Shown: piece after piece, positions 1-64,000 of the stretch
Numbering within the stretch: position 1 is the stretch's first letter
Layout of the letters: every line of letters begins with the position of its first letter
Source: Ectocarpus siliculosus
Taxonomy: Eukaryota > Sar > Phaeophyceae > Ectocarpales > Ectocarpaceae
Length of the DNA: 64,000 nt
Direction of reading: 5' to 3'
Assembly: GCA_000310025.1 (NCBI GenBank)
Contig: FN649740.1
Location: 4,021,774-4,085,773 of the forward strand
Translations under genes and position numbers: made by a program
The notes under the pieces: model-generated
What the model was told of the DNA's origin: nothing
Seen by the model: only the letters and a program-made list of their open reading frames with translations
The model's database searches: none

Positions 1-87
1 TTCAGGACGTGGGACAGCTCCATAGAGCAAGCAAAAATCGAGAGAAAAACAACATACAGGTCCTCGACGGGAAATCGAAATCCTTAC

Positions 88-159
88 CACTGAACTTGTT
101 GCCGCGGAGTTGCACGGATACCAGGTAGACGAGCTTCAAGAGGTGTGCTGGCACAGATC
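88..159 (-). CDS. LRR cassette 0 (single-exon leucine-rich repeat)
   Basis: A 72-nt exon with an AG acceptor and a GTAAG donor, both in phase 1. It encodes one LRR of 24 residues with core LLKLVYLVSVQLRGNKFSG. It is the leftmost cassette of the minus-strand receptor gene that begins at 21394. The first residues read GSVP rather than the usual GPIP. The rest of the gene would continue left of the window. Confidence 0.7.
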
Positions 160-465
160 CTGTGTGTATAATTCGCAAAGGTTCACGATCGGCGCAAAAT
201 TTGTAGGCAGCTTGTTGTAGAAGCGGTGGTTCCCAGAGTCGCGGGCACAGATATTGTGGGCTTTACAGGTTCTACAGGCGTGTTTCTCGCTGTGTATGAG
301 GTGCGTAGTGCGCACAAAGACCTCTCTTAACACCGCAAGATCAAGACACACTGCGCATACGTAGGTGCACGCAGAGAGACGGGTCGGGAGCGTTCCCCCA
401 AAAAGCACGCTGACGTCACGATGGCTCCGATTTCTGCTAGTCGCGGGACCGTTTTTGCAGGACCA

Positions 466-776
466 TTTTTTTTTTTTTCACTTCAAATCATATCTCACTG
501 CACTAGTGCCGCTTACATAAACCCGTGGTCACACAGGAAGACTCCTCTCTACTCTCCCGTCCTGCGGTACGTTGCCTACGATTTTAATGCGAGAAGAGTT
601 CAGCATTCTCTTCCCTCTGGGTACACACGTACACACGAACTAGCGCTATCTACTTCCAGGAACGGAAGCGAGAGAAAACCTCAAGTTGCAAGAAAAGCTC
701 GGTTTCGCCGGGATTCGAACCCCTGACCTAGCCACCAGAAGGTTACGACGATACCAACTAGACCACCGGGGCAATT
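466..776 (-). mobile_element. tRNA-derived SINE, full-length copy
   Basis: On the minus strand this starts with a degenerate tRNA-like head (complement of about 700-776) containing an A-box-like TGGTCTAGTTGG and a B-box GGTTCGAATCCC. A body of about 200 nt follows, and it ends in a poly-A tail (the T run at 467-478 on plus). The T arm has a mismatch and the acceptor stem does not close, so it is not a working tRNA gene. The anticodon loop could read CTG (Gln-like). The two halves of a related copy occur at 36501-36693 and 40331-40392. It sits directly against LRR cassette 1. Confidence 0.8.
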
Positions 777-783
777 TGGGGTG

Positions 784-855
784 TCAATACCCACGGAATT
801 AAGAACCTTCAATAAGCTGGAGGCGATTAACCTGTCCAGTGACCGGCTTTCACGT
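784..855 (+). pseudogene. LRR cassette 1, degenerate, plus orientation
   Basis: The reading IPTELRTFNKLEAINLSSD is a recognisable LRR, but the expected AG acceptor and GTGAG donor are gone and a SINE abuts the 5' side. It lies antisense to the main receptor gene, so it is a silent or dead cassette. Confidence 0.6.
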
Positions 856-911
856 AGGAGGCAGGAACTTGCAAATACGATCATTCTGACACCAGTGAGA
901 CTGGCGCCCCT

Positions 912-969
912 GCGTAGCAAAAGATGTCCCGCGAGTTCCGCAATTGTGAAATTTCGTACTCGCCTACGC
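912..969. repeat. Intronic imperfect palindrome, type D
   Basis: A 58-bp element running from GCGTAGC to GCCTACGC with imperfect end symmetry and an internal CGAGTTCCGCAATTGTGAAA. Further copies are at 19785-19843, 19860-19917 and 20124-20167, all in LRR introns of this locus. Confidence 0.7.
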
Positions 970-1050
970 ATACGCGGGATTCATCGGTGGAATCAGGCCG
1001 AGAAAATAATCCTTCACCACGACGCACTCAAATCCGCCATAGATACTCAC

Positions 1051-1122
1051 CTGTGAGCGTGTTGCTGTGTAGACTGAGCACCTGCAGGTTCCTGAGCTGT
1101 CCTAGCAACGCTGGGATTTCAC
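1051..1122 (-). CDS. LRR cassette 2
   Basis: A 72-nt phase-1/phase-1 exon with a GCAG acceptor and GTGAGT donor. The core reads LLGQLRNLQVLSLHSNTLTG. It is intact and co-oriented with the N-terminal exon at 21394-21220. Confidence 0.75.
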
Positions 1123-1180
1123 CTGCACGAATTTGGAATGAAGAGAAGTTCGAAAAAAAAAAAAATCAAGAATACTGCAA

Positions 1181-1235
1181 ATCTCCGTAGATCTTGTCCC
1201 ACCCACTAGTAGGCGGGACAAGATCTACGGAGATC
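1181..1235. repeat. Type-A palindrome with ACTAGT core, junction of cassettes 2 and 3
   Basis: Both arms carry GACAAGATCTACGGAGAT inward to an ACTAGT centre. The left arm leads into the 5' intron of cassette 2 (minus) and the right arm into the 5' intron of cassette 3 (plus). The palindrome is therefore a head-to-head joint of two cassettes. Confidence 0.85.
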
Positions 1236-1313
1236 AGTTGTTTTCAAAATAGAGAAACGGGAGAATTGTTATTTTTATTCCCCGCTTGATTTGTATCGCA
1301 CTCTCGCTTACAC

Positions 1314-1385
1314 GCCCTATCCCGCCAGAGCTCGGGACCTTCGCAGCCCTGCAACGCCTCGATATTGGCTACAGCGAGCTAAGCG
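1314..1385 (+). pseudogene. LRR cassette 3, plus orientation, acceptor lost
   Basis: The coding part is a full 72-nt LRR with core LGTFAALQRLDIGYSELSG and a GTGGGT donor. The acceptor dinucleotide reads AC instead of AG (TTACAC before GCCCTATCCC; sister cassette 5 has TTACAG). Splicing into it should be impaired. Confidence 0.7.
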
Positions 1386-1550
1386 GTGGGTCATGGCGCG
1401 CAATAATGGTATTTGTAATAATTTCCAGGATGAATACCACCAACGCATCGGCAGGATTCATGCATTCACCACTTCTCGGCGATGAATCGGCGATGTTCAT
1501 CCAGATCAAGGCCAAAATAAATTGAAACTACTGTCAACATAAAAAGCTAC

Positions 1551-1622
1551 CTGTGAGCCGGTTGGTGGAAAGCCACAGCTCCCGCAGCTCTCGGAGATCT
1601 CCCAGCTCCTGCGGGATAGGGC
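1551..1622 (-). CDS. LRR cassette 4
   Basis: An intact 72-nt exon, core LGDLRELRELWLSTNRLTG, acceptor GTGAAG, donor GTAGCT. About 180 bp of exon plus flanking intron are nearly identical, in inverted orientation, to cassette 9 at 2787-2862. Confidence 0.75.
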
Positions 1623-1678
1623 CTTCACAAAAGATACAGCGGGGGCAATTACAACGGGATTCATTTTTCAATATCATC

Positions 1679-1738
1679 GATCTCCGTAGATCTTGTCCCA
1701 CCCACCCACTAGTAGGCGGGACAAGATCTACGGAGATC
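1679..1738. repeat. Type-A palindrome, ACTAGT core, junction of cassettes 4 and 5
   Basis: A 60-bp palindrome with GATCTCCGTAGATCTTGTCC as outer arm on both strands. It joins the 5' introns of a minus cassette (4) and a plus cassette (5) head to head. The left arm has an extra CCCA relative to 1181-1235. Confidence 0.85.
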
Positions 1739-1815
1739 AGTTGTGTTCAAAATAGAGAGGCGGGTCAATAGTTTTTCTATTGCCCGCTTGGTTTGTATCG
1801 CACTCCTGCTTACAG

Positions 1816-1887
1816 GCCACATCCCGCCGGAGCTCGGGAACCTCGCAGCGCTGCAACGCGTCGACCTTGACGGGAACGTGCTAAGCG
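1816..1887 (+). CDS. LRR cassette 5, intact, plus orientation
   Basis: A 72-nt phase-1/phase-1 exon with TTACAG acceptor and GTGAGT donor; core LGNLAALQRVDLDGNVLSG. It is antisense to the main receptor gene, so it should not be in the minus-strand mRNA unless inverted. Its upstream intron starts with a type-A half-site. Confidence 0.7.
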
Positions 1888-2008
1888 GTGAGTCATAGCG
1901 CACAATTTGGTATTTGTGATCATTTCCAGGTCGAATCCCACCAACGCATATACGGGATTATCCACAGCATCATCAATAGGCAAACACCGCAAAAACATTT
2001 GTTGGTAC

Positions 2009-2080
2009 CTGTAAGCTCGTTGTTTCCGAGCCGCAGCTCCTGCAGCTCGCCGAGAGCCCCTAGTTCCGGTGGGATGTGGC
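2009..2080 (-). CDS. LRR cassette 6
   Basis: Intact 72-nt exon, core LGALGELQELRLGNNELTG, acceptor TTGCAG, donor GTACCA. Confidence 0.75.
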
Positions 2081-2157
2081 CTGCAAGCAGACGGGGGGAA
2101 CAGAATAGCTGAGCGGGACAAAAAAAATAACTCCCCACTTTCCAGAACACACCTACG

Positions 2158-2200
2158 CGTGGACGCCAACTAGTTGGATGCCAACTAGTTGGCGTCCACG
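2158..2200. repeat. Type-B palindrome with doubled ACTAGT core
   Basis: A 43-bp near-perfect palindrome with arms CGTGGACGCCA and two ACTAGT hexamers separated by TGGATGCCA. The sequence on its right (AAACTTCTGTACAGAAAGCG) recurs, inverted, left of the chimeric palindrome at 19512-19553. It therefore belongs to the cassette end rather than to the site. Confidence 0.85.
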
Positions 2201-2284
2201 AAACTTCTGTACAGAAAGCGCGGGGATTTTTCTTTTATCTCCCCTCCGAATCCATCAAATATCATGTTGCGCTCCATAACTCAC

Positions 2285-2356
2285 CGCTTAGCTCGTTGTC
2301 TTCAAGGTCGACGTGTTGCAGCGCTGCGAGGTTCCCTAGCTCTGGCGGGATCGGGC
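2285..2356 (-). CDS. LRR cassette 7
   Basis: Intact 72-nt exon, core LGNLAALQHVDLEDNELSG, acceptor TTTCAG, donor GTGAGT. Its downstream intron shares sequence with that of plus-strand cassette 18, so the two are copies of one cassette unit in opposite orientations. Confidence 0.75.
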
Positions 2357-2427
2357 CTGAAAAATGCGATAGAAACCAAGCGGGAAATAAAAAAACATTA
2401 ACCCGCCTCTCTAATTTCAAGACGACT

Positions 2428-2483
2428 GATATCCGTAGATCTTGTCCCGCCAACTAGTGGGCGGGACAGGATCTACGGAGATC
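2428..2483. repeat. Type-A palindrome, ACTAGT core
   Basis: Left arm GATATCCGTAGATCTTGTCC, core ACTAGT, right arm GGGACAGGATCTACGGAG. It separates cassettes 7 and 8. The arms differ at only a few positions. Confidence 0.8.
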
Positions 2484-2597
2484 GATTGTGAAAATTTAGC
2501 GTACCACGTGAGTATCCATCTCTCCGCGTATACAACGGCGGAACACATAAATAAAGTTGGAGAAAAAAAAGTATTCAAGATTTCATCAGTCTCTCAC

Positions 2598-2669
2598 CGC
2601 TGAGCTGGTTGGAGGACAGGTTGAGCCACGTGAGCTTTTTGAGAGCGCAGAGATGTGCCGGGATCGCAC
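2598..2669 (-). CDS. LRR cassette 8
   Basis: Intact 72-nt exon, core LCALKKLTWLNLSSNQLSG, acceptor CTGCAG, donor GTGAGA. It is close in sequence, exon and intron, to cassette 12 at 18113-18184. Confidence 0.75.
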
Positions 2670-2786
2670 CTGCAGAGAGTAGACATACAAACAAATCACC
2701 CGGCTCTCTTTTTTCGATATATTCAATCTCCGGAGATTTATGAAAATGAATCCCGTTGTAATGCCCCCGCTGTATCTTTTGTGCAG

Positions 2787-2862
2787 GCCCTATCTATCCC
2801 GCAGGAGCTGGGAGATCTCCGAGAGCTGCGGGAGCTGTGGCTTTCCAACAACCGGCTCACAG
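2787..2862 (+). pseudogene. LRR cassette 9, plus orientation, 4-bp duplication
   Basis: An inverted near-copy of cassette 4, but 76 nt long because CTAT is duplicated near the 5' end. That shifts the frame after the phase-1 acceptor. The LRR core LGDLRELRELWLSNNRLTG is otherwise intact. The homology extends into the introns on both sides (about 2745-2930 against 1485-1665). Confidence 0.75.
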
Positions 2863-2948
2863 GTAGCTTTTTATGTTGACAGTAGTTTCAATTTATTTTG
2901 GCCTTGATCTGGATGAACATCGCCGATGCATCGGCGAGATTCATCCAT

Positions 2949-3381
2949 AGGCTTCCCGCAATTGGGCCGCCAAATTCCCAAAAGTGGCTGGGGGGGGGGG
3001 GGGGGGGTCAGGGTGATTCCTAGTCTATTTTCAAGACACATTTGACCCTTGGTTCTCGCTGTGGTGAGCCCGTCAACCTAGCACCGCCCTCGGACGCACA
3101 GGCCTCACAACGTTGTTCCAGCGCCGGACACGGGTTACACACACACCCTTACGCACCGCAGGCCTCTTTCTGCGCCAAGGGCGTGCACACAACCACAGCC
3201 ACTAGATGATTGATACACCTGGCTTGAATAGCACCCACAACGTCACACCAGCGCAAATCTCACCGCATTCCACCCTTTCAAAAAAAAAAACACAAGACCA
3301 CAAGCCACAAGCCTAAGTCACCACAGCACACAGCACTCTCGCGCACTCCCCCTGGATCGACTTCACGTCCGACTCGACCAT
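2949..3381 (+). repeat. Left terminal inverted repeat of the 14.7-kb transposon
   Basis: About 430 bp that pair with 17160-17614 in inverted orientation, at an estimated 85 % identity by eye. It includes a run of 17 G at about 2991-3007 and a stretch of CAGGCCTCACAACGTTGTT. It ends shortly before the TATA box of the first gene. Confidence 0.85.
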
Positions 3382-3403
3382 AGTCTTCAACACAACCAAG
3401 GCC

Positions 3404-3410
3404 TATATAA
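3404..3410 (+). promoter_or_regulatory. TATA box of the Cys-rich transposon gene
   Basis: TATATAA lies about 50 nt upstream of the ATG at 3460, just inside the left inverted repeat. It is a plausible core promoter; the transcription start is not visible. Confidence 0.4.
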
Positions 3411-3459
3411 GTCAACGTGTCGGGACACTTCATGGACATAGTAGTAACACTTTAGGGAC

Positions 3460-6400
3460 ATGTCCGGTATGGCGAATGTCGGGGCGGCTGGGTCCGCCAT
3501 GACGGCAAATTTTGCCTGCAATATCCTTGGGCAGTGCATTCAGGCCGAGTGCAACACTAACCACTGCTGTAGAGATTGCAAGGGACCCGTGCACAATACG
3601 TGCAGCCAGGACCTTAGGGGTGTTGGCGAACCCTCCGAGTTCGGGTTTGCATGCGGGGGAGACATGTGCAAACTCAAGATGACGGAGGAAGAGAAAGCCG
3701 GAGCTATTCGTCACCGCGATGTCGTGCGAGCCCGAGCTGCTGCAGGAGAAGCTGGAACAGAAGGCCCGTGCAGTGCCGGCGACAACTGCGTGGCCAAAGA
3801 AGGTTCGCAGGCTATCGTCACACAATGCCCTCACGGCAATGGGAGGCACTTCGCGTGCGCCCGCGTGGCTTGCTCCCCTGACTGCGGCGAAGGTGGTGAG
3901 TGCACATTGCGCTCCAGACTTTTTTTCTTGTGAGCTGGTTTATTGTGTGTTTGAACAGCAGGGTCTCGGGCATTTTGGGGTAAACGCTACTGCTGTAACA
4001 TCATCGTAGTGGCTGGCGCAAGGGCGCAGGGCTTTGGCACGATGTCTGTCGTTACCGAAGCTAGTCGGGTATCTTAGGTGAAGTGTCCTATACCGTGGAG
4101 GCTTCGAACAGACGGAATGCAAGCGGGTCACATGCACACGATCGGCTAGACATACATGGACTATCTCTAACGGTAGCCTTTTGCTTTTTGAATCAATCGT
4201 GGTCTCTGCTGACCAAGCTGCTGCTGACCCTTGAACACGTCTCACTGGGCACAAAACAGGGTCCGAGGATGAGGGTGACCCCAAGACTGCCGGAAATTCG
4301 GACGCTTGGAAAAACGCGTCTGCCCTTGACAACAGTGAGTCCGTGTAGAGTAGCACGTGTAAAGAATAGCAACGACAGACAAAAACAGTTTCTCCTTCCC
4401 GCGACGCCACAATAAGGCCCGATTCGCCCAGCATGGTTGGAAGGAGATCGGAATCGTTCGCCAGCCAAAGGACGGTCAGCCTTCTAGTGTGAGGCGTTGA
4501 TGAACATGGCAGTCCGCCGATCACGGGCTTCGTTCATTCTCTACTAAGTCGCAATTCCAACGGTTGTGCGCGTGATACATGTGAAAATCGCAGGCGGAGG
4601 TGACGATATCGCTGCCGCCGCCACACCCACCGCCGCACGGCAGAGGACCTCTGCCGAAGGTGAGGTCCAGAGCGCGCCTGTGTCGCGAAAACGCGGAGCA
4701 GCAGTTGCGACCCACATTGTTGTGGTCACTACATCGATGGCCACGGAGTACCATGAAATGCACTTGCACGAGGACATGATGCCGACCACTACCAGTGTAT
4801 GGTGGCACAGCAGTGGTGATGCCTGTCCATATCAGCTACACTTTTTTTACGTGTAGCTTGCGTCCCGTCGCTCCTGGCGCCGTGTGTGTCTACCCATGTT
4901 CGGTCTGTGTATTTGACGTCGATCCCGGGATATATGTCAAGTAGGCGTGTTGAAGTGTTTTTATATACTACTGCTGTTGTATACTGCGTACTAATGTTAG
5001 GCCACTTTGCATCCCTCCATTTGCTTCTTCGCACTTGGTTCTCAGCTACTTCAACGTCGAGCCGTAGGACATCGGGAGAAGGTGTGGGGGCCGGTAGGAC
5101 GATGAGGTTGCGCAACAAGTCCTCCTCTACGCCTTCCAAGCAGGCGGCCACGCCTTCGAAGGCTGGATCTGTCGTCCTGCCCCTGGAAGAAATTAAGTTC
5201 TGCATCGCCGACGCCTTGACGCACGCGTTCGGAGACAAGAAGATCGTCGGTACTTTGGTAGACAAGATGGCAGGGACTGCGAGCCAAGCGAAGGCCATGA
5301 GCGCAGTAATGACAGCCATCACTGCCAACTCCAGGGAGTTCATTACTGCCGCCAAGGAAGCCGGCAAAGAAGCATGCGCCCAGTACTTGAAGGCACCCCT
5401 CACAGACTTAGCCAAGGCACAGGTGAGGCACGGTATTGATATTGGGTGCATAGTTTCGAGTTCCATCTCTTAGAGTTGTTTGGTGCAACCGGCGCATTTA
5501 AGAAACAAGTATGTAGGCGTTGGCGTACGCGTGACAAGGGACATGAATCAACGACCTGCCGAAATACCCATGAACACGTACCAAATATCCCGCGTAACCA
5601 CCCCCCGAATGCGTCCGTAGCACAAGAAAAGCCTCGAGAGTATCCCGTGGCTACATCCCCGACAATATTTGTTTTTTTTTCATCTCACCTCGGTTGTTTG
5701 TTTTCGTTATATAACCCCCCTACCTACCACAATGCCCCGGTGCGTATTTTTATTTAAACGATTTCCATCCGCCTCGTGTAGTGGGTGGTCACAGCATGGG
5801 AATTTATTTGCTAGTTGCCAACTCTGCTGTACCATGTTGCTGTAGCTGCTGATGGTGCTGCTCGTGCAGTGATTTGGTGAGGTCTGCAACGAACGGCCGG
5901 CAAACAGACCCTCATGGACATGTGTACATTCTTGTCTCGGCCCTGTGAATCGTGTTATCTTGCCTGTGACACAGACGGACGCTGCCAACAAGTGGAAGGA
6001 CAACTCCGTCGAGGCGGCAACCAAATGGAAGACCACCGCCCAAGCACTCGCGAAATCTTCAGCACAGGTGACGACCAATGCGTTTATGTCGTGCGTTGAC
6101 TAACGGTTGCGGGGTCTGGTGACGGTTATTCTGGTAATACTCTTTAAGCACAGAAATCCCTACAAGGCGATGTTGTGGGAAAATCCTTCGACCTCCACAC
6201 CTCGGGCAGGACGTTGACGGTAGGGCAAGACGAGTGTGTTGGTCTACTGACGTATCACACTCTCGTGCTTGGGCATTTTGTTAAAGCTCTACCCAAAACC
6301 ACCCTTCCTGTCTGGGATCAAGGACGTTGTGTCCTTCCAGGATGCCCCCTCGTGGACAAAAACACGTCCGTTGCGCCCAAAAATATGAAAATGCGGGGCG

Positions 6401-8424
6401 ATGTTTCCGTTGGTTATTCCTCTTCGCCCGTCATTACCTACGAGTTCGTCCCTCATGGAATTTTGCGTAATGCATGTGGATGTGTGGGGGTACATACAAC
6501 TGTTTATGTTTTTTCGTTGCGGATTTTGGCAACACTGCTGTTATTGCTGCTAGCATTGGCTGTTATTGGAAGTGCTGTGCATGTCCGGCGTTGTGGTTAC
6601 CCGCGCGGGAGGTACGTGTGGCAAATGATTTATTTTTCCATTGAAGGTCCCCCGAACCGCAGATTTGGTGACCTGTCGCATCATTCCAGAACGTAGCCGC
6701 GCGAGTCCTGAGGACGGATCTGGAGAACGTACCCGTAAATACGAAAAATCGGTCCCTAGAAGCTGTGCTCGGGAGGAAAGCCGCATCTTTCTCCGGCTGC
6801 CTTGGACTTTTGTCATTCGCCAACCGAAGACTGATGTGGCACCTATGGCATATTCCTCATTACTCGTCCGCCCCCCAACAACATGTCGTGCCGCCTGCCC
6901 AAACCGCGTCCGTAGAAAAGCACTCCGCAGGTGTCAGACGCCAAGCTGACCGCGGCAGCCAAAGCCGGCGTCATGGCCAACAACGAGGCACTGATGACCC
7001 TGGTGAAGACCGAGGTCGCAAGTCAAGTACTGCAGCTGAAGACGGGCCTGGAGGCACGGTTGACTGAGATGGAGAGCAGCGCGAAAGCCGACCAAGAGAC
7101 GCGTTTTGGGTCGCTGTTCACCAGCATCCAAAGCGGCTTGACGAACGCATGCGAGCACATCACCGGGGTCGTGAAGGAGAACGGCCGCCAGCTCGACGAG
7201 TGAGTGTTGATGTTTGTTCCTGGAGTGTTTTCGGGGCACCCCACACAAGGGTGGGTGATGCCCCCGCAACGAAGTACCCGATTCGTTGTTCTAGACCTTC
7301 CGGGTGTATGTGGGTGTGCGGCATAAGTTTTTTGTTGTTGTTGTCGTTGTCTACGTGAGTGTTCTGGGAAAGAGGTCGACGAGGGCACCGTTGCGTGCGC
7401 CGCCTTTGGTTTTTGACTCTCCGAGTCGCGAGTAAGTGTTCCGGCTTAGTCGGGTCTTGGGCGTCGTTGGTTAGGGAAACAAGTGCTCCGACAGCCACCC
7501 CATACCCCTCTAACCCCTCCTTCCAACGCTCCAACCCCCCTCTATTTAACTCTCCGCCTCCCGTCCATTCGATCCTCCGCTACGCATCTGCCAAAAACCC
7601 ACAGGAGCATTTCGGGCAACAAGAGAGGCCCCCCATCCAAGACTCCATCGCCGAAAAGGCGCAGTCCGCGTGAGCACGAGGCTACGCGGAGGAGGTGAGT
7701 AATTTGGTTGTGGCCCGTCACCTTTTTCTCCGTCGCTGACGCTTTATAGCATCCACGCAGCCACCGCAAATCGTAAATCAAGACGAGGAAGGTTAGGTTG
7801 TAAAAAGTCGGACTGTCTCTCTTCGTTGGTTCCATTTCGAGAGCTGGTGATACGTTGCAAAGTACCCGCGGATAGACTCAACACCCGCTTCTTTCTGACG
7901 CGTGTCCTGCGTTGTCGTGATGGTGCGTGTCCAGTGACGAACGTGAAGAGGCGACGACGCATGGGGCTCTGGCGACGGTGGATGGTAACACGTTAATGAA
8001 GATAGCCGCTGCAATGGGCACCGCTTTGTCGCAGGGCAACGCCAATCAAGCACGTGTTTCCGACCAGGCCCACAACAACGTCATGGCTCAAGGCACCCAG
8101 TCAATGGGGGGGTTCGTGTCGGTGCCACACAACATGATGCAGGCCCGGGGGGCTGGTGCTTCCACGATGGCGATGATGCAGAACCAGGGGGCGGGTGCGT
8201 CCTCGATGAGGATGATGCCGACCCAGGGGGCGGGGGCGTCGTCGATGGGGATGATGCCGACCCAGGGGGCAGGGGGGTCGTCGATGGGGATGGGTGCACC
8301 CACACAGCGGATGGGTACACCCTCCCAAGGTGCCACCAACCAGAGTGGCTATATGCAGCTTTTCGGGCAACAGAACAACGACCTCAATCAGGGCAATGGC
8401 TATCCTCCCTTCCGATTTAACTAG
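3460..8424 (+). CDS. Transposon gene A: Cys-rich N-terminus, Ala/Lys helical middle, Met/Gln repeat C-terminus
   Basis: Ten exons can be chained in phase: 3460-3895, 4260-4336, about 4593-4661, 5046-5422, 5975-6067, 6154-6219, about 6691-6730, 6930-7199, 7605-7694 and 7935-8424. The N-terminus (about 140 residues) has some 18 cysteines, including CNTNHCCRDC, CGGDMCKLKM and CSPDCGEGGEC, and probably binds zinc. An acidic linker and Ala/Lys-rich helices follow (for example TDAANKWKDNSVEAATKWK). Then comes a basic PSKTPSPKRRSPRE stretch that could be a nuclear localisation signal. The C-terminus repeats MMPTQGAGASSMG four to five times and ends GYPPFRFN. No family recognised. Its position just inside the left inverted repeat suggests a DNA-binding accessory protein. 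The exon at 6691 is the least certain. Confidence 0.6.
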
Positions 8425-9677
8425 GTTGACGATATTTCTGAGCATGCCGGTCAAACGCTTTTGGTTTTTAGTCGATCGCCAAACGGCCCGCCTCAAGGGG
8501 GACGCCTCAAGGGGGTCCTCGTTTTGCGAAGGAAAGTGCAGTCATTTTGGTGTTTTTGTGAGGCGGGTGTGTGTTGTCCTTTTTTTTTACGAGGGGGGGG
8601 GGGGGGTTGCGCGTTTTTAAATTTCGCAATCCNNNNNNNNNNNNNNNNNNNNNNNNNNNNNNNNNNNNNNNNNNNNNNNNNNNNNNNNNNNNNNNNNNNN
8701 NNNNNNNNNNNNNNNNNNNNNNNNNNNNNNNNTAGACTACAAGAAAGAAAGAAGAAGGGGTCGCCATTGGCAGAGGGGGGGGGGGGGGGCGTTTAGGAGT
8801 CGGGGGACGATTTATGTATGCCGTTTGTGTATCCTCTCGTCTATGAAAACACAGGACAGGGCAGGTCAGCTTTCTTCGTGGTACTGGTAGTGGTGGGTTG
8901 TCGTGGTTTCATTTCTTGTGTGGGTACGTGGGCACCCGATACAACGAGTGTAGATCGTTCTAATGTCAGGTGCCAAACGACCCTCGGCGTCGTTGATTGT
9001 GTTGTTCTGTTTTAAGTATCATATCTGCCCTCGTTGGTATGACAGCAGTCGTTGGTATGACAGCAGGCAACAAACGACGCGCAACATCTATCTGCACATG
9101 GTAAACCAGAGTGTAGTAAGGAGAACTGCGCACACTCGCACCAGTGGCGATTCAGCGTCAGGCACTTGTCTCTGTCTACGCTTGTGACGAGGTGGCTTAC
9201 ATCCAAGTTGCGAGCCACCGAAGTTGTTGACCTGTCTCTCCTAACACACGACTTTCGACTCGTGCGTGTAGAAGACATGATCAATGCTTCGAATAATATT
9301 GCAGCAGTGGAGCAGCTGCTTTAAAATAGGGGGTGCTGCCGCGCCCTTGCCGCCAGTCAGTACATGACGTACGACATGAGGTGCGTGGCATCCACACCCT
9401 CGATAGTCTCGGGGGAGCCTGACAAGCACGCTGTGGCAGCTGGCCAATCCTCTGCTGCGGCACCATCCTCCACTCGCCACACGGGCCGAAGCGACCATCC
9501 TACATCCTACTCCGGTCTCCAAAAGCGGCCCCGAACAGCCCGCCGTTGAATTTTTTTTTGCCTTTTGCAACACAGAGACCGGTCCAATCGCATGCTCGAA
9601 CTTGGTCCTTTTTGGGGACCTCTCTCCCATCTCCCACTCCTCTCTGTCACTCCCACGCCCTCTTTCCTTCAGTTGGG
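8425..9677. other. Intergenic stretch inside the transposon
   Basis: No gene seen. It contains the assembly gap, G-runs on both sides of it, and a 17-bp tandem duplication (CGTTGGTATGACAGCAG) at about 9030-9066. The upstream region of gene B would lie here. Confidence 0.5.
8633..8732. other. Assembly gap, 100 N
   Basis: Exactly 100 N between G-rich homopolymer sequence, a conventional fixed-size gap of unknown true length. It falls after the stop codon of gene A. Confidence 0.95.
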
Positions 9678-12600
9678 ATGGGATTCAATTCGCTCTCCCG
9701 CTTGTCTAAAAGCGTGGCTTCGGTCAGGATTGATATTGAAAACGGACAAGGCAAACATCATGTCATCGTCGACGGCGGGTTCCTAAATCACCGCATGTGT
9801 TTGAGGGGGGTAGCGGCGGCAAATTTACTTCTCAACAACGACGTCTCCCGTCAAGTAGAGGAGTGTGCCCGAGATATGAAGCTTTTTGAAGATCGCAATT
9901 TCCTAGTGACGGTAGTGTTCGACGGTCGGCCGCCTCCGGCCAAGAGTGGGACATCTCAACACCGACGAGAAAGGAGGCAGAAGAGTGCACAACAGGCGCG
10001 CGCTCTACACGACGCCGGTGGCTGTCCCGTGGAGATCAACAAGTTGGCCAGCGCTGCTTGTGCTTTCGACGGTCGAGTTACCGCTGAGATCGCAACGCGC
10101 TTGAGAGCCCGTATCAGGGGGGAGGTTTACATCGCCCCAGGCGAAGCGGATCCACAGCTTGTAGTTTTCCAGGACATCCATCTCGCAACAGGGGCGAACG
10201 TGTACGTGTATGCCAATGACTCCGACTTAACAGTTCTTGGGGTACGGGATCTTTTGGTGGAAGTGGTCAAGAACGCGAGAGGAGAGCATGTCGGAAGATG
10301 CGTCCGGCAGAGGCTGCTCTTCCAACCCACCGCATGGTCCTTCCTCCGGAGCGGGGATGCTCATGGTTGGCTGCGCCAGCTGCACGGGATACACCAGCCA
10401 GTTGACGAGGGCTTAGACTACACGCCTCTACCGGAACCGACCGCCCGCCGCCGCCTTCTCTTGTTCGCCATTATCGTAGGCAACGACTTCGCGAAATTCA
10501 AAAATGTCGGACCAGTTACTGCTGCAAGGCTAGCTTTCGTTGACACCGAAAGCGTGTCTGGGCGGCATCTTTGCTACCATTCGATGCGGTTGTGGGATAC
10601 CTGGCCTCAAGGCTGCTGGTGGAGTCCAGGGAGGAGGACACGCCTGCTGTGCGGCGTGAGTTTGAGATCCGACTGCGCGCCTGCCACACCATGTTTACAC
10701 AGCCCGTGGTGTGGAACCCGCTGAGCGGCGAACTCCAACATTTGTCCGGCGCGCCGACCAGGGAGGAAATCACCCGCCATACAGGTCAGTGTTCCGCGTT
10801 TTTGTGTGTGTAAAAATGGGTTAGGTACCTGAGACCAGCTTTTGGTTGATGTTTCCCGACATCACCCTACTTGTAGTCGGGCGCCAGCAGTGAGACCTTA
10901 CACACTAGTAAAATGTGTCCTTTACACTGGAGTCTGCGTGCACAAGGAGGTCTGATGTACCTTCAAACATGCTTTCTACAAAGTAGATTTGCAGGTAAAC
11001 CCACCAATGACCTCGGTCTGGCTTTGCTCGTCCCGTATTACACGGCTCCCGCTGTACTGCATACTGTGTAAGCCTGCCGTACTGAAGCAGATACATTTAG
11101 TGACGGCGTTGCATATACTATCGCCTGAACTCCCTTCACTGTCATGCTCGCATCCTGCACGTACAGGGACGTTGGAGCTATCCCCGCTGGCGTCCCGTGT
11201 GGCCCGGGGAGATGTCTGTCCGCTGACCGGGCGCGAATGGGACCCACCGCTGGGTACAGCACAAGCGAAGGGGCAGGCGGTAGGCGAGGATGCTGGCAGG
11301 CAGAAGAAAAGGGCAACACCCGAGACGGCTAGCACCCGCCCCCCGAATGCTAGCAGCAGGGCGTCTCGCGCTCGAGGTCCTCAAGACACAAACAACTACC
11401 GCGAGCACGGCTTCAGCAGACTCCCGGGGGAGACTGAAGATTACACCAAGTGGACCGTGCCTAAGCTTCGCGAGTTTCTAAGCGTGAGTAAAATATGGGT
11501 TTTTAGCGACATTTTTTCTAGAGAGCTACTGTCAGTAGGGTACTAGTCGGGGAGGGTACTTTACAGTTATGGCTGTGACAGAATATTTGGTCCGTAGACT
11601 ATTACTACTTCGAAATATATTTTGGGTAAAGAGTGCATCCTGTGTTGTAAACTTGGCGCTTCGTCATATTTCAGACTGCCGTTACTGGCTTCCGGGTGCG
11701 CCTGTCGACCATCCAACAGCAGGTTGAGCGATGTACGCACACACGCTTACAAAAGAGACCACACACCACGTTCCGCTTTGCACACAGCGCACTGCGGCTG
11801 CTGTTAGTAAGGTTCGGGGCGGATATCCCGATTGGTTTAAGAAGTAATGTATTTGAAATAGCCCCAAAATGGTACCCCACAAGTTATCACAAGTTGTGCG
11901 ATTTTGGACTGTAGTTAAATTGTTCGCGTACGGTGGGCCACGCTCAGAGCAGATTAAGTACACCATTGGCGCCGGATATGTGCAATTCAGCCCCCCTCGC
12001 AGTATGTTTACGGTAATGGTCACGTTGACCACAAGTCAGATATTGATGTCCGTCAACCACTTCGTTACAGCAGTCGTTCGAACACGGGATTATTGTGCGT
12101 AGGGTAACAACGAACCTACAAGTTTTGGTTTCTTCGCGTTCTGTTCGAGGCAGCGGTGGGGTACGAGATGCACGCGGCAACTGCACGTGGAGATTGCAAA
12201 TTGTAACCGAAGATATACATTGTTCTTCGCCTAAGATAAGCGAGTGGGTTTCGGTGTGCGTCATCAGCTAAGCATGAACATATATGCGCCCCACACGCTT
12301 GGGATTCTCCTCTTGTCGTGTGCATTTCTGCCGTCAGGTTTTTAGGTGTCTCAACAACGCCGGGACCAGTGGGTTCAACAAAGCACTCCTTGCTCAGATG
12401 GCTGGGGATGTCGTCAGGCTGATTAGGAGCTGCGGTGTGTTGGACACCAACTTGGCGTTTCGCCATCCTGTTCCGGACCTCAGCTCTTTTGAGGAAAAGG
12501 AGGCCAGGCTAATGCCGGATCTTCCTGCGACAGGGCTGCGCATAAAGGAGTGGTCCGCTATGCGGCGGTATCTCCCCGAGATATCGAAAGCCGTCATCTT

Positions 12601-13984
12601 ACGGTTCATGGGAGAAGTGAACAAACTCGCCGGCGAGGGCTCGCGGCTCTGGTATAGATCGCTGCAGCGGGTGTTGGACATGGGGAACCTCAGCAGGTTT
12701 TGGGCCGCTCCGGCAGCGGGGGGCATTATGTGGATTGGGACTAGGTGAGGCGCACGAAATGCACCCCGCCTGGAAGGAGGATAGGCATATACTGCTTCGC
12801 GTTGCCGTCATATTGTTTCCGGTGTGTGTTCTAACGTTATGTTTTGATGTTCGGATTACTTAGATGGAGTATGCTTGATCTAGTCCCGACGTACGATTCG
12901 ACGGTGACAGCCCAGCATATTGCCACCCGGGCCTGTGTGCATCATGCGCACACGTACTTTCCGTTGCATTCGTGCTTTTCTGCCTTGACCATGTTTACAA
13001 CCGTGTAGATGTTCCCGTCGGAATGACGATGATGCCAGCATCGTACACAAAACAAGTTACCCTCTACGATACTCGAGGGACAGACCCGGTCCCCCACGTG
13101 TTCTTGCCTTGTTTCCCCGCACGTCATGACGGTGCGGTACGCTGCATTTCGTTGACTTTGTTTTCGATCGTTGCCTGCTCCGTCAGCAACGTTGTAGTGG
13201 AGATTAAAAACTCGAAAATGAAAGACTGCGCCTAACAACCTTCCCATCCCGATGAAATCATCTCCAACTGATAACACACAGCGCGGGCGCCTCCTTCTCG
13301 GCCGACAAGGAGTACCGCGTCCGCATCAAACTACGAGTGGAAGAAGTGGATGAGAGCGCACCCCCGACGGAGCAAGAAGAGAAGGAGGGGGAGGAAGAGG
13401 AGGAGGTCGTGGGCAATGACCCGCGGTCGGCGCAAACCCTGGTAGCCCTGGAGGTCATCGCGGCTCTCTGCGAATGTCCTGCAGGCATTAAGGGGGGGTG
13501 CTCCCACGCCGCCATGGCGCTGTTTTTAGGTAGACTGCTCCAGATGTCTGAAGAACAGCTAGTCACGTTCAATCCTACCACGTGTACGGGAATGGCATGC
13601 CGCTGGATAATGCAGCATGGCAAGGGTTCTCGATCGGCCAAACAGCAGTGCGAGCTATACGGCATGAGTATGTCGGTAGGAACCACGGTCGTCCGGAGTG
13701 TTCGGGACCCGAAAGGGAATGTAGGATGGGACGACGACAAACAAGTCCACGCGAGTGGGGTTCCACCCATAGATCGAATGAACCAATTCAACCCGCATCC
13801 TACCGGGGGAATGTGGGCCGCACGCAATGTGCACTTCGATGCTGGCGAGGACATCAGCAAACTCAAGAGGGACAAATTAATGGCGTTCGTAAATCACGAG
13901 AGGCGATCGGACCACCAAGAGGTGTGCCTGGATTATCTACCGTCAAGAGTACGCGAAGAAAACAATTCTGCACACTGTGGGTAG
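9678..13984 (+). CDS. Transposon gene B: FEN1/XPG-like nuclease fused to a SAP-like motif and a SWIM zinc finger
   Basis: Exons chain in phase at 9678-10784, 11167-11483, 11675-11722, 12338-12744 and 13282-13984, giving about 860 residues. The N-terminus has the flap-nuclease acidic residues in order: VIVDGG (D32), VFDGRPPPAKSG (D82), APGEADPQ (E156, D158), ANDSDLTVLG (D181, D183) and VGNDFAKFKNVGP (D270, then a helix-hairpin-helix-like segment). Next are a basic linker, a SAP-like motif (WTVPKLREFLS, split by an intron), a helical region and, in the last exon, an acidic stretch followed by the SWIM motif CECPAGIKGGCSHAAMALF. One frameshift near 10545-10570 separates GNDFAK...VDTES from LLPFDAVVGYLASRLL; no intron fits. 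Start chosen at the Met before GFNSLSRL; an upstream in-frame extension is open. Likely role: DNA processing during transposition, replacing the YqaJ nuclease usually joined to SWIM. Confidence 0.7.
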
Positions 13985-14852
13985 CCACGTTGAAAAGTGC
14001 TTGCGTGTGCATTCGTGAAGTGATTCTGTGTATGTGGCGGGCGGGGGTCGTGGGTTGCTGTAGTTGTCACGACCCAAGCTGGGGCGTGTTTCTCTCTTGC
14101 CCGGAGGGGAACTTGGTGGAGGAATGCGGTACAAGAGGAGGGAGGGGGGCGGAGGGGGGGGGGGGGGGGAACCTTTTTTTTTTTTATGGATTTAGGCTAA
14201 TTTTGCACCTGGGCCTGCCTGGGGATACAACATGGTGTTTTCCGCTACGAAGTATGTGTTACTCTCGTCTTGAAACCCTTTGACACCGATTCTACGCTGT
14301 GATGCGAATACCCCGATGCCTAAAATACAACGTTACAAAAATCGACGACAGGTTGCACTCTTCAACCCCAATACCCTATTCTTCGCACTGTGTCGCACGG
14401 GGAGCCAGCAAGATGCACGAAACCTCTAACATGGCACCGAAACACGGGGTTCGGTTGTGCCAAGCCCTAGGCAATATACAGTTCGATGAGGTCGTCATCC
14501 TAGGCGTCTTCCCGTTTCCCGTGTTAACATTCGCACGCTCGCTGTTCGCCGCGTTACCTTACGTCCCACGAGGACAGCACTGACGCTGCAAGAGATTCAT
14601 CTTGTTCCGTCCCCAAGGAAATTCCAGACGCGATAGTCTAACTCCAACATAAGGATGTCCAACGTTCACGAGGGTTACCAAACAAAGAGTGTTCCGTCCG
14701 AGGCCTGGAAACAACCGATGCAAGTCATGGGCCGGTATGCCGTTCACCAACCCAACACTACGCCCGAAAAAAGAACTCGTTTCTCAGCAAAAAAGAAACA
14801 ACTCTAAACTCCAACAGGAGATGAAGAAAGAAATAAGAGAAGACTAACAAAT
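13985..14852. other. Spacer between convergent transposon genes B and C
   Basis: No coding signal seen. It contains a G-run at about 14153-14170 followed by a T-run. The two genes converge here, so polyadenylation signals for both should lie in this spacer, but I could not pick them with confidence. Confidence 0.4.
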
Positions 14853-17143
14853 TTACTTATCGCTCTTGAACGGCTGCTGAATCATGTTTACTAGAGCTGC
14901 AACCACATGGAAGCACATCTCCAAGTGATCGAGTTGCTTATGGTTGAATCTCTTGTCGACGATGCTCCACTTCTTCATGGCCCCGATTGCCCGCTGTACA
15001 TGAATGCGCAAATTCGCTACCTTCCAGTTGGATTCCATGTCGGCTTCAGTGAACTGCTTCTCCTTCTGCCGCTTGTAAGGGGGCGCCACGTACAGGAAAC
15101 CTTCCTCGATCAACAACGGCGACAAAGAATTGAACCCCTTGTCCGCCATGACCATGAGGCCTTCGTGATCAAGACCATTGTCCCTCATGGCGTCGACAAG
15201 ACCAGACGCCTTTACAACCTCAACATCGGACATCCTACCGGGATACGCGGGCCCAATGTAACAAATCGCACCCCCAGGGGTGACCGCGACAAGTAATTTC
15301 GCCGTCTGTCTGCCCTTGTACGTGGAATATGTGATCCAGTTACAGTCAGTTTGCCAAGACCTGCAAATTTCTATCTCAGTGGCGTCCAGAACTAGAACAC
15401 ACTTTGCATACCCATGATCGACAAAGTTCTGCGGGACGAACTCGTCCACCTCTGCTAAAGTAGGAAGCCGAACCAAAGGCCGAAGACTACGCCAAAGGAA
15501 GTTTAACCACGTCGTGAACGCCCTCCCCCCGGTAGTGGACACCAAACAGGGCCGATGCCACCACAATCGGCGTTGCGGTGCGCAGGATCATCAAAGTGAA
15601 AAAAAGTCCGTTCACTCCCCGAAATATCTTTCGCCTCTGCTCAACCCTTGTCCCGTCTGCTGTTATCCCGCCTCCCTCTCGCTGGTCATAGAACACCATA
15701 TTCTCCGCCTGACCCTCAGCATCCAGGAACTCGTACAACTTCTGCAGGCGGTGGCACGTGGGGTGATGACGAAGATGCGACAAAGGTAGCATTGCGGGTA
15801 TCAGCACATGAAAACTATTTGCATGACTCGGGTGACAGTAGATATCACATGAAATATTATGACTGCATCCGACTGGCGCGGAGTCTTCGTGACCTTTCGT
15901 TGCCGTTAAACGAAACACGAACCCTCCATTTTCCCAACAGAAGAGCAGCAACAGCAGCAGTCACCCTATAGAGGCGAAAAACAACAAGGGTCGATCCGAA
16001 CTCTGCTAGATTGGTAGCGAAATCAATACAATGGAAGGAACTTACATACCGCACTGCCGCGCTATCTCATGCTCGACGAGAAATATGTCACTATGGCCTT
16101 TTATGTCAAGAACAACGATGTACGCGCTGCTGTATGCATGACAATGTATGCATTCTTCAGCAGCGGTCATTGGAGCATATGCTTATTTTACAACTAACTG
16201 CTGCTGTGTCGGCGGCATGCAGTAATGTGGCGTGCTCGTCGCTTGCGGAACTGGCCGGTTTAGAGAGAGACAGAGCGAGAGACAGAGGGAAAGAGAGGGA
16301 GAGAGAGGGAGGGACACATGGGCAGAGAGCGACAGAGCGATTGACAGAGAGAGAGAAAGAGAAAGAGAGAGAGAGAGAGAGACACACACACACAGCGAGA
16401 GCCAGAGAGAGACGGAGAGTCGTGCAGCCGGCCGACCAAGCAAGCAAGTGCTAGGACCTACAAACATGTATTGACCAAGCAAGTGCTAGCACATATCCTA
16501 CGTTACGGACGGTCTTGGGTACTCTGATTACACGCACAAGCCTCAGAACACTTACCTCGAGAGACTCATGGTCCCTGAGACCGACGAGGGAGCGAACTCC
16601 CACAGGCTGTACAGAACGCAGTAAGTTGTGGTCGATCCCAATCACACCAGGGGCTGTTCCTGCCGCGTCCTTTGCACTCCTCTCGTTCTGCTTCGCTTCC
16701 TTAAGCTCCGCCTTCAGCACCGAGATGCGTAGCCTAAGCTTCCTCGCCTCGCCATTGAGTCGTCGCTGTTCCTCGTTGTCATCCAGCAGTGCTGCCCTGT
16801 ATCTTGTCACCAGAGCATCGGACTTCCGACTCCTTGCAAGGGCACCCCTCGAAGCATTGAACATTTCGTCGCTTGACTGGTCTGGCAGAGCTCCATCTTT
16901 AACCCTTACACCCAACGTACTACCATCCACCGAGTTGATAGTGTTCTCGGCTTCCAGGCTCCCAGGTGGGAAGTGAGCAGCGGAAATCCTTGCGTCGCGT
17001 ACTGGCCTCGGGAGGTCGCTCCGGCCGAAAAGGGCGTGGCACCAGCTTGCTCTCTTCTCAGGGTCAATCGGCATCCGTATGGTTGCGTGTCCGCCGTCTA
17101 CTCGGCAAAATTCAGTATCACAGACGCACTTGTGGTTCCCCAT
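14853..17143 (-). pseudogene. Transposon gene C: THAP-like/HTH/DDE transposase, frameshifted, catalytic Glu changed to Gln
   Basis: Exon 1 (17143-16556) starts MGNHKCVCDTEFC. It has a THAP-like pattern ending DARISAAHFPPGSL, where the usual third Cys before the His is missing, followed by an Arg/Glu-rich coiled coil. After a GTAAGT donor, exon 2 starts at 15741 in phase 0 (KLYEFLDAEGQAENMVFYDQ) and leads into a helix-turn-helix (SALFGV / TTGGRAFTTWLNFL). That motif is split by a one-base frameshift at about 15535-15550. The DDE_Tnp_4 domain follows: VLDATEIEIC (first Asp), YSTYKGRQTAKLLVAV, MADKGFN (second Asp). The third acidic residue, expected in a VERAIG-type motif, is Gln (HVQRAIGAMKKW; CAG codon at 14994-14996). 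Stop at 14853. Probably inactive. Confidence 0.8.
16263..16405. repeat. GA-rich microsatellite in the transposase intron
   Basis: An interrupted GAGA/GACAGA run with a short (CA)n at its right end, within the intron between the two transposase exons. It gives spurious Arg/Glu or Ser/Leu open frames. Confidence 0.85.
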
Positions 17144-17159
17144 CGGGGTGTCGGTCGCA

Positions 17160-17614
17160 GCAATCGAGTCGGATGTGAAGGCGATACCGGAGAATACCGG
17201 AGAGAGTGGGTGTGGATTGCTGCCTTGGTGCTGTGGTTGCTGTCGCTGTGGCTTGTTGTGGCTTGTGTTTTTTGTTTTTTGTTTGAAAGGGCGGAATGCG
17301 GTGAGATTTGCGCTGGTGTGACGTTGTGGGTGCTATTCAAGCCAGGTGTATCAATCATCTCGTGGCTGTTGTTGTATGCACCCCCTTGGCGCAGAAAGTG
17401 GCCTGCGGTGCGTAAGGGTGTGTGTGTAACCCGTGTCCAGCGCTGTAACAACGTTGTGAGGCCTGTGCATCCGAGGGCGGTGCTAGGATGATGAGCCCAC
17501 CACAACGAGAACCTGGGGGCAAATGTGTCTTGTAAATAGACTGGGAATCGGCCTGACCCCCCCCCCCCCCCACAGCCACTTTTGGGAATTTGGCGGCCCA
17601 ATTGCAGGAAGCCT
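17160..17614 (-). repeat. Right terminal inverted repeat of the 14.7-kb transposon
   Basis: Inverted partner of 2949-3381, including the C-run at about 17559-17571 and the outer GGCCCAATTGCAGGAAGCCT. The transposase start codon at 17143 lies immediately inside it. Confidence 0.85.
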
Positions 17615-17665
17615 ATGGATCAATGCTAGAAAAAACTAAACCGACCATCACAATAAAATAGGTGC

Positions 17666-17737
17666 CTGTGAGGTGGTTCTCGCTGAGCCGCAGCCACTGC
17701 AGCTGTCGGAGATCTCCTAGCTCTGGCGGGATGTTGC
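17666..17737 (-). CDS. LRR cassette 10 with a GC donor
   Basis: A 72-nt exon, core LGDLRQLQWLRLSENHLTG, acceptor TGGCAG. The donor reads GCACCT rather than GTACCT as in its direct duplicate, cassette 15 (18657-18728). It may use a GC-AG intron or be weakly spliced. It is the first cassette right of the transposon. Confidence 0.7.
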
Positions 17738-17855
17738 CTGCCAGACGAAGGGAAAATAAGAAGTGGGCGAGAGAAAAACGAAATTAATCCCCCCGGCGTC
17801 TAGAAAAACGATCCTGCCAACGCATACACGGGATTCATCCTGCACGACTTCTCAC

Positions 17856-17927
17856 CGGCCAGCTGGTTATTCGAAAGATAGAGAGACTTCAGTGCCTCGA
17901 GCTCTCCCAGCTCCGGGGGAATGGGCC
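17856..17927 (-). CDS. LRR cassette 11
   Basis: Intact 72-nt exon, core LGELEALKSLYLSNNQLAG, acceptor CTCCAG, donor GTGAGA. A truncated near-copy is at 18316-18358. Confidence 0.75.
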
Positions 17928-18018
17928 CTGGAGCGAAGTGCAAGCAGGAATTCAGCGGAAATTGAGAGGGGGGAAACATAAAATTTCCCGGCTTCTAGAA
18001 AAGCAGTTACTCACACTT

Positions 18019-18045
18019 AATGGACGCCAACGCGTTAGCGTCCAT
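18019..18045. repeat. Palindrome, type B arms with ACGCGT core
   Basis: AATGGACGCCA, core ACGCGT, then TAGCGTCCATT. It shares the GGACGCCA arm of the type-B sites, but the centre is ACGCGT instead of ACTAGT. Confidence 0.8.
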
Positions 18046-18112
18046 TCACGCGGTGGCGGGGCACAAAATATGTTCGAGAAAAAAAAGTATTCAAATGTCA
18101 TCAGTCTCTCAC

Positions 18113-18184
18113 CGCTGAGCTGGTTGATGGACAGGTCGAGCCGCGTGAGCTTATTGAGAGCGCCGAGCTGCGCCGGGATCGCAC
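18113..18184 (-). CDS. LRR cassette 12
   Basis: Intact 72-nt exon, core LGALNKLTRLDLSINQLSG, acceptor CTCCAG, donor GTGAGA. Sister of cassette 8. Confidence 0.75.
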
Positions 18185-18256
18185 CTGGAGAAGAGTAACA
18201 CATTAGCGGGGGATATAGAAATAAATCACCCGGCTCTCTTATTTCAATATCACCGA

Positions 18257-18300
18257 TCTCCGTAGATCTTGTCCCGCCAACGCATACACGGGATTCATCC
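18257..18300. repeat. Chimeric junction: type-A half joined to type-C half
   Basis: The left side is GATCTCCGTAGATCTTGTCC (type A). After CGCCAACGCAT it continues as ACACGGGATTCATCC, the right half of the type-C palindrome family. It is no longer self-complementary. Confidence 0.8.
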
Positions 18301-18315
18301 CGCACGACTTCTCAC

Positions 18316-18358
18316 CGGTCAGCTGGTTATTCGAAAGGTAGAGAGACGTCAGTTCGTG
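18316..18358 (-). pseudogene. LRR cassette 13, 5'-truncated copy of cassette 11
   Basis: Only the C-terminal part remains (LTSLYLSNNQLTG plus a GTGAG donor). The sequence diverges from cassette 11 abruptly at about 18358. No acceptor. Confidence 0.7.
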
Positions 18359-18464
18359 GGTGAGTAGGTGTTAAGGAAGCGATCGGCTGAACATTTCTCT
18401 AGAAGGCGGGACATTTTTCGTGCTTACCCCCGCTGAATAAATAAGTCTCGTCTTTTCGCTGCAG

Positions 18465-18536
18465 GTGCCATCCCAACGGAGCTGGGGAGCCTGGCAGCAG
18501 TGCAAAAGCTTTACCTCGGGTGCAACCAGTTGAGCG
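18465..18536 (+). CDS. LRR cassette 14, intact, plus orientation
   Basis: A 72-nt exon, core LGSLAAVQKLYLGCNQLSG, acceptor CTGCAG, donor GTGAGT; antisense to the receptor gene. Confidence 0.7.
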
Positions 18537-18568
18537 GTGAGTATCTAAAATTTTGTGATCGAATTTTA

Positions 18569-18604
18569 GGATGAATCCCGCCATCGCATTGGCGAAATTC
18601 ATCC
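18569..18604. repeat. Type-C palindrome
   Basis: GGATGAATCCCGCCA and TGGCGAAATTCATCC form arms around TCGCAT. The flanking CATGGACCAATGC shows the uninserted state of the intron that received the 14.7-kb transposon at 2949. Confidence 0.8.
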
Positions 18605-18656
18605 ATGGACCAATGCTAGAAAAAAATTAAGCCGACCATCAATGTAAAAAAGGTAC

Positions 18657-18728
18657 CTGTGAGGTGGTTCTCGTTGAGTAACAGCAGCTGCAGCTGTCGG
18701 AGATCTCCTAGCTCTGTCGGAATGTTGC
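18657..18728 (-). CDS. LRR cassette 15
   Basis: Intact 72-nt exon, core LGDLRQLQLLLLNENHLTG, acceptor TGGCAG, donor GTACCT. Exon plus flanks (about 18600-18800) are a direct duplicate of 17615-17810. Confidence 0.75.
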
Positions 18729-18891
18729 CTGCCAGACGAAAGGAAAATAACACGTTGGCGGGAGAACACAAAAATTAATCACCCGGTGTCTAGAAAAACG
18801 GTCCTGCCAACGCATCGACGGAATTTCATGTATACATCAATATTTTGTTCAAAAGTCGAAACAAATTTCAAGCCCGATCTGAAGGACTCAC

Positions 18892-18963
18892 CGTCTAACT
18901 TGTTCCAGCTGAGGTCCAGGATCTCCAAGGTGCTTAGATCTCCTAGCTGTGGTGGGATGGGTC
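18892..18963 (-). CDS. LRR cassette 16
   Basis: Intact 72-nt exon, core LGDLSTLEILDLSWNKLDG, acceptor TACAG, donor GTGAGT. Confidence 0.75.
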
Positions 18964-19028
18964 CTGTAGATCGGGCATCAAAGCATTTTATTGATATCCG
19001 AAATAACATAGGTTGATTATAGACACGC

Positions 19029-19072
19029 GATCTCCGTAGATCTTGTCCCGCGCACTGCATACACGGGATTCA
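19029..19072. repeat. Chimeric junction: type-A half joined to type-C half
   Basis: GATCTCCGTAGATCTTGTCC followed by CGCGCACTGCATACACGGGATTCAT. Same kind of A/C hybrid as at 18257-18300, at a different cassette boundary. Confidence 0.75.
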
Positions 19073-19097
19073 TACTACACTTGAACAAACAACTCAC

Positions 19098-19169
19098 CGG
19101 ATAGCTGATTACTCCGAAGATTGAGCCATCGCAGCGCTGTGAGCTTTCCCACCTCCGGTGGGATGGCCC
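19098..19169 (-). CDS. LRR cassette 17
   Basis: Intact 72-nt exon, core VGKLTALRWLNLRSNQLSG, acceptor GTGCAG, donor GTGAGT. Confidence 0.75.
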
Positions 19170-19232
19170 CTGCACGCAGAAGAGTTGTCCGAACACGGGG
19201 GAATATATTACAATTGCCCGCTGGCTTTTGTC

Positions 19233-19270
19233 GATCTCCGTAGATCTTGTCCCGCCCACTAGTTGGCGTC
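19233..19270. repeat. Chimeric half-site junction left of cassette 18 (A-left / B-right)
   Basis: Type-A left arm GATCTCCGTAGATCTTGTCC, core ACTAGT at 19258-19263, then the type-B arm TTGGCGTCC. It forms a pair with the B-left/A-right junction at 19512-19553. Confidence 0.8.
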
Positions 19271-19347
19271 CTCTTGAAAATCGAGAGGCGGGATAATATT
19301 TCTTGTTTTTTTGTCGCGCTTGATTTGTATCGCCCTCCTGCTCGCAG

Positions 19348-19419
19348 GCCCCATCCCGCGGGAGCTCGGGAACCTCGCAGCGCTACACGACCTCAGCCTT
19401 GGAAACAACGAGCTAAGCG
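19348..19419 (+). CDS. LRR cassette 18, intact, plus orientation, inside an opened palindrome
   Basis: A 72-nt exon, core LGNLAALHDLSLGNNELSG, acceptor CTCGCAG, donor GTGAGT. With its flanking introns it makes a 259-bp unit (19264-19522) lying between two ACTAGT hexamers. The outer sequences are the two halves of a type-A palindrome and the inner ends are type-B half-sites. Confidence 0.75.
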
Positions 19420-19511
19420 GTGAGTTATGGAGAGCAACATGATACTTGCATGATATTTGCAAATTCGGAGGAGACAAAAGAAAAATCCCCGCGCTTTCCG
19501 TACAAAAGTTT

Positions 19512-19553
19512 CGTGGACGCCAACTAGTTGGCGAGACAAGATCTATGGAGATC
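19512..19553. repeat. Chimeric half-site junction right of cassette 18 (B-left / A-right)
   Basis: Type-B left arm CGTGGACGCCA, core ACTAGT at 19523-19528, then a diverged type-A right arm GAGACAAGATCTATGGAGAT. Reciprocal to 19233-19270. Confidence 0.8.
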
Positions 19554-19623
19554 CGTTGTCTTGAAAATTGAGAGGTGGAAATTTTTTAATTTCCCCCAGC
19601 AAACATGTGATACTCGTCTGCAG

Positions 19624-19695
19624 GTGCGATCCCTGCGCAGCTCGGCGCTCTCACTACGCTCATGGTGCTCAACCTGTCCGACAACGAGTTAGATG
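19624..19695 (+). CDS. LRR cassette 19, intact, plus orientation
   Basis: A 72-nt exon, core LGALTTLMVLNLSDNELDG, acceptor CTGCAG, donor GTGAGT. Confidence 0.7.
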
Positions 19696-19784
19696 GTGAG
19701 TCCCGGAGATCGACCGTGAAATATTTTTTCGACTTACAAGAATGATCCGCATTAACCTCCCGCTGTCTAGAACATCGGTCACGC

Positions 19785-19917
19785 GTACTAGGCGAGTACA
19801 AAATTTCACAATTGCGGAACTCGCGGGACATCTTTTGCTACGCGTTGGCGTCCGTGGGTGCGTAGGCGAGTACGAAATTTCACGATTGCGGAACTCGCGG
19901 GACATCTTTTGCTACGC
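19785..19917. repeat. Two type-D elements in tandem
   Basis: Two 58-59-bp copies (19785-19843 and 19860-19917) of the element at 912-969, in inverse orientation to it, separated by GTTGGCGTCCGTGGGT, a type-B-like arm. Confidence 0.75.
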
Positions 19918-19958
19918 ATCGGCGGGATCATCTTGGAAACTTGAACTAAATTACTTAC

Positions 19959-20030
19959 CAGTTAGTTCGTTCGCCCGAAGGTCGAGGTACTCCAGTACGG
20001 CGAGCCGTCCAACCTCCACGGGGATGGGAC
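19959..20030 (-). CDS. LRR cassette 20
   Basis: Intact 72-nt exon, core VGRLAVLEYLDLRANELTG, acceptor TTGCAG, donor GTAAGT. It is the first minus cassette downstream of the N-terminal exon. Confidence 0.75.
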
Positions 20031-20123
20031 CTGCAATCGGAAGAGACAGAACGAAAACACAGTACCCATAATGTAGCGGGAAGAATCAAAGCTAAATACC
20101 CCGGCTTCTAGAAACACCTAGGA

Positions 20124-20198
20124 GTCCCACGAGTTCCGCAATTGGGAAATTTCGTACTCGCCTACGCACCCACGGACGCCAACGCGTTGGCGTCCGTG
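20124..20198. repeat. Type-D fragment fused to an ACGCGT-core palindrome
   Basis: 20124-20167 is a truncated type-D element. It runs into CACGGACGCCA, core ACGCGT, TGGCGTCCGTG (20171-20198), a perfect type-B-like palindrome. A cassette (21) begins about 90 bp to the right. Confidence 0.75.
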
Positions 20199-20285
20199 CG
20201 TGCGTTGGTGGGTAGGTGTTTCTAGAACCCGGGTATTTAACTTTTAATCCCCGCTCAAAATTCGAATGTGCCCATCTGCTTGCAG

Positions 20286-20357
20286 GCCCCATTCCGCCGG
20301 AGCTGGGGAACCTTGCGGCACTGAAGGAGCTCTCCCTTTCGAGTAACCAGCTCAGCG
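20286..20357 (+). CDS. LRR cassette 21, intact, plus orientation
   Basis: A 72-nt exon, core LGNLAALKELSLSSNQLSG, acceptor TTGCAG, donor GTGAGG. Confidence 0.7.
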
Positions 20358-20534
20358 GTGAGGCACAGAAATATCTGGTACGACCCTTCTCAAGTTTTGA
20401 AGCCTTGAAGTTTATCATGAATCCCTTTCGACTTCAACAGATACCCGTATGGACGCCTGGGCGGGCGTCATGCCCGTTTCGATGGAAACGGGTGATTGCT
20501 TTTGGAAACGACATTGTCGAACTTTGGACTTCAG

Positions 20535-20607
20535 GCCCCATCCCCGCTGGAGCTGGAAAATCTTGCAGCACTGCAGATCCTCAACCTTGCAGGCGACCAG
20601 CTGCGCG
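20535..20607 (+). pseudogene. LRR cassette 22, plus orientation, frameshifted and donor lost
   Basis: Acceptor TTCAG is present, but an extra C early in the exon (73 nt) breaks the frame. The end reads CTGCGCGTCGCGG where GCGGTGAG is expected. The core LENLAALQILNLAGDQLR is still readable in the shifted frame. Confidence 0.65.
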
Positions 20608-20650
20608 TCGCGGAGGCTAGTACATGCACTAGAAGCCGGCCGGGTCATTT

Positions 20651-21247
20651 TTGTTTATTCCCCGCCGACCCTGCCGACGTCTAGAATACATCCGTATTTT
20701 TGACACCACACGGCACTTGCCACATTTTTCCAGGCATGGCTGGGACAAACAAAAACGGATGGATGTCAGCACGGAAACCAACCACCAAGCCTGTGGGGCC
20801 AGTGCGGAACAGGTTTATCGTGGAGAATATACTCCAGAGTACAACGTGCGCCGCATCAGAGCCCTGCAAAAGAAGAGATACCGAAGGTCCCCAGCGTACC
20901 AGAGGCCCTTGGAAGCCAGGAAAAGTGATGTGCTGTACAGGTGGCGCGTGTTCAAGGAGCAAGCTCAAATTGTAGGAGGCGAAACATTGCAGTGTCGATT
21001 AGCTTGGACGAATAGTCTACAGCCTGCTGGTACTACGGGGAATTCACATACACACGAGGGGTACTCAGGCGTAGACCGTGTGCAGAACACGGGAACGTAC
21101 GAAAGAGACAACGTTATGGCGTGTTGTAAGACTTGCAACTTCATGAAACAGCCACTGTCGGTCAAAGAGTTCTTGGGGAAGGTCAAAGAGATTGCAAGAA
21201 AGAAATCGAAGAATAATACCTTGGAGGTTGTTGTTCCACAGAGATAG
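20651..21247 (+). CDS. HNH-endonuclease-like ORF in the first intron of the LRR gene, antisense
   Basis: The open frame ends with a segment typical of virus- and intron-associated HNH nucleases: GVDRVQNTGTYERDNVMACC, then KTCNFMKQPLSVKEFL (the CxxC-N part and downstream helix). The usual N-terminal CxxC zinc pair before GVDR is not visible, so it may be degenerate or need another exon. The start is uncertain. The stop (21245-21247) overlaps the last 28 nt of the LRR N-terminal exon on the other strand. Whether it is expressed is unknown. Confidence 0.45.
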   Translation: MFIPRRPCRRLEYIRIFDTTRHLPHFSRHGWDKQKRMDVSTETNHQACGASAEQVYRGEYTPEYNVRRIRALQKKRYRRSPAYQRPLEARKSDVLYRWRVFKEQAQIVGGETLQCRLAWTNSLQPAGTTGNSHTHEGYSGVDRVQNTGTYERDNVMACCKTCNFMKQPLSVKEFLGKVKEIARKKSKNNTLEVVVPQR

Positions 21248-21394
21248 CTTCACCACGCGGCCCTGGGAGTTGACTTCGACTCTGTACCATTGCGAGAGGG
21301 CGGCACTAGTGTTCCAGTTTTGATTATTCTTCCACTTAACCCCACCGGTCGCGTTGTATAGGGCAACCAGCGCCTTGCGGTCCGTCTGCGCCAT
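21220..21394 (-). CDS. N-terminal exon of the LRR receptor (LRR_NT-type cap)
   Basis: It starts MAQTDRKALVALYNATGGVK and continues WKNNQNWNTSAALSQWYRV, ending LSLWNNNLQ plus one base before a GTATTA donor. This is the usual start of Ectocarpus ROCO-type LRR proteins (DR.ALV.LY.ATGG..W....NW) and makes the LRR N-cap. The phase-1 end matches the acceptor phase of every 72-nt cassette. No clear signal peptide precedes it, so a cytosolic receptor is likely. The GTPase and effector domains are outside the window. Confidence 0.75.
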
Positions 21395-23549
21395 CTTGTA
21401 GAAGGGGGCCTGGGTATGCGGAAGTTTGCGAGACGTTCGCAAAGACAAACATTTGTTCAAAGAACTCATGTACCATCGATTTCTGTTGGTCGTCTCTCGC
21501 GACTGAAGTGGTGAATCACACACCACCATCACAAGAGGATGATCGCATCAAAGAACCACAACAACGTCTTCGAGCGCGAACAATCTCGGTGATGTGCCAA
21601 CGATGAACGATGCAACACCATTGCGGCGGGATCAACAACGCAGTCTACAACAGACAACAGAGGATAGAGGAACAACAGAATAGACCCACCTTTTCTTTGC
21701 AGTTTGCACTTTGCACAAGCGCGGTAGCGGGGAACAGCTGGAACCTGCCGTTCCCTTTTATTACGGCACCGTTCTCGTCGTATGGATGCTCTCTTTACGG
21801 TGGACTAGAGCGCGGTGAATGCTCCTTGCTGAACTCTAACCAGATGCTACCGCTGACTGAATCAACCGAATCAGTGCTATGTGACATGCATAGACTACAG
21901 ATAGATGTACGCCTCCTTGAAAACAGGGGGACATGTAGATCGCCGACAGCCCCAGTACCAACCAGCAAGACCAGTAACCTGGTAACACGATCACGGACAG
22001 CCGGAAAGCTCAGCTAGGCCGGACGTAATCCCAACAAAGGATGTCAGCTCACGGTGGAGCAGGTGTGTGAGTACCCACTGGCAGTGGTTTGGGGGCGTGT
22101 CCAAGGCTTCATTCACTATACACAGCAGTACCTCGCGATCTCAAGTGTGGCCTCCAAAGTTGAACTTTCACCGCCGTTGCGCCGTTGCTCGGCGCACTGA
22201 ACGAAAACACTCCGCCTCTGAGATCACCTTGGTCGCCTCTGCCCCTCTCTGCAAGGGGGAGCCTTCGCGATGGAAGTCTACGCTTGGCTACCGGAGCTGA
22301 TGCTCCTGTAGCGGATGTAAGGTAGGCACAGCAGTTCGGAGCGATTGCGGCGCCAACATGATGCTTTGTCACGTGTGTACCGACACAAGATACCACACCC
22401 CCTGCATCGATGTTCAAAGCTCGAGTGCTCCACGACGAAAAGGCTGGAGAATAAAACAAATGATACGGCTTCGGAAAGCTCTCGATGAAACGTTTCTAAC
22501 GCCGACTTTTTCGACGCTATCACGCATTTTTTGTTGCTATGGAGTTCTGCCCAGAGGGCTTTGAAGTTTGGTCCAGAGGGGGTGTGATATCTTGTGCAAC
22601 CAACGGTACACATCTAGCCTATCTGACGATGTGGTGGTGCGCGACCACAAGAGTTGTTACGTGCCCTCGGCCTGCGGATGGAACGGTTTTTCTCACCTAA
22701 CAACGAAGTGGATCTGGTGTGGAAGGGTTGGCCCGTGTTGTCGTGAGTTGTTTTCAACGGCGAACCCCCGTACGCGGCGCGCCTCGCACGAAATGCTGAG
22801 CTTTGAGACACTAGGTATACTGGTACTGGGGCTGTCGGCCGTGACCGATCTACAGCAGTACATGTGTACATGTCTCCGCGTTGCACCCTTGGGTGCACGG
22901 AGGTTTGCATGCTCACCGCCCACTCACAGCAATATTTGGGTAGGTCCTGCCCTTGCTTGCTCATGTCTTGTACGGCAGTTGACGAAGGAAGAAAAATGTA
23001 ACACGGTAGTTGTATTGCGTTGTGCATCCAGCAGACGAAAATATGAAAATATGCGGGTGTGCAGCTACTCCTTGAAGTCTATCCTGTCGCCGACTGTGAC
23101 GCCCATCGGTCCCCTTCCCAGTTGGTTTTTCAGCAGAGAATAACATGCTCCACCGTTTGCGCCGACCTGCGCAATATCCTAACCTAGGCATAAACATTGT
23201 TGTTTATGTTGGTGTTGTGCAGAATCCCGGTGCGTACGTAGTATTGACGCGTGTGATACGAGTTGTTTGTTGCTAAAAGATGGCAGTGAATCCCCTCCCC
23301 CACCCTTACGGAGGGGCTCGCATCGATTGACCTCACCAACACCACCAGGTGGGTTTTTCTATGTAAATCAATGTTACTCGGCGGAGTGAACAGACTATCG
23401 ATGTGCATATCCACCTTACAGCACCCTCCCATGGTCACAATACGCGATGAAATACGTATGCATTTTCGACACTGTTTCATCGACGACATCCCATCCGTGT
23501 CTGAAACATCGCGTGGTTCATGGACCGAGCAGCACTGGCGGTCGACCTC
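21395..23549. other. Intergenic stretch upstream of the LRR gene
   Basis: No convincing gene. It contains the promoter side of the LRR receptor (transcribed leftward) and a TIR element at 22374-22613. Open frames here lack recognisable domains or splice support. Confidence 0.4.
22374..22613. mobile_element. Small TIR element of the CGACACAAGATA family
   Basis: The left end GTGTACCGACACAAGATACC and an inverted right end (ACAAGATATCACACCCCCT on the complement) enclose about 240 bp with no gene. Related to 41526-41743 and to fragments at about 34540-34915 by the shared inner ends (TTTCAAAGC) and the internal TCCACGACGAA. Confidence 0.65.
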
Positions 23550-23898
23550 AACAAGATGAGGAGGGAGAGAAGACCACATCCAGGCGGACGTTGACTCTCT
23601 TGACGAAGCTGGCAGGGAAGAGCCCTCCCGGGGAGATGGGGGAGATGAGGAAAAAAACACCCGGAGGTGGCGGCCGAGAGACGACACCGGATGGCGAGGA
23701 AGAAACTCGCACAGGAGACGGGGGGCGAGGGTCAAGCATCCGAGAGGGAGTTATATCCTGTTGAGGAAGCTGGCAAGAGAGATGGGGACACCCGCGGGGG
23801 CAGCAGGGGGGACGACGAGGAAACACCCGACGAAGCTGACAGAGAGACGGAACCGCCTGACGAGGAGGATAGGCGGGAGCCAAGGTCGGGTTACGGTG
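23550..23898 (+). CDS. Possible charged exon of an unknown gene
   Basis: The downstream half reads as an acidic, low-complexity segment (for example DDEETPDEADRETEPPDEED) and ends at a GTGAGG donor after SGYG. I see no domain. It may be an exon or a low-complexity open frame. Confidence 0.25.
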
Positions 23899-23990
23899 AG
23901 GGGAAGGCGGTTGGGTTGGGTTGGTTTATGTTTTTCGTGTGGCCGGAACAGTTGCACACCCTGTAGAACTATACCTAATAACTAACTAAG

Positions 23991-24173
23991 TTAGTTGTTT
24001 GCCAGACAACTACCGGCTAGTTGTTCGTAAATGACTAGTTACGCACGAGTCTAGAAGGTCAGTCGTCTGCAGCCGACTAGTTACGAACGATCCCGGACGA
24101 GTAGAAGATTAGTCGTCTGCAGGCGACCAGTTGCGTACGGTTCTCGAAGAATAGTTGTCTGGCAAACAACTAA
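23991..24173. mobile_element. 183-bp foldback element
   Basis: Terminal inverted repeats TTAGTTGTTTGCCAGACAAC enclose several copies of CTAGTT/GACTAGT motifs and two AGTCGTCTGCAG repeats. No coding capacity. MITE-like. Confidence 0.7.
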
Positions 24174-27100
24174 ACTACTGGTGTGAACAGTTGTAACCTC
24201 ACAACCCCCAGGAACAAAACACGAAAAATACATGTGCCGTGACAACACCGTCCATTGGATACCCCGGCTGTTGGAGGAAGGACTCGTTGAATACTAGACA
24301 GGGGGGTAATGGGCCGCGCGCGACGACTCAGACACGCTGCTTGTGGAAGCAGCGCAACAACCCAGAACGTGCAATTCAATATCTACTTGCGGAATTAATT
24401 TGGAGTGGATCTTCCACGACTTTGTACCCGCTCCCGCCGGAAGTTCGTTGAAATATTGCACATTAATGGCGGAGGATCACGAACAACAAATGATCGCCTA
24501 TCTGCTACAACAACAGCAGTGCCGCCAAACGATCGGCACCTAACAGCACTGACACAGATACAAATGCAGCGTGGTAGCTTATACGAATGCACTTGTAGTG
24601 CTGCTGTTGCTGCTGCTGCTGCTGTAATGGCAACGACTCCCATCTATATTTCTTGCTTATTCGGCAGTGCATGCATGCGAGAATAACACCCTGGCGCCTG
24701 GCACCAACAGCAGTACCGATGGTCCCTCCCCACACACCGAAGCAACAGAAATGACGATGACATCCGCCACGAGCTGTGTGTATTAGTATATGGCTCCCTT
24801 CCCTCGCCAGTGCTGCGTTGCCCCTCCTAGCTGTGTTGCGTGTTATGTAGCTGAGTGCTTCCTCTGTTTCTCCTGGTCTGAACCGAGCAACTGTTGCGTG
24901 TGTGTGTCCCTTTACCTCTCGCCCAACTCCCGGGGACGAGGGCAAAAGTATCCGATGATTTTGGGGACGAATTCCTGTCAAGCATAGCCATCTGCTGTCG
25001 GAGCGCGACGAAACCGGTGTCACGAAGAGTGCCCTAATTTGCTTCGTCACAACCCAGCAGATCGTAAATCGGTGCTCAATAGACCTCGTTCTCGGCTAGT
25101 AACGGTGATGATTTATTGACGTGCTGTTCCCCGGGGGGGGTTGCGGAACGGTCCCTCAACTGCGCGATGGATGAAAGAGGCCGATATTTAGAGCTTTTAG
25201 GAAAACATGTCGCGCTTCGCGTTCCGCGGCTCATTTCAAATCCGCTACTGCGCCTGTAAATGTGTTTCGTAGATAAACTGGTAGGCAAACGCAACAAACG
25301 CAAGGTAATGTGTTTCGTAGATGCACTGGTAGGCAAACGCAATAAACGCAAAAGCGATGCAACCTCCAATCCCAAGTACGTGTCAAAGACCTTAGCCAAG
25401 CAAGGAAAAGCAAATAGGAGGTCTGGTGTGTTCTTTCTTCCCCCCTCTTGTCTCCCGTACAAACCACGCCTCCGTAGAGCTACACTTCCTCCCGCGGTAG
25501 GTAGCACGCGAGAACATCACAATCCTGTCAGGAGGGTTATATACTTTAGCAACCGCCCTCTCCTTATGACAGGTTGGAGAACAGTCAGCCTCAACTTGAA
25601 TTCCACTCCCATGCGCCCGGCCCGCAACGCCTGCTTCAAAATGTAAGATGCGTGCTTGTGAGATGGGCTAGTCACCACCCAGTCCGGACGGACGGCGCTT
25701 GTCCTCGGCGTATGCATACCCCTCGGCAAAAGCATCCATGGTGGCGTCCAGGTGGGTATCGGCGCCCAATCTGTGGGAGACAGGCCAAACAAATTGAGGC
25801 GCCGTCCATATTTGACGCAACTATCTGAAGCTGGATTCCATGCGGGGGTAACTGCCAAACCGGTGGGGTATTTCTGTTTTCTTCTTTGTTTTTCCCTCTA
25901 CGTTTCCTCAGAATCAGTGCTAAAAGCTACTGCAGGTACCTGCCGGATGCGCTCTGTTGTGTAACCCATGGTTCACGCTACAAAGAACAATAACGGGGGT
26001 GTGCCATTTTTGTCTCCACGCGAAGGGCGCGGAAACTAGGAAGACAACATGTACTCCCGCGCGTGGTGGTTTCGAAAGAGGCCGTCAGACACACATGTGC
26101 CTACCTGGGATTTACACTCGCCCAGCTCCCGCCAATATTTTCCGTGTCCAACGTGCTTCTGCTTGCTTGAGCACCCGTCGCGACTCCCGGGACGTCCACA
26201 GACGAAGCAAAGCGGAAGTCCTTCTCCTGGCGCTTCTTTATTTACCATGCACAACTTTGCCAACGGAGCCGAGAAAACCGCGGGTCATTTCACGTACTGT
26301 ACCCCGATTACGACGTTCTATTTCGCCGTTTTTTTCTGCTGACCGAATCGTCGATTTCGTAGCCGATACGAGGTGATCCCTATTGAAACGCGTTGCTAGA
26401 GAAAGAGGATACCCTCAGCTACGCAGCAAGCACCCTAACAGTCGAAACCAGTACAGGCCTCACTGATTTGGGCTGCTTCGGTGGGCTGAAACTGTTCGTG
26501 TACCAGCTCTCCTATGGGGCAACTCTGGTTATTCGCTCACAGAGCAATGAGTCGTAGAACTTGCACCATCCGCTGCAGTGTGAGTAGAACGACAGCTCAC
26601 TACGGTTACATGCTATCTGGCGTGGACCGCTGGCTTGTTAGGGCTGATCTTGGGTGCTGCTCTGGCGGGCGATGCCCAGGGCGATAGGGGGGGGGGGGTC
26701 GGGCGAATCTACGGAATACTTCCTACGATGACCCGGCGTAGTTTCCGAGCTACGCGAATCATCCAGAGATCGCGCCTGTCGCATTCTGTTTGTGTCGTTT
26801 CTTCTACTCTGCCCTACAGCAGCTGAGCTTCTCCTGGGCCATCCCTTCCGGAACACTCTTGGTTCGCCGGGCGACCCGTACTGACGAAAAAAAGCGCCAA
26901 CAAATATGCGGAGGAACTTAGATTCCATACAGAACGCGCCCGCACTTGAGAACCTCTAGGTTCGACCGAGGGTGGGGTTCTTATTTCCTGGGGCCATGCT
27001 ATGGACGGTCGCTTATAGATTTTTTTGTACGGATGCTTAACCGAGCTCACACATTGTGCTCAATTTCTTGAGGCCGCGGGTTCGTCCTGTAACACTCGAG

Positions 27101-27690
27101 TTCTTGCTTTCTCGCGTTTGGTCTGAATGGGGGGGCGTGGATAAATAGTTCACGAAAAGGTATGCTGAGCCACCCCGCGGTATGCGACCCCGTTCATCGT
27201 TTTGCGATTTTGCGGACACATGTTCGAATATTGCCAGTCCTGGAATCTTCTTCAAAGTGTTCGATTCTTCCCTCTGTTTCAGGTTTAAGGTCATACCCCC
27301 AGCAGTTTGTCGCTGCATCCTTGACTTGAGGTCAACGGTCATGGCGGAAAGGCTGCTCCGTGTCAGGTTGATTGGGCGACTGACTGTATGTAGTATAGTA
27401 CACGATCCGAACCCTCAGCTGGACCATCCACAAGAGTTATTTAAAACTCGATTCATGGATTGGGAGGGAGGACTTTTTTGGGCCTTTCGCGCTTCACGCT
27501 TAATTTGAAACTCAAAAGTAGATGTTCACAGGATGAAAAAACGGGACTGCTGATGGCCTGTGCCATTACATGATAGGATCGCTGGTGTTGGGCAGGTGGG
27601 GTGCCGTTGTGGTCCAGCCAAATTTATGCCGAAAACAAGCGGCAAGCGAAAATCAGAGTGTATTTTTTTTTGTGGTGAAATACATACGCT
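24174..27690. other. Gene-poor stretch
   Basis: No gene I can support. It holds a CTG run at about 24598-24625, a 48-bp tandem duplication at about 25258-25352 (ATGTGTTTCGTAGAT units) and a G-run near 26691. The longest open frames have no recognisable domain. Confidence 0.4.
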
Positions 27691-27699
27691 TACGTAGTG

Positions 27700-28075
27700 G
27701 ACAAACAGCGGACAAGGCGTGCTCGTCTCTGCCAAGAGCACCCCCAACATACGACATACAGTAGACTCGATAGAAGTTGCTGTGCTTGCTGTACCCCAGC
27801 ATGATGCCTTCCCAAGGTCTCTGGTCTAGCTTGTTGCCGTGTCTCTTCTTGTGGACGAAGGCCCTACCTCCAATAGCCCTCAAGCCTGAAAGATCTTGTT
27901 CTTTCCGAAAGAGCTCGGAGAACTTCCGCCAAGTGCACGATGAGGAGAGCGATTGTTCAGGAAGCCGACGTTTCGCATATTTCTTCCCAGAGAAACTTCG
28001 GAAGTCAGGTGTTGATGAGGATGCCCCTTGCCGTGTTCATGATGGTCTTTCCGTCACGTTCTGACACACCATTCT
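27700..28075 (-). pseudogene. Ty1/copia integrase fragment
   Basis: The segment GLRAIGGRAFVHKKRHGNKL followed by DQRPWEGIMLGYSKHSNFYR is the integrase C-terminal part of Ty1/copia polyproteins. Upstream, LPKFLWEEICETSAFLNNRSP (other frame) matches the preceding part, with frame changes and a stop in between. No reverse transcriptase or LTRs are seen here, so it is a remnant. Confidence 0.7.
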
Positions 28076-28181
28076 ACTAAGGAGTGTTTTATTTCGCCCT
28101 GGCAGTTGATGAATGTGGACTATCGCAAGCTCGGAGTGGAAGTGTCGGGTCGCTCGAACCCCACGACTAACTTCAACGTTT

Positions 28182-28323
28182 ATAGAAGCCGAAATCGAAA
28201 CCATTAGACTAGTCAGCTGCTGACTGGGCTGACTAGTCTGCTGGCTAGTCTAATGGAATCAGCTGTTGACAAGTCTAATGGAGTCAGCGCTGACTAGCCT
28301 ACTGATTTGATTTCGGCTTCTAT
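28182..28323. mobile_element. 142-bp palindromic MITE
   Basis: Ends ATAGAAGCCGAAATC / GATTTCGGCTTCTAT, with internal repeats of GACTAGTC, GTCTAATGGA and TCAGC. The whole element can fold into one long hairpin. Confidence 0.75.
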
Positions 28324-28689
28324 GTGGCGCAACAATGCATCGGTTTGGCGGGAGAGAATTTCCCTACGTAACAGTTTCGGGGTCATTGTCCCACCGCTCG
28401 GTGGGTTTCCAAACTAACGGTGTTAATAGATCCCGGCTCTCGTGCCACGGATGCGTGGCTAGCAATGTACCGACGAGGCTACCGCGTCCTCCTGAGAAGG
28501 AAGCACGAGAAAAGATTCGCTGCCGCCAGAGAAAGACATGCCCAAGCACCACCAATGTCCAAACCTTGTACTTGTGTTTCTCGTTTCTACGGTCCTTCCT
28601 TCACTGATCCACTCTTGTACGATTTGCGGCCATTGCTGCCGCCGTTGTCTCTTGTTATCTTGTTACCCTCCGCCGCCACATCGCTGCCC

Positions 28690-28697
<8 letters not shown>

Positions 28698-28727
<30 letters not shown>
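28698..28727. repeat. (CT)n microsatellite
   Basis: About 15 uninterrupted CT units just upstream of the UTP20-like exons. Confidence 0.9.
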
Positions 28728-28728
<1 letters not shown>

Positions 28729-30269
28729 CCTTTTCCCCCCACAACTCCGTGTTGGAATACTCAATGTCAGTCATTGGAGTTTGCACTGCTGTAAACAACA
28801 GTAAGTAGGTATTCATCTAAGGAGTATTACCGGAATAGTCTTCGGTATGTTGATTCAGCAATCGGATCATTGTACACACCTACGGGTTATACATTGAACC
28901 ATAGAAGCTTGGTACATCGGACCATTGTCCTATAGGATATTCTTAAAACGTTGCCATAGGTCGGAGTGACCGTCTATTACCGTGATCGGTACGTTGCAAT
29001 AGCCCGTGTGTGTTTCCTTTCCGTGATGACGGTGAATGGCTCGCCCCCGTGGTGCTCGCCCCCACTCGTTCAGTCTCTTCTTCTTCTCCTTTCTCTCTTC
29101 TGACCTTTCGGCCAACGAAGCGCCAATACAACCATATCATCTGGTCTACAACACAAGTGTACTTTACAGTCACTCTGTGAGCCTCTGCAAATGTTACTAC
29201 ACAGTGGCCACTGCCAGGGATACACCTATCACAAAGGTTACATCCCAACACTCCGAAGGCCATCACGGACCTGAGGACCTGCCTAGTGACCGGCTACTAA
29301 CTCCACTTACGAACCTTCACTCTCCACACCGTCCTCAAGACCGTGGCCGACTCCTACATGCCACCCTGCCCCCCCTCGGTAGACGTCCGCAAGGCCGAAC
29401 CCACCGAACCCGCTTCTTCTAGTGCCACCACCGACGCGGCAAACGCAGCGGTGGTGCATGTAGACGGCGAGGAGAGTTCAGCGGCGGCGTCAGTGGTTCC
29501 CGCCGTCCCGTCGTCTCTGGTGAAGCCTTCCTTTGACGCGTGTATTCCGGAGGTGGTGGGGCTGCTGATCGAAGACCTCTTCGGGGAGTCGGCCGCCGCT
29601 AAGGAGGTTAGTGGGGACGGTCCATGTACATCAACAATTTCCGTCTGTTCACGGTTTGCGTGATAACTTTTAAAAGAAAGCCATGCATAGGAGCTCGTGG
29701 TTTGCTAATAGAAGAAGGGGCGCAGGAGCGGTATCTGCTGCCCTGGTGCGCCATCGTCGTTTTAGGTCGATGTCGTTTTTGCCGCTCTCTCCACTTTTTC
29801 GTAGCAGCAGTGATGAAATCATCGCAGATGACAAGGGAGCGGTGTTCTTGTTTTAGAAATATGCAGTCAAAAAATGATTACATGCCCGTTCGAGATTAAG
29901 TCGAAGAGATGGGATGAAGTCTTTGCAGTAGTTGTTGAGAAAACCTGTGTTTCTATTGTGAGAACATATGTGTTCCAAGCCTTTACGCTGGGAACGCACT
30001 GACACCAGCTGGAACAGATACACCTATGAATAAAGGTCAGCATGTGAACTTATAGAACTTCCTTGTACAGTGCACGTAAGTCTGCGGAATAACCTCGAAA
30101 TGCTGCTTTGGGCCCATCTCTTGGGGAACTTTTGACCGAAAACAACCTGTACGACTGGTTTAGTTTCTTCTCGTGAACGTTTTATCTGGTCGCATCTCGA
30201 AGGGCCTTTTCTCTCTTCAGGAAGCTGATAGATTCAATGCCCCCCCCCCTACATCCTCGCCCCCTCTGT

Positions 30270-30790
30270 TGTTTGCCATCGGGGTTGGGTTTTCGTCGCT
30301 TGGCAGCGATGTTGTAAAACAAGCCGATCACTTCGTGAGCTCGGCAACCAGGTTACCGCTTCTTTTTTATTACCTCTGTTTTTTTTTGCGGTAACCATGA
30401 ATGGCGGTCGAGTAGATTATGTTGTGCGGGGTCGAGAACCCTCACTCCGCGCAAAGGGGATAATCGCACGTTGTGTTAAATTGGTCACGCACCCTCGAGG
30501 CAGTTACACAGCGCTTATTACTGTCTCTGGAAGTGAAAGCACCACAAAACAAATTAAGTCATACGCAGCTGTCATCCGTAAGCAAGGAAGTAAGCACAAG
30601 ATGCCGAACACCCTTAGCAGGATGCAGCACACCCTTCATGCGACTCGCCGAATACCTCACGGCGCTTCGCGCTTGGTGATGTGAGAGCCTGGTCCGGTGA
30701 GCACCCGGCGTGCTCCGTCCCGGCTTTGTAGGGATGCGAGGTCAATGGTCTAACGACTACGGCATGCACGGCTATGAGTACACCCCCCCC
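30270..30790 (+). repeat. About 520-bp direct repeat, copy 1
   Basis: Starts TTTGCCATCGGGGTTGGGTT and ends GGCATGCACGGCTATGAGTA followed by a C-run. Copy 2 is at 32728-33245. Lies in a UTP20-like intron. No coding capacity recognised. Confidence 0.8.
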
Positions 30791-32332
30791 CCCCTACATC
30801 CACAATTATCACCTTGGAACTCCCCCCTCTAGGCCCAAGGAGCAAAAATTGCCTCGTCCAAGATTAAGGAGGCTAAGGGGCAGAAGGCCTACGACTCGTT
30901 CGAGAACGCGGCGAGGACCTTGCTCTTCCGGCCGACTTTCACCGTGCTAGCGCCGGAGGACGCGGCTTTGGTGTCATCGGTGCACGCCCTGGTGGGCCCC
31001 GTGCTTTCCCTCCTAGAGGAGTGCGAGAACGCCAGGTGCGTGTGTTTGATGTTATCATCGACAGCGCTAACCGATTGACCAATGAAACACGCCAGTCTCA
31101 GTGCGGTTGAAAACACAAATTGAAAAAATATTAACTTCCGAAATAAAACGTGTATTCGTGTGAGTGTTTTATTGTTAGCATGACCGCTACATAACCGCCG
31201 GCTGACCAACGAGAAGACGTCAGTACCAGCGGGAAGAATCAGGGTCCCTGGTTGTGCAGTCTTTGTTCCAACGAAACCGCTTCGTTGTCTGCGGCGTGCA
31301 TCCAGCTATCACCCATTTCTTGGACCGATCGCTCACGGCCTTACTATGCTTGTGGTTTCGAGCGTCTTCGTTTCAGGTCGGTGGGTGAGGCTAACGAGGC
31401 CCTCACGAGGATCGAGATGGGCCTGGCGGCTGACCCCAGCGTGACGGAGTCGGAGATGCTCCTCTACGTTCATGCGACCGTGGCGCCGTTCCTTCTCCCC
31501 CAGGTGACGTCATCACCCTAGACGCATTACTCTATTAGTGACGTCATGAGCCATGACGTCCCGAGCATATGCTTCTCTCCATCACCACCGTTGCCCTTGG
31601 TACACCTGTATACGCTCGTGCCCGCTCGAAGGACGCTCATTGTTTGTGTTCTAGTAACAGCAATGCCTTTGCAGCGGAAAGTGCCCTCAAATACATCAGA
31701 ATCCTTGTAGCGGCGTGTTCGTAAGTTTTGATACCGTCCTGCTGCGGTTGTTTGTTCATTTCTAGCTTTGTCGAGCTTGTTTCGATTTCATCCTTGCTGT
31801 GCGCCGCCCCCGCCACCTTGTTATCCCGTCGTCTGTCTGTCCGTCTTCTTTTTTTATTTTATCGGGGGGGCTTTGGAGACAGACATCGGAGGAGGGCGAC
31901 GACGAGGTGGAAGAGGGAGACAGCGACGATATAGGCGACAGCGACAGTGGTGCGGGGGGGTCGACAGCCGCGAGAAAGAAGGTCGGAGGGGGCTCCGCTG
32001 GCGGCGGGGCGGCGTCCTCCGCCCTGCAGGTGGGTGGGTAGATTTTATTTTCTGCCGGGCCCCCGCTCCTTCACCCGAAGTTGTGTTATTGACCCGCGCA
32101 GCGCTTGTTTTGTGTGACCCGTAGCCTCCTAACTCTTGGTATCACAGCGGTCAGTGCTAGTGTTTTAGTGTTGATGAATCCTCCTAATGCTGGGTACATA
32201 TCATAACAGTCAGCGTGTTGATGGGCCCTCCTCAACCTCGCTTTGAAATCGGAGCGCCCACACAATACGCCTGGAACTGGTGAATATGTCCTCATCTATG
32301 CATATGTACTCTCAACAAACGGCCCGCAGCTC

Positions 32333-32495
32333 ACCCCCCCCCCCCCCCCCACGGCCCCCCCCCCCCCTCCCCCCCCCGGCCCGGGGCCCCCCCCCCCCCC
32401 CCCCCGGGGGGGCCCCCCGGGGGGGGGGCCCCCCGCCCGGGGCCCCCGCGCGGCCGGGGGCCCCGCCCCCCCCGGGGCCCCGCCCCCCGGGGCCC
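32333..32495. other. Homopolymer C/G block before gap, probable sequence artefact
   Basis: Long alternating runs of C and G without any other structure, adjoining the gap. Open frames here (poly-Pro or poly-Gly) should be ignored. Confidence 0.8.
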
Positions 32496-32595
32496 NNNNN
32501 NNNNNNNNNNNNNNNNNNNNNNNNNNNNNNNNNNNNNNNNNNNNNNNNNNNNNNNNNNNNNNNNNNNNNNNNNNNNNNNNNNNNNNNNNNNNNNN
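32496..32595. other. Assembly gap, 100 N
   Basis: Fixed-size gap inside a UTP20-like intron, between C/G runs. True size unknown. Confidence 0.95.
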
Positions 32596-32727
32596 TGGAA
32601 TTGGTGAATTTGTCTTCTTTTAGGAATTTGTATTTTAAAAAAAGGGCCCGCAGTTCCCCCCCCCCCCCCCCGTAAGGTCCACCCCCTCCCTTCCTCGCCC
32701 GGTCATGGAACCCCCCCCCGCCCCCCC

Positions 32728-33245
32728 CGGTGTTTGCCATCGGGATTGGGTTTTCGTCGCTTGGCAACGACGTTGTAAAAGAAGCCAATTCACTTCGTGA
32801 ACTCGGCAACCAGGTTACCGTTTTTTTTTTTACCTCTGGTTTTTTTTTTGGCGGTAACCATAATGGTGGTCGAGTAGATCATGTTGTGCGGGGTGGAGAA
32901 ACCTCACTCCGCGCAAGGGGGATGATCGCACCACGTTGTGTTAAATTGGTCAAGCATCCTCGAGGCAGCTACGCCCTGCTTATAACTGTCTCTGGAAGTG
33001 AACGCACCAGAAAATAAATTAAGTCATACGCAGCTGTCATCCGTATGCAAGGAATTAAGCACAAGATGCCGAACACCCTTAGCAGGATGCAGCTCACCCT
33101 TCATGCGACTCACCAAATACCTCACGGTGCTTCGCGCTTGGTGATGTGAGAGCCTGGTCCGGTGAGAACCCGGCATGCTCCGTCCCGGCTTTGTAGGGAT
33201 GCGAGGTCAATGGTCTAACGACTACGGCATGCACAACTATGCCCC
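32728..33245 (+). repeat. About 520-bp direct repeat, copy 2
   Basis: Same family as 30270-30790, including the GGTCAATGGTCTAACGACTA motif near the 3' end. That motif also appears at 35830 and is the insertion site of the TIR element at 41526. Confidence 0.8.
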
Positions 33246-34539
33246 CCCCCCAATCTCGCCTACTTACTTCTCTTCCCGTCTCCCCTCCACCGAAAAAACA
33301 ACAATAATAATAATAGATGGCCTCCGAGGGTAACCTGAAGGGCCACTCCCGCCTCCCCGGGCGAGAGTGGGAGTCCGTGCAAGTCTTGGATGGCGCTAGC
33401 GCTTCCAAGCACACCGGGCGTGACCGTCACGATGGCCGCGCCGCCGGCCGCCAGCGTCCGACAGTGGGAGGTTCCGCCGCATCATCACCGTCATTGTCGC
33501 GGGTGAGGGGGGTGGACCTGGGCGACCCCGCGGCGCTCGGGGCGGTGACGCTGGCGATGGGGCTGCTGCACTCGCGGCTGAAGGCGGAGGTGACGGTAAG
33601 GGGGGCCGGCAGACGGGTGGCGGCGATGGATAGGCGGGGGGAGGCGGTGCGGACCACGGCGGACCCGTTCGTCCCGCTACTAACGAGGTATGCATACGGT
33701 ACGGGGTACTTCCTGTTGGGTGTATGCACATGAGTATTAAATGTTGAGAATGGAATACGTCGTGGATAGCGCTCAAGCCGGTGTCTGTAGGCGTACGTAC
33801 TGTACTAGTTCGAACTTGTGTTTCCCTTGTTTTGGGGGGCAACAGGCCGTGAGCTCCCATGGAGGGCCTGAATCCCCGTGAAAGCCCCCCCCCCCTTTTT
33901 TTTGCGCCGCTGCTGACCTGACCCCCGCCCCCGCCCCCCATCGCCCGCCCGCCTGCACATACCCGCCCGCGCGCACACACAATAAATATAATCCATGTGC
34001 ATCGGCAAGAACTCTCATACCCTCTCGAGGACATGTGGACAATGGGACTTGCCGTCGATGAAGCGTTGCGCTCCCCTTGTGGGGCGGCACGTGCTTGCCC
34101 GCCTCGTGAGGGGCGGGGTCGGCGGCATCAGGGGAGAGATGGGCCAGACGTGCTTCAAGGCTCTGTCGATGCTGTTCAAGAGCCAGGTGCAGGTGTTTGG
34201 GGTCCCTGGTGAGGAGGCCGGGCGGCGGAAGGGGAGGGGGGAGGGTTGTTCGGCCTGTCGCCGAAGCAGCTGAGGGCCCTCCTGGTTGTGTTGCAGATGG
34301 CGGTGGCGGAGACAGTGCACCAGAACGCCACCTTCACGCTGATCAAGGCCGTCGTTGCCCGGAGAGTCATGCTGCCCGAGGTCCGTGTCAGTGTTATTCT
34401 CTTCTAAGGCACGTCGATAGGGCAGGAAGTAGTAGGTTGGGCGGTCATGGGCTCACAGATAAGACCGCTCGCACACGGCAGAGAAAAGCCCCCAATCTCC
34501 TCGTTGGGCACCACATCCATCACGATAGAAGCTCGAACT

Positions 34540-34915
34540 GTCTACCGTAGGTTGCGTAAGTTACCACACCCCATGAACTGATTTTCAAAGCACGAATAGT
34601 TGCCCGGAGAGCCATGCTGCCCGATATCCGTGTAGGAGTTCCTTGAGGCGTCTCATCGTGTAATACGCAGCAGTTGAGCTAACGAAGGTGACGTAATATA
34701 CCACAACCCCCGGACTGCCCGGTTTGCAGAGCTCTCGATTCCTCCACGACGAAGAGAGAGGATGCTGCCACAATCGAGTGATGTGTTGTCGGAAAGTTCT
34801 GGACAAGACGGTTCCAACGCCGCCATATTTGGCGGCACCGTCACTGCTGTTTTTGCTGCAGCGTAAGCTGGCTTTGAAAATTGGCCCATTGCGTGTTACC
34901 TTATGCAACCGATGA
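34540..34915. mobile_element. Nested or rearranged copies of the CGACACAAGATA-type TIR element
   Basis: Two left-end-like segments (at 34544 and 34690) and one right end (GAAAATTGGCCCATTGCGTG) surround the family-specific TCCACGACGAAGAG and CGCCATATTTGGCGG. Probably one element inserted into another. Lies in a UTP20-like intron. Confidence 0.5.
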
Positions 34916-36500
34916 CATGTATGTACGGCTAAAGTCTACGTGTTTTGGTGCGTCCTGCTGATTGTTGTAACGGTCAAAGCAAACGTGTTTTGCTGCGCCC
35001 TGCGGACTGTCGAGCCTTTTTTGTCTGGCATATGTTTCCTTAACTGTGCGGGCCCGCACTACCGCTGCTGTATGTGGCCTACGGCAGGTATACGACCTCA
35101 TGACCAAGCTTGCCGAACTAGCGGTCACGAGCCACCGACCGACGCTGCGCGCCACCTCCGGCCAGACCTTCCTGACCTTCCTCCTGCACTACTCCCGGGG
35201 GAGAAACGGCTGCAGTTTCGCCTCAACCAGGTCCGTCGGTGATTGGTTGCCTTTGCGTGCGGGGGGGGTCGGGTTGGAGGAGCCACGGGTGCTGTATGCC
35301 GTGCCCCTACTGTTGTCTGCAGGAAATGTTCAGATTTTTTTGTGGCGTGCTTGAACGGAGCGATCAAGTCGAGAGACAACAACGAGAGACAACAAACGTG
35401 TAGACAACTTGTTTAGTTTTTGTTTCGAGGAACATGTCTCGGTATGTAGCGCACACGGGGGTGGCTTCATATTTAACGCCAAGGGCTGCTACGGCTGTTT
35501 GAGCGAAGTTTCTTCTTCGAGCTGCGTTGTATACCTTGTTCTGAAGCGTTTGTTGCCCTCTGGTTGTCCTCAACACTACGTGTGACAGTTGTTGATATAC
35601 CCCAAGAAGACGACGGTCATGGCCTTTTTGCCGACCGTTTACCTTCTCCGTTGCTTGCACAAAGTTCTCTCCCTCTCTTTGCCCTGTCAACCCCCCGCGC
35701 GCTCAAGAACATTGTTCCTACGATATATAGGGAAGACAGTTTTTGAGCCTCCTTTGGCAAAGTAGCAAGGAACGATTGGCCATCGGTGATCGGTCCTGTA
35801 GGAACAATGCTCCTCTCGAGGACGCGTGGCCAATGGTCTAGCAACTACAGCATCGCTCCGAAACGTGAGTACACCCCCCACCCCCCTGCTTCAATTTGAC
35901 CCGACTAATCAGATCGTCAGCAGGGTCTCCCACGAACACGCCGAGGGGCGCCTCGCGGCCCTTAACCTGTGCTCCCAGCTCCTCCGACGGCTCCCGGAGC
36001 CCAACCTCGACCAGCTCTCCAGCGTCTTCTACCTCGCCCTGGTGGTTCGCCTGGTCAGCGATCAAGCGGCGGAGTGCCGAGCCGCCGCGTCCACCGCCGT
36101 CCGGACCCTTCTTGGCCGCGTGTCCCTGCTGTGTTCCAGGAGCTCTTGGAATTCACGGGGCAGTGGTTCGGGGAGAAGGATGCGGGGGCCCCGTCGGGGG
36201 CGGGAGGGGGGGAAGAAGACCCCGGGCTCCGGCGAACGGCCGCTCAGGCCTGCGGGATTTTCGTACAGGCGAGGCCGGAGCTCGTGCGGAAGGCGGCGGG
36301 GACCGGCGGCGGGGGCCGGTTGCCTTGGATGCTGTCGGCGCTGTCCTTGATGCTCCCGCGGCTAGCCGCCGAAGACATTGCCGCGACCAGGAGCGCGGGC
36401 TGGGGGGACGCCGGCGGTTCAGTTGGCGGCGCCGCGGGGCCGTGCGGCGGCGGCGGAGCGGATGGTGACTGGGAAGGCGTTTTCCACGCCGTCCTGTCCA

Positions 36501-36693
36501 TAGGGTTCGAATCCCGGCGTAGGCGAGCTTTTCTTGCAAAGTGAGTTTTTCTCTCGCTTCCGCTCCTGGCCAAGTGGATAGCGCTAGTTCGTGTGTACAC
36601 AGAGGGAAGAGAGTGCTAAACTCTTCTCGCATTAAAAATTGAAGGCGAAGTACCGCAGGAGGGGAGGGTAGAGAGGGGCTCTTCTGTGTGACC
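36501..36693 (+). mobile_element. SINE 5' half
   Basis: From the B-box GGGTTCGAATCCCGG through the body to CTTCTGTGTGACC, matching the element at 466-776. It stops exactly where the fragment at 40331-40392 begins (CCACGGGTT). It directly follows the UTP20-like coding end FHAVLSI. Confidence 0.8.
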
Positions 36694-39440
36694 TCATCCG
36701 AGTCAGAACGTCCGACCATGACAGCCAACTCGATTGCCTGAATAGCGAATACACTCCCCGATGTGCTGCCTGCGACGCTGGAGTTGGCAGCGTAGCTTCC
36801 TGTTGATAGAACCTCGCCGGTCGTTTCGTCAAGCTGGAGATGAATAACCACAGAGTTGGCGCAGCCTAGAACATACACCTGGGGGTCGTGCATAGTAGGG
36901 GATATTCCCTCCCAGGATTCAGCTCGTGGGGGTATATTGTACGAAATGTGCGGAGAGAGAAGAAACACACAAATGAGTTCGTGGGAAGGAAGAAACCCAT
37001 TTCTGTCAATTGGAGAACATCTGTTCCAACGATATCCCCGAAATTGCGTCAAATGTGAAAGGGGAACGCCGTAAGTACAGGGTCACGAGCAATGGAGTAC
37101 GCATCTGTTTCAATCGTAAGGCGTGCGTAAATAATGCCGTTGTCCGAGACTGTGTGCCTTGTTCGTGAAGGGTTGGATCTCCCCAGCAAGAATTGCAGCT
37201 GTGGAGCGTAGTTCAGGAGATGACAGGCAGACCAAACAACGCTCCAGGGCGCATGTGCCACACATTCCGAATGGGTACGACGGTGATCGTCATCGACCAA
37301 AGTATCAGGGTGTCGTTGCCCTCAACTATGGCAGAGGTAAAGGATGGTAGCCAAACCGAGATTCAGTGGTTGTTGTTTAGCAAACGTCGCTCACGTTAGC
37401 GTGTACTGTTGTAATGGCAAGTCTATCGGTCATGCCTCACCGAAAGCCCGCTTGGAGAAACCACGATGTCGCACAGGTCATTGTCCGCTGCGGCCGTGGA
37501 CCACATGAAAGAGATGTCATTGTCGCCGGCGCTAACGTACGCGTAGACTTCTTGGTCATCCGATGCAATATAGACAATTGACCCATCGGGGCTGAATGCC
37601 AATGCTGATCCGTCGATCGCGTAATTTCTACCTAGAAATTTGTAGTGCATAGCCACCCTGCGGTTCCACGCCGCGTTTGAAAAGCGAACGAACCAAAGGA
37701 GGATCAGGCGAGAGTTACGTGGGTACGCTGCTGCACAAGCACCCTGACGAAGTAAACCAAAGCTACTCCTGGGCGACACGACGCCAACATTGTACTGTGC
37801 TCTGGTAGGCATAATGTCAATGACAAAAAGCGACGAAACCCTCGGTGGAGGACTTGGGCTTCTTCAGAGCGGGCGTTGTCGGTTCGATTAATAGGCCTTT
37901 CAAGCGTTTCATGCAGCATGTACGCCTCCCATCGCGTCGTGGCACTCATAAACAATGGACCACCTGACGCCAAGACTACGTTGATTCGACGCACCCGAAA
38001 TCCCCGACGCCATCGAGGAAAAACCTCCGCACTCCGCCTTTGTTTCCCACGATGGCTGCTCGCATTTTCGGAAAATTAGAAAAGAACGCGGAAGTACGAG
38101 GCGGGATAGGAGCGGAACAAGACCTAGTACATTTATTAATATTTCACGGTGATCTACTATGCAATTTATTTGTGCGGTTTCTAAAGAACCAGCGGCGCCC
38201 ATTGCAATATTTCACATATTCGGCATACGTCCATGGTTGTTCGTGACGTCAAGCATGTCTTGCCTGCAATCCCAGAGGCGCTGACTGCCGAATCCACGAG
38301 GACGTCAGCTTGATTTGCCAACCCGCTTATGAGTTGAACAGAGCCATTCACGGACAGAGAAGCGTTCCCGCTGTCGAATTCGTAGATGAAGACTTCGTCA
38401 GTTCCAGCGTTCTCGTCGGTGCTGATGGTCTGGATTCAATGGGGTGGCGACAAGGTGGCACGGGTCAATGTCAATGAAGTTCGTGCGCTTCCGTGCAATG
38501 GCGTAAAAACTGAAGATGAGTGAAACATAAGCGAATCGGCGCTTCCCGTTCGGCCCGAAACAACTGGCACGATTTCCAACGAGTGTCGGGGTGCCCCTTG
38601 CTCGTACGAGCTGCACCGCTGGTCTCGGGTTATAGCTGCTTTGGCGCACAAAGGGTGATATGCAGTACGTGATACACTATGAAAGTCACTTTTGTGCCTG
38701 AGAAAGATCAAACCGGCAGCTACATTCCAGCATATATTTTAGGTCGTTCTTCCTGGGAGAATATCTCGTCAGCTAGACCAGCAAAGAAGCCGATGCTTAT
38801 TTCGTGAGGACTGCAACTAAATCCCTCGTTGTCACAAGAATGCGCTACGACGTGAGAAAAGCGCCCACAAAACGTGGATGACCTACGTAGACAATTGGAA
38901 GCCCGAGGTGCAGCATCAGGCCTCTCAAATCTCCGGAACTTGATGGTTTATCGTAAACACCCGCCAGAGCATACGTTCCGTCGACCTTGGACCAAGCTAC
39001 AAGCTTCGTGTAGTCGGCGTCCACTGTCATGATCTGTTGTTTCCATTGACGCCACCAATCGTGTTAGGAAGGGATCCGTTGACAGATCGACAAGGAATGA
39101 ACAAAAATTGCCCCTAACATGAGCTTCAGACATCACCTTCAAAGAGTCATTGCTGAGCTAAGGGCTTTCAGCCCCAACGGCGCGCAGTAAATACCAGTTC
39201 AGAAGAGCATCGTGAGGCACATCTATGTGTACAGGGTGCGGAAGCCGAATCCGTTGCACATGTCTACCTTCACAATCGTGCACACGGGGTGCTGGGTCAA
39301 ACGAGGTGGCAAAACCGGGCAACCCAAACGTATTGCCGGGGTCGACAAAGCAAGACGATGGGCCCTCAACTATTAGATGTGGGTGTGTCAGGTGCAAGAG
39401 GTCAGGACCGTTTCGTAGGGTCGAATCCCTTAGCTTCAAG
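36694..39440 (-). CDS. Beta-propeller-like exons, minus strand
   Basis: Candidate exon readings: 36890-36694 (QVYVLGCANSVVIHLQLDET, then SGSVFAIQAIELAVMVGRSD), about 37630-37440 (SALAFSPDGSIVYIASDDQE, ending SPSGLS at a GTGAGG donor), 38430-38263 (DEVFIYEFDSGNASLSVNGS) and 39020-38880 (YTKLVAWSKVDGTYALAGVY). These look like WD/PQQ-type propeller blades. Complete splicing and start could not be established. The whole block sits inside the UTP20-like locus and is bounded by the two SINE halves, so its present strand may result from an inversion. Confidence 0.4.
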
Positions 39441-40330
39441 GCTCAGCGGTGTACCGGCGGTGTTCGAGCTGTGAGTCGCACCTAATCCGTCAGATATTAT
39501 CAACGGTGGTACACAGACATGGGACTTGCGCTGCTGTCGGTCATACTCAGGAAATTTCCAATTGGATATTGCAATCTACCGTAATAGCGTTTCGAAATGG
39601 ACCTGACAACCGAATGGTTGGCATGGGTCCAAAATTTACTTACTCTACCACTTGTTGTTGCCGATGTATTGATCGCGGTGTGGAACCGTCGTCATTCTCA
39701 GACTTCTGCAGGGACCAACGAATGTCACCAAAGGAGAAATCATCCACCTTGGTCAACACGTGTCGCTGCCAATTCTCTGACATTCGTTTGACGCGCTTGC
39801 ACAAATTCCGCTCTCACCAACGATTCGTCTTGCGACACCACGATTTGATGCCCATTTGTTGTTGTTGTCCCGGAGTTGAGACTAAGGTTTGCCCAAACGT
39901 CTTGCTCGACTTCCAGACTGGATAGAAAACAAAAGGTCAGACGACAAAGGTGGGTAGATGGCCAATGATGGAGCCATGACCGCTCTTCATACGAACAACA
40001 TGGGAAACATGGAAGGACGGATGTTTTTGCGGTTGAGCCTGTAAGAACCCTGTTAGTTTCAGGTTATTGGTCGAAACAAAATCATCCCGAGGGACGAAGG
40101 GTGACTTGGTTTTAGGCAGAAAATTGTTCCGAAATTTACGGGGACACTTTCCAACTGAAGCCAAGTTCAATACAGGCTTTTACTCTAAAGGGACATACAT
40201 GCGGCTTGGGAGACATATGTCAGAGGACGAGGACAGGCATCACCACACAGCATACCACTTGACATACGTATGATGACCAAGGTTTCCCACGTGCGTTTCA
40301 CACTGCGGAAGATAGTGACGACTATATATA

Positions 40331-40392
40331 TTTTTTTTTCTTCACTTCAAATCAGCGCTCACAGCACTAATGCCATTTATTCCAACCCGTGG
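40331..40392 (-). mobile_element. SINE 3' half with poly-A tail
   Basis: On minus it reads CCACGGGTTGGAATAAATGG through GATTTGAAGTGAAG into poly-A (T run at 40331-40339 on plus). It is the complement of what is missing from the 36501-36693 copy, in the opposite orientation. Confidence 0.8.
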
Positions 40393-40447
40393 CACTCTCA
40401 TCTACTGCTTCCCTGTGACACGCACCTGCGACCTGTTGAGCTGAGAG

Positions 40448-41969
40448 CACAGGTTCTGGCACAGACGGAACATGACACGCCCGTCGAAGGAACTCCTGCC
40501 CCCCGTCGCCTTCCTCAGCTCCATCCCCGGCAACATCACCCCGCCGCTGGCCTCGGCCTTTCCCTTTCAACTTCCTGGGTGTTGAGCCACCTAGGACTCG
40601 CTTCGGTGTCTGGCTCCCCTCTACTTGGCCGCCGCCACCGTACCGCCACCGCCACCGCCACCGCCGGTGGTTACGGCCAGGGTCCCTGGATCCCTTTTCG
40701 AGAAGAATGATCCCCAAACGCGGGCGGCCGCGAGGCGCACCCAGGCATGCGGGTACAGCAACGCCTCCAGTAGCCGATCGAACAGCCCATCATCTTCATC
40801 GCCGCCATCGCCGCCACCGCCGCCGCCACCGCTGAGAGCGGCGTTGCACGCCCCCGGTAGGAAGGCTTACAGCGAGGGGGTTGACGATGACGGCGGAGAT
40901 GCCGCCGCCGCCACCGCCGCCGATTTTGCCGATTCTTCTCCTGCCGGCGGCGGTAAGGCTACCACGTCTTGTGCCGCAGACCCGTTGAGATGGGTGGTCA
41001 ACCGCATGTGGTGTATAAGGGAGAGGCGCGGAGGCAAACGGTGTTCAGCTGGTTCCTGTCGATGGTGGCCGTCCACGACCCCGCCGTTTCCGTGGCCCAC
41101 CTGAAGCTCATGCTTCTGCCGCTGCGGAGAGCGGTGTTAGACGCCGAGGCGGGCGGGGTGGAGCACAAGGCTGGGGGGTCTCATGCCGACGGTGGCTGTA
41201 GCGGTGGCGGGGGAGGGGCGCAGCTGCTGAGAAGGATCAAACTGCTGCGGAGTTAGCGACGGAGGTGAGTGGAGAGTGGCGCTCAAACGAAGCAGGTACC
41301 AGAGTGTGGTTGTCGGAAGGTGCAGGCAGCTGTTGCGTTGCCACTTTCCGATCGCCAGAGCGTCTTTCGAAAGGTGCAGCTATATTGGCGTTGTCACTGC
41401 CGGGTGGTACAAGCGGCGAGACTTGTTTTCTGTTGTTCCCCTCTTCGACGTGTGTTCCCTCCCGTTTGTCCGCTCCGCCGCCGCCCCCCGTTTCGTCCTG
41501 TCGACGACGCGTGGTCAATGGTCTACCGTATACGACACAAGATAACACACTCCCTGGACTGATTTTCAGAGCTCGCGTACTCCACGACGAAGAGGACGCA
41601 TAAACGAAACGATACGTTTTTGGGAAAGCTCTCGACGAGACGGCTTCAGCGCCACCGTTTTTGGCGCTGTGACTCTTTTTGCTGTTGAGAAGTCTAGCTT
41701 TGATAATCGGTCCAGGGTGTGTGTTGTCTTGTGTCGTATACGGTAACCGCTAAGGCATGCAAAACGTGAGAGTACGCACCCCCCCACCGTTTTGCCGCCC
41801 CACCCCAAGGTGGTGGAACTCCTGGAGAAGGTTGGCAGCGGCCGCTTCCTCGAGGCCTTGACGGGAGTCAACATTGAGATCTCTCGGAAGCGGGCGGAGC
41901 GAAAGCGGCAGCGTGCGGTGGAGAAGGCCACGGATTGCGGCGGCAGAGCGGCGAAGGGAGCGCAGGAAG
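40448..41969 (+). pseudogene. UTP20: UTP20-like gene, C-terminal part, decayed
   Basis: Recognisable C-terminal segments: a degenerate HPHxWVR-type region near 40580 (PRTRFGVWLPS), ADPLRWVVNRMW near 40980, VFSWFLSMVAVHDPAVSVAH then LKLMLLPLRRAVLDAE near 41040-41150, and ELATE before a GTGAGT donor at about 41262. The exon 41810-41969 reads VVELLEKVGSGRFLEALTGV, then RKRAERKRQRAVEKATD, the typical basic UTP20 end. Neighbouring segments are in different frames without room for introns, so at least two frameshifts are present. The order and strand agree with the exons at 29.2-36.5 kb; the block between them is foreign. Confidence 0.65.
41524..41745. mobile_element. 218-bp TIR element with TA target duplication
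   Basis: Inverted ends CCGTATACGACACAAGATAA and its complement, about 46 bp long, flanked by TA on both sides (41524-41525, 41744-41745). The related uninserted sequence AATGGTCTAACGACTACGGC at 30.75 and 33.21 kb gives the empty site. No coding capacity; Tc1/mariner-like target choice. Confidence 0.8.
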
Positions 41970-41984
41970 GTGAGCTATCACAGG

Positions 41985-42265
41985 ACAGAGTTCGAGGGTT
42001 GAAGACGCGAAGTTGTCGGTAGCTCTCCGAGAGAAACGACAACTCCAAAGGGTTACTCCCTATATGATACCCCCGACACACAGGAACATAAAACGCCTGT
42101 GGCAAATTTGACGTTTTTGGTACTACTGTACCTTGTGGAGATGTGCGCGTGCCCACATGGATGTTTGACGATTCAAGACGCGAACTTGACGACTTGTACA
42201 TAGCTCTCCGAGAAAGTGACCACTCCAACGGGGTCCTCCAGATATGATACCCCAAGATGCAACAG
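41985..42265. repeat. Tandem duplication of about 170 bp
   Basis: Two diverged units share GACGCGAA-TTG, TAGCTCTCCGAGA, ACTCCAA-GGG and ATATGATACCCC. They start just after the last UTP20-like exon and may have displaced its final exon. Confidence 0.7.
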
Positions 42266-42362
42266 AATAAACCGCCTCTCGCAAGTTCGACCGGTTCAAT
42301 AAACAGCGTCCGCCGCCTGATGTATAAATAAACTTCCTCTATGTAAGGTTGGTATACCTTAC

Positions 42363-42475
42363 TGGAAGGGCGGACCCCCTTCAAGTGTGCAGGGCTTGCT
42401 TGCCCTGCTGGTCACTCGATAATAACAAGGTCTTGAGTCAACCTTTCTCCACAGCCTCTGACGCTAAACAAGGTA
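42363..42475 (+). repeat. LTR-like dispersed repeat, partial copy
   Basis: Shares GGGCGG-CCCCCTT, GGGC-TGC--GCCCTGC and AAGGTCTTGAGTCAAC with copies at 51003 and 56037. Confidence 0.6.
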
Positions 42476-43506
42476 TAAAATGCAGAAGAAATCGAAACAA
42501 CGACACTAAACAAACAAATGACGCCGGCGCCGAAACGATTTCAAGAATAAACCAGAAAAACAGAAACAGCAAAAAAGAAAAATCGAAGGGCCGGGCCGAT
42601 TGCTCTCCAATGCAAGGTCAGCGAAAATTGAGAAAAGCTATAGTAAGAGGAGCAACAATTGGGAGCAAACATGAAACAGAAGATCGCCAACCTCGACACG
42701 AAGGTAAATCGCACGCAACACAAAGATATATTGCACGCACGCATGTACGTACCCCCGAGCCAGGTTGGGGTGTACTGTTCTTTTCCACCTGGTCATTTGT
42801 CACACACACTCCCATGCCTGTCTTGGGGGGTCCTGATGCCAAACACATGTGCCTACACACCCCGTTCAGAAAAAAACCTGCCCTCTTCCGACGTAAGCTA
42901 GTCGGAAGGAAAAAAGCGTTTCCATTCACGCGTACTGCGCACAGCTGAAGCACATCGCGATTGGACCCGAATCTGCAGGCGCACAGAGTGGTGGTGACCA
43001 TGGCTTGACAGTCGACCGTGCTCGTCGTGGAGGGTCATCTGCGCCCTGCGAAAGAGTACGAATTCCCGGCAACACAACGGGATAGTGCCCGGCAGCGTAT
43101 ATGCGGCTTGTTTTCTTCCCGTTGTCGAATATGGAAGACAATGTTTCGCGGCAATACGAACCTTGGTCCGCAGCGGCGTCGCTTGTGGTGGGGAAATGAA
43201 CCGCGCAGTGGGGAATAAAACTGAGTTAGCTAGCTTTTGCGAAGCCAAACAACGGAGAAGCCTACGAACTCATTGTAATAAGTTATGCAAACAATCACCA
43301 GCAGAGCTGACGCTTCCACGCGGCCCGGTGACCGGCACGAGAACAAACAGGTGATGCAAAATGAGCTGTGCACGGGAGTATAATAGAGCTCTATGTGCAC
43401 GACGAGGACAGAGGGGTTGTCGAACGGCGCAGAGAAGGAAACATAGCAACTAGTCTGTGCGCGAGACCTCCGGAAAGCGTCCGCTTGTTGTGCTTGCGTA
43501 CAAGTC
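42476..43506. other. No gene recognised
   Basis: AT-rich start (A-rich at 42540-42600) then mixed sequence. Open frames lack domains or splice support. Confidence 0.35.
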
Positions 43507-43806
43507 ATGACGGCCGGCTTGAACGAAACCATACGTTCGATTAACTCCGCCAGACTTCTGACAAGCAAGATTTTACAGCGGCTGCCCCGCGATAAGAAAA
43601 GTCCTTCTCGGGTCAAGAATTATATGTCTCACTTTGGGAAGAAAAACCAAGCTTACTTGGTGGCGTTGTCAAACGAGATTGGAAAAGAAGTGGCCATGTG
43701 TTTTCCTCAAAACAAAAACCTGAAAGTACACAGAGTCATCAAACAATCCAAACACACACGAGTAAGAGCAACCCTCAGGTTCATTTTTGACGTTCAAAAC
43801 GCGTGA
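43507..43806 (+). CDS. Hypothetical 99-residue ORF
   Basis: ATG-initiated, basic (many Lys/Arg), starting MTAGLNETIRSINSARLLTS and ending RFIFDVQNA. Amino-acid composition looks protein-like and less GC-driven than surrounding frames. No family recognised; could be a single-exon gene or an exon. Confidence 0.25.
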   Translation: MTAGLNETIRSINSARLLTSKILQRLPRDKKSPSRVKNYMSHFGKKNQAYLVALSNEIGKEVAMCFPQNKNLKVHRVIKQSKHTRVRATLRFIFDVQNA

Positions 43807-46350
43807 GGCGACCAACCCTTGAGCACCCCTACCCGTGACCGAAGACCGAAAACTTACCAGCAATATGCACACTGTACGGTCCTTGTTTCATAACCTCGCC
43901 TTGGTAGATTTCGAGGAGATCCTAGCCCACCATTCTGAAAAAAGTATTTTCTATCCGAGTGTGCTCTATGCAAGTAAATGCGCACGGAACGTAAACGAGC
44001 GAGGTCAAGGGGCACACGCATTAGTGCCCCCAAGAACCCGTCCACCGAACCAACTCACATGTTGGCTTGTTCTTCTTTGCGTCTAGTGCCCTCTGATGCC
44101 GGCTGTGGGTGGGATCATGTTCGCTATGCCTATCATCATGCCCGCGATGCCTTTCGTCCTGCAGCGTCGCGAACTCTTTCAGCTGGTCGTGGGTCACCAG
44201 CTGGTGGTCCGTCGCCGCCGCCGCTGGTAAAGACAGCACCAGCAACCGGGCAAAAACAAGACAGGAACAAAGAGTCGGAACGGTGTGAACCGTGCAGAGC
44301 TGGTCACGGCTCCTTCCTAGTTCTCAACACAATAATCAGATCGGTGTAAAATTGCGGCGTTCAGCCCCAGATACCATAAGATTCTTTGTCGTAGCCCCGG
44401 GGGGCAATCTTTTGATTGTGTTGAAACCAAACAACCTGGGGATACGACAAAGGTAGAGGGACCATCCTTGCCAAACAAACAAAAAACCGGGGCGAAAAGT
44501 CTCTAGGGAGCGCTGTCTCTTTCTTGCTGTGATGCACCTGTACAACACCAGACAGGCGCTGACCAAAACGACGTCGGGAACACCAACACTGACAACAACA
44601 CCAAATCACCCACAACAACAAAAACGGCAACTGGTACACACCCGAAAATGCTGCCACAATGGAATGTCGTGGGTTTGCGTGCGAACGCCCCGTGGGGCGC
44701 CCCAATCTGCCAAGAACACCCCGGGGCTAACGCAAACAAACGTAGAGGGGCAAAAAACAAGACAAGGGAAAAAGAACGGGAACCCCGGGGCTGCAATTTT
44801 TTGTGTACCCCAGCGGTATTTTGGGGGGTAGGGGGCTACGACATGGAGGGGGGCTACGACAAGGATACTACGGAATGCCGACTCCAGAGGAGAGGATATT
44901 GTTAAACCAAAGCCCTGTCGTTATGGATAAACCATAAAAATGTAAAGTAACCTTCCTTCTGTCCGGAGCCCTCCCGAACGCACCAGGCACATGTTTGAGG
45001 GGAAAACTCCAGAGGAAGCGGCAAAATGTGGGTTGCTTTTACAGCATAAGTTCTTCAAATCATGATTTAGTACTGCGACTTTCAAGTTCCGCATTAAAAG
45101 GAAAAATAACCCCGTCAGATCCAATAGAGCGAACGCGATCGAAGACATGGCAAACAGCCAAGAAGATCTGTGCTGTTTTCCGATCGAGACCTGAGTCATA
45201 TATAGGGATGTGGCCTGACCTTTAGATGACACCGAGGAATCAAGCGGGTAATGTGAAATTCAGTGAGTGCCAGCGCAAAGAAACCGACGCCATCAAACTG
45301 CCTAGGATGTTTTATTAGCACGACCGCAGTGCTGCCAGAGCTGAAGTGGGGACGTGGCTTGGATCATTATCACCACCGCCTCAAGGCGATTGGAGTATAA
45401 TTTTTTTATAATTACGACCGGTGCGTCGGCCGAGTCTGTGGCTGGTACTACTTGTGTTTCAACATCGTAGGTTTCGCCATATTCTAAAGCGGATATTTAG
45501 GACAAAATTGATTATTGGAGCAAGCAGCGAGGACGTATTGGTATGCATACATCTGCTGAGCGTCAATACTCAGTTATATACTTGGGCCCTTAACCGATAT
45601 CTGGCAGGAATCACAAGCGAAATCTTGCAGAAAGACGCGACACCCCAACACTTGAGCACTTCGTGGCGCACAGTAGGTATTTTGGTGTAAACGATTCCGT
45701 CTATTTTCATCAGCCAAATATATATATTTTTGGGCACACCTGTTTTCTCCGCCTCCTGCCAAAAGTCCTCCTTGGTCTTGATCTACTGCTTTTGAGCAAA
45801 AACCTGCCCTCCTCCTTATGAAAGTGGTCACCATTGGGCAAATGGGCGAAAAAATAAGTCCAGTATGGCGATCAGTGGAGAAGGTCGCGTGAAGCCGAGC
45901 TCTCACGTCTAGTGGGCACCAAAGAGGCGTCTTGTTGCCACGATACAATCTGTAATTCATGGGAAAGCGGCACACGGTTTCAAGAATACCAAGCTGAGAC
46001 CACCGACTATATAGACACCACAGAGAGAGAGGCCATATGGGATTGCCACTCTGCTCTGTACATGTGGAGTTCTCGCGATGATGGCCATGCAGCAAAAACA
46101 GATGGCCTCACCGGCATCCACGCAGCCGCTTGTCCCCCTCGGGGCTTTGGAATGAGTTTCTTCATGGTGTCCACCTAGCCGGAGACGGTACAAGAAATAA
46201 GTGGTAAACGTGACCGCGGAGAACAAAGACGAGATGCTTTCACTTCTTCAAACAAAACCAAATACTTCGTACGTTCGTCACGGCCACCCCCGGTGTTCGC
46301 TTCCCCACGTACACAGCAATGCAAGCAATCAGGACTTCGACTTACCTCGG
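43807..46350. other. No gene recognised apart from a possible minus exon at 44245-44045
   Basis: The minus reading THDQLKEFATLQDERHRGHD (about 44200) resembles a charged helical exon and may belong to the minus candidate gene at 46351-49107. The rest shows nothing I can name. Confidence 0.3.
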
Positions 46351-49107
46351 CCAGAAGCTGCTTGTTGTCAGACTGCAATTCCTCAAATTCTGCTTGCCGC
46401 CTCTCTTCAGCGAGCTCTAGTGCTTCCAATTTTGCTTGCCGCCTCTCATCGCCGAGCTCTAGTGCTTCAAATTTTGCTTTGAGAGCGGCGAATTCCGCGT
46501 CCCGATCCAAGCCGCCGTCGTGGGATGGAGCTGGTACCGCAGGAGACTCCACCAACGATTTGTCTTCCGCACGGGGGGGTTTAGTGACTCTACTGCTGGA
46601 CCCGCCGGCGATGGCCTCCAGCAGCATTTCAACCTATTTAGATCACCGTGTGTCCAAAGCAAGTGCTTGAGCAAACGAGAGGCCAATCGATGAAAACTCT
46701 TTGTCGAAGAAGTGTCACTCGCATGCTACCCATTTTCACCCTGAGGGCGCAGTCTCCGAGAGCCACAGACGCAGTCGTTGCCGGCCCGGATCAAAGTCTG
46801 AACCTGGGTCGCGCGGCCAAAAACCTGCGGCCGCTGAAGAACCACGGCAAGACGCAAAACGAGCGCGTCCGGTGGGTTTGTGCACACAGCAGCCTCTCAC
46901 CTTCTCTTCTGTAGTGTTCGTGCCTTGGAGACGGCCCCGGCCCACCGCCACCAGTAGCTCCTTGAGGTGCTGTTTCCCGAGCCGCCTCCCAGCCTGTCAA
47001 GACCGGTGACCATAAAAGTGTGGTATGAATAATGGTGCCGACATTACCCACGCAAAAGTAGTTAGTGGACAAACTTCTGCAAGATTGGGCGCCACGGAAG
47101 GCCGAAGCGCTGAGTTCCTTTGTTCCTTCCCTTCTACCTGTTCTTCGGGGGTCCCTCTACTTGCGGTGGTGTTGGCCTCGCGGTTCGCCACCTCTCCCGT
47201 GAACCATTCCATGACGACTTCCTCGCTCGTACCGTCTGGCAACGCGCCGATGCCCAGATTCCAACCGCGCCCTCCTGAGACACGGATCGCAGCAAGCGGT
47301 TTGTGGACTGCGGTCGTCTATGGTTTAGGTGTTGCGCCAATATTAGCTCTCCGGTGGGTTTGAGATGTCGCACGTGACCGCGTGTGTAGAGTACCCTGAA
47401 CGACAAACAATAAAGGGAAATTGACAAAGGTGGGTACTCGAAAATTTGCTTTCCGGAGACTACTGGTGACATGGCACAACCACTCGAAGTAAAAGTCCGA
47501 TGCATGGAAAACACGGGCAGAGCCCATGCGCAGCATGAACATCAACGTTTCCGGACTTTCGGGCACGTCTTCACCCTACACCACCGCCGCGGCGCACAAG
47601 GCCTCAACAGGTTGCCCGATTTTGTCCGAAATTCCGGTGGATATTCCCACCGAAATCTACATTTTTTTATGTATGCATAGCCACCTTTGTCCGCTGTGTG
47701 ACCCCCCTTTGTCCGAAACGTACCCACTCTTATCAATTTTTTTCCATTCGAAAAGTTCCCCCGTGCGGTGACGTGTAGGTTGATTTTCGAATGAAAAAAT
47801 CGGACAAAGGTGGGTACACATTCGGACAAGAGTGGGTACATTTCGGGCAAAAGTGGATCACACAGCAGACCAAGGTGGGTATGCATACATGAAAAATAGT
47901 AAATTTCGGTGGGAATATCCACCGGAATTTCGGACAAAATCGGGCAACGCTGAGGCCTCGTACACCGCGGCGTTGTATAGGGTGAAGACGTGCCCGAAAG
48001 TCCGTAAACGTTGATGTTCATGCTGTGCATGGGCTCTGCCCATGTTTTCCATGCATCGGAATTATACTTTGAGTCGTTGTGCCCTGTCACCAGTAGTCTC
48101 CGGAAAGCCCGTTTTTGAGTACCGAGAAAGGGGTCGGAGAAAGGGGTCGGTATACCCACTTTTGTCTATGTACCAACAATGAAATTGGGATCAACTTCCT
48201 CCAACTTCCCGACTGCTATGGATCTGCTTCGTGTGTGCAGGAACAGAGTTTGGGGGTATCCCACCCAAACAGTCACCGGGCAACGTGTACTCCACCTCGG
48301 CTGAACGCAACTCGCAGGTTTCACAAGAAAATCTGAAACACACCATGAACAAAAAAATTATCTTGCTCAAAGTTCCATGGTCAACACACACCACCAATAC
48401 GTGGATGGATGGCTTTGGATTCTACATCATACCATCTTGCGTGCGACGGTGCTGCCCACCAAGGGACGTGCCAGGCGAATAACCCTGTGGTACGTTCGAA
48501 TATCATTCTTACCGACTGAGTTCTCGGTCGTGGAGATGGTGCCGGCGGCAAGACCGTCCGTCATTCGTATGGCCAATCTCCTCGCCAGCGAACAACACTC
48601 AACCGCATCAGCTGCCAGGTCGGTGATCTGCCAATCATCAAAAAGTTGGTTGAGGCCGGTGGGCCGATTGTGAACGTAAGTCGCAGGCTGGAGATGTTAC
48701 ACTGGACGCGTACAGTATTTACCAACGACGCCGAGGTACCCTAAAACCCACAGCCATGAAAACCTGTTCACCTTGACCACTCGGCGAGTTTGCATGCGGT
48801 GGTCCCCGGCCTTCAAAGCTGCGGCTGCGAAGCTCGCTAGTCCACCGACCACGGGAACCGCGTGAGAGAGCAATTGCATTACCTCTCCAGCCTGCAAGAG
48901 GGAAACTAGCACGTCGGGCTTCGATATGGCGAACGGGCACCAAGAACATTGCACAGAAAACAGTGTAGGGAAAGCGCTTAACGAATATACAAAACGTCGA
49001 ACCTCAGCACTCACCATGCCCATACCACCGGACTTGCTTGTACGGACCAAGCTACTGCGGACGACGCTTGAAGCGAGGTATGCGTTACACAGACCGGTTC
49101 TAACCAT
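46351..49107 (-). CDS. Candidate minus-strand gene with coiled-coil exon
   Basis: Possible exons: 49107-49015 (MVRTGLCNAYLASSVVRSSL to GGMGM, GTGAGT donor), 48890-48773 (TTGCAG acceptor; AGEVMQLLSHAVPVVGGLAS, FAAAALKAGDHRMQTRRVVK, GTGAAC donor), about 47242-47080 (LPDGTSEEVVMEWFTGEVAN) and 46627-46351 (heptad-type ALKAKFEALELGDERRQAKL, then EFEELQSDNKQLLAE, GTAAGT donor). The splice signals are good but I cannot confirm that all belong to one gene; a foldback element lies between exons 2 and 3. Family not recognised. Confidence 0.35.
47423..48168. mobile_element. 746-bp foldback element
   Basis: Arms of about 335 and 388 bp are inverted copies around a short spacer near 47758-47780. The ends are GACAAAGGTGGGTA and TACCCACTTTTGTC. 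The inner part of the right arm repeats GGACAAAGGTGGGTAC-like units about four times. No gene. A GACAAAGGTGGGTAG fragment also occurs at about 39940. Confidence 0.8.
48519..48675 (+). CDS. Possible ankyrin-repeat exon
   Basis: The reading SCQVGDLPIIKKLVEAGGPI ending VN at a GTAAGT donor is the start of an ankyrin repeat (..GDL..V..LVE.GA..N). The donor phase suits continuation in the loop. The next exon is not identified, and the opposite strand has a competing candidate nearby. Confidence 0.35.
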
Positions 49108-50999
49108 GGTGAAGTATGCCTTGGAACCCGGCGGTAAGTTCAGCTCCTTCTGCTGTATGCTCTTGTGTTCCAGGTGTCTCGACTGCGCAGTTGAGCAACA
49201 AAGCGAAATTTCGCGTCAAGTCGAAGACGACCATCGGGGACACGCACAAAATGTCACGAACAAATTGGAAACTCTTTATCTTGTGCGGTGCGTAATACGC
49301 AATACGGCCTTCGGCTGGACAGTGTCAGAAAAGCTCTTCCCCATTTTCACTACGATCAAGAGAAATACCCGTTGGCGACACGGCCTGCCTAGCCAAGCAT
49401 ACCTATAAATAATCCTCTGAGAGGTACTCGATCGTTTCTTTAAGGTCGCGGTGGTGTTGTCATGTTGCGGGGCGGTGTGTACCAACGGTGTTGTCGTGAG
49501 ACAAGCAAATACGGACACGATCACCTCTCAATCTGATGTCGAGAGCGAAGACCAGAGAAACACTTGAACTCAACAATAATCAACTGGGTGTAACCGTTCT
49601 GCGTGCTCATTTCTTGTTGCATCCAACATCGTTCGCTGTCGCAGGGTGAACATACCATCCGGTTGTGCACGGATCAGAGAGGTGATGATGAAGTTCCGAC
49701 AATAGAAGAGGGTCGTCAACGCATACGTACGTCACACAACGCTCACTGCCGTGTCACGCTAAAAGACTCCGGTGGCCTAGCGCTGCTGTCTAGCGCACGA
49801 CGGGGACGACCGCTCATCCCAGTTCAAAACGCCAAGGTGTCCTCTCATGTGCTGGTACATCACACACCGAGAGACGTTGAGAAACGAAAAATCTGGTCAT
49901 ACAGACAACCAATACTTAATGAAAAATTGAAAACGAGGGCCGAAAAGGTTACATGCGTGCGGCGCGCGCCGTACCGGGCCCCGAAGGGCGCGTTCAACCT
50001 GTACACGGGACGGGGCTTCAGTTTGACGGCGGATAGGCAACATTTTTGCATAACTTGATCGAGATCGGGGCAAGTTGGTGTCGGGAGAACCCGCGTGGTT
50101 TGAGGTTGAGACAACAAACACCGACACAGTCAAACGTTTACGATGAGTCACCTACTACACTCAAACTTGCTGGGCCGTGGCAAGTAGTGCAAGGCGGCCG
50201 ATGGGATGATTTCTCGCGCCTCGGCGGTTCGACTAAAAACAGTGCGTGGTTCGGAGCTTCCGACAGACCAGTGATCGTGACAGACACATTCTTTTCAAGG
50301 AGCGGTAAAGCCTCTATTTCTAACTACGACCAAGAGAAAAATACCCATTGCAGCACTCACCGCCAGCCTTGGCCATTGCTACCAGCCGGTCGAGCTCGCG
50401 CACTTGTCTGTGTCGGTTGATTCAGTGCCGCGGGGACAGCTATTGGCAGGTTTTCTGATGAGCCGTTTCACCTCCTCCAGAGTTTCGTGATTCTCTCTAG
50501 TGAGACTATCTAACTCTGCAAAGGAAGCAACCTGCACCCGAAACACGTGCTCCGCATCTCCCTTCCCCGACGAGTAACTGCGTCAATCGGGAGCGACATT
50601 GGTTCCGCCCCGCTCCAATCTTGTGTGTTCCTCGGCCCGACTCTGCTCGGCGCGTTCCTGCCCGGCGCGTTCCTGCTCGGCCCGTTTCTGGTCGGCCAAC
50701 TTCGACTGCAGCCTGGTTTTTCACACCCCAAGTGACTCGTTCGTGCCAGGTCCCCCTGCAAGAGCCGGAGGAAACTTGTCGCCGTTTCTAACATTCTCAC
50801 ATTTGATCACGTCTTCAGCAGGGGCACACGGGGCTCGACTATTCCAAACGCTATCTCAACATTAACATTTTGTGTTCGCTGCAGGTCTCACTCGGGAGGT
50901 TGGAATACTTTACCTCAGGGCGGGTTGGAAATGTCGGCATATTAAGTCACAGTACTCGCTACAACACGTGCAGGTTTGGGAACTACGATAGAGGGCTTT
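49108..50999. other. No gene recognised
   Basis: Mixed sequence with scattered open frames. None has a domain I recognise. Confidence 0.35.
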
Positions 51000-51002
51000 G
51001 TT

Positions 51003-51200
51003 TGGGGGTACTCAGCACTCGATACGGATCTACGGAAATCTAGGGGGTTTCGTGTATCGTTGGTGTTACGTGATTGTAGAGGGGCGGTCCCCCTTCTGCT
51101 TGCATGGGCAAGCACGCCCTGCGCACTCGTTAATACAAAGGTCTTGAGTCAACATTCTCTGCTCTGCGCTTCTGACAACAAGCTGCCCGCCTCCATGTAC
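51003..51200 (+). repeat. LTR-like repeat, left copy
   Basis: From GGGGGTACTCAGCACTCGAT to CTTCTGACAACAAGCTGC, matching 56037-56212 in the same orientation. The pair encloses a gag-like ORF on the same strand, so they may be the LTRs of one degenerate retrotransposon. Confidence 0.55.
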
Positions 51201-52143
51201 AATCGATCGGGCCTGGTTGAGGGCAGCCGGTAGGAGCGCAAGATATACAAGGGCGCTTCGCAGCGTACCGCTTCGCGGTCGCCGCTACGCTCGTAGGTTT
51301 TATGGCGATGGCAAGTGTGTGCGGGTTGAGTTTTGAAATGAGAGGAACGAAGGAGAAGTGCTGTTGTGAAAACAACAAAGAAGTGTTGTGAACACGAAAG
51401 TGTTTGTTCTCATTTTTTCGAGAGCGGAGACGCACAATGAATTAAGTTACAGTGATGCGACGGCCGGAGGACAGAGTATTTCAATAAGAAATTTGTTTTT
51501 TAAGAAACAAAGGCTCGCTTCTCTCTCCCTTTCCCCCTCTCCCATGTGTGCTACCCACCCCTCCCTCAGCGAGAGGGTACAGACAACCGAATATATTTTG
51601 CTTGTAGGGTGTGTTCTTCCATGCGGTCGGTGGTGAGAACCGGGGTTGAGTACGGGAGGCGAGGAAAAGCAGCAGCGAAAATTATTTTAGCTTATTATTA
51701 CCTTATGTAGCACGTTTTCAGTGTGCGTGTGTTGTCGTCCTACTTATTTATTACGGCGACAGTCCCCCGGTTTTTCGTGGTGAGACGTGTACCACACTTT
51801 TCAGTGTATGTACTATACATATCAGTGTTAAGTGGTAGAGTACTAAACTTTTCAGTATATTTTTCGTACATCAGGGTCACGCACGAGGGGGGTAAACACC
51901 AGTTTTTTTTTCTCATTTTTATTTATTCATTTTCGTGCCCAACCTTCCTCCTGCGGTGCGTGCTGAGTAAAAGCAAAAAAAGTAAGCAGAGAATATCAGA
52001 AATACGGAGAATTTATCTGAACCAACAACGCATAATGATTTTCTTTTTTCTCTCGGGCGGGTGTAGTTTTGCAGACAGCAGCTGTGCGCACGACACCGAC
52101 CGCTGACCCCCCCTCTTTTCGTCGGGATCGAAAGAGAGACGCA
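51201..52143. other. AT-rich stretch without a recognised gene
   Basis: Contains ACACTTTTCAGTGTA / ACTTTTCAGTATA repeats near 51790-51860. Inside the putative retrotransposon; no open frame stands out. Confidence 0.35.
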
Positions 52144-52440
52144 CTACAGCAGCTGCAGAATGTTTTGTCTCATGTCCTGCAGAGACTTGGTTGCTTGGTT
52201 GTCGCGTGTGGCGAGGGGGTGTAGCCAGTGCATACGCACCACGGCCAGCCCCTTGCCGAATGCATGAATGGCCTGCGCTGCTGTCAAGAATCGGGGTCTG
52301 ATTGGTGGAGTCACGGTAGATCTCGGAGACGCGACCTTCTGCCCTCGGTAGCGCTCGGCGACGGCCGCCCCGAGAGCGAGCCGCGCACGGGCGAGGCCCT
52401 CGCGTAGCCACACGACTCCCGCAGCGAAAGGAGGTGTATG
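52144..52440 (-). CDS. Hypothetical minus-strand ORF
   Basis: Reads PPIRPRFLTAAQAIHAFGKG, AVVRMHWLHPLATRDNQATK and ends SLQDMRQNILQLL. It looks like a real protein end but I do not recognise the family. It lies opposite the gag-like frame. Confidence 0.3.
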   Translation of the reverse strand, partial: HTPPFAAGVVWLREGLARARLALGAAVAERYRGQKVASPRSTVTPPIRPRFLTAAQAIHAFGKGLAVVRMHWLHPLATRDNQATKSLQDMRQNILQLL

Positions 52441-52839
52441 GGCGGAGAAACCGCGAAAAAGGGCTCTAGACTCACGAGAGCATCAGAATCGGAAATGCTG
52501 CACAATATCGCAAGCCCTCAGCCCGTAGGAAACCCGTCTACAGGTCTATTGCTGCGAGACGTGCTACAGCTTACAACTTGTGTGGGGGGCCGTGTCACTT
52601 CCGGAACGGCAGCGTGGGTGGTATTATATGGGAGCCGTATCACTTTCGGAACGGCAGCGTGGTGTCCAATCTGTGTATTGTGTGTGTGTGTGATCAGCAA
52701 CGTCTTCTGGAGCTGGTACGTCAGGAAGGCCGACGTGTGACGCATGGCCGAACCGTAGCAGCCATCGCTCCTGGGGGGAGAAACAAGCGCTGCGCGCGAG
52801 AATCAGCGGGAGAGTCCGTTTCCCCAATTTCGTACGGTT

Positions 52840-53490
52840 TCTAGCGCGGAATGCGGCAGCACCTGCGGCGACTGCACCTGCTCCTGGAACTGTCGCTGGA
52901 GATGACGTGCGTAGTTTTCGGAGATGCGGCGGAACTCGGCACCTGCTTTGAACCCTTTTGTCGATAGGGCTACGGGTCACGTGCTCATGGGTGGTGCTAG
53001 GCGTCTACAGGGAGGAGGTAGCAATGATCAGCAGACACAGCAGCAGCAGCAGTGGGGTGGTTCTCGCCAGCAAGGCCTGTAGCGGCAACAACAATGGTTT
53101 CGTGTTACGTGGGGGTGGTATTCCGCAGCGGCTGCCGTATCGACACCAATCGTATCAACGCCAACGGCGTCCGTCCTCGCCTCATGCTGCCTCATGGCGA
53201 CCCTTCTACGGTAAGCCGTAGTTTGGGATTGAGGGAAGTTACGACTGCGGGAAGAACGCGGGGTACCATCAGCCGGACTCGCTGCCTCAACCGAACATGC
53301 CGGTGGGTTTAGTGTATGGTGTGGAAAACATGGACACAAGGCTATGCACTGTGCTACACCGAGGCGGTTTGAGGCTAACTGCTCCACGTGCCGTGAATAT
53401 GGCCACATCTCAAACATTTGTGTCATGCGGGGTAATGGAGTGGCACACCAGCATGTGAACGCCGTTACGACGCCTGCGACGACATGATCC
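52840..53490 (+). pseudogene. Gag-like fragment with two zinc knuckles
   Basis: A Gln-rich stretch (53036-53056, CAG repeats) is followed at 53324-53490 by CGKHGHKAMHC and CSTCREYGHISNIC (CX2CX4HX4C), as in retrotransposon Gag nucleocapsids. Frames upstream are interrupted by stops. No protease, integrase or reverse transcriptase is seen before the right LTR-like repeat. Confidence 0.5.
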
Positions 53491-54540
53491 AATGCGGAGG
53501 GAATTTCCACGGAGGCTGAGTTGACTTCTTTCGCGAGGAGAGTTCCCCACGAGTTTCCAATCGCTTCAGACTGGTCCTTCACATTTTCTGGGGCGCTCGT
53601 ATTCGCGGCTGGACCCGCGGCGATGGCGAGCGGTGGTGTTTTCCCTGCTGCAGCGGCGGGGACAATGGCTGGAGAGCCCGCGGTGGCGGCTGCAGCGGTG
53701 ACACCGGCGGCGCCCCCAGCGGCGACGGCGGAGGCGGCCAGAGGTGGTGTTTTCCTTGCTGCGGTGGCGGGCTGAACAGCCGGAGCGCCCGAGTTGGCGG
53801 CTGGGAAGGCGGGATCGGCGTCCGTGGGACCGGCGGCCACGGCGGCAACAGAGCAACGCTCCGTGGCGATAGTGGAGTCGCCAACACCGCTTGTGCAACA
53901 TCAGTACCAGCAGCCGGAACAGACGGGGATGTCCCCTTCGGGGGTCGAGCCACCACTGCCATCGGTCAGGAAGAGGCAGAACAGACGGACGACACCGACA
54001 GCAGCCGCAGCAGTGATGGTGGAAGGCACGCCGAGGAGGTCGGCGCCAGCAACAGCAGCGGCAGCAACAGCCGGGGCAACGACGGGGGTTGGATGTTGCT
54101 TGGTTTGGAGCATAGCTCCGCTCCCTCGATCCGGGGAAACGAAGCATCGGTAGCAGCCGCAGTGGTGGTGGACGATACGCCGAGGAAATAGGCGACCGGA
54201 ACAGCAACAGCAGCAACAGCAGCAGCGGCAGCGGCAGCAGCAGCGGCAGCAGCAGCAACGAAGGGCTCGATGTGGCCTGGTTTGGAGCATCGCTGCGCCC
54301 CTTCGACACGGGGAAACAGCTGAGGGCGAGGGTTGGGCGGGGCGTGCTGGGGGTGGACACCCCTTTCGACCGTGGAAAGGCGTGGGGGCGGCGACGGCCG
54401 GGGCGCATGCGTTCGCAGGCGGAGCAGGGGAGGAGGATCTGGTGGCCATGGGAGCTGGGCGCCGAGACATCTTGGCGGAAGATTCCAAGTCTGAACCGAT
54501 GCGCAACGCGGGGAAATTTCCAGGCGTGGGTCATATTTTG
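53491..54540. repeat. GC-rich low-complexity block
   Basis: Degenerate GCGGCGG/CAGCAGCGGCAG repeats, with duplicated units around GGTGGTGTTTTCC at about 53630 and 53740. It is open in several frames on both strands (Ala-, Pro- or Ser-rich) because of composition. I assign no gene. Confidence 0.6.
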
Positions 54541-56036
54541 AGCGGTTTCTAGATGCAAGTTTCTAATTTTGGTTGACAATCGTGGTAAAGTGTTTTGCTG
54601 TTCAATATCTCGTTTGTGTGTGTTTTGTTGCAGAGGTCTGATCATCGTTTGTTGCAGACAAGCGTACGGTCGTGATGGTAGACAGAGACATTGCAAACCT
54701 TTGTCGCCAACCACTGTTGCTCGCTGTACACAAAGCTGAAAAGTTGATGATATTGAATGTTACAGCAGGCAGTGTTTCCTAAGAACCGAGTATTTGCAAC
54801 ATGCAATTGTGTCGATCAGCTATTCGACCACAGCCACTTGACGAACATTTGCAAGGCATTCAACGACGGGAAGTCGATTTTCAGTGTCATAGGGCACGCT
54901 GGTAGACGATGTGTTGGGTGCTTATTTCTGTACATTTCTGTTGTTGTGCTTGACCTGTAGCACATTGCGGGACGTTCGCCTTGACGGATGAGATGAAGGA
55001 GGCACGTTTGGGGGACGAGGTATTGTAGTATCGGTATACATGTGTTGGCACTGGTGGGCTTATGGACTACTTTTTCCAGAGTTTGGGGGGGAACATCGGT
55101 GATTGTACCACGATGGAACAAGGAACGGGGTTGGTAACCGACTGCGATGTCGGCACATGGGGGTTACTGCTTTGATGTGACTTGTGTCGGGTATTTGGCT
55201 ATGGTGTGTTTATGGGATACGTTGTTAGCCGGATCACGTTTTACCTGCGAAATCGGTGCCTGAGTATTTTAGGGCGGTGGTCCTAGTCGCGTTTTACCTG
55301 CGAGCTGGACACTTTGCATTTTGTCTCTAGTGGGAAGGGCCTTAAATGTTCAATTCCTCGTTGAGGGTCGGCTTTTGGTGTTTGGCATTTTGTCTTAAAC
55401 GGGGGTGGGCGCTTTGCGTCTATATCTTTCATTGTCGTTGCTTTCTGGCAGCTCGTTGCTGACGTTGTGTGGTGCTTCTTGCGGTTGTTGCGTATTCGGA
55501 GTGTCGATCGGCATGATGTTGGATGCTGTCGAAAATCATGGGGGAGGGGAGATGTGATACCATGATGCCCGCCGCAGTACATCAAGCAGAATTTCTGCTG
55601 ACACGAGTTTTTGGTATTTGATGTTCGGATTTGGGTTTTTTCTTGTACCACCGCAAGTATTTTGCTTTTGAGGGTCTTGCTTGATTTGGTTTATTTTCTG
55701 AGAGGATGCCCCGGAAGGAAGGGTGGCTGTTGACTATCACTTCATGTTTAGGTATCCGCAGTAAGTCGTAGGTTCCCCTTTGTGTTTCCGTACACATTGG
55801 GTTTTTACTTGGTCTTGACTGTACTGCATTTATTTCTGTGTATTTTGGAGCAAGGATTTGGTTTAACCTTGACGGCCCTTGAGACATTATTCCGAAGGAA
55901 AATGAGTTTGACATCGTAAGGTTCAGGGGAGGTCACAGAACTATGTTTTGTGGGGTTTGATTGGATGGCATTAACCTTATCGCCGTTTTACCTTGTGATA
56001 GTTGCAGAGTTTCCTAGATCATATCGAGTACCGAGT
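54541..56036. other. No gene recognised
   Basis: Low-complexity T/G-rich sequence. A CGTTTTACCTGCGA motif occurs twice (about 55238 and 55291). No coding signal seen. Confidence 0.4.
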
Positions 56037-56212
56037 AGGGGGGTACTCAGCACTCGATACGGATCTACGGAGATCTACGGGGTTTTCGTGTATCATTGTG
56101 ATACGTGTATTCCGCGTGCATGCGCTAGCATGCCCTGCGCACTCGTTAATGATATAAGGTCTTGAGTCAATCGTCTTTTCTCTGTGCTTCTGACAACAAG
56201 CTGCTCGCCCCA
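56037..56212 (+). repeat. LTR-like repeat, right copy
   Basis: Matches 51003-51200 over most of its length (GGTACTCAGCACTCGATACG at the left, CTTCTGACAACAAGCTGC at the right). Confidence 0.55.
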
Positions 56213-58091
56213 AACTTGACATGCCTCTCCGAAGGGATTGAAGCCAAATAGACTACAGTTAAAAAAAGCGGTGAAAAAGAGGGCTGCTGGCCTTTACTTT
56301 TGACACATATATAAACCGTCCCAAGCGTCGACAGCCCAAGCTGAAGGCATGCGCTGGTCCGCCTTTCGATACTCGTTTTAACGTGGGCTGCTTACTTTCC
56401 CAGCTGGCAGCGGGGTGGGACGCTTTTGGTGCGATGAGCCGCCAGGGGGAGCAAGCACAAGCATGGGGGGCACTCATGACAGGAAACGCACCCCCCGGGG
56501 CATGCGTTGCTGTTTACGTCCCCCCCTTCGACAAACCCTGCTTGTGCACCTTGATCTGACCTGAAGGGTGTACCGAAGACTGAGCAGCGCGTAGGGTGTA
56601 GTGCCAGCTGCACGTAGATGCGAGTTTCGTCGAGGGCCGATGGGTACATGTAGGTCCAAATCATGGGTGTGATCTTTTGTGCCAGGCGAGGTCAGCAGAG
56701 GGATGACGAAATGCTGTCGCGGGCGGTGTGCAGGTCGGACGGCGTTGAAACTTGGCACACAGCAGTTGTGTGGACAGTGTTAGCGTTGGCTGTCCGAGTT
56801 TCGTGGACGTTCGTGAGCAGGATGTGGCGTTATCGATGCGGCAAACTATCGTGTGCCGTACTGCTGTGGGTGGCGCAATTTGACGGGAAATCCAGCCGAA
56901 ACGGTGTTCGTTGCCTTGTTCGCTCGCCTCGCCACCGTCCTTACCGAGACTTGCGCAACACGCCTACTTTGTCCTAGTGCATGAGCCGCGGCCAGCATGG
57001 GGCTGTATCTTGCTCGGTTGCGGAGAACTCGTGGCGAAAACATGCAAGGGGTGACCCAAGAGGGGGGCCTCGGGATTTGTACTTTTTCGCTGCGCTGCCT
57101 GCGACGCGAGGTGAAACGCTCGGCGTGCTGGCGAGGGCTAGGGTGTGCGCAGGGAGGGCCGCGAATCTCGTCGTCGTGGCGTTATCGTGGCGCCATTGAG
57201 CTCAGAGAATTCAGCTGCGGCAATGAAGAGCAAAAAGGCAGACACACTAAAAACACGTTAAACGGATGCTGATAAAATAAAAGGCTGAAGCAAGATAAAA
57301 TGCTTGCGTTTCACACCGGTGCCACTTCGATTGAAATTCCTTGTACCGGGCCGTCGAGGCGTGGGTCACGCGAAGGCACCGCCGCGATTTCGTGCGCGTA
57401 TCTGTCGCGAGCTAAGAGAAATCGGCCGCGGTCAAGATATCATGGTCAAGAAACCGCTTTCAATCCGGTGCCAAAAAACCTGTTTGGTTCGATTGCTTCC
57501 GTAGCAGAAACCACAGGATTGGAACAAAAATGACATTCCACAGCTACGGGTGAAGGCGAGCGATTTGTTCTAAAAAACTTGACCCGAAACAACATTTGCT
57601 CAAAAAGATGTGCCCCACTACCGCTTCTAGGGCATTCATGAAATTACTCCACTTTTGGTTTGGTCGGTTAGGAACTTTTTCCAAGGAGTTTGGAGCTCTC
57701 AGCAAGCTGAAGCGCTTTCCCTTTCCTTTTGAGCGCGCCTGAGGGATGCGTTGTCGAGCCGAAGGCCGCACACCCCCTGCTTGTGTGCGCTGCCATAGGT
57801 CAATCCCGACATTTTGGTGTGCTTTGTGCGATATTGGGTAATGCCCAGCCCATTTCCACGCTTCCCATTGCTGTGGTGGGGATAGGTACCTTTGGGTTTC
57901 CGGGATTCGCAGGCCTGCTTCAAAATATTTGTTCGGGATAGTACATGTGACACAAGTTGATAGCTCCCCCCGGCCACATGCGCCATATCGCTGCTGCTGT
58001 ATCTTCGTGCACTGTTCAATATATACTTCATGCATGACGTCGTCTATTTGCCTCACCGCCTTGCTGACCGCCTGCGCCACAAAAAAAACAA
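56213..58091. other. No gene recognised
   Basis: Mixed sequence upstream of the kinase fragment. Open frames on both strands have no identifiable domain. Confidence 0.35.
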
Positions 58092-58391
58092 CTTTCCCGT
58101 CCGAATCTAAGGTTCTGGGTGCCTCGGGGAGCACTTTCGCCAGCGATGTCTACAGCTTCGGCATCGTCGCCTGGGAAATATTTTCGCGGGAGCTCCCATG
58201 GGAAAGCGTGGCGCATCCCCGTGAAGTGTATAACCGCGATGTTGTTGAACGAGCTTCGCCCCGATATTCCCGTCGACGCCCCCGCCGACATAGCTAATAT
58301 GCTGAAGGCGTGCTGGGCCGGAGAACCCGATGCACGACCCACCTTCAGTGCAATCATGGAGCGTATCGAGTCTAACGGTTGGACTGAGTAG
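58092..58391 (+). pseudogene. TKL-type protein kinase fragment, frameshifted
   Basis: Reads SDVYSFGIVAWEIFSRELPW (kinase subdomain IX) and then, in another frame, ELRPDIPVDAPADIANMLKA, CWAGEPDARPTFSAIMERIE (subdomain XI) before TGA. The frame changes near 58240 by one base. The catalytic and activation loops are absent upstream, so only the end of the C-lobe remains. Derived from a tyrosine-kinase-like family gene. Confidence 0.7.
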
Positions 58392-58850
58392 GCGGAAGTA
58401 CATATCTCGCCAAACATTTTTCTAACGTATACAAGTATGGTGGCGTGTTTACGTGTTGGTGTTCAGCCCAATACTGTTTTGGGCGATCCGGTTAGTGATG
58501 ATGCTCCCTACCGCCAATTCGCTTGGTTCGCAATTCGCCACATCAGCATCGTTTTTGTTGCGACCAAATGGTAGTGTTTGGCCGGCCTTGGTTCTGATAC
58601 ACGTAGATTGTCGTGGACTTGCTGCTCCGTTACTCCGAATTCCTCATACATACTTCCGGAGCAAGGGCTGAAGTGCGGGACGTGGGGGCATATTTTCGTC
58701 AACGAGTACTTTGGAGCATAAGCTGAATCGGGAGAAAGGCCTTCCGGGCTGCCTATTCCTTCCATCCGTGTGGGCTGAGCTTCACGAGTTGACGCGATCG
58801 TTTGCACGAGTTTTCGCCGGGGCTACTGTAACAAGGGTTGTACAACCTTG
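58392..58850. other. Spacer between the kinase fragment and the hAT-like element
   Basis: Nothing recognised. Confidence 0.35.
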
Positions 58851-58858
58851 AAAATAAC

Positions 58859-60246
58859 CAGGGTATTCCTCGGGAATTTTCCCGACGTGTTTTACCGCCC
58901 ACGGTAGGCGGATCCGGTAATTGGCGTTATACCGCCGAAATTCGCGTTACCGCCTACCGCCGAAGGCGGTACCGCCGAAAAAGTAGATACCGCCTACCGC
59001 CAAAAAATTACCGCCGTATTTCGAACCGCCTTAAAAACTACCGCCATTTTACGCTATTATACCGGGTACCGCCAAAAAAGGTCCGCCGTGCTGTGTACCG
59101 CCAAAAAAACACCATGTTGGCTACCGCCAAAGCTATACCGCCATATTGGCTACCGCCAAAGCTATAACGCCATATTGGCTACCGCCAAAATAGTACCGCC
59201 ATATTGGCTACCGCCAAAATAGTACCGCCATATTGGCTACCGCCCACAAAATACCGCCAAATTGGATACCGCCACAAAGGTACCGGCAAAAGGTCAGTGT
59301 TGGTTAACGGTTCAACAGGATGATCACCTGATGGGAAGAACTGGAGTTCAATTCTCGCCAATGTCATTTTTTTGTTTTTTTTCGATTCATCTGGAGTTCA
59401 TTTTTCAATTTTTGTTCCTCTTCGGTAGAACATCGATGGTGTGCACTGTGCACTGTCGCATGGACCACAGCAGCAGCAGTGTAGATGCACACACGCACCC
59501 ACCGCGCAGCGCGTGTGATGCAACAGAACGATGAGCAATTTTTCCGGGAGTGTTAGTGCTTCTTCTAATAGTGCAGAGGCTGCGAATGCTGGTGTTGCTG
59601 GGACGCCTTCTTCTGGCAATTCGGTGGTTGCTGAAGAAGAAGAGGAGGTGGTGTTGCAACCCCCACCACCCCAGCCTGAAGCCACGATTCCCTTTGTTGC
59701 TGTAGACTTGTCTTAGCGTTTTTACGTTTTTACGGTCCTTGGTTGGTCTGATGGTCCGATATTTAATGAGAAAAAAATTATCAACATGCCTACACCATCC
59801 GGTGATTTGTGATTTTGTGATTTTGTGTCTCAGCCTCTTATGCTTCTGTCGTCTTTCGTATTGCAGAAGGCCGGTCATTTTACTATACTTCGAAGTGTAC
59901 AATTTACATGTAATCGCTTTGTCTACATACATTGCGTGCTTTGCATTTCTGGGGTGACATGGTGGGGAAGAACACAAGAATATACTCCGGAGTTGTCAGA
60001 AAAGATATGCACCTAGTCTCGCCGGAAAACGACTAAACGGAACACCGCTGCTGTAACATAACTTGTGCCGGACAGACAATTGCGAACCGCCGGCGGCGTT
60101 CCCGACATTATTCGCGTTACCGGCAACCGCCGAAGGCGGTACCGCCGAAAAACCAGATACCGCCTACCGCCAAAAAACTACCGCCGTATTTCTTACCGCC
60201 GAAACTGTTACATACCGCCCAAAAAACGCTACCGACGAATACCCTG
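58859..60246. mobile_element. 1.39-kb non-autonomous hAT-like element
   Basis: Ends CAGGGTATTC / GAATACCCTG, flanked by an exact 8-bp duplication AAAATAAC (58851-58858 and 60247-60254). Both CAGGG termini and 8-bp duplications are hAT hallmarks. The subterminal regions are arrays of TACCGCC (about 58895-59290 and 60080-60230). They share a homologous block of about 85 bp in direct orientation. The centre has a 61-residue Ser/Ala/Glu-rich ORF (59531-59716) but no transposase. Confidence 0.85.
58895..59290 (+). repeat. TACCGCC subterminal array of the hAT-like element
   Basis: More than 20 TACCGCC motifs. The last part is a tandem of about 30-35-bp units (TACCGCCATATTGGC, TACCGCCAAA). Probable binding sites for a transposase encoded elsewhere. 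Confidence 0.8.
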
Positions 60247-60254
60247 AAAATAAC

Positions 60255-61226
60255 CATGCCGCATTTCGAGTGGCATCTGTGGCATGACACCGATGAGTAG
60301 GGAAGCTTGATCATAGGTTTATTCAATTCGCCGTTCAAGAAGCGGGTGAATCGAGCTTCTACGTACGTACACGGTTCATCCTTCCATCCGTCGATCCGTG
60401 CAGAGCTGGGGTGAGAGATGAAGCTACTCGATGGCTCTGGCAAACGTTGAGCTGTCTGGCGACGCGTGCTGTTGCGTGTCGTTCCGCTGCTAAAAGAGGT
60501 AGAATAGAGGTATTTGAATCTTGCTGATCCATGTGCACGGCCCCAAATGATTGCACGAAAAGGATAAGGGCATGTTGGAAGTGTATTCAAGCGTACTTTT
60601 TCGCGGGCTGTGGAGCGATCGGTGTGTTGAGTGGGCAACAACGAAAGAGCAGGCACCACAACACTCTTTGTGAGCATCGTGCCGTTTTTAGGGAGACTTG
60701 AAAACAACCCTAGCTACGGGCGAAAGCAGTGCTTGCGTATGAGATGTTTTATAAAACAAAGGGCAGACTAGACGGTGCGTACAATGTAATACACCGTGAC
60801 GGCTCTTGCAGTAGACTATACACATGCCCTTCGCAAGAAATACCTGTGGCTCCGCAGCGCGTCTTGAAGACCCCCAGATCGGCGCTTGGCGCAGCACGTC
60901 TTGAACACTTCTACAGACCGTAGGATGATGGAGAAGTGAGTACAGTAGTACGGCACAAGGAGAACTGGAACCTCATCCTTGATTCACCGTGTCGTGTGGT
61001 GGGTCTACATGTATGATACGGTCTACGGTCTATAACGATGTGCGGTGAGACTGTGCTCTTTCAAAACGCCTCATTCCATGTTTAGGGGGAATACCACGGC
61101 TGCCCCTCCCGTGGTGCTTGTTGTTGCTTGTTGGCTTGTTCAACATGTGCTCCCCCAACTTGGCTCCCCTCTCTCCTCTATAGTAGCAGCAGTCCATCTC
61201 ACATCTCACATCTCATAACGGGCCCG
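60255..61226. other. Intergenic stretch upstream of the DUF4460 gene
   Basis: No gene recognised. The last 100 bases are C/T-rich, as expected near a start in this genome. Confidence 0.35.
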
Positions 61227-62487
61227 ATGCGAGCTGTCTTGACCAGAACACGCAAGGGGGCAACTTCGCTCCCTGCCCATGCGTGCCGCTGCCCCCGCGG
61301 CCGCCATCCATGCGAGTATACCCCCGAGCTGCTTGTCCGCCTGCCAGCTCCAGCGCTTTCCACATCTGCCGGCGGTGGCGGGGTGAGTGTCCGCAAGCGG
61401 ATGATGCCGCTGATCAAGCTCGTGCATCCCGATATGTTCGCGCAGCATCCCCCCGACGTGGCCAGCACTAACTCCAAGTCCTTGAAGGTGTGTGGTGTCT
61501 TTGTAGTAGTGGTGGTGGTGATGTGTACTTTCTTGAATCCAAAAGTCGTCTCTCTCTCCGTCTGGTGTATGCGGCGGTGTGCAGTTTGGAAGAATCGAGG
61601 TCGTGAAGTTTGGTGGCTCTACTGCTGTACGCTGGCTCTTTTGTCGACTGATGTCCCCCACTATCTTCGTTCACCCTGGGGAATGACTACGAACTCACCA
61701 GTACAGGAGCACACTTGGACTTGCGAAACAGTACTGCCTTGCCTTCCGTTGATGGAGTCAGGGGATTTCTTGGTGTGCAAGGCCTACAGCAGTAGTGCAG
61801 CACTGCTGCACTGCTGCATGTGGTTACAGGAGCAGCCTCCACCGGGTGTACAGAGTACTTCAAACTAACTTGATTGTGGAGACGTCAATGCGTTGCGCTG
61901 GCAGCTCAAAACGCACTGCTTTCGAAACAGCACCGCTCGAGTGCATCCAGCAACTGGAGGCTGTAGCCCATGTCTTGTCTTCTGGCGTCCCCTGCGGGAT
62001 GCCTTCCAGATGTGGCAGCCTTTTTTTCGCGGCAGCACTTCCTGCACCGCATATACAACCGACAACCATGTACATTGTAGACAGGCGAAAACACTCGTGT
62101 TTGACGTACCAGGTACACACTATGTAACTGACGGGGCCGTGGGTCTTGGAATCGCTACTGGTTAGGAAGGAAGTACAGGCAACGAGAGACTGAAAACCTC
62201 AAGCATACGATCTCACTTTTTTTTCATCGGCAGGATCTCAACACGTTGATTGACGCTGCGGAGGCGTTGGAAGCGGGGGCCGCAGGGGCGAATCCGGCCA
62301 ACGGTAGCGTAAGGTCGCCGGCGCCGCCCCCGACGGTGGACCCTTTCTACTCACTCACCTTCTTCCACCACGAACAGGACTCCTCCTTCTCATCCTCCTC
62401 CTCCCCCGATAGCGTTGGCCCCAACAGCCACATCGACGAACCATGGCAGCAATCGGGCGGAAAGGACACAACCAACGGCAACACTAG

Positions 62488-62554
<67 letters not shown>

Positions 62555-62895
62555 TCGCTCGTGGAGCTCCGCGCCGAGCTCCGCTTTCCCCCCACGCTCT
62601 CCACCGATCCCTCGGGGTCGCTTCGCGGGCAGCTCCGCCGGCAGCTGGACGGCCTCTTGTGGCGAGTGTCAGCGCCCGTCGGCGACAACGGGGGTGGTGG
62701 TGGCAGTCAGGGGAGAGAAGACAGAGACGAGCAAATGATGAGGAGGGCGGTGGGAGAGGGCGTGAGGGTGAAAGAGGGAGAAACGGAGGAGGCTTTCTAC
62801 GGGGAGGCGTTCGGCCTTGGCAGAAGGAGGCGGTGGGCGGGGCCGCGGCGAGATGGGACTCGGACTGAACGGTGGGTGGTTTGGGTCGGTTGATG
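61227..62895 (+). CDS. DUF4460 (TCAIM-like) protein, probably mitochondrial
   Basis: Exon 1 61227-61487 starts MRAVLTRTRKGATSLPAHAC, an Arg/Ala/Ser-rich, acid-poor start typical of mitochondrial targeting. It ends with RMMPLIKLVHPDMFAQHPPD and NSKSLK before a GTGTGT donor. Exon 2 starts at 62234 in phase 0 (DLNTLIDAAEALEAG). Together these match the J-like helix pair of DUF4460, as in animal TCAIM (LxPxxxxVHPDxFxxxP...N..SL..LN). Later YSLTFFHHEQD, a Ser12-Gly10 tract from CAG/GGC repeats (62491-62552) and LVELRAELRFPP follow. The end is uncertain: a stop lies at 62893-62895, but a donor before the G-rich tail after 62700 is likely, with further exons to the right. Confidence 0.6.
62491..62552 (+). 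repeat. Trinucleotide repeat coding for poly-Ser then poly-Gly
   Basis: About 12 AGC units followed by about 10 GGC units, in frame inside the DUF4460 gene. Length is probably polymorphic. Confidence 0.85.
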
Positions 62896-63794
62896 GACGT
62901 TTTGGGTTGGGGGGATGCCCAATGGCCGTATGGCGGCGTGGCGCGTTCTTCGCTAGTTAAAAAATTGCCTTCGTAAACTGGCTGGCACGTGACGTGCAGG
63001 AACAGAGCCGAGGCCCATTCCAGAACCTGGATGTGTGTCTTCGAAAACTATGATGTGAGGAATATAGATCTAACGCCTACACTACGTCGGTTGACGGTGT
63101 TCGTTTTGGCTACAATTCGTCGCACCTACATATGCATGCAGACGTGTTTTCGCTCAAACAACGCCTGTACGAAATCTGCCTCACAACTATGTACATATGC
63201 CTTGCAAAATTCGACACGGCCGAAAACATGATATAGCATGGCATGACATGACATGACCACAGGGCCTCCAGAACCACCGACCGCGGCCAACAGGAGCACG
63301 ATCACGGGCCGAGAATGACCTCCGAGGAGCTCCGCAGAATCACCATCGACCACGCGGGGGATAACCACCACGTCGACCCCTGGGATGCCGGTGCCGGATC
63401 GGGCTTCCTCGGGGGAGGGCTTGGCGGAGGCAGGAGGGGAAGGTTTGGCGGTGCCGAGGCTGCTTCGCAAGCGAGGTCTCGACGGGTGAGAGAGGGTCGC
63501 GGGCGTGTATAGCAGTAGCAGTAGCAGTAGCAGGGCGTATTGTATCCTCATCTACAGTCGTACAACTTGCTGCTGGCCTGCTATAGTTCACGTACTTCGT
63601 GTTTTTTTTTTTTTCCTGTGTGTGATCCGCGTTGTGTTTTTTGTGGTGTGGAGTGATACCATGGTATACGGTACTCGAGAGGGACGTAGGCCGTGACGGC
63701 AGGCAATGATGTGTTTGGTGAAGTGTGTCTTGTCTACTACTGCTCCAGGCCGGGTTTGCGCACAGTGGCGGTACTGCCCTCTAACAGTCACAGA
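62896..63794. other. Intron or intergenic stretch with weak exon candidates
   Basis: A GGC/GGA-rich open frame after CACAG at about 63262 could be an exon but has no recognisable domain. A CAGTAG repeat lies at 63512-63534. Confidence 0.3.
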
Positions 63795-63926
63795 TGTCAA
63801 GCCAGAGGACGCGGCATCTTTCTGGACGAAGATGACTTTTGCCGAGCCAGCGACGAAAGGCCCGGACCCTAACATTATTTCGTCCATCCCTCTTGTTCGA
63901 GTATCCCAGCCAACGACTATTGCTGT
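63795..63926 (+). CDS. Possible further exon of the DUF4460 gene
   Basis: After a GTCACAG acceptor the frame reads DVKPEDAASFWTKMTFAEPA, then PDPNIISSIPLVRVSQPTT. It looks coding but I cannot match it to a family, and the join to the upstream exons is not shown. Confidence 0.3.
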
Positions 63927-64000
63927 TGCTGACTGCTGCTGTAGTGGGATAGACCGGCAGAGTACAATACATCTATTTAGCAGAAACCGTCACTGTTTTG

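Follow-up and report, generated by a model that had tools for sequence, protein, structure and literature searches.

In V(D)J recombination, pieces of receptor genes are cut and joined at short signals, and the joints show small irregularities. Bacterial shufflons, DNA invertases and integron cassettes form arrays of interchangeable pieces that are inverted at short sites, and the serine invertases act on a 2-nt staggered core. The lamprey VLR system holds arrays of leucine-rich-repeat (LRR) cassettes in both orientations, and these supply a receptor, being copied into a single gene by gene conversion. Introners, like other DNA transposons that make introns, are intronic mobile units with short inverted ends. 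Brown algae, it has been proposed, could arrive at an adaptive-like immunity by shuffling the exons of their receptor genes, and LRR exon shuffling was described for their genes of the ROCO and LRR types (Zambounis 2012, cited after Teng 2024, PMC11378527). PMC11378527 states that neither a site-specific recombinase (in its discussion) nor a somatic recombinant has been reported, and its main text, as far as available, gives no joint, end signal or orientation, the strings 'palindrom', 'inverted' and 'transpos' occurring 0 times. Joints of the kind described below were not found in the titles and abstract starts of the literature searched; an earlier description in Zambounis 2012 is possible.

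The window, a stretch of 64,000 nucleotides from Ectocarpus siliculosus, lies within an LRR gene read on the minus strand, one of the candidate immune-receptor genes of this brown alga. The sense direction was taken as minus because of the strand of the N-terminal cap exon (Table 1). The exons of the window's family are 72 bp long, of phase 2 and carry one LRR each, as do the shuffled exons of the same organism group in the available part of Teng 2024. They sit in blocks of ~230 bp (cassettes), present in both orientations and composed of a 5' arm of ~90 bp, the exon and a 3' arm of ~68 bp. Across 21 stretches, 182 exons with the pattern AG..72 bp..GT and an LRR were collected; a stretch had to hold at least 3 exons, and at least 2 once split, to be kept, and the stretches do not equal 21 genes, as the window array, C5 and C134 were counted twice each. 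As to the ROC-COR domain of ROCO genes, the sole COR-A match of an intron-blind search was on C17, away from the LRR loci, the C-terminal gene parts being outside the study. ARAGORN found no gene in a tRNA-like stretch near position 700.

Table 1. Exons and joints of the window (positions count from its first base; -, minus strand; +, plus strand)
Feature	Position	Strand	Remark
N-terminal cap exon of LRR gene	21218..21394	-	sets sense direction
LRR exon, sense	19959..20030	-	
LRR exon, sense	19098..19169	-	
LRR exon, sense	18892..18963	-	
LRR exon, sense	18657..18728	-	
LRR exon, sense	18113..18184	-	
LRR exon, sense	17856..17927	-	
LRR exon, sense	2598..2669	-	
LRR exon, sense	2285..2356	-	
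LRR exon, sense	2009..2080	-	
LRR exon, sense	1551..1622	-	
LRR exon, sense	1051..1122	-	
LRR exon, sense	88..159	-	far end of array
LRR exon, antisense to gene	1816..1887	+	
LRR exon, antisense	18465..18536	+	
LRR exon, antisense	19348..19419	+	
LRR exon, antisense	19624..19695	+	
LRR exon, antisense	20286..20357	+	
Joint, spacer GC, F1 / C-type halves	968..969	.	profile score 23.0
Joint, spacer TA, A/A palindrome 1181-1234	1207..1208	.	palindrome scan
Joint, spacer GC	1445..1446	.	
Joint, spacer TA, A/A palindrome 1679-1738	1710..1711	.	palindrome scan
Joint, spacer GC	1946..1947	.	
Two called joints, GC 2157-2158 and TA 2186-2187, palindrome 2158-2200	2157..2187	.	
Joint, spacer TA, A/A palindrome 2428-2483	2455..2456	.	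palindrome scan
Joint, spacer GC, C/C palindrome from 2910	2928..2929	.	palindrome scan; absent from preliminary description
Joint, spacer GC	17822..17823	.	
Joint, spacer GC, B/B palindrome from 18019	18032..18033	.	palindrome scan
Hybrid joint, A half and C-type half, spacer GC	18282..18283	.	
Joint, spacer GC, imperfect C/C palindrome (18569)	18586..18587	.	
Joint, spacer GC	18812..18813	.	
Hybrid joint, A half and C-type half, 3-nt spacer TGC	19056..19058	.	
Hybrid joint, A half and B-like half (F15), spacer TA	19260..19261	.	
Hybrid joint, B half and A half, spacer TA	19525..19526	.	
Joint, spacer GC, B/B palindrome	20184..20185	.	palindrome scan

Neighbouring cassettes meet at a joint composed of a half-site, a spacer of 2-3 nt and an inverted half-site, about TCYCGCSNAY-NN(N)-RTNSGCGRGA. 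The 5' and 3' cassette ends carry RTNSGCG in common, so that terminal inverted repeats are present, of about 10 bp only. A profile of the joint recognised 184 of them in LRR loci totalling 71 kb, as against 1 in control DNA (69 kb in 7 stretches, from which C16:1714000 and C19 were left out) and 1 in shuffled sequence at score >=12; two loci beyond the training set of the profile gave 17 joints for 12 exons. Of 156 inter-exon intervals (gaps >600 bp excluded), 114 held exactly one joint, 24 none and 18 two, and a single joint fell inside an exon. The half-site families also keep a fixed spacing to the exon: 89 bp for F5 in 7/8 direct cases, and 63-65 bp for F3 in 11/19. Half-site A had 66 matches at <=3 mismatches as against 3 for the reversed pattern. 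By comparison of coordinates, 50/50 matches at <=2 mismatches were in or beside LRR arrays, which speaks against the same chimeras existing in unrelated sequence; at exactly 3 mismatches, 7/16 were outside arrays or jointless and look like chance matches. The bare 16-mer CGCCNACNNGTNGGCG, tried as a generic palindromic signal, occurred in 40 places as compared to 15 for its reversed control and was rejected. More than half of its 40 places are outside the LRR loci; therefore the core alone is not specific and the arms matter.

The preliminary description had taken the palindromes at the cassette joints as fusions of interchangeable half-sites with a symmetric 6-bp core. In the 5.2-kb array, seven palindromes reached a score of >=10 (1181, 1679, 2158, 2428, 2910, 18019 and 20164); shuffling 30 times gave 0.03 on average, and a single control stretch of 5.2 kb gave none. 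The whole window was also scanned, at a higher cut-off. Six of the seven sites named there as symmetric are among the high-scoring ones, and the seventh, 18569, is too imperfect, although it is a real joint. The four sites named as hybrids (18257, 19029, 19233 and 19512) were all recovered, and the equality between the flank of 2158 and the inverted flank of 19512 is visible in the sequence. The B half assigned to 19233 agrees with that of 2158 and 19512 over about its first 10 bases and differs in the remainder, being a half of family F15, and site 2158, described as single, contains two called joints 29 bp apart with a third TA core between them by eye. At the break, a spacer of 2-3 nt between AY and RT takes the place of a fixed 6-bp core; the centre of site 19029, for example, has 7 bases, ACTGCAT. 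Both halves belonged to one family in 14/84 typed joints and to different families in 70/84 (100/184 joints were dropped because at least one half was unclustered). Since most typed joints are hybrids, the palindromes are a special case, a by-product and not themselves the signal.

Homology between cassette copies ends at the spacer. Among 607 pairs of homologous ends from different joints, position 1 inside the cassette agreed at 0.924, the partner's at 0.471 and the background at 0.509, so the breakpoints are not scattered along the arms. Among 97 pairs of same-cluster copies, 185/194 ends were flush; identity was 0.92 over the last 5 bases inside and 0.51 over the first 5 outside, with 0.47 for unrelated cassettes. 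Homology on both sides of the breakpoint was not found, the outside identity being close to that of unrelated ends. A genome-wide BLAST search with one cassette (query 41-265) and its 40-bp flanks listed 17 other near-full copies, of which 8 began at query 39-41 and 14 stopped at 263-276, and the two neighbour cassettes of the query matched elsewhere independently. At the joint 20184..20185, 90-91% identity with the flanks of two C476 loci begins (20184 and 20201). Breakpoints were taken from exon-containing matches, as the initial approach was swamped by exon edges, and for about 28% of 778 BLAST breakpoints the nearest called joint was >40 bp away. Joints that resemble each other on either side (only 10 pairs among 194 joints) were excluded from the single-base test and from the spacer-rule test.

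The spacer follows a simple rule, in which two T-type ends are separated by TA, two G-type ends by GC and mixed ends by TGC or TAC. It was obeyed by 156/169 typed joints and broken by 13/169, after 15/184 joints with one end of neither type had been left out. TA was found in 24/26 TxT joints, GC in 97/103 GxG joints and a 3-nt spacer in 36/40 TxG joints (18 TGC, 17 TAC and 1 TCC), and like-with-like ends were in excess (p=1.3e-7). Two inverted half-sites around a 2-nt core, GC or TA, as expected of a serine recombinase or invertase, occur in 125/194 joints. On the other hand, 40/169 joints pair a TA-typed with a GC-typed end and so lack the identical cores that serine recombinases require. End type agreed in 358/466 pairs of homologous ends from different joints (0.77 as against 0.61 expected), and in one of two 100%-identical cassette pairs one end differed. 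Because end type travels with the cassette only partly, cassette ends can change type.

Cassettes are joined in random orientation. The 113/184 joints flanked immediately by an exon to the left and to the right (71 were dropped) comprised 60 tandem, 29 head-to-head and 24 tail-to-tail cases, which fits 2:1:1 (p=0.65). Exon regions were intact in 56/82 antisense and 105/112 sense cases (p=4e-6), and silent segments are thus not kept intact; 4/21 stretches without gene direction were dropped here, exon-like regions needed at least 3 BLAST matches, and directions were set by hand. The greater decay of antisense blocks is an argument against frequent programmed flipping, which we rejected for this reason. 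Loci rich and poor in joints had no significantly different share of antisense exons (p=0.52).

We consider it probable, with some reserve, that the cassettes were broken and joined site-specifically at their end signals by a putative enzyme over evolutionary time. LRR exons travel as discrete cassettes of ~230 bp, both ends of which bear the same kind of short inverted signal, about RTNSGCGRGA inwards. Double-strand cleavage at this signal may leave 2-nt cohesive ends, TA or GC. Heads and tails could then be joined in any combination, within a locus or between loci. Like ends would pair fully and give the 2-nt spacer; unlike ends might pair via one wobble position, with fill and repair giving three nucleotides (T-A-C or T-G-C). 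In sense, a joined cassette would add one LRR in frame, one joined in antisense would be ignored by splicing and then decay, and a palindrome would arise when two ends of the same family meet. The cassettes, their fixed ends, the breakpoint at the spacer, random orientation, the spacer rule and recent movement are results of the analysis; cutting and joining of 2-nt cohesive ends is what the spacer rule leads us to infer, and the joining pathway and the dedicated or borrowed origin of the enzyme are likewise deduced. The earlier proposal that the palindromes are end-to-end joints of cut and rejoined ends is supported within these limits: both conditions that would have refuted it, breakpoints spread along the arms and chimeras in unrelated sequence, turned out in its favour. 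Several results count against our reading, namely the intervals with no joint or with two, the BLAST breakpoints far from joints, the exceptions to the spacer rule, the changes of end type, the equal antisense share of joint-rich and joint-poor loci and the scant domain matches for an enzyme. Because cassette copies exist in many places, plain conservative cut-and-paste is insufficient and a copying step is needed.

The cassettes could also be non-autonomous DNA transposons of small size, with terminal inverted repeats of ~10 bp, that insert into existing joints, the spacer being a target-site duplication. The inverted end motif common to both ends, the discrete sizes and the spread of copies over many contigs and both strands all agree with such an origin. 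So do a two-ended module of 52 bp that lacks an exon and resembles a minimal element, and an element inside the window's array that seems to have a 2-bp duplication. Pure duplication should however give equal spacers in each array, yet at least 9/21 stretches hold both TA and GC spacers, and the two sides of one-exon cassettes, where equal duplications would be expected, often differ in spacer class (among 118, 17 were G/T, 42 G/G and 4 T/T). Nine single-cassette comparisons with an empty site (P-X-Q vs P-Q), too few to decide, included six with GC throughout, which agrees with a duplication although GC is the commonest spacer, and three that do not agree with one. The TGC/TAC rule is also left without a reason, and we find this origin rather unlikely. 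Microhomology or template switching at the common, partly palindromic motif of ~22 bp, without a site-specific enzyme, appears less likely again. The motif does provide short homology in both directions, and agreement between homologous ends is lower at positions 3 (0.67) and 8 (0.73). But with crossing over inside the motif, breaks should be dispersed over ~10 bp to either side, whereas the first base by the spacer follows its own arm (92%) with the partner near background, and the type of the ends governs spacer length.

Exon shuffling of the classical, intron-mediated kind, in which similar introns undergo homologous recombination, seems very improbable. Arms of the same family are alike, but neighbours share little homology beyond the motif and random orientation is not expected; it was ruled out by the lack of identity outside the breakpoints. 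Two TPR receptor loci, with direct repeats in one orientation among the matches listed, do look like its product, and in them (10.2 kb) no joint scored above 8.1. Nearly negligible is the explanation that the palindromes are a miniature inverted-repeat element of introns and the joints incidental: the A/A palindromes do resemble a hairpin element of ~55 bp, but the fixed exon distances of F5 and F3, the preponderance of hybrids and the position of all A halves at <=2 mismatches in or beside LRR arrays led us to reject it.

As compared to V(D)J recombination, site-specific joining of these cassettes, as read from the assembly, would likewise involve receptor pieces cut and joined at short signals with irregular joints, but both ends are of the same kind, most spacers are rule-bound and 2-3 nt long, and the product is fixed in the assembly. 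Unlike shufflons, invertases and integrons, the joints lie in eukaryotic introns, joining between loci is free and non-matching cores are tolerated. Unlike in the lamprey VLR system, every locus is provided with an N-terminal exon and every cassette with splice sites and fixed ends, and unlike in introners the mobile unit includes the exon and both half introns. A bolder and doubtful possibility is a dedicated, still active brown-algal system, in which a recombinase would read the 10-bp end signal, cut to 2-nt cohesive ends and rejoin LRR cassettes within or between loci in either direction, with inversion turning exons on or off; it would be an independent eukaryotic counterpart of V(D)J or the shufflon, acting in the germline and possibly the soma. 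For an enzyme, intron-blind searches gave no more than one partial match to the resolvase domain PF00239 (31.9 bits) and one match to the tyrosine-integrase domain, both barely above the cut-off.

The joints suggest a mechanism for the long-noted exon shuffling of brown algae. They offer a definite signal, a breakpoint resolved to the base, a predictive joining rule and a list of very recent moves, and the question of exon shuffling in brown-algal receptors becomes directly testable. If true, the movement of single exons as exact units would be unusual for a nuclear genome. Cassettes have indeed moved recently: C26 and C4 share a 227-bp cassette with 100% identity, on opposite strands and with a different spacer on one side, and a 246-bp cassette is 100% identical between C476 and C477.

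The leucine-rich-repeat (LRR) loci of E. siliculosus are composed of cassettes of about 230 bp, each a 72-bp LRR exon between a 5' and a 3' intron arm, and two cassettes meet at a joint, i.e., a half-site, a short spacer and an inverted half-site. The joints were surveyed in 21 LRR stretches (71 kb, 182 intact exons). Similarity breakpoints were obtained from BLAST, the motif not being consulted, and a half-end profile was seeded near these breakpoints and then refined; the end motif, inwards from the joint, is about R T N S G C G G G A. Joints were called as two profile ends facing away from a spacer of 0-5 nt with a score of at least 12, and 184 were present in the LRR loci versus one in 69 kb of non-LRR DNA (seven stretches) and one in shuffled sequence. 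Two LRR loci fetched later and held outside the training contained 12 exons and 17 joints with 0 joints inside an exon, and their nine intervals carried exactly one joint in six cases, two in two and none in one. Two receptor loci of the NB-ARC/TPR type in this genome (L059 on contig C6 and L060 on contig C2) showed direct repeats in one orientation among the matches listed, and the joint score never exceeded 8.1 in the 10.2 kb scanned of them; therefore shuffling may work differently in the LRR and the NB-ARC/TPR receptor families.

Every site named in the preliminary description was present in the window array, where seven palindromes scored at least 10 in 5.2 kb versus 0.03 in shuffles. Six of the sites described as symmetric reached this score; the one at 18569 was a joint, yet it fell under the cut-off, and the palindrome at 2910 was new to the list. 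The hybrid joints were as described, except that the core at 19029 had seven bases and the B-like half at 19233 belonged to a different half-site family.

Exactly one joint was found in 114 of 156 inter-exon intervals, none in 24 and two in 18, and the joint-to-joint segments held one exon in 118 cases (median 237.5 bp), none in 32 and two or more in 19. The median arm length was 90 bp on the 5' side and 68 bp on the 3' side, and the distance to the exon was kept within half-site families, being 89 bp in 7/8 direct cases for F5 and 63-65 bp in 11/19 for F3. The ends were flush in 185/194 among copies of one cassette. When one cassette together with its 40-bp flanks served as the query against the genome, a further 17 nearly full-length copies were listed, and both strands were represented; the cassette occupied query positions 41-265, and among these 17 copies eight started at 39-41 and 14 ended at 263-276, the remaining starts being at 4, 14, 30 (three copies), 34, 37, 45 and 53. 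An exonless module of 52 bp with a joint at either end, which resembles a minimal cassette, occurred nine times, eight times at 52 bp and once at 53 bp.

Homology between cassette ends stops inside the spacer. Identity was determined per position from the spacer in 607 pairs of homologous ends sitting in different joints, and at the first five positions it was 0.924, 0.952, 0.667, 0.776 and 0.982 inwards along the own arm. On the partner side it was 0.471, 0.952, 0.260, 0.567 and 0.786, close to the values of unrelated ends at the same positions (0.509, 0.946, 0.254, 0.582 and 0.815). The looser BLAST breakpoints (n = 778) agree less precisely with the loss of homology at the spacer: 22% were within 3 bp of a joint versus 4% of eligible positions, and for 28% the nearest called joint was over 40 bp away.

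The side of the cassette is irrelevant to joining, and the 113 joints flanked directly by exons on both sides comprised 60 tandem, 29 head-to-head and 24 tail-to-tail cases (p = 0.65 versus 2:1:1). The families F0, F1 and F2 met 11, 8 and 9 named families, respectively, their own included; same-family (palindromic) joints made up 14 of the 84 typed, and only 10 joint pairs among 194 joints were alike on both sides. The base adjoining the spacer defined an end as type T or G. The spacer was TA in 24/26 TxT joints, GC in 97/103 GxG joints and three nucleotides long in 36/40 mixed TxG joints (TGC 18, TAC 17, TCC 1), a rule followed by 156 of 169 typed joints and broken by 13. The 3-nt spacers of the held-out LRR loci (GTA 3, GCA 1) were of the same classes as those of mixed joints. 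Like ends were joined to like above expectation (p = 1.3e-7), and the end type was common to homologous ends in 358/466 pairs versus 0.61 expected.

The best supported mechanism is one in which DNA is broken and joined site-specifically at an end signal that is symmetric. Judging from the spacer grammar, the cassette ends would be 2-nt cohesive ends, of which TA/TA and GC/GC would be paired over two bases and TA/GC over one base only, as a wobble whose repair to either base would yield TAC about as often as TGC. The main rival is transposon-like insertion with duplicated spacers, but this predicts a single spacer per array, and TA and GC were mixed in at least 9 of the 21 stretches; microhomology switching at the shared motif predicts breaks spread along the motif, and none such were seen in the end-pair comparison. 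The resolvase and tyrosine integrase domains searched for had one match each, barely above the cut-off. Shuffling of 72-bp phase-2 LRR exons is already known in brown algae, and site-specific recombinases are unreported, according to the main text of PMC11378527, in which the strings 'palindrom', 'inverted' and 'transpos' have 0 occurrences. Such joints were not found in the literature searched by title and the start of the abstract, a scope to which Zambounis 2012 did not belong.

Cassettes have moved recently: a 227-bp cassette was 100% identical between contigs C26 and C4, on opposite strands and with a different spacer on one side, and a 246-bp cassette was 100% identical between C476 and C477. 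Opposite strands were found in 52/97 same-cluster cassette pairs. In the 17 stretches with a gene direction, intact exon regions accounted for 105/112 sense versus 56/82 antisense copies (p = 4e-6), so the sense copies are constrained and the antisense copies are decaying. This decay speaks against frequent programmed flipping, and a slow or occasional return of antisense copies to sense is possible. Stretches rich and poor in joints did not differ in their share of antisense exons.

The typical cap exon in the window lies on the minus strand and sets the reading direction of its gene. This N-terminal LRR cap exon, the mark of a large gene family, matched at 67 places in the genome searched (189 Mb, 492 contigs), including the window (C15:4021774-4085773). 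With the window's spliced LRR peptide as the query, 'Hypothetical leucine rich repeat protein [Ectocarpus siliculosus]' (P0029) was among the 120 best of 1662 matches. The annotated P0029 takes in five sense exons of the C476:472-478 kb locus in order (477010, 476135, 475664, 475452 and 474663), and comparison of the annotation with the exon list showed that the antisense exons between them were left out. The flank beside the window array shared 90-91% identity with those of two C476 loci and started at a joint or close to one, in the manner of a constant region bordering on a variable array.

Coordinates of features in the window and of the exonless module
Feature	Location	Strand	Remark
tRNA-like stretch	window 656-773
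Element with inverted ends	window 2947-17617		14.7 kb
XPG_N-like ORF	window 9546-10724	plus	in 14.7-kb element
DDE_Tnp_4 ORF	window 14853-15566	minus	in 14.7-kb element
C476-like flank	window 20184-21674		beside array
Typical LRR cap exon (N-terminal)	window 21218-21394	minus
52-bp exonless module	C234:44473-44524		similar in C15_2427321, C476_514394, C477_53404 and C234_43500 stretches

The tRNA-like stretch had an 86.6% match in C114; ARAGORN detected no tRNA in it, and it is possibly a SINE. The 14.7-kb element splits the array, has close partial matches in C131 and C114, and by eye shows an apparent 2-bp AT duplication in CC-AT-GG at both flanks.

Follow-up and report, generated by a model that had tools for sequence, protein, structure and literature searches.

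Single-exon LRR cassettes with defined ends and palindromic intron junctions in Ectocarpus siliculosus

The LRR locus of the window and cassette 18

The window, the whole stretch of DNA analysed here, comprises 64,000 nt of the brown alga Ectocarpus siliculosus (C15:4021774-4085773; the genome assembly has 189 Mb in 492 contigs). The genome has a large EsV-1-7 family, a marker of brown algae: of 880 candidates 150 were scored and all 150 matched, against 0 in 14 control genomes. The window contains an LRR locus with a first exon, a constant flank and two array parts in which LRR exons stand in both orientations. The features are listed below by position in the window, with the strand where one applies; A and B denote two types of cassette end.

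1051-2862, second array part, 8 LRR exons (7 in the stricter set), mixed orientation
1197-1218, 1700-1721 and 2445-2466, A/A junctions in the second array part
17666-20357, array of 11 LRR exons, mixed orientation (7 on the minus strand, 4 on the plus strand)
19098-19169, minus strand, LRR exon of the left-neighbour cassette; the left A arm (19233-19257) forms the 5' end of this cassette
19250-19271, left junction of cassette 18, TCCCGCC-CACTAGTT-GGCGTCC
19265-19521, plus strand, cassette 18, GGCGTCC...one LRR exon...GGACGCC, the recombining unit as judged from copies elsewhere and homology ends
19348-19419, plus strand, LRR exon of cassette 18, 72 nt, AG...GT, GPIPRELGNLAALHDLSLGNNELSG, antisense to the gene with exon 1 at 21218-21394
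19515-19536, right junction of cassette 18, GGACGCC-AACTAGTT-GGCGAGA
19624-19695, plus strand, LRR exon of the right-neighbour cassette; the right A arm (19529-19553) forms the 5' end of this cassette
20174-20195, boundary B/B junction, GGACGCC-AACGCGTT-GGCGTCC
20201-22297, minus strand, constant 5' gene flank, with 88.9% identity to L001 over 2182 nt
21218-21394, minus strand, exon 1, an LRR N-cap exon (MAQTDRKALVALYNATGG...NNLQG/GT)

The gene is presumably transcribed on the minus strand through the array, and cassette 18, on the plus strand, would therefore be antisense to it. Exon 1 terminates in G/GT, a phase that matches the cassettes, and comparable N-cap exons occur in 10 other stretches of our sample. 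The window shares its flank with two paralogous LRR genes on C476, L001 (about 470-479 kb) and L002 (about 512-520 kb), which lie ~42 kb apart. This common flank starts at or beside the boundary junction at 20174-20195, namely at 20201 for L001 and at 20184 for L002, and window positions 20184-21147 are 90.2% identical to L002 over 992 nt.

Other elements lie in or near the arrays. An element of ~14.6 kb at about 2949-17614, with inverted ends at about 2949-3023 and 17541-17614, interrupts the LRR array within the 3' flank of one cassette and shows an apparent 2-bp AT duplication. It encodes a DDE_Tnp_4 transposase (ORF 14853-15587, minus strand) and has an XPG_N match (ORF 9423-10724, plus strand), and we take it to be probably a large PIF/Harbinger-like DNA transposon. 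Two exonless units of ~60 bp at about 19789-19846 and 19860-19919 (GTAGGCGAGTACGAAATTTCAC...GACATCTTTTGCTACG) are flanked by junction-like ends. The same stretch forms the outer 5' part in several cassette classes and matches alone at more than 20 of the 51 places found in a search with a 252-bp cassette (see below); the recognised feature may be the cassette ends rather than the exons. TACCGCC repeats, both tandem and dispersed, occupy 58940-60200, towards the right of the window, and are, as far as seen, unrelated to the LRR arrays.

The initial annotation placed ACTAGT at 19258-19263 and 19523-19528 around a 259-bp interior, framed by type-A arms at 19233-19257 and 19529-19553. All these coordinates are correct, and the interior holds, as proposed, one complete LRR exon with its splice sites AG and GT. 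The inverted pair 19233-19271 / 19515-19553 shows 92% complementarity across 39 nt. In the window the A half-site has 10 matches at ≤3 mismatches (mean of 100 shuffles 0.00), and the B half-site plus ACTAGT has 13 (shuffle mean 1.58). The true ends of cassette 18 are GGCGTCC (19265-19271) and GGACGCC (19515-19521). The two arms of the proposed type-A palindrome belong to the neighbouring cassettes, whose 5' termini they form; such a structure arises from any two A-type 5' ends placed head to head.

Three close copies of cassette 18 were found by genome search, at C4:4688366-4688624 (97% identical), C4:1891478-1891736 (94%) and C5:1696880-1697112 (97%, with an N gap cutting off the right end), and a weaker relative (79%) lies inside the window at ~2190-2426. 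When cassette 18 and its three close copies were aligned with 90-nt flanks, matching ceased at GGCGTCC in the four sequences readable on that side and at GGACGCC in the three readable on the other, and each copy has different neighbours. The left spacers are CACTAGTT, CATGCGTT, GATGCGTA and TACTACTT; the right spacers are AACTAGTT, AACGCAGTT and AACTGCGTT, the fourth being unreadable. The copy at C4:1891478 (stretch L030, plus strand) has the orientation of the N-cap exon of its stretch, and the copies in the window and in L008 are opposite to theirs.

Cassettes and junctions in the genome

Stretches were sampled at A half-site hits (19), at LRR-exon hits (13), at B-like hits (10) and elsewhere (8). 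The main counts use 30 stretches plus the window, 31 in all, and leave out the eight others; L004, L019 and L020-L029 were excluded because they lack an LRR exon or hold an unrelated repeat only. The 31 stretches contain 312 LRR exons, 154 on the plus and 158 on the minus strand, and 278 of these have both AG and GT. All 312 conform to one layout of 72 nt, one LRR per exon and uniform phase. Since the stretches were chosen by half-site or LRR exon, the counts apply to arrays of this kind and not to the genome. A protein query with one LRR exon gave 405 candidates, of which the best 150 were scored, so the LRR exons of the genome exceed those in the sample.

The half-sites are closely tied to LRR exons. 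At ≤2 mismatches, 51 of the 52 genome hits of the A half-site lie in stretches with LRR exons (the exception is C4:238260, in L019), as do all eight exact hits of the B-type sequence GGACGCCAACTAGT. Neither set lies mainly away from LRR exons, a distribution that the initial annotation had named as counting against its proposal. When one mismatch is allowed, the B pattern has 36 genome hits (8 exact, 28 with one mismatch) versus 52 for the control, and these hits are mostly due to chance. Dispersed GCGCGTTGGCGTCCA sites were considered as cassette ends and rejected, as all ten sampled (L020-L029) belong to one unrelated repeat. Its copies match over up to the full 1.6 kb sampled, are 93-98% identical to each other and contain GCGCGTTGGCGTCCA by chance.

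The proposal made from cassette 18, in which a single LRR exon forms a recombining unit whose ends are defined, is strongly supported by fixed units, by homology that ends at junctions and by copies elsewhere. In pairwise BLAST of exons with 350-nt flanks, homology ends in one of two places: immediately beyond the exon, or at the edge of the cassette, ~60-120 nt 5' or 40-80 nt 3' of the exon. The 312 exons fall into 33 classes with 199 members and 113 singletons; 15 classes have at least four members, and most of the 14 that were aligned are, by eye, conserved across a fixed unit and drop outside it. Homology ends lie ≤12 bp from a junction centre in 590 of 1123 cases on the 5' side and in 592 of 1113 on the 3' side, where uniform placement gives 82 and 107; the pairs, at least 80% identical with their flanks, are non-independent, and only sides with a scored junction were used. 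A 252-bp cassette is 100% identical between C15:2427091 and C11:4814678 and has seven further, nearly end-to-end copies at 92-96% identity. The neighbours of such identical or near-identical copies differ from the junction outward. Blocks that exceed one cassette are also common to several loci. Solitary mobile cassettes at the junction hits C20:1521699 and C25:662871 are not claimed, since stretch L043 contains a second copy in inverse orientation together with an LRR-like remnant, and stretch L044 is cut by an N gap.

The cassettes carry a short inverted motif on both sides, reading inward GT-N-GGCGGGA or variants such as GGCGTCC, GGCAGGA and CGCGGGAT. At the near-palindromic junction, TCCCGCC/GGCGGGA-like inverted arms flank a spacer, mostly of 8 bp (N-A-Y-GC/TA-R-T-N), so that inverted half-sites around a short spacer stand at the segment boundaries in the manner of a shufflon. 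There are 264 neighbouring exon pairs, with 263 intervals free of N. The junction score exceeds the 95% point of first-order shuffles in 194 of these intervals and the 99% point in 145 (55%); the matrix for the ends was built manually from observed ends, which makes this scoring partly circular, and the homology ends and the genome pattern search are more independent checks. The 69 intervals without a junction above the 95% null reflect either junction decay or an incomplete model. Junctions are present in 176 of 227 intervals of mixed-orientation stretches and in 16 of 33 of near-uniform ones. Genome-wide, the junction pattern TCCCGCCNANNNNTNGGCGGGA occurs at 24 sites with ≤1 mismatch versus none for the reversed control, and 23 of the 24 are within ~600 bp of an LRR exon (the exception is C2:7349650, in L045).

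Spacers of the 194 scored junctions measure 8 bp in 145 cases, 9 bp in 35, and 7 bp and 10 bp in 7 each. The central dinucleotide of the 8-bp spacers is self-complementary in 133 of 145 (GC in 110, TA in 23). A spacer half is predicted by its own arm in 58% of cases and by the partner arm in 34% (shuffled mean 32%, maximum 37.5%). Spacer halves thus follow their own arm and not the partner, which points to joining at the spacer centre. Two near-identical cassettes (L005:5531, L009:2381) differ in their cores, TA versus GC.

Orientation, turnover and divergence of the cassettes

Relative orientation is random: adjacent exon pairs are ++ in 66 cases, -- in 70, +- in 62 and -+ in 66. The 151 adjacencies between classed cassettes are of 131 distinct kinds; of 96 class pairs, 27 are found in two or more relative arrangements. 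Of the 52 pairs whose flanks are at least 98% identical (7 of them within one stretch), 26 share the assembled strand and the other 26 lie on opposite strands.

The paralogues L001 and L002 show where constancy ends. Their flanks are 94.3% (1763 nt) and 92.4% (1267 nt) identical on one side and 90.2% (978 nt) on the other, and include edge cassettes of classes 23, 11 and 14. Between the flanks only scattered matches of 146-391 nt remain, at 69-86% identity and in changed order and orientation. The flanks common to L001, L002 and the window stop ~20 nt or less from junctions. In the comparison of the window with L001 and L002 the flank on the exon-1 side is common and no match to the other flank was found. 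Constant flanks next to a variable LRR cassette region, the layout of the lamprey variable lymphocyte receptor (VLR) loci, are thus present on both sides in L001 and L002 and on the exon-1 side in the window.

Intactness was counted in 13 stretches with 11 N-cap exons, L009 and L013 being taken as continuations of L034 and L031. Intact exons number 80 of 86 in sense and 57 of 65 in antisense to exon 1 (Fisher P 0.27), among exons recognised by an exon finder that misses strongly decayed ones in both orientations. Decay of antisense exons is therefore a weak trend that is not significant (P 0.085 with a stricter score). Antisense pairs diverge by 16.3% in hypervariable codons, 2.9% in the rest of the exon and 4.6% in the intron; for sense pairs the values are 15.1%, 2.8% and 4.1%. 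Because intactness differs little between antisense and sense exons and the divergence pattern is the same, we read these data as cassettes flipping or moving between genes faster than silent copies decay.

Divergence was examined in 68 independent close pairs, with L038:3431 / L008:1956 omitted for a misframed exon. The codons of residues 13, 14, 16, 18 and 19, on the concave face, differ at 160 of 1020 nt, the other exon codons at 94 of 3672 and the intron flanks at 311 of 8377, and change at the concave-face residues is thus diversifying. For brown-algal ROCO LRRs positive selection is reported at sites 14, 16, 18 and 19 (Teng et al., 2024; PMC11378527). These are the residues that vary in the close pairs if the published count begins at the first whole codon. 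Three pairs (L002:5200 / L038:2074, L030:1860 / L008:2893 and L008:2451 / window:19348) differ by 3-4 nt in the exon, mostly at or near hypervariable codons, and have intron flanks that are identical or nearly so. Such differences suggest very strong selection or local hypermutation.

Possible mechanisms and known systems

Across these loci, cassettes have been copied from one locus to another with their ends retained, and have been joined at random with respect to both order and orientation. We consider it probable that the genes consist of a constant first exon and an array of interchangeable LRR exon cassettes with defined ends. The locus would then be a brown-algal LRR gene in which the first exon is followed by cassettes of roughly 200-280 bp, each made up of one 72-nt LRR exon, short intron flanks and inverted end motifs. 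Breakage or recombination would occur at the centre of the junction palindrome, where released or copied cassettes would be rejoined in either orientation and sometimes imprecisely (spacers of 7, 9 and 10). Since exon length and phase are the same throughout, sense cassettes would splice into a new LRR solenoid; antisense cassettes would stay silent within introns and could act as a reservoir. The array genes presumably encode receptors. For the joining itself we tentatively favour break-and-rejoin at palindromes, by an endonuclease or a domesticated recombinase, over classical transposition, with a confidence that stays short of even. It is conceivable, though doubtful, that brown algae keep their LRR receptor genes under continual, perhaps somatic, reconstruction by a dedicated exon-cassette recombination system that is independent of orientation, works at the palindromic intron junction and draws on silent and active cassettes from the whole genome. 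Such a system would be a natural counterpart of a symmetric-site scrambling array.

The cassettes could instead be non-autonomous, MITE-like DNA transposons that carry an exon and insert into junctions with target-site duplication. As in DNA transposons and MITEs, both cassette ends have an inverted terminal motif, and copies occur end to end at dispersed loci. ACTAGT stands on both sides of cassette 18, and the initial annotation had explained this by a unit that entered an A palindrome at its ACTAGT and duplicated 6 bp of the target. As a rule this is unsupported. The 6-mer at the junctions is variable (ACTAGT, ACGCGT, ATGCGT, ACGCAGT and others), and no duplicated spacer was found at the other copies of cassette 18, the two that are readable at both ends having unequal spacers. 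Among 129 cassettes with both junctions scored, the left and right cores are equal in 54, an excess over the 43.3-43.7 expected across all loci (P 0.003-0.04) that would suit insertion, but one that vanishes against the 52.0 expected from same-locus pairs (P 0.36), for which the null was drawn from distinct junctions of one locus. Full spacers are equal in 3 of the 129, versus 1.8 expected within the same locus and 1.0 across all loci, and the three measures of left/right match gave 54, 14 and 3 where the same-locus values are 52.0, 12.7 and 1.8. An excess across all loci without one within loci indicates that cores cluster by locus, with no excess, and no target-site duplication, at the level of the single cassette. 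Neighbouring junctions are also no more alike in their cores (0.42) than those 2 to 6 apart (0.37, 0.43, 0.37, 0.38, 0.35), and the junction sites are located in LRR arrays (23 of 24) and not scattered. The window's DDE transposase belongs to the inserted 14.6-kb element that interrupts a cassette. Transposition of this kind appears distinctly unlikely to us.

Conservative site-specific recombination at a symmetric site, by a serine- or tyrosine-type recombinase, would produce orientation-blind inversions, deletions and exchanges, and the site layout, the mostly self-complementary central dinucleotide, the random orientation and the spacer halves that stay with their own arm all agree with it. 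Spacer length and core vary, however, and near-identical cassettes carry different cores, where a strict recombinase would be expected to preserve them. Copy number grows, so copying would be needed in addition, and profile searches of the genome gave only one partial serine-resolvase (PF00239) and one partial tyrosine-recombinase (PF00589) match, at C16:5122087 and C76:55488 and neither linked to the arrays. On balance this explanation is unlikely. We regard it as very unlikely that the arrays arose through unequal crossing-over and gene conversion of the ordinary kind between homologous introns and exons, the MITE-like palindromes being incidental residents of the introns. Loci do share blocks longer than one cassette, and unequal crossing-over together with a retrotransposon is the explanation given for the 90-bp-exon LRR genes of Tetrahymena (PMC6564038), but these processes are not expected to flip exons at random or to end homology at a 22-bp motif common to otherwise unrelated ends, and the breakpoints observed here are concentrated at junctions. 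Collapsed or scrambled repeats joined at short palindromes by the assembly would be the least probable source of the pattern, and a highly improbable one. Repeats and palindromes are difficult to assemble, N gaps lie in or beside several arrays (L003, L005, L032, L044), and error at single junctions is possible; against this, a mostly constant 8-bp spacer and recurring ends are found in 31 stretches, many on megabase contigs, the ends are class-specific, and the pattern has 24 sites versus none in the control.

The preferred reading, interchangeable exon cassettes joined at a palindromic junction, has partial parallels in known systems. Bacterial shufflons and the loxPsym sites of synthetic yeast place symmetric sites between segments and allow orientation-independent rearrangement, as the arrays here appear to do. 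The arrays differ from them in their variable cores and in the eukaryotic, intron-located junction. Lamprey VLR loci have constant flanks and a reservoir of LRR cassettes in both orientations, from which cassettes are copied somatically into one gene to give a modular LRR receptor. Constant flanks and cassettes in both orientations are shared with the arrays described here, but in the alga the cassettes serve as exons of genes in the assembled genome and are joined within introns.

Brown algae reportedly have exon-shuffled LRR genes of the ROCO family, described by Zambounis and colleagues in 2012. COR-A, from the ROC-COR domain of the ROCO family proper, was matched in our genome search, which gives a lower bound, only at C17:274385 and at no array, and membership of the arrays in the ROCO family is accordingly not supported. 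In the 9.9 kb beside this COR-A match the LRR patterns applied here gave no hit and the junction one weak match, and two 8-kb NB-ARC stretches lack both. According to the published account, brown-algal LRR genes have one LRR per 72-bp exon and undergo intense exon shuffling, and LRR-only genes are named as a possible reservoir (Teng et al., 2024; PMC11378527). The ROCO LRR genes resemble our arrays in the 72-bp LRR exon, the phase layout and the variable sites 14, 16, 18 and 19; the account differs in that its available sections describe neither defined ends for cassettes nor a palindromic junction, and no randomness of orientation (PMC11378527). In Tetrahymena, too, LRR exons of one length and phase stand in tandem and near-identical exons occur in different genes, but the available part of that report describes no defined ends of exon units and no mixed orientation (PMC6564038). 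LRR exon shuffling in brown algae is thus already published. The defined junction is apparently new: a search of published titles and abstracts, with subscription papers and preprints outside its coverage, found no description of the junction, the cassette ends or the random orientation.

Controlled somatic recombination has been hypothesised for brown-algal immune repertoires, and the same account states that neither a recombined locus nor a site-specific recombinase has been reported (PMC11378527). The defined 22-bp junction, the cassette ends and the paralogous loci make this proposal directly testable. Beyond vertebrate V(D)J and lamprey VLR, the LRR arrays of Ectocarpus siliculosus would then offer a eukaryotic case in which exons travel as units whose ends are specified.
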